Below, piece after piece: positions 1 to 43,480 of a stretch of 43,480 nt of DNA. The stretch comes from a virus: IMG/VR virus record IMGVR_UViG_3300027554_000008, positions 1 through 43,480 of that record, one strand, 5' to 3'. The notes beneath the pieces are model-generated. The model did no database searches and was not told where the DNA came from. It saw only the letters and a program-made list of their open reading frames with translations. The position numbers and the translations under genes are program-made. Numbering within the stretch: position 1 is the stretch's first letter; every line of letters starts with the position of its first letter.

Positions 1-47
1 CCCTTGTAGGCTGCGATTACTGCGTTTGGAATGTACAACCTGGATCC
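1..47. repeat. Diverged terminal overlap, left copy (partner 43434-43480)
   Basis: These 47 bases align without gaps to 43434-43480 with 7 mismatches. Read in the primase-helicase frame, nearly all mismatches fall on third codon positions; only one changes the residue (Val versus Ile). That pattern is real sequence divergence under protein constraint, not sequencing noise. It suggests that the window ends come from two related genomes, or that the molecule is terminally redundant in a mixed population. Confidence 0.8.
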
Positions 48-683
48 GGATCCTCGTGGCGATTCGTATTTTTTAGGATTGCCATTTTTATCCAGGTGAA
101 GGTTTGGGTTTTGCCACCGGGCGCGGATGAGACTTCGCTTTTTATTTTTGGTTTGCTCGTAGGTGATTGGTTTTCCATCCAGGCCGAGGTAGTGAATGAT
201 CATGTCGTCACCAGGAACAATATTCCAGTCTTTATCCAGGGTTCCTTTTTGGAAGCGGTCGTATTGCACCTGTCCACCCTTTTCATCCAGGAAGAACCTC
301 AGGTTCTTAATGCTAAGACCAGATTCCCGCAGTTGTGAATCCCGGAAGGTTTGCTTTCTGGATTTCTTCTTCGTCTTTACCTGCTTGACTGGAGCCGTTT
401 CAATGTTATATTTCTCAGCCAGTCGATTGAGTGCTTGTGGGTATTTTAAGCCTTGTACAATGGTAAGAAATCCGACGGCATCCTTACCGCTTTCTCCGCA
501 GACAAAACATTTCCAGATTTGCTTTGATGGACTGACGTTGAATTTTTTCTTCGCATTACACGAAGGGCAGGTACCAATCATGTTTGCCCCACTCTTCTTA
601 AGGTGTACGTAATCCGCGATGACATCTTCCATCACCGCAGTGTCTTTAATTTTTTCTACTATCAGGGGATCAATATAACTCAT
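1..683 (-). CDS. DnaG-like primase-helicase, N-terminal part (runs off left edge)
   Basis: The frame starts at ATG 683 and is still open at base 1, giving 227 residues. Residues 1-70 form a CHC2-type primase zinc ribbon with cysteines C39, C42, C59 and C62 (motifs CPSC and CFVCGES), which binds template DNA. A basic linker follows. The visible end, around SRLYIPN, matches the beginning of the frame at the right edge of the window, and the phase agrees. Joined across the ends the protein is about 996 residues: zinc ribbon, TOPRIM, SF3 helicase. An in-frame ATG at 725 would add 14 residues; I prefer 683 because family members usually begin just before this helix. A short hairpin (726-740) lies at that upstream ATG. 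The role in phage DNA replication is known for the family; continuity across the ends is inferred. Confidence 0.85.
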   Translation of the reverse strand, partial: MSYIDPLIVEKIKDTAVMEDVIADYVHLKKSGANMIGTCPSCNAKKKFNVSPSKQIWKCFVCGESGKDAVGFLTIVQGLKYPQALNRLAEKYNIETAPVKQVKTKKKSRKQTFRDSQLRESGLSIKNLRFFLDEKGGQVQYDRFQKGTLDKDWNIVPGDDMIIHYLGLDGKPITYEQTKNKKRSLIRARWQNPNLHLDKNGNPKKYESPRGSGSRLYIPNAVIAAYK

Positions 684-774
684 TAATTTTCTTTGTAAGG
701 TTTCAATTAAACAATAGTGTTTCATGGTAGTCTGGCTACCAATGTTGTTTTTCCCATGCTGTAATCTGTTTGTC

Positions 775-817
775 TAAAAATTAGCCGCCCTCTCCAGGTC
801 CCTCCGAGAGAGCGGCT
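775..817 (-). terminator. Rho-independent terminator after the zinc-finger membrane protein gene
   Basis: AGCCGC and CTCTC (783-794) pair with GAGAG and GCGGCT (806-817), with one mismatch and an 11-base loop. On the minus strand the stem is followed by a short T run (775-780). It lies 18 bases past the stop of the 835-2268 gene and upstream of the primase start, so it separates these two transcription units. Confidence 0.75.
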
Positions 818-834
818 GAGGTAACCACACTTCT

Positions 835-2268
835 TTAGGTCGTCCGACCCTTCTTTTTCTTTTTTTGCGCATGATTCTTTTTGCGACAGGTATCGTCGCA
901 GAACTTCTGCTTCACATGCTTGTACGTATATTCATCCCCACAATTCACACAGATGCGACGATTATCGTCCGTCGCATTTCCATTTGAATTGGTATCATTT
1001 CCTGTGTCACGACGATTATCGTCCGTCGTGTTTTGGTCGTCATTTTCGATTCCTTTTTGGGTATCGTCGCGATTTAGGAGATCGTCCGTCGCATCGTCAC
1101 CATTGACGGGAAACGTCGCAAAGAGTGATTTGCCATCGTCGCGTAGTTGCTTTGAAGCTTGTGATTGTTGGTTGGCCATATCGTCCCATTTGATTTCAAT
1201 CCCAAAGGTATCTTCCAGCCACTGGAGGAAGCCAATGTACCAGCTGCCGCCGATTCGGAGTAGGGTAGTGGTGGAGGAAGTTCGGGTCCGGAAGTCATTT
1301 GCGGCGATGCGTCGTTGCACCAATGCCCGGATGCAAAGGATCCCAATGATGGCCGCGATGATCTGTACCAGGTACAAGTATTTCACCCGTCGGGCTTTAC
1401 GCTGCTGATGATCTGCTATTTCGGTGGATCCAGCCGCCGTCCAGGAGGCTACTAACTTATTATGTGTGGTATCTGAGAGAAGCTGTTTGTAGGCAAAATT
1501 CGCGTAATTGGTTTTTTGCTTTTGCCGATCAATCTCCCATTCTCTATCAGACATGGCTTTACGAATCGAAGCGGCATATTTATTATTTGAGGCTCCTGCT
1601 TTTTTTGATTCGATATAGCCAAATCCAGAAGCTTTCCAGCTTTTCTTTTGCCAAAAAGTTCCGAGTTCAATTGCTTTTTTAATGGCTTTATCTCCGTCTT
1701 TTTTTGCTTTACGTAATCGTTCAGGTTCGCTGTTGTTCATTTCGATAGAGTAGGCGAGGGCTTCTGATACTTGCTTGTTTTGGATGGTATCCCGTCCGTG
1801 GATTAGCTCGTTATAGTAACTGCTATTGTCGTTACCGGTAATGGCTGCAGATATTTCCGGAGCGGCCCAGAGGCTGCTCGTCGTACTGGCGGCCAGGCGA
1901 ATGACGATCAGTAGAAAGACGCCTTTGCCAAAAAGCTTTCTGGCTGGACTGAGCTTTAAATTTTTGTTGTACTTCTCCTGGAAGTAGAAGCTGAGTGATT
2001 GATCGATTCCGGCGTCCACCATCAGATAGCCGGCACAGATCGCAAGGACCCGGGCAGCGGTTATATGTTCTTCAGGTATATAGGTAATCATATTTGACTC
2101 AATTAAAGTATAGATATAGCACGCGGTGGTAATTGCTAGAACCTTCCAGGCCGCAAAATTTGTTGCACTAAGGATCGCTGCGTAGGTTCTCGTACTTTCC
2201 AGGAACGCATGATCTATTTGCGAATTATTCTTTTCTTTCATATCTTGGCGGTGAATGTTGGAGCGCAT
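835..2268 (-). CDS. Four-helix membrane protein with acidic repeats and C-terminal zinc finger, unknown function
   Basis: The product has 477 residues, or 468 if it starts at the second Met (2241). I see four probable membrane helices: near residues 40-60, 68-90, 112-135 and 293-313. A charged, Lys-rich region of about 150 residues lies between helices three and four. The C-terminus is unusual: an Asp/Asn-rich repeat stretch (TDDNRR units) and then a Cys4 finger (CVNC, 13 residues, CDDTC) ending in a poly-Lys tail. Such fingers bind zinc and often nucleic acid. The gene sits between the early operon and the primase, with terminators on both sides. A membrane-tethered replication factor or a superinfection-exclusion protein would fit the layout, but I do not recognise the family. 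Confidence 0.8.
   Translation of the reverse strand: MRSNIHRQDMKEKNNSQIDHAFLESTRTYAAILSATNFAAWKVLAITTACYIYTLIESNMITYIPEEHITAARVLAICAGYLMVDAGIDQSLSFYFQEKYNKNLKLSPARKLFGKGVFLLIVIRLAASTTSSLWAAPEISAAITGNDNSSYYNELIHGRDTIQNKQVSEALAYSIEMNNSEPERLRKAKKDGDKAIKKAIELGTFWQKKSWKASGFGYIESKKAGASNNKYAASIRKAMSDREWEIDRQKQKTNYANFAYKQLLSDTTHNKLVASWTAAGSTEIADHQQRKARRVKYLYLVQIIAAIIGILCIRALVQRRIAANDFRTRTSSTTTLLRIGGSWYIGFLQWLEDTFGIEIKWDDMANQQSQASKQLRDDGKSLFATFPVNGDDATDDLLNRDDTQKGIENDDQNTTDDNRRDTGNDTNSNGNATDDNRRICVNCGDEYTYKHVKQKFCDDTCRKKNHAQKKKKKGRTT
956..1028. repeat. Two 19-bp direct repeats inside the acidic tail of the membrane protein
   Basis: CGACGATTATCGTCCGTCG occurs at 956-974 and again at 1010-1028, and a shorter relative (ATCGTCCGTCGCAT) lies near 1080-1093. 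On the minus strand each copy encodes the TDDNRR unit in the protein's Asp-rich linker. The identity at DNA level suggests recent repeat expansion or contraction within the linker. Confidence 0.75.
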
Positions 2269-2295
2269 TGTCGCTCCCTGTTTTAAAATTTGATG

Positions 2296-2339
2296 TTTTA
2301 AAAAATGGCCCCCATCCGGATCTCAAGTCCGGAGGGGGC
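2296..2339 (-). terminator. Strong terminator closing the early operon
   Basis: GCCCCC-A-TCCGGA (2308-2320) pairs with TCCGGAGGGGGC (2328-2339), leaving one bulged A and a 7-base loop. On the minus strand it is followed by ATTTTTT. It lies directly downstream of the 2347-2535 gene and stops leftward early transcription unless an antitermination mechanism acts. Confidence 0.8.
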
Positions 2340-2346
2340 TTGTTGG

Positions 2347-2535
2347 TTATGTTGTTGCGTCAGTTACTCGTCTCTCAAAAGAGCTGATTTTCTCCATTTG
2401 AGTCAATAATTGTGAAGCAGTCTGTAATGCGATGTCGTGGTGAATATTCTGTCTGGGCATCGCTTCCAGTTCGTGTACTACGAAAACCTCCAGGCTTTCT
2501 TTGATATCGGTTAGCTGTCGTTTGATCGAATCCAT
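2347..2535 (-). CDS. Small early protein, helical, unknown
   Basis: A 62-residue product that is mostly predicted helix with no recognisable domain. Its start codon overlaps the stop of the preceding gene at 2535, which indicates translational coupling. It is the last gene of the leftward early operon, directly in front of a strong terminator. Function unknown. Confidence 0.65.
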   Translation of the reverse strand: MDSIKRQLTDIKESLEVFVVHELEAMPRQNIHHDIALQTASQLLTQMEKISSFERRVTDATT

Positions 2536-2885
2536 TATGCGATTTTTAAAATGTTAGGTAATTGCCCCATCTGTGGCGCATAATTATTCCGGAACAATTG
2601 CAGTAATCCGTCCAGCTGCGTTTGAGCGATGCGCGCTGAAAGTGGTTTGCTAACGCAATTACCACGTTCTTTGAGCTGGTTGTCGTTCTTCACTAGAGTG
2701 AGGATGTCGATACGACCAGCGTAAACTTCCTTCATTAGTTCGTCGATCTTAATACCTAGACCATTGTCGTGATAGATGGCTCGATGATCGCTGGCGACTT
2801 TTAACAGAGCGCCTCTGATTGCGAGATCCAGATCGATCATTAAATCGAGCAGGATGTTTTGATTCTGATTTTGCTTAATACTCAT
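2535..2885 (-). CDS. Early protein of 116 residues, unknown
   Basis: The product has an N-terminal Asn/Gln-rich stretch, then helices (including LMIDLDLAIRGALL) and a C-terminal region rich in Leu and Gln. There is no signal peptide, membrane segment or motif that I recognise. It sits in the leftward early operon, overlaps the next gene by one base, and is preceded by a 69-base AT-rich gap. Position suggests an early regulatory or host-takeover role, but this is inference only. Confidence 0.65.
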   Translation of the reverse strand: MSIKQNQNQNILLDLMIDLDLAIRGALLKVASDHRAIYHDNGLGIKIDELMKEVYAGRIDILTLVKNDNQLKERGNCVSKPLSARIAQTQLDGLLQLFRNNYAPQMGQLPNILKIA

Positions 2886-2954
2886 TTTGAAAAATTTTGA
2901 TGTTGAAAAAAATGTTGTTGAATTTTCCCTTCTGAGTTTTCCCGAGTTAGTATG

Positions 2955-3302
2955 TTATGAGAATTTCTTCTTTAGTTGCCCGGCAAAAGCTTCCATAATT
3001 TTTTCGATTGCTAACCCAATTTTGCTGGACTTCTCCCCAATGCTACTAAACTCTTCGATCGTTTTCATGGCTGCAACTGGATTGATCTTTTTTGAGTTCA
3101 TTTCGACTATAAATAGCATTGATCGTGCATCGTTATTGTGGGTGATAAATGAATCGTCGGCTAGCCTGAACAGGTCTTTGCTTTCTTTGCCGGAGGCAAT
3201 TACAACATGGCCGCTGATGCCTCGCAGTCGCATAATTCTTTCGATGCGCATCATCGCGTCGTCTACTTTTTCTTTATCGGTACCGTAGATTGTATCTGAC
3301 AT
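2955..3302 (-). CDS. Early protein of 115 residues, unknown
   Basis: A compact, probably alpha/beta protein. It has a hydrophobic strand (GHVVIASG) near residues 31-38, a second (SMLFIVEM) near 62-69 and an amphipathic C-terminal helix ending in Lys residues. The alternation could suit a small ferredoxin-like fold, but no family motif is visible. The start lies one base from the stop of the 3304-3588 gene, so it belongs to the same early operon. Confidence 0.65.
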   Translation of the reverse strand: MSDTIYGTDKEKVDDAMMRIERIMRLRGISGHVVIASGKESKDLFRLADDSFITHNNDARSMLFIVEMNSKKINPVAAMKTIEEFSSIGEKSSKIGLAIEKIMEAFAGQLKKKFS

Positions 3303-3303
3303 A

Positions 3304-3588
3304 TTACTGTGGATTTGTGGCCGGAGCCTGGTTAAGAGATAGTTTTAATTCTTCTGCGATCTCGACAGAAAGATCTTGTGATTTTTCTATCGCGTCGTTG
3401 ATGTGCTGCTTGTGTAGAGATACCATATAATTTGCATCTCCAATTCCTACGGTTACTGTCAAGTACTGCCGTGATTCGGCTCTTCTGCTGATTGCACTTA
3501 GGCAGATTTCCAGGTTTTCAACTCTCGAATTTTCGATAGCGATTTTTTCGCAGATATCGGAGAGTGTAGATAATTCGTCTTTTGTCAT
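3304..3588 (-). CDS. Early protein of 94 residues, unknown
   Basis: The N-terminal half is helical (LSDICEKIAIENSRVENLE). The middle has alternating strand-like segments (YLTVTVGIG, NYMVSLH) and the C-terminus is another helix. No catalytic motif or membrane segment is visible. It lies in the leftward early operon, with 26 bases to the upstream gene and one to the downstream gene. Confidence 0.65.
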   Translation of the reverse strand: MTKDELSTLSDICEKIAIENSRVENLEICLSAISRRAESRQYLTVTVGIGDANYMVSLHKQHINDAIEKSQDLSVEIAEELKLSLNQAPATNPQ

Positions 3589-3614
3589 TGTTATAGTTTA
3601 GTGGCCGAAGCCGA

Positions 3615-3902
3615 TTAAAAATTATTTTTGATATAGCTGAGCAGTGCAGCTTTCATTTTCTGTACCTCTCCTGGTCTTGCTTCCCGGTACCGATTTCCTT
3701 TCGTACGAAATGGAAAGTAGGGGGAAGTGAATCTGAAAACTGAAAGGATCAGCAGCTCGCCATCCTGGTATTTGAATTTTATCTGAGAGGCAGATCCTAT
3801 ATCCTTCTGGATCCAGAACTGGCCGACGTTGCGGATGCGATCCTGAACGTAATAGCTGGTTTCTTTTTCTATCTTTACGTTTGGATTATCCATTGCTTCC
3901 AT
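3615..3902 (-). CDS. Early protein of 95 residues, unknown
   Basis: A small protein rich in aromatic and basic residues, with strand-like repeats (YYVQDRI, QFWIQKD, ELLILSVFRF) and a final helix. The pattern is compatible with a small beta-barrel nucleic-acid-binding fold, but there is no definite motif. It overlaps the upstream regulator gene by 17 bases, so the two are probably translationally coupled. An alternative start is Met4. Confidence 0.65.
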   Translation of the reverse strand: MEAMDNPNVKIEKETSYYVQDRIRNVGQFWIQKDIGSASQIKFKYQDGELLILSVFRFTSPYFPFRTKGNRYREARPGEVQKMKAALLSYIKNNF

Positions 3903-4185
3903 TTTTGGCCTGTAATGATTTCAATTTGGCGATCTGTTTTTTTCGCTTCCGCTCTTCTGCTTTTACTCTCTTCTGATTTTCACGAATAATAAAACCTGCA
4001 ACGTCAACGGCCAGATCCAGAATGACATCATTCTGTCGATCTCCGCTGAGGATCATATTTATGTAGCGCATCGAGTAACCATCGGGCGGTTTTAAGTCTT
4101 TGGTCTTATCCCGAAGGAGGGAGGTTCCACCTGGATAGCTAGTGATTAAGTCCTTGATTTTTTCACGCAATTCGTCTTCCATCAT
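3886..4185 (-). CDS. Cro-like early regulator, probable helix-turn-helix
   Basis: First gene of the leftward operon, divergent from the S24 repressor. From ATG 4185 (a second ATG lies at 4182; a TTG at 4233 would extend it by 16 residues) it encodes about 99 residues. The segment around SMRYINMILSGDRQNDVILD resembles the recognition helix and wing of Bacteroidota phage regulators of the type 'Y.I..IL.GKR.N..IL'. The C-terminus is a Lys/Arg-rich helix. Head-to-head placement with the repressor is the classic cI/cro layout, so I infer that it competes for the shared operator to favour lytic growth. Confidence 0.6.
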   Translation of the reverse strand: MMEDELREKIKDLITSYPGGTSLLRDKTKDLKPPDGYSMRYINMILSGDRQNDVILDLAVDVAGFIIRENQKRVKAEERKRKKQIAKLKSLQAKNGSNG

Positions 4186-4235
4186 TGTGCTTTTTTGTAT
4201 TTTGTTCTCGATGTGTTCTTTTCTTGTTCGCAAGA

Positions 4236-4292
4236 TATATCATAAATACTGATAAATCAAAGATATTCTGATATTTTTTAATAAAAAGTCAA
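4236..4292. promoter_or_regulatory. Immunity-region operator and leftward early promoter
   Basis: Between the divergent regulators, TATCA and TGATA form an inverted repeat (4249-4253 region with its partner about seven bases away), and further TGATA/GATAT half-sites follow to 4275. On the minus strand TATCTTTG (4258-4265) matches the Bacteroidota -7 box TAnnTTTG, with TTGAC about 22 bases upstream as a possible -33 element. A repressor bound to the half-sites would cover this promoter. I found no convincing promoter for the rightward repressor gene. Confidence 0.55.
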
Positions 4293-4299
4293 CATTTCT

Positions 4300-5022
4300 G
4301 TGAAATACCATATTGAGAATTTATTACTAATAATGAAAAAAAGGGGAGTTTCTAGAGCGCAAGCAGCTGAATATCTGGACCTTAACGTTAACAATTTCTC
4401 TAACTGGAGGGCTGGAAAAGCAAAAATATCAGCTTCACATCTTTATCAATTATCAGAATTACTGAATGTGTCATTAGATCTGATTTGTGGTAAAAGAATC
4501 ACTGATTCCGATAATTTAGAGGAATTGAGCATTTCGAATAAGAAAAAAAACGGTAAAAACATTCTTGTAAAATCGGTAGCAGAAGCCGGACACATCAGCA
4601 GCTCTCTAGAAGAATCAACCAAGTTCGGAAATAAAAATGTTGACATCCCTGGCGTCGATTATGAAGCGATCACGATGGGTGTGCAAGGAGACAGTATGGC
4701 TCCAGTGCTGATCCACGGTGACTACGTCGTGGGAAGAAAGCTGGAGGATGTCACCCAGATTCGTCACAATCAGATTCACATTGTAAATAGTAGGGTAGGG
4801 GTGTATATAAAATATGTCACTAAGTACGAGGGAGGGTTGTGGTTGATTCCGGAGGCGAAAGAATTTCAGGCTGAGTTGATTCCGTATGATGAGATTATTT
4901 CGGTCTGGGAGGTGCGGGTCCGGATTACGGAGAGCCTGGATAGTCCGCTGCATCATCCGAATTATATGCAGCTGCTGGCCGATATGAATGAGCTGAAGGA
5001 GTTGGTTAAGAAGAAAAAATAA
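4300..5022 (+). CDS. Lysogeny repressor, XRE helix-turn-helix plus S24/LexA-like self-cleaving domain
   Basis: A 240-residue CI-like repressor. The HTH lies at about residues 5-60 (RAQAAEYLDLNVNNFSNWR). The C-terminal S24 domain holds the catalytic pair S132 (in GDSM) and K171 (in YIKYV). AEAG near residues 94-97 offers an Ala96-Gly97 scissile bond as in LexA-type proteins. These features predict RecA-stimulated self-cleavage and thus induction by DNA damage. I use the GTG at 4300 because the first HTH helix would be lost from the next ATG (4333). It is divergent from the Cro-like gene and is the first gene of the plus-strand lysogeny island. Confidence 0.9.
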   Translation: MKYHIENLLLIMKKRGVSRAQAAEYLDLNVNNFSNWRAGKAKISASHLYQLSELLNVSLDLICGKRITDSDNLEELSISNKKKNGKNILVKSVAEAGHISSSLEESTKFGNKNVDIPGVDYEAITMGVQGDSMAPVLIHGDYVVGRKLEDVTQIRHNQIHIVNSRVGVYIKYVTKYEGGLWLIPEAKEFQAELIPYDEIISVWEVRVRITESLDSPLHHPNYMQLLADMNELKELVKKKK

Positions 5023-5050
5023 ATTTTTATAACATTCTAACTTTATAATT

Positions 5051-5383
5051 ATGTTAATAACAAATCTAAGACCCATCTATTTTTTATCAATTATCATTTT
5101 TGTTTTCTTGAGTTGTGGCGATGGTGATTCAGGTGTATGCCTGGATACAAATTGTAGCGACTACACTTCACAATCATCTGCCCAGGCTGCCTTTAATGCA
5201 GATCCTGAATGTAGATCGGATTTGGATCGTGATAATGATGGAATTGCCTGTGAAGAAAATGGTAACAGTGTTACGATTTGTCCACCTACCTCTAATTGTG
5301 GTTGCTCCGGATTGAATATGTCTCCTTGTGAGGCTAGTGTTTGTTGCCGATGGGTTGTTGGTGATGGGTGTAATTGTAGGTAG
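5051..5383 (+). CDS. Lipoprotein with Excalibur-like calcium-binding motif
   Basis: A 110-residue exported protein. A hydrophobic signal ends in the lipobox FLSC, so the mature protein should be lipid-anchored. The stretch from NCSDYTSQ to DLDRDNDGIACE matches the Excalibur domain, whose DxDxDGxxCE loop binds calcium in related proteins. The C-terminus is Cys-rich (at least eight further cysteines), which suggests disulfides. It starts 28 bases after the repressor gene and is probably expressed in the lysogen. A moron-type surface protein is my inference; its target is unknown. Confidence 0.75.
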   Translation: MLITNLRPIYFLSIIIFVFLSCGDGDSGVCLDTNCSDYTSQSSAQAAFNADPECRSDLDRDNDGIACEENGNSVTICPPTSNCGCSGLNMSPCEASVCCRWVVGDGCNCR

Positions 5384-5417
5384 TTTTAAATAGATATTAA
5401 AAAAGGAAAAACAACAT

Positions 5418-6140
5418 ATGAAAAAGGTACTTTTTACTTTATTCCAGTTCTTAGCATTTGTTATTGTCGCTCAGGACATTCCGGATATACCCAAGGGATA
5501 TATTGAAATTAAAGAAGGGGAGCAAAAGCCGGTAAATTATATATCAGAAGGCAAAGATGAAATCTATTTCATCATGCCGGAGGATCCTCTCCAGCAAACA
5601 CGCGATGTTCCCAAAAAGGCATTAAAGGGATTTGGTACTCCAGAACTGAGCGATGTAGTCTTCCTGCGAAATTCGTCCGGAGAGATAGAATATAGTGGAG
5701 TGGTGGAAGTTCCAGGATTATCAAAAAAAGAAATTTTTCAGATGGCCAGAATCTGGTTTGCTGAGTATTATATGTCTAGCGATGAAGTGCTGGAGCTCGC
5801 TGATCTGGAAGCGGGAATACTCATCGGGACTGGCTGGAAGGAAATGATAAACTATAACTTTTGGCTAGGAGGTAATACTGTTCATTTTTATTCCACAGTA
5901 AAAATCAGAATCAAGGAGGGCCGCTATAAATTTTGGATATCAGAATTCCGATATCAACAATATGGTAGTGATGGTAAAGCGACTTTTGGATCACCACGAT
6001 CGCTGGAATCAAGCAACCTGGAAAGTCCCAACTGGAAGATATTCAAGAAGATAAAAGCGGACATTGTTAATAGTATTATAAAGATGTACTGGAGTCTGAA
6101 TAGTTTTCCGGCGAGGCAGGCGGAGGAGGGGAAGTGGTGA
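5418..6140 (+). CDS. Exported DUF4468-like protein
   Basis: A 240-residue protein with a Sec signal peptide (hydrophobic core to about residue 17, cleavage near VAQD). The middle region, from VEVPGLSKKEIFQMARIWF through the Gly-rich LIGTGWKE to the strand-rich RIKEGRYKFWISEFRY, fits DUF4468, a TBP-like fold found in many secreted Bacteroidota proteins. Family function is unknown. It is 34 bases from the lipoprotein gene on the same strand, so it is likely co-transcribed cargo of the lysogeny island. Such genes usually belong to the host rather than the virion, which suggests acquisition from a host chromosome. Confidence 0.75.
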   Translation: MKKVLFTLFQFLAFVIVAQDIPDIPKGYIEIKEGEQKPVNYISEGKDEIYFIMPEDPLQQTRDVPKKALKGFGTPELSDVVFLRNSSGEIEYSGVVEVPGLSKKEIFQMARIWFAEYYMSSDEVLELADLEAGILIGTGWKEMINYNFWLGGNTVHFYSTVKIRIKEGRYKFWISEFRYQQYGSDGKATFGSPRSLESSNLESPNWKIFKKIKADIVNSIIKMYWSLNSFPARQAEEGKW

Positions 6141-6168
6141 TTTAAAATTTTTTATAAAACGATAACTT

Positions 6169-6543
6169 TTGTTTGAATATTTTTTTACTAAGGCAACAGA
6201 AAATTCGACTGGTTCGCGAACTACGATTGTGAAGCCCTTAATCACATTGTTGGTAGTATTCGTCATGGCAATACCAGTGCTTCTAACAGCTAAGGCTCCT
6301 GACTGGTTAATTGTAGGTGCAGCAGTAATTGTTGTGATAATTTTACTAGTGCTCTTGTTTAGCTATCTCTATTGTTTGTTTAAAGAGCCTGAATTACTGA
6401 GAAGTGAAAATTTCACCATCCAAAAATTAGCAATTGAAAAAGGGTTGATAGGCGATAGTGATGCCGGGAAACTTGAACTGAAGAATGTTGATTACGAAAA
6501 AGAAATAGCAGAAACACTAAAATTGGATAGTTCAGAATCATGA
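6169..6543 (+). CDS. Two-helix membrane protein coupled to a Cas2-like gene
   Basis: A 124-residue protein starting at TTG 6169. Two membrane helices lie near residues 23-41 and 46-70, followed by a soluble, acidic C-terminal half. There is no known motif. Its stop codon overlaps the next ATG (ATGA at 6540-6543), so the two genes are translationally coupled and should act together. A two-helix membrane protein paired with a small soluble protein in a prophage cargo site resembles the effector/sensor layout of abortive-infection systems. That function is inference only. Confidence 0.65.
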   Translation: MFEYFFTKATENSTGSRTTIVKPLITLLVVFVMAIPVLLTAKAPDWLIVGAAVIVVIILLVLLFSYLYCLFKEPELLRSENFTIQKLAIEKGLIGDSDAGKLELKNVDYEKEIAETLKLDSSES

Positions 6544-6902
6544 AGAAACGATTTATAATATTAGTTGATAATGCCACTAAACTAGAAGACGAACGCTTCT
6601 GGCAATTTATTTCTAACAAAGGATTTGATTGGTGGCATTATATAAATAACTCCTGGTTGTTATCAACTCCTAGTAATTACACAAGTAAATTAATAGCGGA
6701 AAAAATGCACGAGATATACCCCGGCAAAAAAATGATAATCTTTGAATTAAAGAAGGATGCGATAGAAACCTGGTCAGGTTATGGACCAGTTAATGATAAA
6801 AGAAATATGTTCGATTGGGTTAAAAGTAAATTCATAGGAGGCTCTCGGCACAGAAGAAGTCGGCAGGATTTTCTTGATAAAAGGAATAATGAAATTTTAT
6901 AA
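6540..6902 (+). CDS. Cas2/SinR-like small protein, ferredoxin-like fold
   Basis: A 120-residue protein. The opening strand KRFIILVDNA, the helix through ERFWQFISNKGF, the WWHY...NSWLLS hairpin and the late strand KKMIIFEL followed by ETWSGYGP resemble a widespread family of small Cas2-like (SinR-type) proteins with a ferredoxin fold. No CRISPR array or other cas gene is present, so this is not an adaptation module. The C-terminus is Arg-rich (SRHRRSRQ), which could bind nucleic acid. It is coupled to the membrane protein gene by an ATGA overlap. The fold assignment is from memory of sequence patterns and is moderate; function is unknown. Confidence 0.65.
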   Translation: MKKRFIILVDNATKLEDERFWQFISNKGFDWWHYINNSWLLSTPSNYTSKLIAEKMHEIYPGKKMIIFELKKDAIETWSGYGPVNDKRNMFDWVKSKFIGGSRHRRSRQDFLDKRNNEIL

Positions 6903-6964
6903 AAATTAGATATGAAAATTGAAAAATCCAGAATCAATTTCCTAAAAGAAAAGCTGGAATTGGC

Positions 6965-7255
6965 TTATACCAGAGCTGCACTGATAGAAATTGTAACAGT
7001 AGGATTAGATGTGACACAGCGACTAAAGGAGTCCTGAATCTTTGAATAGATTTCTTTGCACCAGATTTCTAATTCCAAGGCTGATCTTTCACTGGCGAGC
7101 TCTTTTGAATCTCGAAGCTTTGATATCTCCTTAGTATATGAATTTGCCCAAATGAACTGAGCCATTTTTTCTTCTCCGAGATCGGCGAAGTTGGGGAAGT
7201 TTATTTTCCGGTTGTTGAGTTCCTGGAGGAGCTGAAGATTGATAGTGTCTTTCAT
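6965..7255 (-). CDS. Hypothetical helical protein of 96 residues
   Basis: A minus-strand frame beginning MKDTINLQLLQELNNRK, with charged amphipathic helices to about residue 80 and a short hydrophobic tail. It points away from the integrase and converges on the cargo genes. A 41-residue plus-strand frame (6912-7037) overlaps its 3' end; I judge the minus frame better because its composition is more protein-like. No domain is recognised. It may be the last gene of a small minus-strand unit that starts near 7800. Confidence 0.5.
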   Translation of the reverse strand: MKDTINLQLLQELNNRKINFPNFADLGEEKMAQFIWANSYTKEISKLRDSKELASERSALELEIWCKEIYSKIQDSFSRCVTSNPTVTISISAALV

Positions 7256-7258
7256 ATT

Positions 7259-7798
7259 TTAAATTTCTAAAATTATAATCGATTGATTGCACTTGGTGAC
7301 TCTTGGATTTAGTAGGTACGTAAAAATTATTATACAAAAGGTGTGCATTTGGTGGGTAAGGATCCTTATAATAATAGTGTTTTTCAAGCAGCCATTTTTG
7401 GTGTTGTATGCGAAATGGATAAAACGAGAAGGTATAGAAATCTTGAAATTCATAAACGTTCTTTATACGGTATTTGCGATCTATGAATAAGGCGACCAGG
7501 CGATCCAGTCCAGAACAGGTAACTGGATAGGTGAGCCTCCGTACGGTTTTACCGAGTCGTTGATAAAGGCGAAGTAGAGATTTAGGCATGTTATCAATAT
7601 CCATTGCATCGACCGTTTCTTTATCGATACTCCAGTAAACGAGCCCAGCATAAAACTCTGGTGATCACCGATAGCCGCATTGATAGAATCAGAAATGAAA
7701 TGTAATTCACTTAGTCGAAAATCAACTCCTTTCATCACTATCTTCAGATGATGTAAATTTCTAAGAACAAAACCAATATGGGTTTCAAGTAAGCTCAT
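7259..7798 (-). pseudogene. Apparently frameshifted hypothetical gene
   Basis: Two minus-strand frames appear to join. The first reads from 7798 through SINAAIGDHQS; after an A4 run at 7652-7655 the sensible sequence continues in another frame (FYAGLVYWSIDKETVDAMD, then NMPKSLLRLYQRLGKTVRRL). Adding one base to the run would restore a single protein. The later frame has no stop before it enters the next gene, so its true end is unclear and a second lesion is possible. A -7-like box (TATATTTG, 7803-7810 on the minus strand) lies so close to 7798 that an ATG at 7735 may be the working start. It could also be a sequencing error. Function unknown. Confidence 0.35.
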
Positions 7799-7933
7799 AG
7801 ACCAAATATATCAATTAATTGTAATAGTCCGAAACTGTATCAGAAGAAATAAAAAGGTTGTTTTAGGATTTTAAGTAGTTGACATTCAGCGGATTGTGAG
7901 TAGCGTGGGATTACCCTGCAGCTCCACTTAACC

Positions 7934-7962
7934 TGCAACTCCTTGATTTTCAAGGAGTTGCA
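7934..7962. other. Perfect inverted repeat beside the integrase gene, candidate attP core
   Basis: TGCAACTCCTTG (7934-7945) and CAAGGAGTTGCA (7951-7962) are exact inverted 12-mers separated by five bases. Two inverted arms around a short spacer is how a tyrosine recombinase core site looks, and the site lies just upstream of the integrase reading frame. Just before it, CAGCTCCACTT (7919-7929) resembles the 3' end of tRNA or tmRNA genes, common targets of such phages. An alternative is a terminator-like hairpin carried over from beyond a host tRNA gene. Confidence 0.5.
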
Positions 7963-8029
7963 TTTTGAATTTGAGAACCTAGAGACAAAACCATATTTTT
8001 CATCGGACTATTACTGGACATTTCACGTC

Positions 8030-9208
8030 ATGGTAATAGAAAAAAAATTTTTCCCTTCTGTCAAGATCTATGCGGGCGCTCCAAAGGGTAGTCAGGATCT
8101 TACTCGCCGCTGGTTTGTCTTCTACTTTGATGAAGCTGGTAAAAAGCATTGCCGATATTCTGGTATCAATCAATTTACAACGTTTGATGAGCGCCTGGGC
8201 GCAGCAGAAAAGGTACGATTGAAAGTTCTGAAGAAGCTTCATCTATCTTTTCGGGTTAAAAAAATCCTGGCGGATCACGTAGAACAGCGTTATTTCAAAG
8301 AGAAAAAAACACGAGCTGGACATATATCCAAGGTTAAGTGCTTTCTAGAGTACGTCGATAAGTACAAACTCGATAATGAGATGTGTAAAAAGTTTTTTGA
8401 TTGGCTCCTGCGGAATCGACATGGAACTACGTACAATGATTATCTAACCGTACTTAATAAGTTACTGACCGAGATAAAAATGCAGCACCTCCTGGATGGG
8501 ATCAAGAAGGTTAAAGCTATTTCCACTCCTGCTAGATATTATCAACCTCATCAACAGAAACAACTACGAGCTTTTATGCAGGAGTATGAGCCCGAGTTAT
8601 GGTTACACGTTCAGTTCGTTTACTATTGCTTTATTCGACCTCAATCAGAGCTACTTCCTCTAAAAATTGGCGATATCCTTTTTGAAGAAAAAAAGATTTT
8701 GGTTAGAGGATCTAACGCGAAAAATGATAAACAGGAATACGTAGCGATTCCCGACGTATTTATGCCGCACATAAAACATCTAAAATCCCAGGCTCCGGGT
8801 GCTTATGTCTTTCCTGATCCGAATGACCACACGAAGCCTCGTACTCAGAATCACTTTAGAAAGCGACATCGAAACATGCTGAAAGGATTTAATTATGATA
8901 CCAAACAGTACAAGTTGTACTCGTGGAAACACACTGGAGCGGTAGCTGCGGTGATGAGTGGTGTCAATATTAAGGAGCTGCAATTGCAACTTCGTCACCA
9001 TTCGCTTGATCAGGTTGACGCATACTTGAGACAATTAGGAATCCATGATTTGGCAAACTTCCGGAAGGTGATGCCGCGAATTGGCGAGCGAAAAAGGGTA
9101 GATCCTCTAGCGCAGAAAATAGTAGAATTGAACGAAAGTTTGTTGCTGAAATATGAGGATGATAAAGATCGGATCGCTTTTCTGGATAGGGTATTGGCCG
9201 CAGTATAA
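8030..9208 (+). CDS. int: Tyrosine recombinase, phage integrase
   Basis: A 392-residue integrase from ATG 8030 (a TTG at 7943, inside the inverted repeat, would add 29 residues). It has an N-terminal arm-binding-like domain, a SAM-like core-binding domain (KTRAGHISKVKCFLEYVD...) and a C-terminal catalytic domain. Catalytic residues visible are Arg in CFIRPQSELLPL, Lys in the strand-turn NAKNDK, His in YSWKHTGAV, and His plus the nucleophilic Tyr in LRHHSLDQVDAYLRQL. Box II has Lys-His where many relatives have Arg-His. It catalyses integration and excision at att sites. It is the last plus-strand gene of the lysogeny island and is followed by a strong terminator. Confidence 0.93.
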   Translation: MVIEKKFFPSVKIYAGAPKGSQDLTRRWFVFYFDEAGKKHCRYSGINQFTTFDERLGAAEKVRLKVLKKLHLSFRVKKILADHVEQRYFKEKKTRAGHISKVKCFLEYVDKYKLDNEMCKKFFDWLLRNRHGTTYNDYLTVLNKLLTEIKMQHLLDGIKKVKAISTPARYYQPHQQKQLRAFMQEYEPELWLHVQFVYYCFIRPQSELLPLKIGDILFEEKKILVRGSNAKNDKQEYVAIPDVFMPHIKHLKSQAPGAYVFPDPNDHTKPRTQNHFRKRHRNMLKGFNYDTKQYKLYSWKHTGAVAAVMSGVNIKELQLQLRHHSLDQVDAYLRQLGIHDLANFRKVMPRIGERKRVDPLAQKIVELNESLLLKYEDDKDRIAFLDRVLAAV

Positions 9209-9213
9209 ATTTT

Positions 9214-9252
9214 AAAAGAGTGCCCTCCAACCTGGAGCGCACTCTTTTTTTC
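9214..9252. terminator. Bidirectional terminator between integrase and late operon end
   Basis: AGAGTGC and CTCCA (9217-9228) pair with TGGAG and GCACTCT (9233-9245), with one mismatch and a short loop. Seven or more Ts follow on the plus strand, and an AAAA run precedes the stem, giving some T run on the minus strand too. It ends the integrase transcript and probably also the leftward late transcript after the 9276-9668 gene. Confidence 0.85.
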
Positions 9253-9275
9253 TTATGCTATTTTCTAATTACTGC

Positions 9276-9668
9276 CTATAGATCTTGAAAAAAAAAGGGC
9301 GTAATCTGAAAATTTGATCCTTGCCATCCAGGATCAATCCGAAGCGGAATACGTTCATATTCCTTCACGGCTAGGACCTTCGTTACATCCAACAGTTTCA
9401 TGTCCCAATCGTAGACTCCTGTATTTTTCGAGAAGACTTGCCCCTCAATTTGGTGCCTAGAATCGTAGACGCATTCGTAATGGTCCCTGGTAACGTACCC
9501 CTTGATGACTTGATCTTCGTAAAGGATAGTAGACTCAACGGTGTCCGATTCCAATTGTTCGTACTCGTAGAGTGGGGGAGGATCGCTGTCTACAATCCTG
9601 AAATCTTGTGCGATGCTAATGGTCATAAAACAGAACATCAGCAATGATAGTGAAATGAAATTTTTCAT
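9276..9668 (-). CDS. Exported protein of 130 residues, last gene of the late operon
   Basis: The product has a clear Sec signal peptide (hydrophobic core to about residue 19, cleavage after SIA before QDF). The mature part is acidic and strand-rich with aromatic residues (YECVYDSR, VYDWDMKLLDV). No family is recognised. It follows the endolysin gene by 29 bases and ends at the terminator. A periplasmic lysis accessory or a surface cargo protein are both possible; neither can be shown from sequence. Confidence 0.65.
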   Translation of the reverse strand: MKNFISLSLLMFCFMTISIAQDFRIVDSDPPPLYEYEQLESDTVESTILYEDQVIKGYVTRDHYECVYDSRHQIEGQVFSKNTGVYDWDMKLLDVTKVLAVKEYERIPLRIDPGWQGSNFQITPFFFQDL

Positions 9669-9697
9669 ATTATAAAGGTATTTAGTTACGTAATAAA

Positions 9698-10486
9698 TTA
9701 TCCGAGAAGTGACGGTACATTCCGGATCTCTTCAATCTCCTCAATCGCGGCCACGTGCGCATCAGCAATCGCCTGCTGTACTTCAGGTTTCATCAATTCA
9801 ATGCACTGCTCCTGATGATTGAAGAAACCATTCTCCGTCAGGACCGCAGGCATATTTGTATTTCTTAAAACATAAAATTGATTGGCAGGTCGGGATTTTA
9901 CCCATCGGTTTCTCCATCCAGTGGCGGCGACCAGGTGACGCTGGAAAATCTCTGCCAGTTTTCTGGTTTCCGCATTACCGTGTATATACCAGGTTTCGAT
10001 TCCGGATGCGGTGTTCGCCCATTGGCCAAACTTAGCCGGCATCGCATTCGCGTGGATCGAGATAAATATTTTGGGGCGATGGGTTTGGTATTCGTTCGCA
10101 CGATCGACCCGACCTTCCAGAAAATTGTCCACGTTGTCTTCAGGAACAACTAGCTTGCATTCGATTCTTTTTTCCTTCAGCTGGCGTACTACTTCTCTGG
10201 CGATGATTCGATTGAATTTCCATTCGTAGAATATTCGACCATCTGGTAACTCCGGAGATTGATTACTGGGATCGTCGGCGCCGTGGCCATTATCAATCAG
10301 ATAACAATTTCTCGAGATTGGAGAATTGTCTACCGGTTTGATTTCGTTTTGAATCGGAGGTAATTCAACTACCGGTGGGAAATGTTCGGTAATATCTTTA
10401 ACCTTCTCAATTACTTTTTCCGATTTTTTTGGAAAAACGGCTCGGGCTATTTCCCAGATCCTTTTGAGTACGCGTAAGAATTTCAT
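9698..10486 (-). CDS. N-acetylmuramoyl-L-alanine amidase, endolysin
   Basis: A 262-residue Amidase_3 family enzyme that cleaves the amide bond between MurNAc and the peptide stem. Zinc ligands are visible as H68 (DNGHG), E88 (YEWKFNR) and H145 (SIHAN), and E218 in LTENGFF is the likely catalytic acid. The first 55 residues are basic and helical and then Pro-rich; there is no typical signal peptide, so export would need a holin or the basic helix. It lies at the end of the late operon after the tape-measure gene, the expected place for lysis functions. Confidence 0.92.
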   Translation of the reverse strand: MKFLRVLKRIWEIARAVFPKKSEKVIEKVKDITEHFPPVVELPPIQNEIKPVDNSPISRNCYLIDNGHGADDPSNQSPELPDGRIFYEWKFNRIIAREVVRQLKEKRIECKLVVPEDNVDNFLEGRVDRANEYQTHRPKIFISIHANAMPAKFGQWANTASGIETWYIHGNAETRKLAEIFQRHLVAATGWRNRWVKSRPANQFYVLRNTNMPAVLTENGFFNHQEQCIELMKPEVQQAIADAHVAAIEEIEEIRNVPSLLG

Positions 10487-10495
10487 ATCGATGTT

Positions 10496-10738
10496 TTAAT
10501 TGTCGTTTGAATAAATGATTTCGTTTTCCCAGTCAGGCTCATAAGGATATCCGTCTTTTCCTTTTTTGCAAGGTATTTCGCTGATTAGTTGACCAATAAC
10601 TTTCAAGTGACCAGCGTTTTTGTGGCACCAATCCTGAGCGTGCGTCATCGTCAACCCCGGAACATTAGGTCCGCCGTATATTTTTAATTCTCCAGTTTTG
10701 GCGCAGATCGCGCTGAACTCTGTTACCCATTTGGTCAT
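10496..10738 (-). CDS. Small protein of 80 residues between tape measure and endolysin
   Basis: The product contains a conserved-looking core with Gly-Gly-Pro and a Trp/Cys/His cluster (MTHAQDWCHKNAGHLKVIG) and a C-terminal acidic tail. The phrase 'ETGELKIYGGP' type opening is familiar from short conserved proteins in Bacteroidota phages, but no function is known. It is flanked by the tape-measure gene (10 bases) and the amidase gene (9 bases), so it is co-expressed with late genes. Confidence 0.65.
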   Translation of the reverse strand: MTKWVTEFSAICAKTGELKIYGGPNVPGLTMTHAQDWCHKNAGHLKVIGQLISEIPCKKGKDGYPYEPDWENEIIYSNDN

Positions 10739-10748
10739 AAATTATTTT

Positions 10749-13652
10749 TTATAAATCAGCTAATACACCACCACTTGCTTCGTCCAGGTCGCGGTACTTT
10801 TTAAAAATATCGATTACGGCATCTTCTCCAACTATTGCGGGGATGCCTCGATCCAGGTGATCATTTAACCTCCTGATTTCTTCCGCTAAATCACCTAACT
10901 CATTTGCTCCTGATCCGGATGAAGTCGGCGGAGTAGGGGAGCTGCTCTCTCCAGTAAATCCACCATCACGAAATTGTGGGGTTCCACCTTTTGATAAATT
11001 TTTGATCGCTCGGACGTGATTAAAAATGGCCGGCTTTTTCAAATCGCTATTCGAGACCAGGAACTCACGGCCTACCTCATTGGCCAGTACTGATCCTCCG
11101 GAGGCGCTAGGGTAGAGCACTGGCGAATTGTAGTCTAGTATCCCGGTATCAGGAGCACCGATCATCTTTGCACGGTAGGTGATGCCGTCGTCTTTTCCAA
11201 CTACTTCGGTGAATCCACCATCTTTTTTCTGTGGCACTGGTGTCTCACTTAATACTGTCTTAGCCTTCGCAATATTAGTTGCGACGGTGGCAACTGTGGA
11301 TGCAATGGCCGCGAGGTTACCGGGAAAAGGAACGCCTGCAGCTGCTGCGGTTCCTTTTGCAATGGCTGCGGCTGAGCTGGCACCAATTTGTGCAAGGGTT
11401 AATACTTTGGTTAATCCAGCGTTTTTAATTCCTAGCGCGGACAGTGTTTCCAATACACCTCCGATCGTGTCGGCTGCTTCGGTATAACTTGTTTCGAGCG
11501 CTTGTGCTTGCTTTTTTTGTGCTAGTATCCGATCTTCATAATCCTTTTTGTCAAAGTCAGATTTTGTTTTTAAGATTCTCTTTTGGTAAGCAGTATTGAG
11601 GTCTTTAGTATCAATACCATTTTGCTCTGCCAGTTCGAGCATCTGGGTATATTGCTCTCCCAGTTCGGCCAGTTGTTGTTGTCGTTCGGTTAATAATTCC
11701 TCCCGGACTACTTCATCAATTTCTGCCTGAGCTTCTTTTTTAGCGAGGGCCGCAGCTGCTTCGACTTCGTCTTTCACTTTTTGGGCTTCTGCTTCTTCAG
11801 CCAGTTCCTTTTCTAATCGGGCCGCCTGTTGTTCGGTACGTAGAGTATTGATTGCATCATCGCGTAGTCGCTCCAGCTCCAGTCTTTGTTGGGTTGCATC
11901 GGCGATGCCGGCCGCTTCGAGTTCTTTTGCTTTGGCGATCTGCTCGTTGTATCTTTTCTCGATCGCAGCGATTTTTTGCTCGTCTTCGGAGAGTGCTTTT
12001 ACCCTGGCATCTTCTGAATATTGATCGGTGATCTCCTGTAGGCGTTGTAGTTTTTTCTCGAGGGCGGCGGCTTCTTTGTCCTCCTGTTTTTTTAGTGCTT
12101 TGTCGGACGGACCAGCTGCGGGTAATTCGGCTGCAGCAGAACCACCGGTGGTCGGTTGTCCTGAGTCGGCTGGAGCGCTGGTGATCACAACAGGTTTGTC
12201 AATTCCTGATTCTTGACGTACCCGGTTGGCTTCGGCAAAGTCATTTTTAAGTTGGTCGACATCGACCATGGTAATGGGTTCTACTTCTAACCCAAAGAAA
12301 TCGGCGACGGAATTGATGGCACCACCAATCAGATTTTTAAAGTTGGCCAGGCCTACCGCCATTTGCTGGAATGTGGGAATGACCTTATCCTGGATAAATG
12401 GTTCTACTTGCTCTAGAACATCCATTAGTAATACGAAGGGTGTTATCAATAACTTTAGGATGGACTTAAGATATCCACCTGACTCAGCCATTTTATTGAA
12501 TCCATTTGTATTCAAACCTAAAGCTCCCAACATTGCCTGCAAGATGGGCAGTACGTTCCGATCAATAAATCCGAAGAGCGGTGCCATCACTTCGTTATAA
12601 AATTCGTAGCCAACGTCCACGACTCCTTTTATCTCGTTCCAGAGGAAATTAAAAATGGATCCCAGAAACTGGAGGAGTTGTCCCATTCGTGAAGTGGGTT
12701 CGGCAGAACTGGTAAGGCTTTCGACTAGCCCTTCGATTTCTTCAACTACTGGTATCGCTGCGGTTAGCAATCGATTAAATACTGGAATAAGCGCACTTGC
12801 TATCTTCTCCTGGATATCAGAAAATTTTGCGGACAGTTGAGTTTGCTTTCTGATCAGCGAATCACTGCCTTCTGCAAATGCGGTTTGTGCGTCCGTACTT
12901 TTTTCCATGACCAATTCTAAAGTCACGGCTGCTTTGGCTTGCTGGAGCATTTTGCCCGTTAACCCAGTCATTCCTTTTTCTGCTAACCTGGCTTTCACAT
13001 CGGCTTCCTGAATGGAGATACCTAATTCTTTGAGTTGCTCTCGTTCTCCTAATAATGCCTTCTTCAGAATATCGGAAACTTCGGTAGCTGATTTCTGACC
13101 ACCAGTCCATTCGGCGAGCGCTCCGGAGAGGTTGACTAGCTGGCCGGAAATATTGGCCGCCTCTTCGCGTTGAAAACCCATCGGGATCAGGAGATCTCCG
13201 ATCGCCGTTGCGGCATCGGTATATTGTGAGACGGTGAGTCCCATGGCTGCAGCATTTTCTCTGGCCATTTCGGTGACCAGGGGAAGCGCTTCTCCAAAGA
13301 CGATTTTTGCTTTACGTCCGAGGGTGTCCATTTCGACGCCGGCGTGGAATAGTTCTTTTCCGTATCCGACTAGTGCGTCGGCCGTGAATGCGATGCCGGC
13401 CACACCGATGAAGCTTTTTGCACCGGCGGTTATTTTAGACCAACTACTACTGACTGTACCAATATTCTTTTTATGATCAGCAATTATCCCGTTTAGTTTT
13501 TTCAGTTTTGCGGTGGCCTCATTATATTCCTTAGACCCTTTGGTCATTAGATTTATTTGAGCATTCACTTGCCTTTTTGCCGCATAAATGGATTTCATTT
13601 CATTGGCAACTTGCTTCCCGTTTACGAATATCGATACTTGTCTTCTAGCCAT
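10749..13652 (-). CDS. Tail tape measure protein
   Basis: A 967-residue protein, the longest gene wholly inside the window. The N-terminal 70 residues form a coiled coil (KSIYAAKRQVNAQIN). A central region typical of phage tape measures follows (DALVGYGKELFHAGVEMDT, then GALAEWTGGQ and ALLGEREQLKELGIS). Residues 520-690 form a long Ala/Glu/Lys coiled coil, and an Ala-rich hydrophobic segment lies near 740-790. Tape measures set tail length and help DNA entry, so this gene points to a long flexible siphovirus tail. Its start overlaps the stop of the upstream gene (TAATG). Neighbours are connector-type genes and the lysis gene. Confidence 0.9.
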   Translation of the reverse strand: MARRQVSIFVNGKQVANEMKSIYAAKRQVNAQINLMTKGSKEYNEATAKLKKLNGIIADHKKNIGTVSSSWSKITAGAKSFIGVAGIAFTADALVGYGKELFHAGVEMDTLGRKAKIVFGEALPLVTEMARENAAAMGLTVSQYTDAATAIGDLLIPMGFQREEAANISGQLVNLSGALAEWTGGQKSATEVSDILKKALLGEREQLKELGISIQEADVKARLAEKGMTGLTGKMLQQAKAAVTLELVMEKSTDAQTAFAEGSDSLIRKQTQLSAKFSDIQEKIASALIPVFNRLLTAAIPVVEEIEGLVESLTSSAEPTSRMGQLLQFLGSIFNFLWNEIKGVVDVGYEFYNEVMAPLFGFIDRNVLPILQAMLGALGLNTNGFNKMAESGGYLKSILKLLITPFVLLMDVLEQVEPFIQDKVIPTFQQMAVGLANFKNLIGGAINSVADFFGLEVEPITMVDVDQLKNDFAEANRVRQESGIDKPVVITSAPADSGQPTTGGSAAAELPAAGPSDKALKKQEDKEAAALEKKLQRLQEITDQYSEDARVKALSEDEQKIAAIEKRYNEQIAKAKELEAAGIADATQQRLELERLRDDAINTLRTEQQAARLEKELAEEAEAQKVKDEVEAAAALAKKEAQAEIDEVVREELLTERQQQLAELGEQYTQMLELAEQNGIDTKDLNTAYQKRILKTKSDFDKKDYEDRILAQKKQAQALETSYTEAADTIGGVLETLSALGIKNAGLTKVLTLAQIGASSAAAIAKGTAAAAGVPFPGNLAAIASTVATVATNIAKAKTVLSETPVPQKKDGGFTEVVGKDDGITYRAKMIGAPDTGILDYNSPVLYPSASGGSVLANEVGREFLVSNSDLKKPAIFNHVRAIKNLSKGGTPQFRDGGFTGESSSPTPPTSSGSGANELGDLAEEIRRLNDHLDRGIPAIVGEDAVIDIFKKYRDLDEASGGVLADL

Positions 13653-14095
13653 TATCCAATACTTATTTTGGTATCAATTACTCCAGGAATCATAATCCTC
13701 AGTTCGCCAGCAGCAATGTCAGCGAAATCTCGTTCGAGAATGTCCGCAAGGTCTTCAATGGTTCCAGGTAATACATCACTAAGCCAGGGCTGCTTTCCCT
13801 TCTCAGCTTCAGGACTATTCTTTTTTCTATACTTATTGACACCGTGTTCTAAATAAATACCATGTTCAGGAAAAGAGAATGCTAGTGCAGATAGATTATC
13901 ATTCTTCTTGACTATTCTTGATTTAACCTTATCAGCTACACTGTGCTTACTTTTAATTTTATTGACAAGCTCTATTCGCTTATCTAGCTGCAATGCCAGT
14001 AATCGGAATTTTAGATTCGCACTAGCTTTATTTCCTAGTATCGTGAGTTCTGCATCTAATAAATCAAGCTTTTCTCCTAATGTTTTTTCAGTCAT
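13652..14095 (-). CDS. HK97-gp10-like tail completion protein
   Basis: A 147-residue protein. The middle segment ALAFSFPEHGIYLEHGVNKYRK, followed by KQPWLSDVLPGTIEDLADIL, matches the pattern 'F.RHGIF.EKGV...PW....L.......LA' of HK97-gp10-like tail terminator or joining proteins in Bacteroidota phages. It directly precedes and overlaps the tape-measure gene, the usual place for such a protein. Expected role: closing the tail tube at the head-tail joint. Confidence 0.65.
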   Translation of the reverse strand: MTEKTLGEKLDLLDAELTILGNKASANLKFRLLALQLDKRIELVNKIKSKHSVADKVKSRIVKKNDNLSALAFSFPEHGIYLEHGVNKYRKKNSPEAEKGKQPWLSDVLPGTIEDLADILERDFADIAAGELRIMIPGVIDTKISIG

Positions 14096-14096
14096 C

Positions 14097-14519
14097 TTAT
14101 TTAATTAATGAGGAGGTGTATTTGATCGTCTCTATTTGTTTTAATAGATAGTGTTTCATCTCATCTACTCCATTAAAAGAGAGATAAAGATCAGGATCGT
14201 TAAATGCTTCCTCTTGGATAGCCAACCAGCTCTCGTACGTGCGACGAAGCTCCCGGAAGCGTCGATCGGAGAGTTCTGCTTTGTCCTTGTTAGACTGATT
14301 ATATATTTCCCGAGCGGCCAGCTTATCTTCCAGTTCCTGGTATTTTGCTTCGTAGGTTTTCTCCAGCTCTTCGTGGATTTGATCGTACCATTGATTCTCC
14401 TGGTCTGCGATCCAGTTTTTGGAAACGTAGCGATGGTTACCGTATTTGATAAATAAATCCACTACAATAAAAAAGAAGATGAGGCCTGTGAAAATTAGAA
14501 TTAGATTTTCGATGTACAT
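14097..14519 (-). CDS. Membrane-anchored coiled-coil protein
   Basis: A 140-residue protein with one N-terminal membrane helix (residues 4-24, LILIFTGLIFFFIVVDLFI) and then a charged coiled coil to the end. This layout occurs in i-spanin-like or holin-associated proteins, but also in small structural proteins. It lies one base from the gp10-like gene, within the connector genes rather than beside the endolysin. Function is therefore open. Confidence 0.65.
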   Translation of the reverse strand: MYIENLILIFTGLIFFFIVVDLFIKYGNHRYVSKNWIADQENQWYDQIHEELEKTYEAKYQELEDKLAAREIYNQSNKDKAELSDRRFRELRRTYESWLAIQEEAFNDPDLYLSFNGVDEMKHYLLKQIETIKYTSSLIK

Positions 14520-14548
14520 GGGTTTTGGTTTAAATGGTTAGTAATTGT

Positions 14549-14770
14549 TTATTCTTCTTCAGAGAGGATCCACTGACTATATTTGAGCTCAGTACATTTT
14601 ACAATAGCTTCGTCACCTTTTATTTCTATAAACTTTTCGATATCAACTTTAGGAATGAAAAAGTGTCGATTGTATCCTTTAAATGAGCCGAAATAAGCGA
14701 CCGGATCATCTAATGATCCAGAATCAAAATCAGCTACAGTCGGGTAATCGACTTGTTTTTTTTTTGACAT
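14549..14770 (-). CDS. Small hypothetical protein of 73 residues
   Basis: A short acidic protein with a central GSFKGYNRHFFIPKVDIEKF segment. The start overlaps the 3' end of the connector gene by 37 bases, which is typical of tightly packed phage genes. No domain is recognised. Position suggests a small head-tail joining or chaperone role, as inference. Confidence 0.6.
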   Translation of the reverse strand: MSKKKQVDYPTVADFDSGSLDDPVAYFGSFKGYNRHFFIPKVDIEKFIEIKGDEAIVKCTELKYSQWILSEEE

Positions 14771-15759
14771 TTACATTGCCCATCACAGCGCTGGCAGCGT
14801 GAACGTTCAAAATCAATTGTTTCCTGGGACTCCTCTGTATTGTCAAGTGGCACCTGGTAAAGAGGGAATTCTTCTGAATTGTCTTTAAGATATTTTGTGA
14901 TAGCAGAAATGTGTCGGTTACCAAATTCGTTGGCGTGGCGTAGGGCTACGTTCATTCCGGCAGCGCTGGCACTCTGTTTTTTCTCATAAGACTGATTATC
15001 CGATTCTTCTGACTGGATGACATTGCGTCCCTCAATGCGGACCCACTGGCGCTTCATTCCTTCCTCGATCGTAAAGTTGGCGACCGCTCGCTGTATTTTT
15101 TGAATCAACATTTTTTCTTTTCCGGATGGATCGCCTGCAAGAATTTTTGCTTTTAGATGATCAAAGAGTAGATCACCGATCGTACTCCGAATGGCAAACT
15201 CTTCGACGTCTTCCATGAGCGAGGTAAGTATTTCAAAAGTATATCTGGAGATACTTTTTGAGTAAACGCCACGGAACTGCATAGCGTAATTAATGAAATA
15301 CTTTCGATTGTTTTGGCCAGCGGCAGAGGCTGCCCAATCAGCAAAGGTTTCCCGATTGGCATCGAGATAGATTAATAAATGCTCTTTTGCGTCGTAGCCA
15401 AATTCCAGCATTTTTGCTTTGTACTCGTTCTCCTGGTACTTGTACGCGGACTTCATATTCTGATTTTCCGCGCGATGGATACCGGCTTCCGTAAACTGAA
15501 TGCCGCCGATACTTGCGTATTCGTACATAGTCAAGAATGCCGCAGGACGCTTTAAATAAGTAAGTAAAAGTTCCTGTTCTGGAGTGAGCGGATCTGCTGG
15601 TTCTACCAGTGCCTTGAATAGATTGGCGCCGATGCATTCTTTCAAATGTTTTTCGACGGCCATGATCATCGTTGGCTCGATAGAGTCCAGCTCGATGCTG
15701 ACATTTGCGCCGCCACCGATATATTTTTTTACTTCTTCAATGTCTTCGAATAGATACAT
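14734..15759 (-). CDS. DUF6712-like head-tail connector protein
   Basis: A 341-residue protein. The N-terminus (LFEDIEEVKKYIGGGANVSIELDSI, then HLKECIGANLF) and the Ala-rich helical middle resemble the DUF6712 family found next to portal and tail-completion genes in Bacteroidota phages, thought to act as head-tail connectors. The C-terminus has a Cys cluster (CQRCDGQCKCQ) that could bind a metal; I do not know it from relatives. The gene follows the portal gene by two bases. Confidence 0.6.
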   Translation of the reverse strand: MYLFEDIEEVKKYIGGGANVSIELDSIEPTMIMAVEKHLKECIGANLFKALVEPADPLTPEQELLLTYLKRPAAFLTMYEYASIGGIQFTEAGIHRAENQNMKSAYKYQENEYKAKMLEFGYDAKEHLLIYLDANRETFADWAASAAGQNNRKYFINYAMQFRGVYSKSISRYTFEILTSLMEDVEEFAIRSTIGDLLFDHLKAKILAGDPSGKEKMLIQKIQRAVANFTIEEGMKRQWVRIEGRNVIQSEESDNQSYEKKQSASAAGMNVALRHANEFGNRHISAITKYLKDNSEEFPLYQVPLDNTEESQETIDFERSRCQRCDGQCKCQKKNKSITRL

Positions 15760-15761
15760 TA

Positions 15762-17111
15762 TTATTCAGGATTTATGGTGGTTTCGGATGGCTTCATACC
15801 ATCTTCAGAATTATTGGTCGTAGTGTGATGGGTGTGATCGATAAAGAAGGTCACGTCAAAATTTGGACGTACTCTGGCATTGAATTGAGCCATAAAGTTT
15901 AACGGCTCTAACTCGATATCTTGATCGATGGTATTGAGCGAAATGACGCTATTGAATCCTTCGCGCATGTCTGATCCTGATCCGGCTCCTCCCAGACCTC
16001 CCTGATTGGAGATGCCGGCCTGACTGGTCGGTAGTCCCAATCCCTGGACAATAATGGCGTCGCTCTTTTCGGAAGAGGGAACCCAATTGTCTTTTTTCAT
16101 TTTATCATCAATTGCTTTGATTTCGACCTGACCGATGGCGTTGCCTTGTGGATCCTGCTTAAATACTGTTGTGATGGATTTGTACGCGTTTTTTGTACCG
16201 CTGAGGGTATCATTGATATCATCAATCAATTCATCGATGATTTTATTTTTATCCTTATCGGTATAGGTATTCCAATCCTGGTGACGGATCTCGAAGTAGG
16301 TTTCTGGAATCAGGATCTGATACTTCAGGATAACCTGATTCATCATCATCGCATTCACGATCTCTGGTACTGCGATGTTAGAATCAATCCAGCCGCCATC
16401 GCGAAATAATCCGATCCACCAGGGACGGGCGTAGTAGAGTGCGCCAGGTGTTTCGTAGCGAGAGTGATAAGCGAATTTGTATCCTTTTAGCTTTCTCAGA
16501 AATTCGTCTTCGTCGTACCACCGGTATAGTGGAATCTCGGCACGTCGGTTATTAGACGGTGGTTGTAACTGGCCAAAGTCGGGTGAATAAAATAGCTTGT
16601 CGATGTGCATGGTTTTATCATTCATCGGTCCGAGCCGACAGAATTCCCCGGACTTATGATAGAGTCCGGTGATAAAATCACATCGCTTATTTAGGATGAA
16701 TTCTGAAAAGGAATTCATGGTCATCCGGTAATCCGCAAATTGTGGAATTAACCATTTAGTACGAATCTTATTTCGCTTGAGCCACAATTCAACTTCTGGA
16801 ATATAGGCACGTTTGGGATTCAGGTTACCTTCCCGAAGATCGCTGTTACGGTAGTATGCTAGCCCATTTCCATACATCATAGAAATGAGTTTATTGATCG
16901 TCTGTCCGGCCATCGGAGATTTTTCGATCTTCCGACGGATATCTGTGGGCAGGGAATCATTGGCTCCCCAGCGTGCCCATTCGCCTTCTACCTCCTCATC
17001 CGGAAAAGGTGCCTGAGAGATTTTGGCTGCTCCACGAAATTCGGCTTCCGGAAGGACCGTGGTATAATTGCCATCTTTTTTGATGACATCCAAAACAAGA
17101 TTTTTACTCAT
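15762..17111 (-). CDS. Portal protein (probable)
   Basis: A 449-residue protein. Features seen in Bacteroidota phage portals: an early WGANDSLPTDIRRKIEKSP block, then helices and MYGNGLAYY, a central stem-like helical region (KDKNKIIDELIDDINDTL), and a late LGLPTSQAGISNQGG region before a helix. The portal forms the dodecameric DNA channel at one capsid vertex and the docking site for terminase. It is followed by connector, completion and tape-measure genes, which supports the call. It lies about 9 kb downstream of the large terminase gene, which is unusual. Family assignment is by pattern, not by search. Confidence 0.65.
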   Translation of the reverse strand: MSKNLVLDVIKKDGNYTTVLPEAEFRGAAKISQAPFPDEEVEGEWARWGANDSLPTDIRRKIEKSPMAGQTINKLISMMYGNGLAYYRNSDLREGNLNPKRAYIPEVELWLKRNKIRTKWLIPQFADYRMTMNSFSEFILNKRCDFITGLYHKSGEFCRLGPMNDKTMHIDKLFYSPDFGQLQPPSNNRRAEIPLYRWYDEDEFLRKLKGYKFAYHSRYETPGALYYARPWWIGLFRDGGWIDSNIAVPEIVNAMMMNQVILKYQILIPETYFEIRHQDWNTYTDKDKNKIIDELIDDINDTLSGTKNAYKSITTVFKQDPQGNAIGQVEIKAIDDKMKKDNWVPSSEKSDAIIVQGLGLPTSQAGISNQGGLGGAGSGSDMREGFNSVISLNTIDQDIELEPLNFMAQFNARVRPNFDVTFFIDHTHHTTTNNSEDGMKPSETTINPE

Positions 17112-17458
17112 GGTACTACCGGTTGATTATTAAATTTGATAACTAATGCAGGATGGATTTTACGGACGATCGTAGTCGGTACGCCATCCTGGAGAATGCG
17201 AATATTTCGGGTGTACCACTCGCGGTGTGATGGATTTTTAGTGATGAAAAGTGCCTCCTGAACAGCGGTGATTTTTTCTTCGAGCGCAGTGGCGGCACGT
17301 TGCGGCTCCTCCGGGCGTTGAGCTTTTTGGAGCAGCTGCGCTTCTTCGTAGGTAATTCGCTTACCACCGCTCTTCTTTTTACGATTATAGGATATGCTGA
17401 CCAGGGAGAAAGTATTCCCGGTTTTCATCTCGGCCAGCATTTCTTTGATCGTTATCAT
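17108..17458 (-). CDS. Small structural-region protein of 116 residues
   Basis: The opening ITIKEMLAEMKTGNTFSLVSISYNRKKKSGG looks like a short strand-rich domain. An Ala/Glu-rich helix follows and then a strand-rich end. Such a protein often precedes the portal gene in Bacteroidota phages, but I know no function. It overlaps the portal start by four bases and has a late-promoter-like motif just upstream (17463-17498). Confidence 0.65.
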   Translation of the reverse strand: MITIKEMLAEMKTGNTFSLVSISYNRKKKSGGKRITYEEAQLLQKAQRPEEPQRAATALEEKITAVQEALFITKNPSHREWYTRNIRILQDGVPTTIVRKIHPALVIKFNNQPVVP

Positions 17459-17462
17459 ACCC

Positions 17463-17498
17463 CAAAGATGTGGGGTAATTGCGGCGGGAAAAAGGACA
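17463..17498 (-). promoter_or_regulatory. Late promoter-like motif, copy at 17.5 kb
   Basis: On the minus strand TGTCCTTT (17491-17498) is followed by exactly 20 bases and then CATCTTTG (17463-17470), close to the Bacteroidota -7 box TAnnTTTG. The -7 box lies only four bases before the ATG of the 17108-17458 gene, so a transcript would be nearly leaderless or the downstream genes would use it. This is one of five close copies in the window. Confidence 0.6.
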
Positions 17499-17522
17499 GT
17501 ATAAAGGCGATATAAATAAAAA

Positions 17523-18443
17523 TTACTTATCTAACTCGGCCAGTTTGCGCTGATCCTCCAGGTAACTGAGGTAGGTAAAGGCGTTAGAATATTTCTGTTT
17601 GGAAACTTTCTTTAGCTCTGTGAGGCCTCCAGCCAGATTGAGGATCACTGCACCCCATCCGTAGTCGTTACCGGTCTTTTCTCCAGTATCTCCTGAAGAG
17701 AAGAGGTTTGCATATTTATTGATGATGTGATTCCGACATCCAGCAAACCAAAAGGTAATAATATGGAGGATCGGATCCGGAAGGTTTTTCATTCGCTCCA
17801 TTCGCTTTTTGACCATTCGCTCGTGATCGAGAATGGGAAGGCGGCGATCACCTTTGTATCCAGATTGCTTGTTTGCTTTTGTGATGGGTTTGGATGGCCG
17901 GTAGATTGTGGCAATTAATTCGAGCATGTGTTGCTTGTCTCCAGTCTTTAGATATTTTTCAAATAACGTAAAGGATAGTGCGAGCTCGTAGAGGGAAATG
18001 TTTTTTAGTTCGTCATCCGGACCGTAGAGTCGTTTGAGTTTGTTGCTAGCTTTCTTTCTCCAGTGAAGTTCTGGATATGGATTTTGGGTTAGACCGAGTT
18101 TGATACTATATAATGTATCACCTGCTTCATTTTCTTTGATATCGAAAAGGAAGTCTGCCAGCTTTAGTACTTCGTTGAGTTCTGATAAGAAGATGAGATT
18201 ACTGTTTTCTTCATCTTCCTGGACACAATCTGCTTCCCATTTTTGCATAAACTCGGGCTTGAGGTCGAGCAGCTCCTGTACGATCATGATGCGCTTGGCG
18301 GGCATGAGTTCTTCGGGTGCGAAATAGGATTTATGATTGGTCAACAGAATTCCGTACAAGCAGAGTTGATTGCGTAGGGATAGTCCATTCCAGGAATCAG
18401 GAATGGTGACTGTTCGGTTGTCGATGTTGACGGTGTTTTTCAT
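17523..18443 (-). CDS. Structural-region protein of 306 residues, unknown
   Basis: A mostly helical protein beginning with a short strand-rich part (VNIDNRTVTIPDSWNGLSLRNQLC). A long charged region follows, including RRLPILDHERMVKKRMERMKNL, then ILHIITFWFAGCRNHI and a C-terminal helical end. No motif is recognised. It sits between the tail-hub and portal genes, 80 bases from the latter unit. A tail-assembly chaperone or minor capsid role is possible from position only. Confidence 0.65.
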   Translation of the reverse strand: MKNTVNIDNRTVTIPDSWNGLSLRNQLCLYGILLTNHKSYFAPEELMPAKRIMIVQELLDLKPEFMQKWEADCVQEDEENSNLIFLSELNEVLKLADFLFDIKENEAGDTLYSIKLGLTQNPYPELHWRKKASNKLKRLYGPDDELKNISLYELALSFTLFEKYLKTGDKQHMLELIATIYRPSKPITKANKQSGYKGDRRLPILDHERMVKKRMERMKNLPDPILHIITFWFAGCRNHIINKYANLFSSGDTGEKTGNDYGWGAVILNLAGGLTELKKVSKQKYSNAFTYLSYLEDQRKLAELDK

Positions 18444-18465
18444 GGTGAGTGATTTGGTTTAAAAA

Positions 18466-18825
18466 TTATTTTTTATAGGTACCCTGGACCTGGCGCTGGA
18501 TCCGATCGACTTGGCGTTGTCGCATCCAGTTCAATGCATTTTGCATAGATGTAATCGCTTGTGATGATTCGCTGCAGGGAACGAGACTATTTTTAAATTT
18601 CATATCCGTGATCATCACAGATAATAAATGCTCGGGAAGTGTACCTTCTCTCTTTTCAACCTCTTCGTCTTTGAGTTTGCTCCCTCTCACAAATTTAATA
18701 TCTAGCATTGTTTCTATTTCAACAATACCTTTTCCATCGACGATCTTATACTGAGGTACTCGGTAGTGAGTTCCTTCTTCTACTGTTTCGAAGTTTTCTT
18801 TGAGTTCTAATTTAATTGATTTCAT
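18466..18825 (-). CDS. Tail-region protein of 119 residues, unknown
   Basis: A strand-rich N-terminal half (KLELKENFETVEEGTHYRVPQYKIVDG) and a helical C-terminus rich in Gln and Arg. It lies between the large tail gene (11 bases) and the 306-residue gene (22 bases). No domain recognised; the small size and position fit a tail-tube accessory or assembly chaperone. Confidence 0.65.
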   Translation of the reverse strand: MKSIKLELKENFETVEEGTHYRVPQYKIVDGKGIVEIETMLDIKFVRGSKLKDEEVEKREGTLPEHLLSVMITDMKFKNSLVPCSESSQAITSMQNALNWMRQRQVDRIQRQVQGTYKK

Positions 18826-18836
18826 GATTTTAAATT

Positions 18837-20711
18837 TTATGGTTCTTTAATAAAAGTTACTTTACTGAAGGACAATCCCTTGGTAGGTGATACAGAAAAT
18901 CGGACGACTTTTACGACGCCGATCATCTCTCCTTTTTCGTGATTGATTCGTTTACGTGGAAAGTCGAAACGACGTAGTGCCAATAGGTCATTAATACTTA
19001 ATCGGATTATCTTATCGACCTCTTCGCCGTTGGTTACCAGGTTGATATATTCCTTCCACCATTTTTCGTAGCGACCTTTTTCGCCGTTCCAGTCTAGCGA
19101 ATACTCGCCGATCTCTTCGCCTTGACGATTGACAGTAAAGGCGCTGGCCATCGGATATTCATTACCATCATTATCCTCCTGCATGCCTCTCCAGAAGATG
19201 AGGCGACTGGTGATATCGTTTATCTGGTCGATTGGTTCACTCGTTCCTTCTTCCTGGAGGAATGGGATCGTCCAGTTTCGCGTAAATGAAATTTTATCAT
19301 TTTCGGTTATCGAGAAATAGGTGTAAAACGGTGCCGTGATTTTTTTTGCTTTTAGTCCACCGTCTACATCTTCCAGCTGACCGGTTATCTCGGTTTCATC
19401 GCCTTGTCGATCGTACAAGAGGGAGAATCCGGAGGTTGTAGGATTATTAGTTTCGTATTCTGGTTCTGATAAATGTGTCCAATCTTCGACTTTTGATTTT
19501 AAAATATTTTTAATGATCTGAATTTTTATGACACCTTCATCGAGTGTATTATAAAGACAGAATGTATCGGATAAATATTTTAAAAAATCTTTGATGGTTA
19601 AATTCGGAAGGAAGTTTCCGAGATTGTAAACGGCCAACCATCGATTTAATTTTCCGGTTGCTGATGGTGCTTCGATCAATTCGTCGACTGTCTTGTTGGA
19701 TCCAATCAGGAGCTGTCGAATTTCGGGATCATCGAGGAAGTCACCGGTGATTTGGGAAATGCCAATGTCTTCGGCCAGGCTTTCGATCATTGGTGCGAGG
19801 AAAACGAATGGTACCAGGCTATACCTCCAGTGGGGTATCTCGTGAAAGTTGGTATTGTCCGGGTATTTGCCATCCGGTGTATAATAATTGAGGTAGCTCG
19901 CAAAAGTAAAACTTTCCGGACCCGTTTTAAATTCTTCCCCACCAAAAAAATTTGGGTTTTTAAAAGTTGGGAAAACATGGGTGACTGGATTTGCGATGAT
20001 GCCTGCTAGGTGATCTACCCAGAAATCGTTGAGGGTGTTTCCCAGCCCGTTGGAGTAGAAGAATTCGTGTGCAATCGGATTGTCTACAACTGGTTCAGTA
20101 TCTACAACTTTCTCCGGATTACCAGGACTGGTATCGAATAAGATGATAGAAATGGTATTAATGGTCTGTGACTGTAGCGTTGCGAATCCTGGATAAAGTG
20201 CATTGATTTCATCTACAATATCTAGTACGTTTTGGTACGGTACGCTGATTAAATCATCGTTGATTTTGATTGTAAAAAATTCAATTCCGGTACGTGGGAT
20301 AGTGGAAGCAGTTAGATACAATGTTTCCTGAAAGGAGTAATCAATCGCATGTTGCGAATTGTAGGCCTGGATGCTAACCTCCTCCATATCATCCAGGAGA
20401 CGTATGGGAGCATTTTGAAAATTTAATTTATATGATTTATTGGTGGATCCTTTCAAGATGATTACACCATCACGGAATAGCTGGTTATTGATATAAAACT
20501 GTGCATTCTCATAAACCTGTCCGGTACCCGGTACATCAATCCGTTCTGCTGATTTTAGGATAGCGATGTTTTTTGGTGTTGTATCGGCAGTAAAAATATT
20601 TGTAAATACACGCTCAATCTTGTCTCGATCGAAAATTGGATTTACGATCGAGACAGATATGGAGCTAGCGGAGAGATCAAGAAATTGGTGGTTTATGGCT
20701 ATTGCGTACAT
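18837..20711 (-). CDS. Tail tip or baseplate hub-like protein
   Basis: A 624-residue, strand-rich protein. The N-terminal domain (YAIAINHQFLDLSASSISVS, then IFTADTTPKNIAILKSAERID and GQVYENAQFYINNQLFRDGVI) resembles the distal-tail or baseplate proteins of Bacteroidota phages; the rest has alternating strands typical of hub proteins. It has no signal peptide and no fibre repeats. It follows the fibre genes by two bases. Role in attaching fibres to the tail tip is inferred. Confidence 0.6.
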   Translation of the reverse strand: MYAIAINHQFLDLSASSISVSIVNPIFDRDKIERVFTNIFTADTTPKNIAILKSAERIDVPGTGQVYENAQFYINNQLFRDGVIILKGSTNKSYKLNFQNAPIRLLDDMEEVSIQAYNSQHAIDYSFQETLYLTASTIPRTGIEFFTIKINDDLISVPYQNVLDIVDEINALYPGFATLQSQTINTISIILFDTSPGNPEKVVDTEPVVDNPIAHEFFYSNGLGNTLNDFWVDHLAGIIANPVTHVFPTFKNPNFFGGEEFKTGPESFTFASYLNYYTPDGKYPDNTNFHEIPHWRYSLVPFVFLAPMIESLAEDIGISQITGDFLDDPEIRQLLIGSNKTVDELIEAPSATGKLNRWLAVYNLGNFLPNLTIKDFLKYLSDTFCLYNTLDEGVIKIQIIKNILKSKVEDWTHLSEPEYETNNPTTSGFSLLYDRQGDETEITGQLEDVDGGLKAKKITAPFYTYFSITENDKISFTRNWTIPFLQEEGTSEPIDQINDITSRLIFWRGMQEDNDGNEYPMASAFTVNRQGEEIGEYSLDWNGEKGRYEKWWKEYINLVTNGEEVDKIIRLSINDLLALRRFDFPRKRINHEKGEMIGVVKVVRFSVSPTKGLSFSKVTFIKEP

Positions 20712-20713
20712 GG

Positions 20714-22501
20714 TTATTTTTTGTGTACCCAGTAGGTGTCATCGTGAACGAACGTCCAGATTTCGCGCGGTGGAATGATGTATTTTTTTGCAAATTTTCC
20801 GATTGCGGTAGCATTTGGATCGGTAGATTGTCCAGTTAGCGTGATACTATCTGTGTTATCAACATTATATATTGCAATTGTTTTGCCTTCCACGTTTCCC
20901 TCTCCAGAGTTGCCGATGAGAAATGCCTCCCAGGTCACAGGACCGAAAGGGTTGTATTTAAATGTATTGTAGTCATTTGCGATTGATTCGGTTAATATTT
21001 TATTGACTTCATTTACTGCTGTACCCAAGTTTGCCATTAGTCCTTCGGAGACGTTTTTTTCGTGGATGGTGGGGATGTCGATCTCGTAGCGATCTTGATA
21101 TATTTTAGCGGAATTGCCTCCATTGAAAATTACTCCGAAAAAATCATAAGAAGACTGAAATAGCATAAACTCTGAAGAGCTGGAAGGATTGAAATGACTT
21201 ATTCTTGATAAGCCTGGCGTAAAGGCGACTTGATCTAATGCACTGGAAGGAGAGAGGAATCTAATGCCTTGAGGTGCGAGGGTGAGGTCGACGCCGGTGG
21301 TGAGGGTGCCGGTGCCGAGGCGGTAGTCGTTTCCGGAGGTGGTGATGCCGCCGGAGGTGGTGTATATTGGTGGTGCTACATAATCACTAATATCTGACGT
21401 CGAAATTTGACCTGAACTTACATTTCCATTGGCATCACTTAACACAACCCCTTCATCTAAGTCTCTTATTCTTACATCCCCATTGACATCTAATTTTGCA
21501 GTAGGATCAGGTACCTCAATCCCTACATTTCCAGAACCACCCAGTACAGTAAGATACTCGGTCATCGTTACAGGAACGCCCACTTCAACTGATTGGGCGT
21601 TCCCATGAAACCACCTTAAATCTCTGCCGCTCACGAATATAGACCTTTCCCAAGGTGCATTGGAGGCTGTGGACCGAAAATCTGATGCACCTGTCATGCC
21701 TAAACCCCCGGTTGCGTAACCTATCATGGGCTCCGCTGTTGATCTTCTTGAACAAAAAGAAACGACATCATCAGTTGACGTATAAGCGCCTGATATAATG
21801 TCATCTCCACCTGTAGAACTAATTCCAGCTGTAATTTTTCCTTGCACATGTAGTTTTGACCAAGTATTGGTTTGATTTCTCCCAACTCCAAAATCATCTC
21901 CTGAGTTTTTTAGAAATGTATTTGCACCTGATGTACTTAGAAAACTTTCATATTCTGAAAGATCAAAATTTCCACCCCCATCAGACAAAGTAACTGTATT
22001 CCCATTTTTTGAAATTACTTGAGGTATTCCAACTCCATCCTGTCCGTCTGCTCCAGCGGGTCCGGCTGGCCCCACCGATTGCGGAACCGTAAAACTAGAA
22101 AGTGTCGAGTTTGTAATAACGTTGATCACATCAAAAACATAATTATCACCAACAATACCTGAATACTGATTTCGTGTATCTGTGTCAGTATCAGTATCTG
22201 TAATTTTTGGAACTGACATTGTAAAAGTTGTACCCTCCGGGCGCTGGAATACATAGCGCATTGGACTCGAAATTGTGTCAACACTTAGCAATATCACCGC
22301 ACTTGTATCTGATGTCAAAACATTTAGTAACGAGTCAAGGTCGTGAGGATTATATCGCGTCTTTCCATTTACCGTTTCAGATAATAGTACATCGCCGGCT
22401 CCTTGTGTCTGCAACGTAGTGGATGGATTCGCCTTAGTTGGTTCCTGTCCAAATAGAACAAAAGAGAAAAATAATAATAGAACTGTAATTAAGTGTTTCA
22501 T
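20714..22501 (-). CDS. Exported collagen-repeat, fibre-like protein
   Basis: A 595-residue fibre-like protein. The N-terminus is a convincing Sec signal peptide (LITVLLLFFSFVLFGQ), odd for a virion protein. Next are a DTDTDTDT repeat (near residue 105), a short collagen-like GPAGPAGADGQDG segment (near 145) and a NGNTVTLSDGGGNFDLS fibre repeat. The middle contains GNVGIEVPDPTAKLDVNGDV, a motif of many Bacteroidota surface proteins. The C-terminus ends in an aromatic strand segment. No S74 chaperone is visible. It could be a receptor-binding fibre or a surface protein displayed by the lysogen. Its N-terminus is similar to that of the neighbouring 22512-23297 product. Confidence 0.75.
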   Translation of the reverse strand: MKHLITVLLLFFSFVLFGQEPTKANPSTTLQTQGAGDVLLSETVNGKTRYNPHDLDSLLNVLTSDTSAVILLSVDTISSPMRYVFQRPEGTTFTMSVPKITDTDTDTDTRNQYSGIVGDNYVFDVINVITNSTLSSFTVPQSVGPAGPAGADGQDGVGIPQVISKNGNTVTLSDGGGNFDLSEYESFLSTSGANTFLKNSGDDFGVGRNQTNTWSKLHVQGKITAGISSTGGDDIISGAYTSTDDVVSFCSRRSTAEPMIGYATGGLGMTGASDFRSTASNAPWERSIFVSGRDLRWFHGNAQSVEVGVPVTMTEYLTVLGGSGNVGIEVPDPTAKLDVNGDVRIRDLDEGVVLSDANGNVSSGQISTSDISDYVAPPIYTTSGGITTSGNDYRLGTGTLTTGVDLTLAPQGIRFLSPSSALDQVAFTPGLSRISHFNPSSSSEFMLFQSSYDFFGVIFNGGNSAKIYQDRYEIDIPTIHEKNVSEGLMANLGTAVNEVNKILTESIANDYNTFKYNPFGPVTWEAFLIGNSGEGNVEGKTIAIYNVDNTDSITLTGQSTDPNATAIGKFAKKYIIPPREIWTFVHDDTYWVHKK

Positions 22502-22511
22502 GTGGTTTAAA

Positions 22512-23297
22512 TTATTCTACCCATCTGATTGAGATCGTCTCATTCTGAAGAGGTTCGTGAAAAATGATATTTGCTCCGGAAACTGAGTAGTCTCGTTGTA
22601 TTCCTCCAGAGTCATGCACCAGGCAACCGATGCCTGGTCTATTGACACAGAGATGATTCAAATCCGGTAGATTTCCTAAGTTAATACTGGTGGTTATACT
22701 ACCACCGATTTGATTATCAAAGACTTCATAATAGTGGATGAGTTGAGCATCGGTGCCGCCAGCGCCTAGTTTGACATTTATACTATTACCGCTGGTAATT
22801 GAAATGACTGCAGTCGAATCATTAGGATAAGAAACTCCCAATAGCTGGGAGTCCGTATTATCGAAATATCGACTTAGATCTACTTCGCCGCCATTTTGTA
22901 AAGTGATTTTATTACCGGACTCTCCGAGTTGTTGATTATCATGGTCTACGGCCAATAGACTTAGATCAATTAATTGGCTATCGATTGTCAATAGGTAAGT
23001 AGAAGTGTCATAAATAGTGACGATACTTCCAACCAAAGAGGATAGATCTACTTCACCACCATTGTCTAATGTTAAGATCCGATTGACGGCATCAAATTCC
23101 AGGATTTGGTTGTCGATAGAATCTTCAGAAACGTGATTATATCTTACGTATCCATTATAATTTTCTGATCTCAAGACCTTACCTGGTTGGCCATCCGTTC
23201 GTAAACCCGTTTTAGGATTGAGAGAACTAGAACCTGGTGGCTGTCCATATAATGAGAGGCTGATTAATAAAAAGAAAATTAAGAATATCGATTTCAT
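22512..23297 (-). CDS. Exported fibre-like protein with NGGEVDLS repeats
   Basis: A 261-residue protein with a Sec signal peptide (FLIFFLLISLSLYGQ). After it the text SLNPKTGLRTDGQPGKVLRSE parallels the start of the 20714-22501 product, so the two N-termini are probably related by duplication. Fibre-type repeats follow: ILTLDNGGEVDLS, then KITLQNGGEVDLS. The C-terminus is strand-rich. It lies between the tail genes and the larger fibre gene, with 10-11 base gaps. Confidence 0.7.
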   Translation of the reverse strand: MKSIFLIFFLLISLSLYGQPPGSSSLNPKTGLRTDGQPGKVLRSENYNGYVRYNHVSEDSIDNQILEFDAVNRILTLDNGGEVDLSSLVGSIVTIYDTSTYLLTIDSQLIDLSLLAVDHDNQQLGESGNKITLQNGGEVDLSRYFDNTDSQLLGVSYPNDSTAVISITSGNSINVKLGAGGTDAQLIHYYEVFDNQIGGSITTSINLGNLPDLNHLCVNRPGIGCLVHDSGGIQRDYSVSGANIIFHEPLQNETISIRWVE

Positions 23298-23308
23298 GAA
23301 AAAATAAT

Positions 23309-23686
23309 TTAAATGTGAATAACAACTTGGACGCTTTCTTGATCAAGTGCCCAGGCAACTGAAAATGTATTTCCTGTTCGACTGATCCCGTTGCCCCATT
23401 CCATGAGACCACGGCCTTCCACATAAACATAGATATCATCGTTATTTGGAAAGACAACTCCAGTAGGTAAATTCACGGTGAAAGTGGATCCGGAAATTTT
23501 GTTATAAGTAAACCGCAATGGCTTACTTCCTGAAACGCTGAAATTCGAATTGAGAAATGTCAGTAATTCTAACAAAGTAAATTTATACTCCTGTGGTTGC
23601 CCATTCTCATCAAGCATCTGCGTGTACAGTTGTGTCGAATGCGTGAGGGCAGATGGAATGTTTGGGAATTGATATGGTTTACTCAT
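23309..23686 (-). CDS. Tail-region protein of 125 residues
   Basis: I start this gene at ATG 23686 (MSKPYQFPNIPS), because that codon overlaps the upstream stop (TAATG); the longer frame to 23728 would overlap the previous gene more. The product has an N-terminal helical part (KFTLLELLTFLNSNF) and a strand-rich C-terminal half with a PTGVVFPNNDDIYVYVEGRG segment. No family is recognised; it is probably a small fibre-anchoring or tail protein by position. Confidence 0.65.
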   Translation of the reverse strand: MSKPYQFPNIPSALTHSTQLYTQMLDENGQPQEYKFTLLELLTFLNSNFSVSGSKPLRFTYNKISGSTFTVNLPTGVVFPNNDDIYVYVEGRGLMEWGNGISRTGNTFSVAWALDQESVQVVIHI

Positions 23687-25368
23687 TATACTAGTTCCCA
23701 GTTTAGTCCGTCCGAAGTTTTCCAGCATCTACCATCTGCAGTCTGCCAGTTTTCTGGTCCGCAAAGTTCTGCGGAGTCACACGGAATTAAGTAATTAGAA
23801 TAGGATCTCCAGTTTATACTGTTCCTTGCTTTGAATGTTAATGTATGAAGGAATTGCAGAGACTTGGTGATTTGATATTTTTTGTCTGTTATGTCAATTC
23901 TACGATAGCCATCGGAGAAGAGCTCAAAAACTTTATTGTAGATGATTAATTCGTGGAGTGCTTCTACTTCATTTTTTGATAGGTAGCCGCTACGGTATAT
24001 TAAATCTTGTTCGAAGGATTGGTCATACTGGAATCTTTCACCATCGGTTATTTTAAAATCCGGATTTAGGATTCTCGTACTTTTCTGGCGTTCGACCGTC
24101 GTTGCTTTTTCTTGTTTTCCTTTGAGTCTTAATGTGCAGGGAACATGAAATCCATTTAAGTACATCACGTGACGTTCATCCGGATATTGTAAATGATCTA
24201 CATTATAAGTTCGTACCTGAGAGACTGGCTGATCGGTATCGGCATCAAATATTTGTACGTTATATTTCAATACTGTTGATGCGGTTAGCCCAAGCTCCAA
24301 TTGATTAAATCCGACTGGTATTAATATGGTACGATATGGATCAACGGTGATTAGGTTATCTCCATTAAATGCTTCTTTAGAAAATTCTGCACCTGGTAAA
24401 TTCTGACTAAATAGGAAAACTCGGATATATACTTCTTTAGAATCAGAGGTGTAATTTATCCAGGGTAGGTATTCGGGAGAATCTACCCCGACTGTTTTTC
24501 GATCTGGATACCAGGTAAGTAGACTATTTGTTTCGGATAGATTATCAAAGAAATTACAAATTTTATGACGCTCTACGCTTTCACCTCCGTACAGCACTTT
24601 TTTAATTTGACTGAATTTCCAAGGCTGATCTACGCCTTCCCAGGATTCGCAATAGCGTACAAAATATTGACGAGTATTATCAGCCAGCAAGGGTGTGTTA
24701 TTTCCATATGGTGGTAAGCTATCACCGACTTGATATTGTAAATGGGCATGAAGGATATCTTTGATGTCGAAATTAACAAGGCCTTCATTGTTAATTTTTG
24801 ATTCGGTTTCGACGACCCGCGAAAATGATCCTGCGTTACCATTCTGTACCATTACCTGAAACTTGACTTTGTGAAAGTCTGGAAGTGTTGATGCAATCGC
24901 TAAAGTTTGGACTGTATTTGCAGAGAAGGCATTGTCTTCAATTGAGATAACTTGACCCGGAAAATAACTCTGGTAATAGATGTTGATTGTTCGCGAACTA
25001 ATATTTCCAAGATCTATTCCGAAACCAGCCACTATTAAATTTGAAGCAATATATGGCTCTACTTTAATGATACTTTCTATTTCTTTGAGATAATCACTTA
25101 TTGATAAGTTAGACGAGGAGTCTGGCAAGTGAGTATTCAATATTGGATTTGCAACTGCCAAAAATTCTACATTCAATTCCGTACCATTCTCATCCTGAAA
25201 ATCTATACTGATTTTCTCCCCAGTGTTTAATTTCCTGCCAATGGTAATTCTTACAGATGCGACCTGGTCACCATATGGCTGACCATTCGGTTTTGTAGCT
25301 TTCAATTTGAAATTAATAAAATTACGAGACAAGCTAATGGGACCAGGGCTATCAAATAATGTAATCAT
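23686..25368 (-). CDS. Large tail protein of 560 residues, baseplate-like
   Basis: The open frame extends upstream to 25521, but that part overlaps the previous gene in another frame. ATG 25368, one base after that gene's stop codon, gives MITLFDSPGPISLSRN, a natural start. The protein is strand-rich with a beta-sandwich-like N-terminus (INFKLKATKPNG, VASVRITIG). The Cys/Trp-rich end (CGPENWQTADGRCWKTSDG) could fold as a small carbohydrate-binding-like knob. I cannot name the family; position between terminase and fibres suggests a baseplate component. Confidence 0.7.
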   Translation of the reverse strand: MITLFDSPGPISLSRNFINFKLKATKPNGQPYGDQVASVRITIGRKLNTGEKISIDFQDENGTELNVEFLAVANPILNTHLPDSSSNLSISDYLKEIESIIKVEPYIASNLIVAGFGIDLGNISSRTINIYYQSYFPGQVISIEDNAFSANTVQTLAIASTLPDFHKVKFQVMVQNGNAGSFSRVVETESKINNEGLVNFDIKDILHAHLQYQVGDSLPPYGNNTPLLADNTRQYFVRYCESWEGVDQPWKFSQIKKVLYGGESVERHKICNFFDNLSETNSLLTWYPDRKTVGVDSPEYLPWINYTSDSKEVYIRVFLFSQNLPGAEFSKEAFNGDNLITVDPYRTILIPVGFNQLELGLTASTVLKYNVQIFDADTDQPVSQVRTYNVDHLQYPDERHVMYLNGFHVPCTLRLKGKQEKATTVERQKSTRILNPDFKITDGERFQYDQSFEQDLIYRSGYLSKNEVEALHELIIYNKVFELFSDGYRRIDITDKKYQITKSLQFLHTLTFKARNSINWRSYSNYLIPCDSAELCGPENWQTADGRCWKTSDGLNWELV

Positions 25369-25369
25369 A

Positions 25370-25909
25370 TTAGAGTTGCTTTGGGGTTTTTCCACCATCT
25401 CCGTAACCGGCATCTGTTGGTGTATCAGGACAACTATCCCAAAGAGCTGAAATAGGAAAAGTAGTAATGTACCCGCTATACCCAACATCGCCGGCATATA
25501 CTTTTGGTTGTGAGTTAACATTCTCTAAGGTGTTAAGTGAATAATGGAATAAAGGATGACCGGCGGAACTATCAACGGCCATTCGCTTTAAAATCATATC
25601 ATTGATTTTCTCGCTTTTTTCCATCGCTGCGTTGAATGATTCTGAGCCGCCTTTTCTATTTGAATGATAGGATCCTATGAAATAACCACCCACCATTATT
25701 TTATTCAGTTGGTCCGAAAAATAAAAACGGTAGGTGTAATTCATCAACCGTATAATACTTGCTTTACCTTTTACCGCTGTCCTAAAATCGCCCATTGCTT
25801 CGTCAAAGCTGACCATTTCAAAAACTTTTGAATCTTCGGTATGAAGAAGCTCAGGATTTTTAATAGCCTGGTACTCAAAATATTTCCGGTATAGTTCATT
25901 GTAAATCAC
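25370..25909 (-). CDS. Tail-region protein of 179 residues, unknown
   Basis: First gene of the tail unit after the gap behind terminase, and it follows a late-promoter-like motif. The N-terminal half is helical with aromatic residues (YNELYRKYFEYQAIKN, MNYTYRFYFSDQLNK). The C-terminus is Gly/Pro/Tyr-rich (YAGDVGYSGYITTFP, DTPTDAGYGDGG) and looks extended. No domain is recognised. Confidence 0.65.
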   Translation of the reverse strand: MIYNELYRKYFEYQAIKNPELLHTEDSKVFEMVSFDEAMGDFRTAVKGKASIIRLMNYTYRFYFSDQLNKIMVGGYFIGSYHSNRKGGSESFNAAMEKSEKINDMILKRMAVDSSAGHPLFHYSLNTLENVNSQPKVYAGDVGYSGYITTFPISALWDSCPDTPTDAGYGDGGKTPKQL

Positions 25910-25913
25910 ATTG

Positions 25914-25949
25914 TAAAAATGCGGGATAATCAGGCTGGGAAAAAGGACA
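25914..25949 (-). promoter_or_regulatory. Late promoter-like motif, copy before the tail genes
   Basis: On the minus strand TGTCCTTT (25942-25949), then 20 bases, then CATTTTTA (25914-25921). The -7 part is weaker than in other copies, but the upstream block extends to TGTCCTTTTTCCC, identical to the copy at 17.5 kb. It lies directly before the first tail gene. Confidence 0.55.
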
Positions 25950-25985
25950 ATAAAACAAAATGAATATTTTGAATTTTCTTAAAAT

Positions 25986-26166
25986 TTCCTTTATCATTTT
26001 AAGGAATCATAGTTCCTACTGTCTAGGCCACTCAGCCCGAACAAAGAACTATTTACTATCTTTATAAGTGGTTTTAGCCTGCCTGTGCCTGTCGCTCTGA
26101 ACAATTGTTCGACCCCGAAAATTCGGATATATGCACAGTCAACCGCCCGTTGGACTACAACGGCGG
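25986..26166 (-). other. Gene-free, palindrome-rich stretch downstream of terminase
   Basis: No gene fits 25910-26196. The stretch holds several stems: TTCCTT/AAGGAA (25986-26006), ATAGTTC/GAACTAT (26009-26052), the perfect palindrome GAACAATTGTTC (26099-26110), CCGAA/TTCGG (26115-26126), and a nine-pair hairpin CCGCC-GTTG with CAAC-GGCGG (26143-26166, one bulge). It is also more GC-rich than other gaps here. Candidates are a structured RNA in the leader of the tail transcript, a terminator region, or a packaging (pac/cos) site; I cannot decide among them. A tRNA does not fold from it. Confidence 0.45.
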
Positions 26167-26196
26167 CTGGCTGGACAGAATTAATTTAAAAGTTAA

Positions 26197-27789
26197 TTAG
26201 TGGGTGATGAGCTTTGCGGATGGCAGGTAGCTACCATAGGAGGTGAGGAGGTGATGGAACATCCCATAGACCAGGGCGTCCATGGCATCGGATAGATCGG
26301 TAGCATGTTGTCGCTTGATGGACGAGCTGCTCTCTCCAGTCTTATCCTTTTTGATCTCATCGCGTGATCCCATCTTAGCCTTTGCATTGAACATGGATAC
26401 CCAGAGTTCCTTACAGTTGCTCATGTTCATTCGGAATGCGGGTAGGCGTGGATGGCCGCCCTTGAGGATCTGATTCCATAGTACATGCTTAGAGCCATGG
26501 AGCGGGTTACGTCCTCCCAATGTCATTAGTCGCACCTTCCACCCAGCGGCTTTCAGTTGCTTCTTAGCCATCTGTGCTCGAGTCAGCTTTGTGATCCCAG
26601 TATCATTATTACCTGTATTATCATACCATAAGAATATCTGGTCGTTCCATGCTTGGTGTGGTTTGTAGTAAGCAATAAAGTCTTCGAATAGATCTTCCTG
26701 TATCTTCTTCTCATCACCTAATACAAACATGGACTTGAGCGCCCGTATCTCCTGGCCGATGTGTTGACCGGCTACCAGACAATTGATGGCAGCTCCCCAG
26801 TCGACACCCAAGATCAGAGGCTTTCCAGCCTGCAGGTCAGCATCACCACGGCAATCGACCGTTTGTCCGATCGTAGTGTAATAGTCGTAGTTGAACTGAT
26901 TATAGGTGTGCTTATCTTCATCCAGGAGTGGGTAGAAACCGCCCTTTACTTGTTTGGGCCGGATGTTCATATACTCAGCATCGAATACCCAGGGGATGGT
27001 AACCGCTCTGGCATCATCGAGAAAACCATCCCGTAGATTGTGGGCATTGAAGCTACAATCAGCGCTGATGAATTTTACCTTTTCTGGCTCCTGAAATGAG
27101 AGCGCTTCCATATCTGTAAACCACCGGCCTTTGATCGTTAGAGGCGTTGAGCTGGTGTGCACCCGGGATGCAAAATGAGGACTTTTTTCAAACGCTTTTT
27201 TATTGGATCCTCGTAGCGTGGGAAGCGTGTTTTCGTCGAGTTTATTTTTGTTAAGAAGCGCACTTTCATCTCCTACTTCCCAATCGGTATTAAGTCCACG
27301 GCCATCACCTGGTACGTCGTGTGATATCAGGTTGCAGCCGGTACCATTGAAAAAAGTAATGTACCGATCGAACCGGTTAGGCGGTTGATACGGTAAGCGC
27401 CATTTCCAGGACTTAGGTGGTCTACGACCAATGAAATAATGGAGGTTTTGAAACAAGCCTTGTTGCTCCAGGCCCTGGATCATCGATGGTAATATCTGGG
27501 TGAGAATTTTCTGATATGTTGGGCCGATAAACATCCCGTTAGAGCGTGGCATCGAGTAAACTGCCTGTCGGAAGTGATGGCCGAGAAAAGTTGTCTTTCC
27601 GGTACCACGACCCCACTCCAGGAACAACCACTTGTACTGGAGGGTCGCCATGGAGGCGAGTAATTGAGGAATATTGTAGGAGATGGGTTTGTAGTTTTTC
27701 AGTACCTGGCGGGATAAACCTTGCCAGTCACCTTTACCGCGATCATGTAGTCGCGCTATCTCCTTTTTTATCATTTGGCTTTGGGACAT
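26197..27789 (-). CDS. terL: Terminase large subunit
   Basis: A 530-residue packaging motor from ATG 27789 (a start at 27819 would add ten residues). The ATPase domain has Walker A GRGTGKT (60-66) and Walker B with D174-E175 (WEVGDES). The RNase H-like nuclease domain has D330 (LGVDWG), D390 (LWYDNTG) and a late Asp cluster D498-D504 (ATDLSDAMD). It translocates DNA into the procapsid and cuts it. It overlaps the downstream small-terminase-like gene by 47 bases. Confidence 0.93.
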   Translation of the reverse strand: MSQSQMIKKEIARLHDRGKGDWQGLSRQVLKNYKPISYNIPQLLASMATLQYKWLFLEWGRGTGKTTFLGHHFRQAVYSMPRSNGMFIGPTYQKILTQILPSMIQGLEQQGLFQNLHYFIGRRPPKSWKWRLPYQPPNRFDRYITFFNGTGCNLISHDVPGDGRGLNTDWEVGDESALLNKNKLDENTLPTLRGSNKKAFEKSPHFASRVHTSSTPLTIKGRWFTDMEALSFQEPEKVKFISADCSFNAHNLRDGFLDDARAVTIPWVFDAEYMNIRPKQVKGGFYPLLDEDKHTYNQFNYDYYTTIGQTVDCRGDADLQAGKPLILGVDWGAAINCLVAGQHIGQEIRALKSMFVLGDEKKIQEDLFEDFIAYYKPHQAWNDQIFLWYDNTGNNDTGITKLTRAQMAKKQLKAAGWKVRLMTLGGRNPLHGSKHVLWNQILKGGHPRLPAFRMNMSNCKELWVSMFNAKAKMGSRDEIKKDKTGESSSSIKRQHATDLSDAMDALVYGMFHHLLTSYGSYLPSAKLITH

Positions 27790-28339
27790 CTTCGTAGTCG
27801 ATTTCTTCGACGCTCTCACGCATCTTCGATAAATTAATGCTCCCTTTACCGCTTAGTAATCTCATTAGCATGGCCTCCTGCTTGTCATCGATTATGATCG
27901 GATAGACGTTCGGCTGAAGTCCTTCAAAATCCGGACGATCCGGATCTTCTATATTGCAGCCACTTGCCTCGATATATGCTTTCGTAGCACTGGCCATCAC
28001 TTTTAAATCTTTATCTTTTTTGGCCATCCGGTACGTCTCCAGCGCCATTTCTTCGGCCATGTGGCGTTTGAACTCTTTATTTGATTTGCGGATATTTCCG
28101 AAAAGTTGCTGACACAGATCAATATCCCGATAAGCCTGGGCCTGGGATATGTCGTATTCCGACTGGAGTAATTCAATTATCTGATAGGTCGATTTTGCTT
28201 CAAGCAACAACGGATAAGTTGACTTCACACGTTTGAGCCGTAACTGCTGATGTTCGGTCAGTTCCGTTTCCTGGATCTGACCGGACATCATGCTGCTTAA
28301 AGCACTGAGATCATTCGGTTTGTTTCTCTTTTTCGACAT
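27743..28339 (-). CDS. Small-terminase-like protein, copy 2
   Basis: A 198-residue helical protein that recurs as a paralogue in the gene just upstream. Shared blocks are I-S-x-A-Q-A-Y-R-D-I, QLFG, LKPNVYPI or LQPNVYPI, and GS-NLSK. The AQAYRDI segment looks like the recognition helix of an HTH domain. Position directly before the large terminase gene supports a small-terminase role, which is to recognise pac/cos DNA. No close relative is claimed. It overlaps both neighbours. Confidence 0.65.
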   Translation of the reverse strand: MSKKRNKPNDLSALSSMMSGQIQETELTEHQQLRLKRVKSTYPLLLEAKSTYQIIELLQSEYDISQAQAYRDIDLCQQLFGNIRKSNKEFKRHMAEEMALETYRMAKKDKDLKVMASATKAYIEASGCNIEDPDRPDFEGLQPNVYPIIIDDKQEAMLMRLLSGKGSINLSKMRESVEEIDYEDVPKPNDKKGDSATT

Positions 28340-28883
28340 CTGTATATTTGACTGTTTGTGCGTCTTTGCTCATTAGCTTGGATAGATTCACACTACCCGG
28401 ATTGCTCAACAATTGTTTGAGCGTATCCTCAAGTTGTTGATCCAGGACGATTGGATATACGTTCGGTTTGAGTTTCTCAAACTCCGGGATATCCGGATCG
28501 TCGCGATCCAATCCTAACAATTTTATCATATTGCTGACGGCCTGAGACATTGCCTTGTGGTCACCGTTTTTGGCGGCCAGTTGGAATGTCTTTACGGCGT
28601 ATTCGTATATGACGTATCGATGGCCCTCCTTACTCGATGATATCACATCACCAAATAGCTGAATGGCATTCCGGATGTCCCGGTATGCCTGAGCTTCTGA
28701 TATTTTGAATTGTGATATCAGCAGCGGGATTGCCTGTTGGATGCTGTGATAATTGCACAGCAACGAAAACGAGGCAGACCATCTTTCTTTTATTTTCTCG
28801 TGCTTCTCTGTTAGTTCATATCCGAGTTGATAATGCTCTCTGATGGCCTGTTGGGCCGTGAGCTTGTTTCTTTGTTTTGACAT
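28311..28883 (-). CDS. Small-terminase-like protein, copy 1
   Basis: A 190-residue paralogue of the next gene: it has KISEAQAYRDI, IQLFGDV, KLKPNVYPIVLD and NPGSVNLSKL in the same order and spacing. The N-terminal 45 residues differ more. Two diverged tandem copies suggest either hetero-oligomers or one copy with a changed role. It overlaps the methyltransferase gene by 73 bases and the second copy by 29 bases. Confidence 0.65.
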   Translation of the reverse strand: MSKQRNKLTAQQAIREHYQLGYELTEKHEKIKERWSASFSLLCNYHSIQQAIPLLISQFKISEAQAYRDIRNAIQLFGDVISSSKEGHRYVIYEYAVKTFQLAAKNGDHKAMSQAVSNMIKLLGLDRDDPDIPEFEKLKPNVYPIVLDQQLEDTLKQLLSNPGSVNLSKLMSKDAQTVKYTDVEKEKQTE

Positions 28884-30223
28884 AGTATGTTGTTGAGTTT
28901 GAGTTCTGAAATGGGTTCTCCATTCAGTTCAATCTCATAGTCCATTTTCTGAAGCTTCATCCAGTTAACCCAGCGTAGAATATTTCGATCGATGTAGCAT
29001 TGGTCCAGATCCATTCCGTAGCAGATTCGTCCGGTTTGTTCGCAGGCGATCAGTGTGGTTCCACTGCCCAGGAAAGTATCCAGGACTATCTCTCCACGAC
29101 GAGCTGAGTTTATGATCAGACGTCCCCAGAGTTTTACCGGTTTCATAGTTGGATGAAGATCGTTGATAGTCGGTCGATTCTCTTTGATGGCTGAGGTGTG
29201 AATTGATTTTCTAAAATCCTCAATCATTTTCACCAGGTCCGCTTTCGTTTTTTTCTTCAGGTTCTCTGATTCCTCGAAAAGTGTCTTTTGAGTGAAGTCA
29301 CCAACGAAGTAATGAGCGGCTCCTGGCTTCCATCCGTAGATAATCGGTTCGTGTTGCCAGTTGTAATCCTGCCGGCTGAGCACCGCAGAATTTTTCAGCC
29401 AGACCAACAATTGTTTTAATAAAAAACCACTATCTATATACGCTCTCCGGAAAGTAGTTCCCTGGGATTCTGCGTGGGCAACGTAAAGACATCCACCTGA
29501 TTTAGTTACCTGATATAAACAGTTAAAGGCATTTTTTAAAAACTCATAAAATGAAGCATCGTCCATTTCATCGTTTTTGATTTTCATGCCGTTTTGACCT
29601 TCGTAGGCGACATTGTACGGAGGATCTATTAATGATAAATCCGCCAGATTAGAATCCATTAACCTGTCAACCTGGTCCTGATCCGTACTGTCTCCACAGA
29701 GTACCCGGTGAGTGACACCGGTTGTTTTATTTTTCAAAACGTAGAGATCGCCGAGTGCAGTGATGTGATAAGCAGGCAGTGGATCCTCTACATCCAAATC
29801 AACCAGCTCAATGTCGAGATCACTTTGTTTCTTCAGCGCAGCAAGGTGGTCAGGATCTACTCCTAATCCAGTGAGATCAATATCTGCGAAGGATTCTTCC
29901 AGGATCTTTACGTCCCAGATTCCGGCGTGGGTATTGGAGAGGATATTGTACTTTTTGATTTCCTCCTCTGATAACTTTCTGTTGGGTATTCTGACATCGA
30001 TCAGCTTTTCTCCATCACCATTGGCAATTAATAATTCGATTCGCCGATGTCCTGCGATCAATGTATTGTCAATATTGATGACCGGTATTTCTACCAGTCC
30101 AAACTCATCCATAGATTTGGTGAGTTGTTGTTTACCCGAGTCTTTCCATTTTCGTGGGTTGTAACTCAGGCATTCTAAACCTGATACTTTACGTTGGACT
30201 GTTGTCCATTTTAACTTATCCAT
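28811..30223 (-). CDS. ParB-like nuclease domain fused to DNA methyltransferase
   Basis: A 470-residue protein. Residues 10-130 form a ParB/Srx-type domain with the AGHRRIE box (57-63). Residues 150-420 are an N4/N6 DNA methyltransferase with DPPY at 200-203 (catalytic) and FLGSGT at 384-389 (S-adenosylmethionine binding), the beta-class order. Such enzymes methylate adenine or cytosine amino groups. Phage forms usually guard the DNA against restriction. No restriction enzyme gene is nearby, so it is an orphan methylase. It lies at the head of the packaging genes, so marking packaged DNA is possible but inferred. Confidence 0.9.
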   Translation of the reverse strand: MDKLKWTTVQRKVSGLECLSYNPRKWKDSGKQQLTKSMDEFGLVEIPVINIDNTLIAGHRRIELLIANGDGEKLIDVRIPNRKLSEEEIKKYNILSNTHAGIWDVKILEESFADIDLTGLGVDPDHLAALKKQSDLDIELVDLDVEDPLPAYHITALGDLYVLKNKTTGVTHRVLCGDSTDQDQVDRLMDSNLADLSLIDPPYNVAYEGQNGMKIKNDEMDDASFYEFLKNAFNCLYQVTKSGGCLYVAHAESQGTTFRRAYIDSGFLLKQLLVWLKNSAVLSRQDYNWQHEPIIYGWKPGAAHYFVGDFTQKTLFEESENLKKKTKADLVKMIEDFRKSIHTSAIKENRPTINDLHPTMKPVKLWGRLIINSARRGEIVLDTFLGSGTTLIACEQTGRICYGMDLDQCYIDRNILRWVNWMKLQKMDYEIELNGEPISELKLNNILCQNKETSSRPNRPSESIINSDMN

Positions 30224-30869
30224 TCGTCTTCTTTTTAAGGTTAATCAATTCGAGCTGCTTATCGAGCAGCTCCTTCTCATACCTTAATTTCTCTTTGTCT
30301 GTAATATTCTTTTTCAGTAGTCCCTTTAATTTGCTAATACGACTACCTAAACTATTGATTCTGTTCAGTGCCTCGACACCTTCCTGGAAGCCGCGATCGT
30401 AGTCACTGGAGGATCGCGGTAGGTCACCCGTTTCTTTCCAGCTTCTGATTTGATCATAAATCTTATCTAAAGCAGGAATCACTACATCCATTATTTCATG
30501 CGCTGCGTTGTATCGATCCTCATCGGTTTCTAGCAGGCTCAGCTGAGCGTGCAGATAGGCTTGACGTTTGTGCAGTTTCCTGGCTTTATATCGAAGCATC
30601 AGGATTGCTTCCGGCTCTAGCTCTTTCACTTCCACCGTATTGATTACTATGGTATCCGTCGTTACTGGAGATGGAGGATTGACTAATTCCTTTTCTGGAA
30701 TCTGCGACAAACAATACCGCAGTTTTTCTTCCAGTCTTTCTGGAATATAATCTGCGTCTTCGAAGCCTTCAAACATCGAGATAGCATAAGGACTGTATTG
30801 CATGTTGGCACGCAAAATGGCCACCCCTGGTAAATAGGGGCAGCCATTTTTTAACCATTCACTCACCAT
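30216..30869 (-). CDS. Helical protein of 217 residues before the methyltransferase, unknown
   Basis: The opening SEWLKNGCPYLPGV is like the short 'W..GCP' motif of some DNA-packaging (Nu1-like) proteins, but the remainder does not match. Residues 85-217 are charged coiled coil ending in a Lys-rich tail. It overlaps the methyltransferase gene by eight bases. Role unknown; a packaging or regulatory partner of the methyltransferase is possible. Confidence 0.6.
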   Translation of the reverse strand: MVSEWLKNGCPYLPGVAILRANMQYSPYAISMFEGFEDADYIPERLEEKLRYCLSQIPEKELVNPPSPVTTDTIVINTVEVKELEPEAILMLRYKARKLHKRQAYLHAQLSLLETDEDRYNAAHEIMDVVIPALDKIYDQIRSWKETGDLPRSSSDYDRGFQEGVEALNRINSLGSRISKLKGLLKKNITDKEKLRYEKELLDKQLELINLKKKTNG

Positions 30870-30903
30870 AATGGTATCGGTTTTGTCCTCGGGGGAAAGG
30901 ACG
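30868..30903 (-). promoter_or_regulatory. Weak copy of the late promoter-like motif
   Basis: On the minus strand GCGTCCTTT (ending at 30896) is clear, but the segment 20 bases downstream (ACCATTAT, 30868-30875) only poorly matches TAnnTTTG and overlaps the start codon of the 30216-30869 gene. I list it because the upstream block is conserved; it may be non-functional or use another -7 sequence. Confidence 0.25.
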
Positions 30904-30911
30904 CTTGGGGT

Positions 30912-31196
30912 TTATTTGGGTTCCTTTAGGGTCAATCGCTTCCAGCCAGTTTTGTATAGCTGATCCGCTTTTTCAATGGTCAACTTGCTCACATCGATCA
31001 ATCCTCGAGTACCGAATAATTGAGCAGGTGATCCTTTCCAGTTTACCAGGTTGTATTTCTTCGCTACCTCCTCCGGAAGTTTTACTTCTTTAGGTGCAGC
31101 GGGGACCTGAGCGTTTAGCTCTTCGGTCAACTCCTGGTTTTGCGCTTTTAGCGCTTCGTTTTCTTTCAGTAATTTTTCTGTTTCTGCCTTCGTCAT
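30912..31196 (-). CDS. Small coiled-coil protein with C-terminal domain, unknown
   Basis: Residues 1-32 are a Lys/Glu/Leu coiled coil and 55-94 a small domain with GSPAQLFGTRG and a Trp near the end. The opening resembles, in style only, that of the 31812-32219 product. It lies between the candidate tail-tube gene and the packaging genes. Could be a tail or capsid accessory. Confidence 0.6.
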   Translation of the reverse strand: MTKAETEKLLKENEALKAQNQELTEELNAQVPAAPKEVKLPEEVAKKYNLVNWKGSPAQLFGTRGLIDVSKLTIEKADQLYKTGWKRLTLKEPK

Positions 31197-31202
31197 AATG
31201 GA

Positions 31203-31772
31203 TTAGATATTTGGAGTTACATCGATACCATGCGTCCCGTCGTCATACTTCAAGAGATAGCTATCGAATTTAATTGAATAGGCTGCACCATTTAGGTCGC
31301 CATTTTTCTCACCACCGTCACCAGCGATCGACTCAACGTAAGCTGGAATCTTATCGGTTCCAATCACGGTCATTTCAGTAGCTTCACGCTGCTTTATCAT
31401 CATTGCGATACAACCGCTAGCCTTCAGCAAGTTGACCGAGAATTCGATCTGCTCAGCTTCGCTGCCGATAATGAAAAAACGAAAAGCGGACATAAATCCT
31501 TCGCCTCCCAGATCACCTTCTTTATCCCACTTCACACCACCGGTGTTAATCAGGATTCGAGCTTTACGCCAGTATCCTTCTCCAGACTCAGCAGTAGTAA
31601 AATCGAAAGGCTCAGCCAGGCGAACACTATCGCCAGGCAACGGATCTCCAACGGCCAATTGCTTAGCAGTTTGTGGATAACCGTTCAATTCGCAGATACA
31701 AGTGTAGTAGATGTCAACCTCCGTTCCTGGAGGCAATTTCTGACCACATTCTTTAACCAGGTTCTCTAACAT
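31203..31772 (-). CDS. Candidate major tail tube protein
   Basis: A 189-residue, strand-rich, acidic protein (GEGFMSAFRFFIIGSEAEQIEFS, YSIKFDSYLLKYDDGTHGIDV). The size, lack of coiled coils and position after capsid genes fit a siphovirus tail tube protein. There is no diagnostic motif, so this is an inference from layout and composition. It could instead be a minor capsid or decoration protein. Confidence 0.45.
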   Translation of the reverse strand: MLENLVKECGQKLPPGTEVDIYYTCICELNGYPQTAKQLAVGDPLPGDSVRLAEPFDFTTAESGEGYWRKARILINTGGVKWDKEGDLGGEGFMSAFRFFIIGSEAEQIEFSVNLLKASGCIAMMIKQREATEMTVIGTDKIPAYVESIAGDGGEKNGDLNGAAYSIKFDSYLLKYDDGTHGIDVTPNI

Positions 31773-31811
31773 ATTATTTGGTTTTTTGGGGTTAAGTAAA
31801 ATAGAAGGCTA

Positions 31812-32219
31812 CTACTTCAAGTAAGCGTACTTCATTTTTACCAAACTAGTCAGGAACTTCTCAGCGATCTCCTGGTTAATCGTGCTGATGGCCGGATTGC
31901 GCTCCAACACTTTTTTGCCTGCCTCCTTACCGTTGGCAATAGCGATAACCGATTCGGTTTCTACGCGATGGCCGCCGATGTAGAGATGGCGATGGCCATC
32001 TTTAAATTTTACCGTTTTGGTGACGGATTTTCCAGATGGATCTTTGTAGGAAGCTTTGTAGCTACCTTCCACCGGCGTTGGTGCTCCAGCGTCTACCGCT
32101 ATTTTGCGGAGTTCTTCTACTTCCTCGCCTTTAGCCGTGATCGCAGCATCTTTCTCTGCAATCATAGCCGTGGCTTCAGCTAGTTCTTTTTCTAATTGTT
32201 CGATGGTCTTTTGGGCCAT
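31812..32219 (-). CDS. Capsid-adjacent small protein
   Basis: A 135-residue protein with an N-terminal coiled coil (IEQLEKELAEATAMIAEKDA) and a compact C-terminal domain having a GHRHLYIGGHRV segment. It follows the major capsid gene by 46 bases. Such proteins may decorate the capsid or help its assembly; I do not recognise the family. Confidence 0.6.
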   Translation of the reverse strand: MAQKTIEQLEKELAEATAMIAEKDAAITAKGEEVEELRKIAVDAGAPTPVEGSYKASYKDPSGKSVTKTVKFKDGHRHLYIGGHRVETESVIAIANGKEAGKKVLERNPAISTINQEIAEKFLTSLVKMKYAYLK

Positions 32220-32265
32220 GATATTATTTTCTTGAGTTAAATAAAATTGTTAATTACGGAGGCTA

Positions 32266-33228
32266 CTATACAGTAGCGAACTGATCATTTACGAACGTAT
32301 TTGGCCAGAACCCGGTACCGTAGAATCGGCTAAATTCTGCCAATCCTTTCAGCTTACGATCCTGCTCTTGCCAGCGGATAACCGGCATTAGTGATTCACC
32401 GATGCGACGGCCAATCAACAGATTTCGTTTAGGTGTAAACAGGATTGCATCGGAACCTTCCATTTCAGAATATCCTTTGATTACCTTGTTAGTACGCTCG
32501 ACTCGCAATTCACTATTTTGATTGCCAGCTACACCGTTTCCGGTACCAAACAGCGCACGGTAATTTCTCCAGTATCGCTTTTCAACGGTTTTGCTGACTT
32601 TAATTTCGCCAGGCATATCTCTTTGGGCAACCGGGATTGCATCACAGAAAGATTCCATCTGATCGACTGCTGTATTGGCACCAATGGCACCTGTAGCAAT
32701 CGGTGTTAATAAACCAGAATCGATCGCATCATTCCCCTTCTTACGTAATCCATCGACAGAATTGATCGTTACACCAGCAGTACCGACAACCGGAGCCTGA
32801 TAGATTCCGTTGAAAGAAAGAGTACCGAAGTTCTCAATGATTTTCGGCATGAGAATTTCCTGGTAAACGTACCGTGGGAATGTCCATTGGGCACGCGGCT
32901 TACCATCTTCTACCCATTCGCACTGCCAGTTATCGAAGAATTCGTCGATATCTTCTGGCATAAAGAGGATATCAATTTTCATTCGTTGCAACTTGTTTTC
33001 ATTGGCACCGAATTGAACGCCCATCTTTGGCGTGAATTCTCCCTGATAAGCCTGGATTAGATCCTGGGTTTCAGCATTTGGAGCTACGTGGGTATGCTTT
33101 GCTCTAACTTGACGCATGCCCATTTCCAGCTCGTTGCCCGTGCGGACTACTTGCTGAATTTTCTTTTCGTATTGTCTGTGGTGTAGACTGAGCGACGTAG
33201 CCGCTTCAGCGATTGTGATATTTGCCAT
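32266..33228 (-). CDS. Major capsid protein (probable)
   Basis: A 320-residue protein. Its N-terminal helix is followed by a stretch rich in Met and Gln (GNELEMGMRQVRAKHTHV), then a strand-rich core (KMGVQFGANENKLQRMKIDILFMPEDIDEF) and Gly-rich regions, as in HK97-fold capsids of Bacteroidota phages. It directly follows a ClpP-like protease-scaffold gene (67-base gap), the standard order protease then capsid. The gap holds a poor motif copy (33256-33291). No other product in the window fits better. Confidence 0.7.
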   Translation of the reverse strand: MANITIAEAATSLSLHHRQYEKKIQQVVRTGNELEMGMRQVRAKHTHVAPNAETQDLIQAYQGEFTPKMGVQFGANENKLQRMKIDILFMPEDIDEFFDNWQCEWVEDGKPRAQWTFPRYVYQEILMPKIIENFGTLSFNGIYQAPVVGTAGVTINSVDGLRKKGNDAIDSGLLTPIATGAIGANTAVDQMESFCDAIPVAQRDMPGEIKVSKTVEKRYWRNYRALFGTGNGVAGNQNSELRVERTNKVIKGYSEMEGSDAILFTPKRNLLIGRRIGESLMPVIRWQEQDRKLKGLAEFSRFYGTGFWPNTFVNDQFATV

Positions 33229-33295
33229 TTGGTTTTTGGGTATTCTTTAAATAAAAAAATAGTGTCTCTTAGTGTGTCGGTTTAGGGGACGGCCT

Positions 33296-34456
33296 CTATA
33301 CGCCGAAAGTTACAGTTCCTGATTCACCAGCTTTTGCAAACTTTTCATTCAGGGCATCCAGCTTCTGAATGTCAGCGACCTGCTCTTCATTCATCGTGGA
33401 GTAATCGTCGCCATTAGACGCGATACCAGTAGGCTTCGCACCAGGCTCATCACCCAGCTTTTGGATGTCAGTTTCGAGCTTGGTGATCTTCGCTTCGTAC
33501 TTCTCCTCCATCTTCTTCTCAACTGCCGCGACGATGGCTTCTACATCAAACTCAGCCTTTTTTTCTACTGCTGGTTTAACGGGAGGATCCTGCTCTGTAG
33601 GAGTAACGGTGAAGCCCATTTCAGCCATCACTTTAGTTACATCTTCGGTTGTCATTTTCTTTTCAGTCAGTGACTGCTTGAATTCATTAATATCCATATC
33701 TGAATTATTTTTTTGGATTGATTTAGTTGGTAAAAGCCCATCGATGCGGGCTTGAATTTTTTCAATAATGGAGAGGCTCTTTGACGTTTCGGTGGATCGG
33801 AAATATTTCACAACTTCCGGAAGGGTCATTTTTTCGATATCCTCTGGAGTACCTTCTATTTTATAGGATTCTACCTGGGATATGAGGCCAATTTTTGCGG
33901 CTTCGCTGGAAGTGATCCAGTGATCTTTTCCGTCAAAATAATTTTTCCGGATATCGTCTTCGCTCATTCCTGTGTCTTCAGCCATTTGACTGATACCGGT
34001 ATCGGTGAATACTTTCAGCATGTCCGCAGCTTCACGGAGTTCTTTTTCATTTCCGTGGACCATCGCGGATGGCGCGTGGATCATGATCTTTGCATTCACT
34101 GGCGCGTGGCGATTTTCTTTTTTGACCGAAAGAAAAATATCCGTTGCTTTGGAGGCTACCATACCATCGTTATAAGTATGAATATCCATCTTACTGGCTT
34201 TGATCGTTGCGACGATTCCGTCTCCATGCTTTTCTGATCCTCCAGGAGAATTCAGGCGGATGTTTAACCGGGTAACACCTTCCTGCTCCATTTCAGTGAT
34301 GGCCTTTACGATTGCCATATCGGTAATGGTTTCGTTAGCCGGATCATCATTCCTGCGTTCCCAATCATATTGACCAATCACGCCGTATAAATACATCGTG
34401 CCAACGCCATCGGCGTTTTTGTTGATCAAAACTTTTTGAACTTCAGATTTTTTCAT
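33296..34456 (-). CDS. ClpP-like prohead protease fused to scaffold-like tail
   Basis: A 386-residue protein. The ClpP-like serine protease domain covers residues 15-215, with S102 (MVAS), H127 (MIHAP) and D178 (KDHWITSSEAA) matching the Ser-His-Asp triad positions. LNSPGG (69-73) forms the oxyanion-hole strand. Residues 255-386 are acidic coiled coil (ILE/KKMEEKYEAKITKLE), typical of a delta-domain or scaffold that is removed during capsid maturation. An in-frame Met near residue 254 may also start a separate scaffold product, as in other phages. It directly precedes the capsid gene. Confidence 0.88.
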   Translation of the reverse strand: MKKSEVQKVLINKNADGVGTMYLYGVIGQYDWERRNDDPANETITDMAIVKAITEMEQEGVTRLNIRLNSPGGSEKHGDGIVATIKASKMDIHTYNDGMVASKATDIFLSVKKENRHAPVNAKIMIHAPSAMVHGNEKELREAADMLKVFTDTGISQMAEDTGMSEDDIRKNYFDGKDHWITSSEAAKIGLISQVESYKIEGTPEDIEKMTLPEVVKYFRSTETSKSLSIIEKIQARIDGLLPTKSIQKNNSDMDINEFKQSLTEKKMTTEDVTKVMAEMGFTVTPTEQDPPVKPAVEKKAEFDVEAIVAAVEKKMEEKYEAKITKLETDIQKLGDEPGAKPTGIASNGDDYSTMNEEQVADIQKLDALNEKFAKAGESGTVTFGV

Positions 34457-34460
34457 AATA

Positions 34461-34496
34461 CAATAATGCAGATGATTTATTTATATATAAAGGACG
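34461..34496 (-). promoter_or_regulatory. Late promoter-like motif before the protease gene
   Basis: On the minus strand GTCCTTT (34489-34495, GCGTCCTTT in full), then 20 bases, then CATTATTG (34461-34468). The -7 part differs from TAnnTTTG in two places. It lies a few bases before the ATG of the protease gene and could drive capsid-module expression. Confidence 0.5.
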
Positions 34497-35000
34497 CTAA
34501 ACATTCCATACCGGATTGAATCCGAACGCTTTATCTATGGTTTCACTGGTAAATTCTACCGAATGATGTTTGAGTGATCCACTCTGACCGGAGGTGCCAC
34601 GACTCGAAAATATAAACGGAGTTTCGAGCGTACCTAACAGCCACTTTCGATTTTCTACGTCTTCAATACGGAGTAAATACTCGAAGCCTTTCATTCGATT
34701 AATTTCGCCGGAAGCTTTTGGATCCAGCCCTGGTATAATACCAGTCACCTGTTGCTGGTAGCTGATGCCCTGGTCGGTATCGCGCTCCGTTTCATTCCAT
34801 AATTTTCTACGAATTAGAAAAGGAGCTTTTAACCAGGTGCCGGTTGTGAACAACACATTGAACTGCCAATTGTAATCATCGCTGATCCTTCGTTCGAAGC
34901 TGTCTTTATCGATCCAGCTAATTGGCGCGTATTCTACGGTGACCAATCCTGATCGATTTAACTGATTACAATAATGCTGGAGGCCAAGGAGGTTACTCAT
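34497..35000 (-). CDS. Structural-region protein of 167 residues, unknown
   Basis: I start at ATG 35000 (MSNLLGLQHYC) because the longer frame to 35045 would overlap a conserved promoter-like motif. The product is strand-rich (WQFNVLFTTGTWLKAPFLIRRKLW, YLLRIEDVENRKWLLGTLETPFIF) and has a GTSGQSGSLKHHSVEFTS end, reminiscent of small baseplate or tail proteins. It is at the start of the capsid block. No family is recognised. Confidence 0.6.
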   Translation of the reverse strand: MSNLLGLQHYCNQLNRSGLVTVEYAPISWIDKDSFERRISDDYNWQFNVLFTTGTWLKAPFLIRRKLWNETERDTDQGISYQQQVTGIIPGLDPKASGEINRMKGFEYLLRIEDVENRKWLLGTLETPFIFSSRGTSGQSGSLKHHSVEFTSETIDKAFGFNPVWNV

Positions 35001-35005
35001 GACCA

Positions 35006-35041
35006 CAAAGGTGTGGGAAAATTGCGCCCGGAAAAAGGACA
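35006..35041 (-). promoter_or_regulatory. Late promoter-like motif before the 34497-35000 gene
   Basis: On the minus strand TGTCCTTT (35034-35041), 20 bases, then CACCTTTG (35006-35013). Flanking bases are also conserved with the copy at 17.5 kb (TGTCCTTTTTCC, then GCAATT and CCCA in the spacer). The -7 box ends five bases before the chosen ATG. Confidence 0.6.
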
Positions 35042-35132
35042 GCAAAACAGAAAAAAAAAGAGGACAGCCGGTTTTTCGGATATCAGCGCAGCTACCCTTA
35101 ACACTACCGTGTTCAGCGTGAGGACAGCATTG

Positions 35133-35636
35133 TTACCTAAAAGCTGCTTTTAATTGATGAATTGTTGGAATTTCTTTATTTCCTCTTAGACGACCATTCG
35201 TACGTTTCACTGTATGCCAATCGATATCGTCATCGGCACCTATTTCTTTTAGGTAATCCTCTACAATCGTTTTTTCTTTTTTTGAATGAATCTGTGTGAG
35301 AATTCTTTGAGTGAGAATCTCGTGAAACAACAGATGCATGTGATCATTAAATAATGCAATGTTGGAACGACTGATGTAAAAGTCCTTGAATTGTTTTTGG
35401 CGTAAGGTGATGGAATATTTCAGCTTGACGGTGAAACGAGTAAACTGGTTAGTCACCGTATCACTGTCGTTAATTGGGATCTGTTTTTTTGGCGTAAACA
35501 GAAGCAACATAGTGCGAGTGATCATTGTTTTTTTTGTCAAGTCAATAGGTTCCCCTGGTTCCATATTTTCCATCCAATAAACAAATTTCAGCAGATGTGG
35601 CTGCATTGGCATAACGCCGGTGAATTCAAATGTCAT
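35133..35636 (-). CDS. Protein of 167 residues, unknown, possibly DNA-binding
   Basis: A basic, helical protein. The start (QPHLLKFVYWMENMEPGEPIDL) and the end (DDDIDWHTVKRTNGRLRGNKEIP) recall a family of Bacteroidota mobile-element proteins with a C-terminal basic, Arg/Lys-rich helix. No firm match can be claimed. It lacks a copy of the late motif and is preceded by a terminator. It lies just before the capsid block, so a regulator of late transcription is one testable idea. Between it and the next gene (35001-35132) there are two 9-bp direct repeats. Confidence 0.55.
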   Translation of the reverse strand: MTFEFTGVMPMQPHLLKFVYWMENMEPGEPIDLTKKTMITRTMLLLFTPKKQIPINDSDTVTNQFTRFTVKLKYSITLRQKQFKDFYISRSNIALFNDHMHLLFHEILTQRILTQIHSKKEKTIVEDYLKEIGADDDIDWHTVKRTNGRLRGNKEIPTIHQLKAAFR

Positions 35637-35687
35637 GGGTCTAATATATTTCCTACTAATATATGAAAAAAACAGGATATAGGGAGT

Positions 35688-35722
35688 AAAAAAAAAGGCA
35701 AGCGATGGATAATCACTTGCCT
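35688..35722 (-). terminator. Terminator after the EF-hand-like gene
   Basis: AGGCAAG (35696-35702) and CTTGCCT (35716-35722) pair, with GAT/ATC inside after one mismatch. On the minus strand nine Ts follow (35688-35696). It ends transcription after the 35738-36115 gene. Confidence 0.8.
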
Positions 35723-35737
35723 CTTAAAATATGTGTA

Positions 35738-36115
35738 CTAAGCGCGGGAAAATATTTCTTTCATCTTTTTAGCATATCTGTAATTGTATGCCAAGGCATT
35801 GACCGTGAGTTTGATCGCCTCCTCAATATTATCGTATTTCATTGGCAAATCAAGATCAGATTCTACAAATAATCTCAACTCTTCTCTTTCTTCATCATTC
35901 AGATCCTTGTATTCTTTTTTCAACCAGGGAAATGCTTCATACAGCGCGGGGAATCGAAACGATACCGTAGTAATCGCTGAGAGAATTTCTGAGATGCTGG
36001 TTTTTCCATCACTGTTTTTATCAATAGTAAGTGATTCAATCACTGCTAAGAATAAAAATTTAAGCATTGCTTTCAGATTCTCAATACCGTAAAGGTTTAC
36101 TTCTTGTGCTTTCAT
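35738..36115 (-). CDS. Helical protein with a single EF-hand-like loop
   Basis: A 125-residue helical protein. Residues 33-44 read DKNSDGKTSISE, with Asp, Asn, Asp-Gly and Glu at positions 1, 3, 5-6 and 12 of the calcium-binding EF-hand or dockerin loop; position 8 has Thr instead of the usual hydrophobic residue. It is flanked by hydrophobic helices. I know no phage family with this arrangement. It has its own late-promoter-like motif upstream and a terminator downstream, so it may be a one-gene unit. Confidence 0.65.
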   Translation of the reverse strand: MKAQEVNLYGIENLKAMLKFLFLAVIESLTIDKNSDGKTSISEILSAITTVSFRFPALYEAFPWLKKEYKDLNDEEREELRLFVESDLDLPMKYDNIEEAIKLTVNALAYNYRYAKKMKEIFSRA

Positions 36116-36170
36116 AAGGCGTTCTTTTTAGATTTAAAATTCATTAATGAAAATTCATAATTGTGAACCA

Positions 36171-36205
36171 CAAATTGCAACATAAATGCAGATAATGAAA
36201 GGACA
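36171..36205 (-). promoter_or_regulatory. Late promoter-like motif before the EF-hand-like gene
   Basis: On the minus strand TGTCCTTT (36198-36205), 19 bases, then GCAATTTG (36171-36178), which keeps the TTTG end of the -7 box. A leader of about 55 bases separates it from the ATG at 36115. It abuts the 3' end of the cupin gene. Confidence 0.55.
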
Positions 36206-36206
36206 G

Positions 36207-36602
36207 CTACTCGGGGAATTCCACGTAAAAATCGTAGTCTGTAACCCCTTCCAGTTTGTGTGCGATGTTGGGCTGGAAAACGATGGTATCGCCTGGATTA
36301 TATAAAACTTCGTTGAGCTTGATTTGACCTTCGATGAGCCGAACGATTTCTTTGCAATTGTGAGCATGTAGCTCCAGTATTGAACCAGCAATGCCGACGG
36401 TTCTAAACATCAGGGTCTTATCCAGGTAAACAGGAATCACGAACCCCTCGACGCCATCCCCTAGCGGGATAGGATCTAAAAAGTTTTTTACATTGTTTCT
36501 TATTTCGAATAAGTCTTCTCTGGAAATCAGCGGTACATCCTTTCTTTGCCAAAAGGATCCTAGCCTCTTAATGATTTTTTCGCTGTGCGTTAATGAGCTC
36601 AT
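36207..36602 (-). CDS. Cupin-fold protein of 131 residues
   Basis: The second half is a cupin barrel: motif 1 near HAHNCKEIVRLIEG and motif 2 near NPGDTIVFQPNIAHKL. The metal ligands would be the two His in HAH and the His in AHKL, with Glu in KEIV. Most cupins bind a metal and a small molecule. Only the structure class is clear; the phage role is unknown. The gene overlaps the membrane protein gene upstream by 35 bases and is followed at once by the next promoter motif. Confidence 0.75.
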   Translation of the reverse strand: MSSLTHSEKIIKRLGSFWQRKDVPLISREDLFEIRNNVKNFLDPIPLGDGVEGFVIPVYLDKTLMFRTVGIAGSILELHAHNCKEIVRLIEGQIKLNEVLYNPGDTIVFQPNIAHKLEGVTDYDFYVEFPE

Positions 36603-36834
36603 TTTTTATTTGATCGAGTTTTTGAAATACCATTTGGAGTAGACCAGCATAGCTATCACTATGAGCTCGCAGATCAGTCGTATGGGCCTTGGTTTTGTCG
36701 CTGGATTCGTTTTTGATTGATTTCACCTCCTTCCGAAGATCGAAGATCCAAAACATCATGACTGGTGTAGCACCATAGGTTATTATGAGATCGATGATCT
36801 TTCCGATGTCAATAAATAGAAGCGTGCTGAACAT
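36568..36834 (-). CDS. Small membrane protein, holin-like candidate
   Basis: An 88-residue protein with one N-terminal membrane segment (about residues 5-28, including IDLIITYGATPVMMFWIF) and a charged coiled-coil tail. This layout fits some holin or holin-like proteins of Bacteroidota phages, but the endolysin gene is far away at 9.7-10.5 kb. Lysis function is thus only possible. It has a good late-promoter motif about 90 bases upstream. Confidence 0.6.
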   Translation of the reverse strand: MFSTLLFIDIGKIIDLIITYGATPVMMFWIFDLRKEVKSIKNESSDKTKAHTTDLRAHSDSYAGLLQMVFQKLDQIKNELINAQRKNH

Positions 36835-36922
36835 AATTTATTTTAGTCTCATAGGATTAATAATCGTCATCGGGAATGATGACCGGTGCCTGGTGAGTAC
36901 TACATGGTTGGTTATTAGACTA

Positions 36923-36958
36923 CAAATGTAAGGCCGATGGGGCCATAAGGAAAGGACA
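36923..36958 (-). promoter_or_regulatory. Best copy of the late promoter-like motif
   Basis: On the minus strand TGTCCTTT (36951-36958), 20 bases, then TACATTTG (36923-36930), a perfect TAnnTTTG box. It comes right after the terminator at 36960-36997 and about 90 bases before the small membrane protein gene, exactly where a new unit should start. Confidence 0.7.
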
Positions 36959-36959
36959 A

Positions 36960-36997
36960 CAAAAAAAGCCAGGAGGTGATGCTCCTGGCTTTTTTTA
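36960..36997. terminator. Bidirectional terminator
   Basis: GCCAGGAG (36968-36975) and CTCCTGGC (36982-36989) form a perfect 8-bp stem, extended by A/T pairs. A runs lie on the left and T runs on the right, so it works in both directions. It ends the 37013-37471 unit. Confidence 0.85.
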
Positions 36998-37012
36998 TCA
37001 TAATAAAATGTT

Positions 37013-37471
37013 TTAGTCATCGATTACTTCTGCGTCTTCTATCATAGAGTCATCTCTATCTGTTGACCTTTTACTTTTCTTAGATCCTGCGAAGTATGCC
37101 AAGGCTACAGAAGTAAGATAAACAACACCTTGAACAAAGTAAGTTAAAAATTCTTCATGTCCACCCTCTAGGCACAAGTGAGAAAAAATCATGATAACAA
37201 TGAGAACTGTAACAACAAATCCCATCAATTGAAACCTTCCTTTTCTAACTTCAGTAGGTTTAGCAAGCAAAATCTTTTCTTGAGATTGTATTTGCATTTT
37301 AGCTAGTTGAGCATTTTCTTTTAATGATAATTTTTCGAGCTCAACTCTGGATTTATTCACTTCAGCCTGAAGCTTTTGCTGCTCAACTATATCTTTAATA
37401 GTCTGCTGATCTAAAATGAGGCGATTTTCATTCGATTTGTTCTTCCTGTTATTCGGACCACTCATATTCAA
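37013..37471 (-). CDS. Two-helix membrane protein with coiled coil
   Basis: A 152-residue protein. Residues 15-75 form a charged coiled coil, then two membrane helices follow (about 82-101 and 108-127), and the tail is Lys/Asp-rich. The coiled coil on one side and the acidic end on the other point to an inner-membrane topology. A holin or superinfection-exclusion protein fit, without proof. It shares a unit with the 37449-37643 gene (23-base overlap). Confidence 0.65.
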   Translation of the reverse strand: MNMSGPNNRKNKSNENRLILDQQTIKDIVEQQKLQAEVNKSRVELEKLSLKENAQLAKMQIQSQEKILLAKPTEVRKGRFQLMGFVVTVLIVIMIFSHLCLEGGHEEFLTYFVQGVVYLTSVALAYFAGSKKSKRSTDRDDSMIEDAEVIDD

Positions 37472-37643
37472 TTAAAAATTTTCCAAAGTTATTTGATCCC
37501 AATTTTGCAGGTAAATATCGCGTTCTGCGAATTCGTCTGCGCCGATTTGGATTGTTTACAATTCTTAAAAAAGTGCGAGAATCAACAATTTTATGCTTTT
37601 TAATTAAGCTATTGATGATTACAGGAGCTTCAATAGATGCCAT
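37449..37643 (-). CDS. Small basic protein of 64 residues
   Basis: A short Arg-rich protein (NNPNRRRRIRRTRYLPAKLG) with a helical opening. The composition suggests nucleic-acid binding. It overlaps the next gene by 23 bases, which supports translation. It is the first gene after the iteron region. No known family; moderate to low certainty. Confidence 0.5.
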   Translation of the reverse strand: MASIEAPVIINSLIKKHKIVDSRTFLRIVNNPNRRRRIRRTRYLPAKLGSNNFGKFLIEYEWSE

Positions 37644-37870
37644 TTTGTTTGTTTTAAATGCATTTAGTACAAAAATGAGGTAGCTTTTAAACCTCGAATG
37701 TGAATATAGAACAAATAAACTTAAATTTTAGTTCTAACAAGAATTTACTTAAAAATAAGCTGACTGTCAAGTATAGTAACGCTCTCAGCCTTTTAGGTAT
37801 TACTCTTTTCTCTTCTTTTTGTTCAATCAAATTATTCTACGCAGGGTGCACGAAATAAGTGCAAATAAAG

Positions 37871-38069
37871 TGGACTTTTGGACTGCTAATAATTAATTGA
37901 TTGGTTATCAGTTAGTTATGTGTCTAAAATCAGTCCAAACGCATTTGGACTGATGTGGACTGATTTGAAAGTTTTGGACTAATGGACTTTTGGACTGATG
38001 TGGACTTTGCCTGGACTGTTGTAACTCGCTGTAAATCATGGGTTTATATGCCATCAGTCCAAAAGTCCA
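37871..38069. repeat. Cluster of twelve TGGACT hexamers, candidate replication origin
   Basis: TGGACT occurs nine times directly (37871, 37879, 37947, 37957, 37975, 37983, 37991, 38001, 38012) and three times inverted (37932, 38057, 38065). A 15-mer, TGGACTTTTGGACTG, appears at 37871-37885 and 37983-37997 and inverted at 38055-38069. TTGGACTGATGTGGACT also occurs twice (37946 and 37990 regions). The rest of the gene-free 37644-38227 is AT-rich, with a TAGTAGTAGTAATATATATA stretch at about 38106-38125 that could melt easily. Iterons next to AT-rich DNA, beside an HU gene and in the replication region, suggest an origin or a regulator site. Confidence 0.7.
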
Positions 38070-38157
38070 ATTCTTTTACTTATTTTTCTAGTAGTCTATT
38101 TTAAAGTAGTAGTAGTAATATATATATGGGACTTAGCTCCCACCTGGTTAAATAGAG

Positions 38158-38188
38158 AAAGCCTGGAAGATTTGGTCTTCCAGGCTTT
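38158..38188. terminator. Terminator after the HU gene
   Basis: AAAGCCTGGAAGA (38158-38170) and TCTTCCAGGCTTT (38176-38188) form a perfect 13-bp stem with a five-base loop. The T run is short on either strand. It lies between the HU gene and the iteron region and would stop leftward transcripts from entering the iterons. Confidence 0.7.
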
Positions 38189-38227
38189 TGTGTCACGCTC
38201 TGACGTATTTATAAGGACTCCATCGGA

Positions 38228-38515
38228 TTAATTAATCGCCTCCCGGATATTCTTCCATGGTCGAAACTTCACCACCCTTTCGGCCGGCTTTGGTACTGGT
38301 GCTCCAGTGGATGGGTTGCGGTACGTTCTGGCAGCACGCTCGATGACGTTGAAAGTTCCGAGTCCTCGGATGGAGATACTACCATTTGTTTCTAGTGATC
38401 GCTCCATCGCATTCTTTAGGGAGATCATCATTTCTCTGGATTGAGCTTTGCTGATATTATTTTCCCTGGAGATGATCTCGACTAGATCTTCGTTATTGAC
38501 TGGTTTGATTGGCAT
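38228..38515 (-). CDS. HU/IHF-family DNA-bending protein
   Basis: A 95-residue histone-like protein. Conserved features: SISIRGLGTFNVIERAAR (core strand and arm start), RNPSTGAPVPKP (the arm with its Pro tip), and VVKFRPWK near the end. HU proteins bend DNA and help origin melting, site-specific recombination and packaging. It lies next to the iteron cluster and overlaps the upstream gene by 23 bases. Confidence 0.9.
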   Translation of the reverse strand: MPIKPVNNEDLVEIISRENNISKAQSREMMISLKNAMERSLETNGSISIRGLGTFNVIERAARTYRNPSTGAPVPKPAERVVKFRPWKNIREAIN

Positions 38516-38948
38516 GAGATTTTGTTTTGGATGATTTAATAATATCCCGACCTTTCTGCCAGGCTTTTACTTTTTCGATGGTACTAAATATTTGAAAGTC
38601 GCAGTTGCGTCTGTTCGGACCATTTAATCCCATATGGATTCCGGCCACGTAAGCTTCTGCAATATTGTATTCGAATTTATCTTCACCGTCATCCCAGATA
38701 ACAGCGGCTGGAAATGTAGTTGGTGTCGTCTCTTCACCGTCCGCTGGTAGTGCTAATATCCCACACAGCCTGAATAGAATAGTTGGTGGTAAAGGAGATC
38801 TCTCTGATAGATAGACTACATGATCTGGTTGAACGATAATGTTTACTATATCTTCTTTCACTTCACTGTGAGTCATGATGAAGTGAACCTCTGAATTTTT
38901 CTCAAAAATCCAGTCTTTAAAAGTTTCTTTTATTTCGTCAATTTTCAT
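38493..38948 (-). CDS. Hypothetical protein of 151 residues in the replication region
   Basis: An alpha/beta-like protein with strands VHFIMTHSE, IVNIIVQPDHVVYLSE and AAVIWDDGEDKFEYNIAEAYVAG, and a C-terminal basic tail. No catalytic motif is recognised. It overlaps the HU gene, so both may be made in coupled fashion. Function unknown. Confidence 0.6.
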   Translation of the reverse strand: MKIDEIKETFKDWIFEKNSEVHFIMTHSEVKEDIVNIIVQPDHVVYLSERSPLPPTILFRLCGILALPADGEETTPTTFPAAVIWDDGEDKFEYNIAEAYVAGIHMGLNGPNRRNCDFQIFSTIEKVKAWQKGRDIIKSSKTKSHANQTSQ

Positions 38949-38964
38949 TTTAAAATTTTAAGGA

Positions 38965-39336
38965 TTATACAATTTTCCATACTTCCTTTCCTTCCCACTT
39001 GGTTTTTTTTAGGGAGAACTGGATGCTTTTTCTTTTCGTTTCATCGAGCGGTAGATCCATTAATTTTCGCATTACCTGGACCACCGATTGCGCTCCAAAT
39101 CCGATGCGCCCATTTTTGTTGTACTCCATCAGTCGGAAACCTTCGTCGTCTTTCATGACGGCGAACTCCACTTTGTCGCCATTTGGTCTGTGGACTAAAG
39201 CGACCTTACTTCCGGCTCTGATGCCCAGCTCTGAACTTGCGGATCGATTGAAACTGATCTTGCCTCTTACGTTGATGGACATGTGTGGGTCATTATGATA
39301 CACGCGAGCGATTGTTGTTGGTATAAGCCTTTCCAT
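38965..39336 (-). CDS. Hypothetical protein of 123 residues
   Basis: A strand-rich, basic protein. ISFNRSASSELGIRAGSKVALVHRPNGDKVEFAV has the look of an AbrB/SpoVT-like swapped-hairpin (the 'LGI.AG..V.L' pattern), which binds DNA; the C-terminal half is a separate helical part. This fold guess is weak. It lies between a small membrane protein and the 38493-38948 gene in the same unit. Confidence 0.55.
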   Translation of the reverse strand: MERLIPTTIARVYHNDPHMSINVRGKISFNRSASSELGIRAGSKVALVHRPNGDKVEFAVMKDDEGFRLMEYNKNGRIGFGAQSVVQVMRKLMDLPLDETKRKSIQFSLKKTKWEGKEVWKIV

Positions 39337-39337
39337 T

Positions 39338-39607
39338 TTATTCTTCGTTGATTAGGTGATCAGATACGTCTAGCGTTTCGACTTTAGAATGCCACGATAG
39401 GCTAAACAAAATGCAGATGATAACCTGCTGGATAGTTAGTAACCCGACTAACTGCCAATAGGTAATAAAGGCACGAGCTTCAAATTCTCCCAGGCGATGG
39501 ATATACAGATAGTCTCCGTGAATTGCTATGTACAATAGTAAGCCAGTTGGAATAATAGCCTGGAGTCCGTAGAGGATAAATTGAGATAGTTTCGATTTTT
39601 TTTTCAT
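39338..39607 (-). CDS. Two-helix membrane protein of 89 residues
   Basis: Two membrane helices (about residues 9-27 and 50-69), short polar ends and Lys-rich N-terminus. It is one base from the 38965-39336 gene and 21 from the HNH-like gene. No motif; it may act in host takeover at the membrane, as guess. Confidence 0.6.
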   Translation of the reverse strand: MKKKSKLSQFILYGLQAIIPTGLLLYIAIHGDYLYIHRLGEFEARAFITYWQLVGLLTIQQVIICILFSLSWHSKVETLDVSDHLINEE

Positions 39608-39628
39608 GATTATAATTTTGATATTAGA

Positions 39629-40429
39629 TTAATTAGTGTTTTTCTTCAATTGCCAGTGTCGTGGCCACCGGTCGTTTATTTCTTCGATTCTCTTTTTCAT
39701 TCTTTGGCTGCTAGAATGACCTTCGTCAATCCATACGGATCCAAATATACATCCAGCAATACTATATCCATTTGCTATGTAATAATTACTTGATTCTTCC
39801 TGTCGATAAATTATTGATTTTACATAGTCTCTGTCTTTCGTGTATTGTTCATTTGGAGCTGCAGTTGACAACTGGAGCATTGCGGGATCTGCTTTTGAAT
39901 TGTCGTTATTTTTCCAATAAATCCTTCTTCCTGGAGGAGCTGGGCCGTGAAGTTGTTCCCAGGCCCATCTCCTCCAGTGGATTATTTTACCATTTTGCTT
40001 TGTCATCCATTTATTTATTGACTTGAGATACCAAATTTCCCCTTCATCTCGATAGGTAGAAGGTCTACCCATTTTTTTTTGACCAGCACGACCTATTTCG
40101 GCACGTCGATCGGTAGAGACTTTTAAACCAAGTTTACCTTTCTTTTTTTGAATCGCTTTTTTGGTGCGACCCAACTTCGCAGCCATTTCATTTTCTGTGA
40201 GCAGATTATAATTTTCTTTTAAGAACTCAATCTCTGATACTTCCCAATATCTAACTCTATATCGCTCCAGGTTATGCCGTCGCATGAGATGTCTCATACG
40301 ACGCTCAGGAACGCCAAAGCGTCGTGCTAATTCTGCGTTCTTTAAATGAATATTATCCTTTACCCATTTGAGCTCAGCATCGGTGAGTACTTCTATTTCG
40401 TGTCCGTTTTTTGCGAGTGCTATGAACAT
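39629..40429 (-). CDS. HTH protein with a degenerate HNH-like domain
   Basis: A 266-residue protein. Two repeat HTH units lie at residues 15-58 (LKNAELARRFGVPERRMRHL) and 62-103 (LTENEMAAKLGRTKKAIQKK). The middle (RRWAWEQLHGPAPPGRRIYW, then NNDNSKADPAMLQLST) matches the HNH_3 frame 'W...HG..P.G..V-HH-.D....N...NL', but the two catalytic His positions are Tyr-Trp (IYWKN). It therefore should be nuclease-dead yet DNA-binding. An in-place regulator derived from a homing endonuclease is my inference. Confidence 0.7.
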   Translation of the reverse strand: MFIALAKNGHEIEVLTDAELKWVKDNIHLKNAELARRFGVPERRMRHLMRRHNLERYRVRYWEVSEIEFLKENYNLLTENEMAAKLGRTKKAIQKKKGKLGLKVSTDRRAEIGRAGQKKMGRPSTYRDEGEIWYLKSINKWMTKQNGKIIHWRRWAWEQLHGPAPPGRRIYWKNNDNSKADPAMLQLSTAAPNEQYTKDRDYVKSIIYRQEESSNYYIANGYSIAGCIFGSVWIDEGHSSSQRMKKRIEEINDRWPRHWQLKKNTN

Positions 40430-40460
40430 AATTATATTATTATTTAGTTAAAAAATTTTC

Positions 40461-40499
40461 AAAAAAAACTCCGAGCCGAAACCACCAATGGCCCGGAGT
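40461..40499 (-). terminator. Terminator after the replication operon
   Basis: ACTCCG and GCC (40468-40477) pair with GGC and CGGAGT (40490-40499), with one mismatch. On the minus strand an eight-T run follows (40461-40468). It ends the primase-to-40508 operon. Confidence 0.8.
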
Positions 40500-40507
40500 A
40501 ACAACTG

Positions 40508-40843
40508 CTACGAATGTTGGTACAGCCAGTAAAAAACGGCGAATATTATCATTAGGGCCAGACAGAGCCAGGCGATCTCTACAAATATTCTATCAAATCG
40601 GACCGGCTCCTTTATCACACCGAGCATCAGGAGTTGGAAGTGTGTCTCTCCAATCTGCTCCGGAGGGATGATCCGGTCCACCTGTCTCTTCAGGACAAGG
40701 TTGGGATCTCTTCCACCATAAACCTGGTAGTAGATAATATCGCCAGCATGGAAGCGCTTCATTATGCGCTGAACGTCGAATGGATTTCCATCGCGTAGAG
40801 ACTTGAAATGCTCCGGAGAGGTATTGATCGTATGAGTAGTCAT
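40508..40843 (-). CDS. Protein of 111 residues with C-terminal membrane helix
   Basis: The N-terminal part is soluble (HFKSLRDGNPFDVQRIMKRFHAGD, then IIYYQVYG). A single membrane helix at about 86-108 (IAWLCLALMIIFAVFYWLY) ends the protein, so it is tail-anchored. It is the last gene before the terminator. No family recognised. Confidence 0.6.
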   Translation of the reverse strand: MTTHTINTSPEHFKSLRDGNPFDVQRIMKRFHAGDIIYYQVYGGRDPNLVLKRQVDRIIPPEQIGETHFQLLMLGVIKEPVRFDRIFVEIAWLCLALMIIFAVFYWLYQHS

Positions 40844-40853
40844 AAATTTTTAT

Positions 40854-41126
40854 TTATAATAATTCAAGTTTGCCCTGAGTGCCCCTGGTTTGCTGAGGTA
40901 GCTTTTGGAGCATCTGTCGGAAATCATTCCAGGTGATACTTTGTTTCTCCAGTAGTTCGGCCACTTCTTTGAGCTCTAGGATTACGGTGTAATTTAGGTT
41001 AGCCTGGTAGTCGCTGATCGTTCCTTCCTTGAGTCTGGAATCATACACGAGCTTTTGCATACTATGCTCATGCTTGCAATAAGCGATGATCTTTTGGTTG
41101 TTAATTTTTAAGTCTGACCTGTTCAT
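40854..41126 (-). CDS. Small helical protein after primase-helicase
   Basis: A 90-residue helical protein (KINNQKIIAYCKHEHSM, LNYTVILELKEVAELLEK). Its start codon overlaps the stop of the primase-helicase gene at 41126, so coupling is likely and it may act in replication. No domain is recognised. Confidence 0.6.
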   Translation of the reverse strand: MNRSDLKINNQKIIAYCKHEHSMQKLVYDSRLKEGTISDYQANLNYTVILELKEVAELLEKQSITWNDFRQMLQKLPQQTRGTQGKLELL

Positions 41127-43480
41127 TAATATGGATTTTTAAGGGCTACAAAATCATTGTCATTGAGTACAGTGCGCATTGATTCATAATCAAACCGGCT
41201 ATTGCTGAGTACAAAAAACTCGACACCATTTGATTTGATGCGATCACCTTTCGCGTATAAATTATAATCGAGATCAGCATACTTTGCGTAGTCTGACATC
41301 TTCTTTTTAATCGTCCTGGTCGATACCCACTTTCGATCTTCCGAGAAATCACGCAGGTATAATTCGAGTAGATATTTCTTCTCAATTTTGGTATTCATCA
41401 GGATCCCGTTGTCCGCGTACATCAAGCTCGCCCAATCGACAAAGTTCTCACCGATCGACTGACGCAGTTTTCGTTTCTCCAGGCTGACGTCGGATCCTGA
41501 CTGCAGCTGGAGGCCGTACCGGAGATACAGCTGGATGCAATTGGCCATCCAGTTATAGTATAAATTCCACTGTGGATGCTCCCATTCGTGAAATAATTGT
41601 TTTCCAAATTCGGATCCTGGTGTTCTGTATTCGTTGTAATAATCCGAGAAGCTGATGACCTTCTGCCGGCGACGACTGGAGGCATCCGATGCCATCACCG
41701 TATCGTTGGTTGTAAGGATAAATTTTGGCGGTAAATATTTATTGTGCTTCGTCCCTTTTGGATTGGCCACGATGCCGGTTGTGATCTGCGAGTAGAGCCA
41801 CTTAAAATTAAAGTTGGGTCTGATATCATCAAACAGAATACTTTGTGTACGCTCATCTACGTCTTCATAGATGTGCTTGTTATCCTCCAGGTTACGTTGC
41901 TTCCCATCGATGACTTCCATTGGATGTAACCATTTGAATTGCTTGGCATAAATACTTTTTCCCGTTCCACCTTCTGACTTTCCAACTTCACTCTCGAGAC
42001 CGTCGACACAGATGATGGCTCGCATATTTCCCCAGTCCCGGTAATCGTGGAGCACGTAGCCGGCACAAATCATTTTGTTGATTAGTGAGTCTCTCCAGAG
42101 ATCGATGTCTTCCTGATTAGTTGGATCGACCTCTTCCGGATCCCGTTCGATCCATTTCTTTTTTCCATCTTTATCGGTGTGGAGCTTCTGCGATTTTTTC
42201 CAATGAAAATTGGAAGTAGCAAAATAGAATTGTGCGATCTGAGATTTCTTGGCCGCCTCGCTAACCTCCACGTTCCATTTATCATCGTTACGCTTCCAGG
42301 TTGTCATTTCACCTTCGTAGGTAGGCTCAAAGTCGATCAGCTGATCTTTCCATACGTGGTGTGGTAGTTCGGAGAGTGGCCGCTGCTCGACTTTATCTTT
42401 GGTGATTTTCCAGTAGCAATTTTTAAAAAATAAATATTTTTCTTCTTTCCCGGACTCACAAAATTTCGGACGGAAGTAATGCATCGATGATAATTTCTCA
42501 GGCCCGAGATACTGTTTCTTTCCTCGGATGATCATCTCCAGGACTTCTATTTCATCGATCTCACGAGTAAAGTCTTCTACGTAGCGCTGTATGGCCTGGT
42601 GGCTCGTTTCTTCGAGTACTTTGCCTTCTTCCTTTACCAATCGGAATTGATCCTTCTGGTGCTCGTATAAACCATATCCTCGGTTCCGTAAAAACTCAAT
42701 CATCCGAACGTAGGAAAATTTATACTGATAAATGGTTTCTCCCCATTTCGTTTCTTTGATTGGTACCTTCTTCCAGTATTGCTCGGACGGCATTATTTTT
42801 TGCGCCAGCTCGAATGTTGCGTCATCGTGATTGTAGCGCCAGCGGATCCTGCCCCACTTGAATTCGACCAGCTTTTTGAGTTGCTCTTCGTAGTGGTTAA
42901 AGAATTTAACCCGACTGTGCAGGTGCCAGAATTCTTTAAGTTTCCAACTATTGAGTTGGGTGATTTTATGAATATTGACATAGACTCCGACACCTTCTCT
43001 GGACTCCATCGCATCTTTAATGTCTTTCTCCAGCTCTGATTCTTTTCCCTTCAGTTGACGTACTAATACATCGTCAATACCTTTGAATGCTTCACTCTTA
43101 CCATAGGCTAAGAATAACTCTAGTGGCATCCCTTCCCTGGCATAAGCCTTAAAATATTTTTGAAATTTTTCAACGGCACTGAAGAATGTCTTTGGTCGTT
43201 GCTCCACAGATTTTCCTTCTTTTATGCTCAGGTCTTGCCAGTCCGAGTCCAGGAGAAAGATTACATTTTTGGTTGCGCAGCGTTTGATGATTTGTTCAAA
43301 GTCGTAGGGCATTTCACCATTTAATGCAAAGTTGTGAATGCCCATTACTGCTACGGCCCAGATTCCTTCCTTACATAGTTTCTCCGCTTTTTTCTCACCT
43401 TCACAGATCACCAGCGTTTCAATTTCAACACCACCTTTGTAGGCTGCAATAATTGCGTTGGGAATATATAACCTGGATCC
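41126..43480 (-). CDS. Primase-helicase, TOPRIM plus SF3 helicase part (enters from right edge)
   Basis: The frame is open at the right edge and continues the left-edge gene in phase. Near the start is a TOPRIM domain: Glu in VICEGEKK and the DxD of FLLDSDW, the primase metal-binding residues. Then about 380 residues of linker and helical domain. The C-terminal SF3/D5-like helicase has Walker A GGTGKS and Walker B ILFDDI (about residues 716-721 and 761-766 of the joined protein) and a sensor FILTTND. The enzyme primes and unwinds phage DNA. A GTG at 43411 is the first internal start but is not the real one. Confidence 0.9.
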   Translation of the reverse strand, partial: GSRLYIPNAIIAAYKGGVEIETLVICEGEKKAEKLCKEGIWAVAVMGIHNFALNGEMPYDFEQIIKRCATKNVIFLLDSDWQDLSIKEGKSVEQRPKTFFSAVEKFQKYFKAYAREGMPLELFLAYGKSEAFKGIDDVLVRQLKGKESELEKDIKDAMESREGVGVYVNIHKITQLNSWKLKEFWHLHSRVKFFNHYEEQLKKLVEFKWGRIRWRYNHDDATFELAQKIMPSEQYWKKVPIKETKWGETIYQYKFSYVRMIEFLRNRGYGLYEHQKDQFRLVKEEGKVLEETSHQAIQRYVEDFTREIDEIEVLEMIIRGKKQYLGPEKLSSMHYFRPKFCESGKEEKYLFFKNCYWKITKDKVEQRPLSELPHHVWKDQLIDFEPTYEGEMTTWKRNDDKWNVEVSEAAKKSQIAQFYFATSNFHWKKSQKLHTDKDGKKKWIERDPEEVDPTNQEDIDLWRDSLINKMICAGYVLHDYRDWGNMRAIICVDGLESEVGKSEGGTGKSIYAKQFKWLHPMEVIDGKQRNLEDNKHIYEDVDERTQSILFDDIRPNFNFKWLYSQITTGIVANPKGTKHNKYLPPKFILTTNDTVMASDASSRRRQKVISFSDYYNEYRTPGSEFGKQLFHEWEHPQWNLYYNWMANCIQLYLRYGLQLQSGSDVSLEKRKLRQSIGENFVDWASLMYADNGILMNTKIEKKYLLELYLRDFSEDRKWVSTRTIKKKMSDYAKYADLDYNLYAKGDRIKSNGVEFFVLSNSRFDYESMRTVLNDNDFVALKNPY
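43434..43480. repeat. Diverged terminal overlap, right copy (partner 1-47)
   Basis: The partner of bases 1-47, with 40 of 47 identical. Both encode SRLYIPNA-(V/I)-IAAYKG of the primase-helicase. If the ends are merged here the circle is 43,433 bp. Confidence 0.8.

Follow-up and report, generated by a model that had tools for sequence, protein, structure and literature searches.

The window, i.e., the whole stretch of DNA analyzed here, comprises the 43,480 nt of the virus record IMGVR_UViG_3300027554_000008. It carries terminase, portal, ClpP-like protease, capsid, and tape-measure genes, as in a siphophage lineage. The primase gene is found in two parts at the ends of the contig (1-725 and 41126-43480, minus strand), and because it is divided between both ends, the contig appears to be circularly permuted and nearly complete and not to be cut at a biological end. 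Single-query searches of IMG/VR with a window protein and with the window terminase retrieved no relatives; the profile route succeeded. Named relatives are the Polaribacter phage Leef_1, the 'Microcystis' phage Mea-Yong924-1, prophages of Porphyromonas, and the Duneviridae 6H and laban6-1. Mea-Yong924-1 (L005, MZ447863.1) has late promoters and genes of the Bacteroidota type, and its stated cyanobacterial host is doubtful. In the window, the adjacent genes 27743-28339 and 28311-28883 belong to one terminase-small-subunit-like family and resemble a tandem duplication. The 580-base gap between the early and the late genes contains, at 37871-38068, densely clustered TGGACT/AGTCCA units with a period of 8 in part, an iteron-like arrangement that may mark a replication origin. 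In some relatives, comparable GGAC or GTAGG units in tandem are found upstream of the family gene that corresponds to 35133-35636.

An earlier note, made from the letters of the window, had described five close and several weaker copies of a two-part motif, GTCCTTT-N19/20-YAnnTTTG, in gaps that precede late genes, all on the minus strand. Position, strand, and spacing proved correct for the five close copies and for a further copy at 34461-34496. The window has seven GTCCTTT blocks, all of them minus-strand and in gaps upstream of late genes (36.9-17.5 kb); none is on the plus strand, and the early and lysogeny regions, which had been described as seemingly free of the motif, indeed contain none. 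The block alone is weak evidence, as TGTCCTTT occurs 5 times in the window versus 2.4 expected, and at least 5 copies were present in 8 of 100 shuffles. Shuffled controls, as proposed in the note, were also run for the two-part form, which occurs three times in the window versus not once in 150 first-order Markov shuffles. A looser two-part form occurs five times; its mean in such shuffles was 0.08 and its maximum 1. The two-part motif in the window is not due to chance.

Next, the window was scored with a weight matrix trained on other phages only, and the number of matches expected per strand of the window was calculated for each score. The top of the list was formed by the sites 36957, 17497, 35040, and 25948, and the tally was four firm, two probable, one doubtful, and one rejected site (Table 1). 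The copy at 30868-30903, which had been listed among the weaker ones, scored at chance level, and the site at 33256-33291, which had been put forward with a 'perhaps', was absent from the matches of the independent matrix and was rejected. Two plus-strand matches (27760 and 26344) lie inside genes on the opposite strand and were regarded as chance. A terminator-like hairpin, GCCAGGAG...CTCCTGGC-T7, was found immediately upstream of the 36957 site.

Table 1. Motif sites and the candidate activator gene in the window; scores are from the matrix trained on other phages, expected numbers are per strand of the window
Feature	Coordinates	Strand	GTCCTTT block	Spacer	-7 box	Predicted +1	Score	Expected	Remark
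Firm late promoter	36918..36957	-	36951-36957	N20	TACATTTG 36923-36930	36918	24.2 (highest in window)	0.000	before 36568-36834
Probable late promoter	36166..36204	-	36198-36204	N19	GCAATTTG 36171-36178	~36166	12.8	0.17	before 35738-36115
Proposed late activator	35133..35636	-							167 aa; uncharacterised family, member in each motif-carrying phage examined
Firm late promoter	35001..35040	-	35034-35040	N20	CACCTTTG 35006-35013	35001	23.5	0.000	
Probable late promoter	34456..34495	-	34489-34495	N20	CATTATTG 34461-34468	34456	15.4	0.05	
Doubtful site	30864..30902	-	30896-30902		poor box		6.9	2.0	
Firm late promoter	25909..25948	-	25942-25948	N20	CATTTTTA 25914-25921	25909	17.3	0.017	
Firm late promoter	17458..17497	-	17491-17497	N20	CATCTTTG 17463-17470	17458	23.9	0.000	

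The motif was not confined to the window. GTCCTTT-N20-TAnnTTTG was found in phages of Bacteroides, Porphyromonas, Prevotella, and Polaribacter, with at most five strict copies per record. In 41 records, the strict matches all lay on one strand within each record, and the backward pattern was not found. A scan of IMG/VR with the exact motif yielded 17, 70, and 33 matches for spacings of 19, 20, and 21, respectively, i.e., a peak at 20, whereas the control with displaced spacing was flat. The comparison with coding DNA that the earlier note had suggested was made in the same database, and 53 of 120 motif matches were non-coding versus 22 of 120 with displaced spacing. An independent test made use of 69 loci that had been retrieved through protein similarity only, none from the motif scan. 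They contained 23 sense matches at a spacing of 20, a single antisense match (spacing 28), and no sense match at any other spacing between 8 and 40. When non-coding GTCCTTT served as the sole anchor and no box was required, the TAnnTTTG logo emerged at exactly the expected distance; among antisense GTCCTTT, only 1 of 63 had a box. Unguided counting of the words upstream of A..TTTG, performed for each relative, ranked GTCCTTT first in the gut phage MT835542 and placed TGTCACA among the top words in laban6-1. A targeted search found copies in the late gaps of Leef_1, Mea-Yong924-1, and a Porphyromonas phage. Five genomes (G001, G003, G014, G020, and G029) with few or single matches, which have neither the structural module nor the protein family described below, were not accepted as motif phages, and their matches were treated as chance.

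The sequence of the block differs between phage groups. In laban6-1, the diverged block TGTCACAA is present at N20 at five sites, 6H has the diverged block ATGTCTTAA at two sites, both blocks in the position otherwise taken by GTCCTTT, and some Bacteroidales phages have TGTCTTTT or GTCCTTC instead of GTCCTTT. GTC is common to all variants. This divergence would fit a specificity that drifted along with its reader.

The position of the motif relative to the transcript start can be deduced from the host. Mapped start sites of Flavobacterium place TAnnTTTG at -12 to -5 (PMC9723704), and the host consensus includes a TTTG at -33 (quoted in PMC7366714). Therefore, GTCCTTT falls at -39 to -33, in the slot of the host -33 TTTG. 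The downstream part of the motif agrees with the -7 box of Bacteroidota primary-sigma promoters, and its unbiased logo is T.63 A.79 n n T.73 T.88 T/C G.76. The -33 TTTG, expected about 19-21 bases upstream, is missing, and its slot is occupied by GTCCTTT, after which A (0.49) or T (0.33) stands and not the G of TTTG. The proposal of a promoter class in which the block replaces the -33 TTTG is supported by the comparative tests, as regards both the class and its placement.

Start codons were used as a proxy for transcript starts. An ATG or GTG is located exactly at the predicted +1 in 37 of 138 distinct sites, which are partly related by descent, come from 29 records, and precede 27 dissimilar proteins; each neighbouring offset has a start codon in at most 5 of the 138 sites. 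The first ATG was at the predicted +1 in 31 of 138 sites versus 11 of 1,201 control boxes. In the window, the predicted +1 coincides with the first base of three start codons, namely, the ATG of 17108-17458 (which precedes the portal gene) at 17458, the GTG of ORF 25370-25909 at 25909, and the ATG of the gene for the ClpP-like prohead protease at 34456; at the 35040 site, the ATG of the next gene is at 35000 (+2), one base after the predicted start. The start codons at the predicted +1 thus support both the promoter reading and the putative start, and many late mRNAs should be leaderless. In the hosts, 5′-UTRs of less than 10 nt make up about 3.7% (PMC7366714), and a leaderless share of 5.5% was found in another survey (PMC9723704).

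A protein family that accompanies the motif was identified with a profile iterated from a 13-member cluster of proteins of about 165 aa. The profile found a member in 26 of 26 motif-carrying phages, including the 35133-35636 product of the window, and diverged members in 6H and laban6-1 (gp42 in the latter). Two long additional members in G002 and G010 were treated as spurious recruits. In leave-one-out tests, each member was the top match of its own genome, with E = 3e-6 for the window product against the profile built without it and with 0.0018 for the weakest member (G028). When other small families (<260 aa) were compared by the same procedure, the 35133-35636 family was the only non-structural one that was universal. 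The earlier note had named this product as a possible binder of the block, and the co-occurrence singled out the same protein. Based on these comparisons of sequences, we propose that the 35133-35636 product is the late activator. Often, the family gene precedes the first late promoter by a few hundred bases. Two motif sites of the window lie upstream of the 35133-35636 gene itself, which was counted against its product as late activator, as were the box-less GTCCTTT blocks that come after the family gene in many phages. Searches of Pfam, NCBIfam, and the PDB sequences with the family yielded nothing relevant, and PHROGs contributed a single small family with no assigned function. The temperate B. 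thetaiotaomicron phage BT-TP2 carries a family member together with the motif, the latter at late gaps (10592, 17978, 25812, and 32317 of PQ571279.1). This member, gp8, was labelled 'transcriptional regulator' by the depositors, who gave no evidence. Because the family and the motif belong to a single phage lineage, co-inheritance without function could explain part of the common occurrence.

Confident AlphaFold models were obtained, with a mean pLDDT of 92 for the member L329 and 84.9 for the window product. In the predicted fold, the N-terminus forms a small alpha/beta part, next comes a long helix, and at the C-terminus, two helices (residues 121-132 and 140-152 of the window product) are predicted to be placed as in a helix-turn-helix. 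R149 of the window product, in the last helix, is the sole invariant residue of the 26-row alignment, and the core group of the family has a basic tail after this helix. A fold search of the PDB for a known activator gave no significant match; its weak matches include Myb-like, homeodomain, and sigma -35-binding domains. In a viral library, the Leef_1 member alone was significant (E 3.4e-5, 18% identity), which is independent support for its distant homology.

The promoter class may be real and GTCCTTT may be read by a different phage factor, e.g., the terminase-small-subunit-like protein with its HTH or an unrecognised small protein, while the 35133-35636 family would serve, for example, replication or head assembly. 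Terminase, portal, head, and adaptor genes are indeed also common to all motif phages, the terminase-small-subunit-like family is present in 25 of 26, and the comparison covered families of less than 260 aa. However, families present in 25 of 26 phages are found within the structural gene region and the proposed family ahead of it, and LuxR-like early regulators were rejected as the shared factor as they occur in only 9 of 26. A different phage reader is thus unlikely, although it is the most serious competitor of the proposed one.

It appears improbable that the host primary sigma factor alone is responsible, with GTCCTTT as no more than a strong upstream element in which a degenerate -33 box is embedded, and with the late timing brought about by repression or replication. 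In favour of this, the -7 box agrees with the consensus of the host, and the -33 slot is where the TTT of GTCCTTT falls. But the final G of TTTG is not conserved, with A or T found after TTT, the block differs between phage groups, and a good sigma element should also be used by the hosts, which do not show such use.

Bacteroidota have many ECF sigma factors (PMC9723704), and the earlier note had left open whether the motif is read by an activator of the phage or by a sigma factor of the host. In 296 other Bacteroidota genomes, the motif was found 31 times versus about 73 times for the reversed control. Because it is not above the control, the motif is not a host promoter class, as far as these genomes tell, which speaks against a host sigma factor that has a regulon of its own. 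In lysogens (e.g., G060, G063, G064, and G065), the matches go with the prophage, sharing the contig with the phage gene within tens of kilobases, and the -7 box belongs to the primary sigma factor. Hence, of the two options, the phage activator is favoured, and it is very improbable that the reader is an alternative sigma factor or an activator of the host. That the element is a signal in RNA or DNA and not a promoter, e.g., a place where the transcript is processed or bound by a protein, is scarcely credible in view of the phylum's -7 consensus at a single fixed spacing, the start codons exactly on its +1, and the hairpin before the 36957 site, even if one type of GTCCTTT in many phages lies box-less 3′ of the candidate activator gene.

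A repeated upstream site at a fixed distance, before late operons only and restricted to phages, is the arrangement of activator-dependent late promoters, and the motif shows this arrangement. Taken together, the motif is probably such a promoter class, belonging to a large siphophage lineage of the Bacteroidota and read by the 35133-35636 family. In this mechanism, the family protein would be made ahead of the late phase and would bind to GTCCTTT, probably through the C-terminal helix-turn-helix. The host RNA polymerase with the primary sigma factor would read the -7 box TAnnTTTG, and GTCCTTT would substitute for the -33 TTTG normally used. Instead of the sigma/-33 contact, the bound protein would recruit or position the polymerase, and the late operons would thereby be switched on, several of them as leaderless mRNAs.

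With Bacteroidota primary-sigma promoters (PMC7366714, PMC9723704), the phage class shares the -7 box and its position, but the block in the upstream slot is not enriched in the hosts. Control by an activator box in place of the upstream sigma element is an already known kind of phage control. By its position, GTCCTTT conforms to sigma appropriation, and at the T4 middle promoters, MotA/AsiA likewise replace the upstream element while the downstream element is kept (PMC6755090). By analogy, the family protein may take over the sigma/-33 contact as MotA/AsiA do (PMC6755090). The two systems differ in that the MotA box is centred near -30 and the GTCCTTT block near -36, and that the T4 promoters are middle and those of the window late. 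Homology with MotA was not found: the 26 members gave no Pfam match beyond chance, and the PDB fold search gave no significant match. Among the non-significant viral-library fold matches were four gp33-type or late-coactivator proteins (E 0.86-3.8), which are only a lead to the T4 late coactivator gp33. The C protein of Mu (PMC4461284) is a small phage protein that turns on several late promoters, as proposed here, but the host phylum and the box differ, and a Mor/C family domain was not found in the 26 members in Pfam, PHROGs, or NCBIfam.

We consider it rather likely that all this represents a single phylum-wide late switch, consisting of an undescribed activator family with a fold unlike solved proteins, the GTCCTTT block (TGTCACAA or ATGTCTTAA in Duneviridae, co-evolved), and many leaderless operons. 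In a search of open-licence papers, no report on late-gene control in Bacteroidota phages was found, nor were the promoter class, the candidate reader, or the phylum-wide spread. The promoter code of the late genes would become readable from sequence, and the motif could serve as a marker for the phage lineage and its host phylum. It comes with a universal regulator candidate for testing in laboratory temperate phages such as the Bacteroides phage BT-TP2, and the phage-specific pair of promoter and activator might be used in Bacteroides genetics. Unusually many leaderless late mRNAs are predicted, in a phylum with few leaderless mRNAs.

Three further observations were made in the relatives. 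Many phages carry, some tens of bases past the stop codon of the family gene, a GTCCTTT that lacks a box (L327:10515, L334:7570, L336:7010, L337:10517, L343:7592, L349:6020, and L413:6029), and this is possibly a second type of binding site or a means of autoregulation. In one clade, the spacer of the late promoter contains a conserved palindrome-like element, GGTAATTACC (L325:13887, L332:6640, L344:14245, L359:10385, and L362:8998), perhaps an extra operator. In BT-TP2, an annotated reverse transcriptase gene (L413:40959-42254) follows a very long late gene and could belong to a diversity-generating retroelement.
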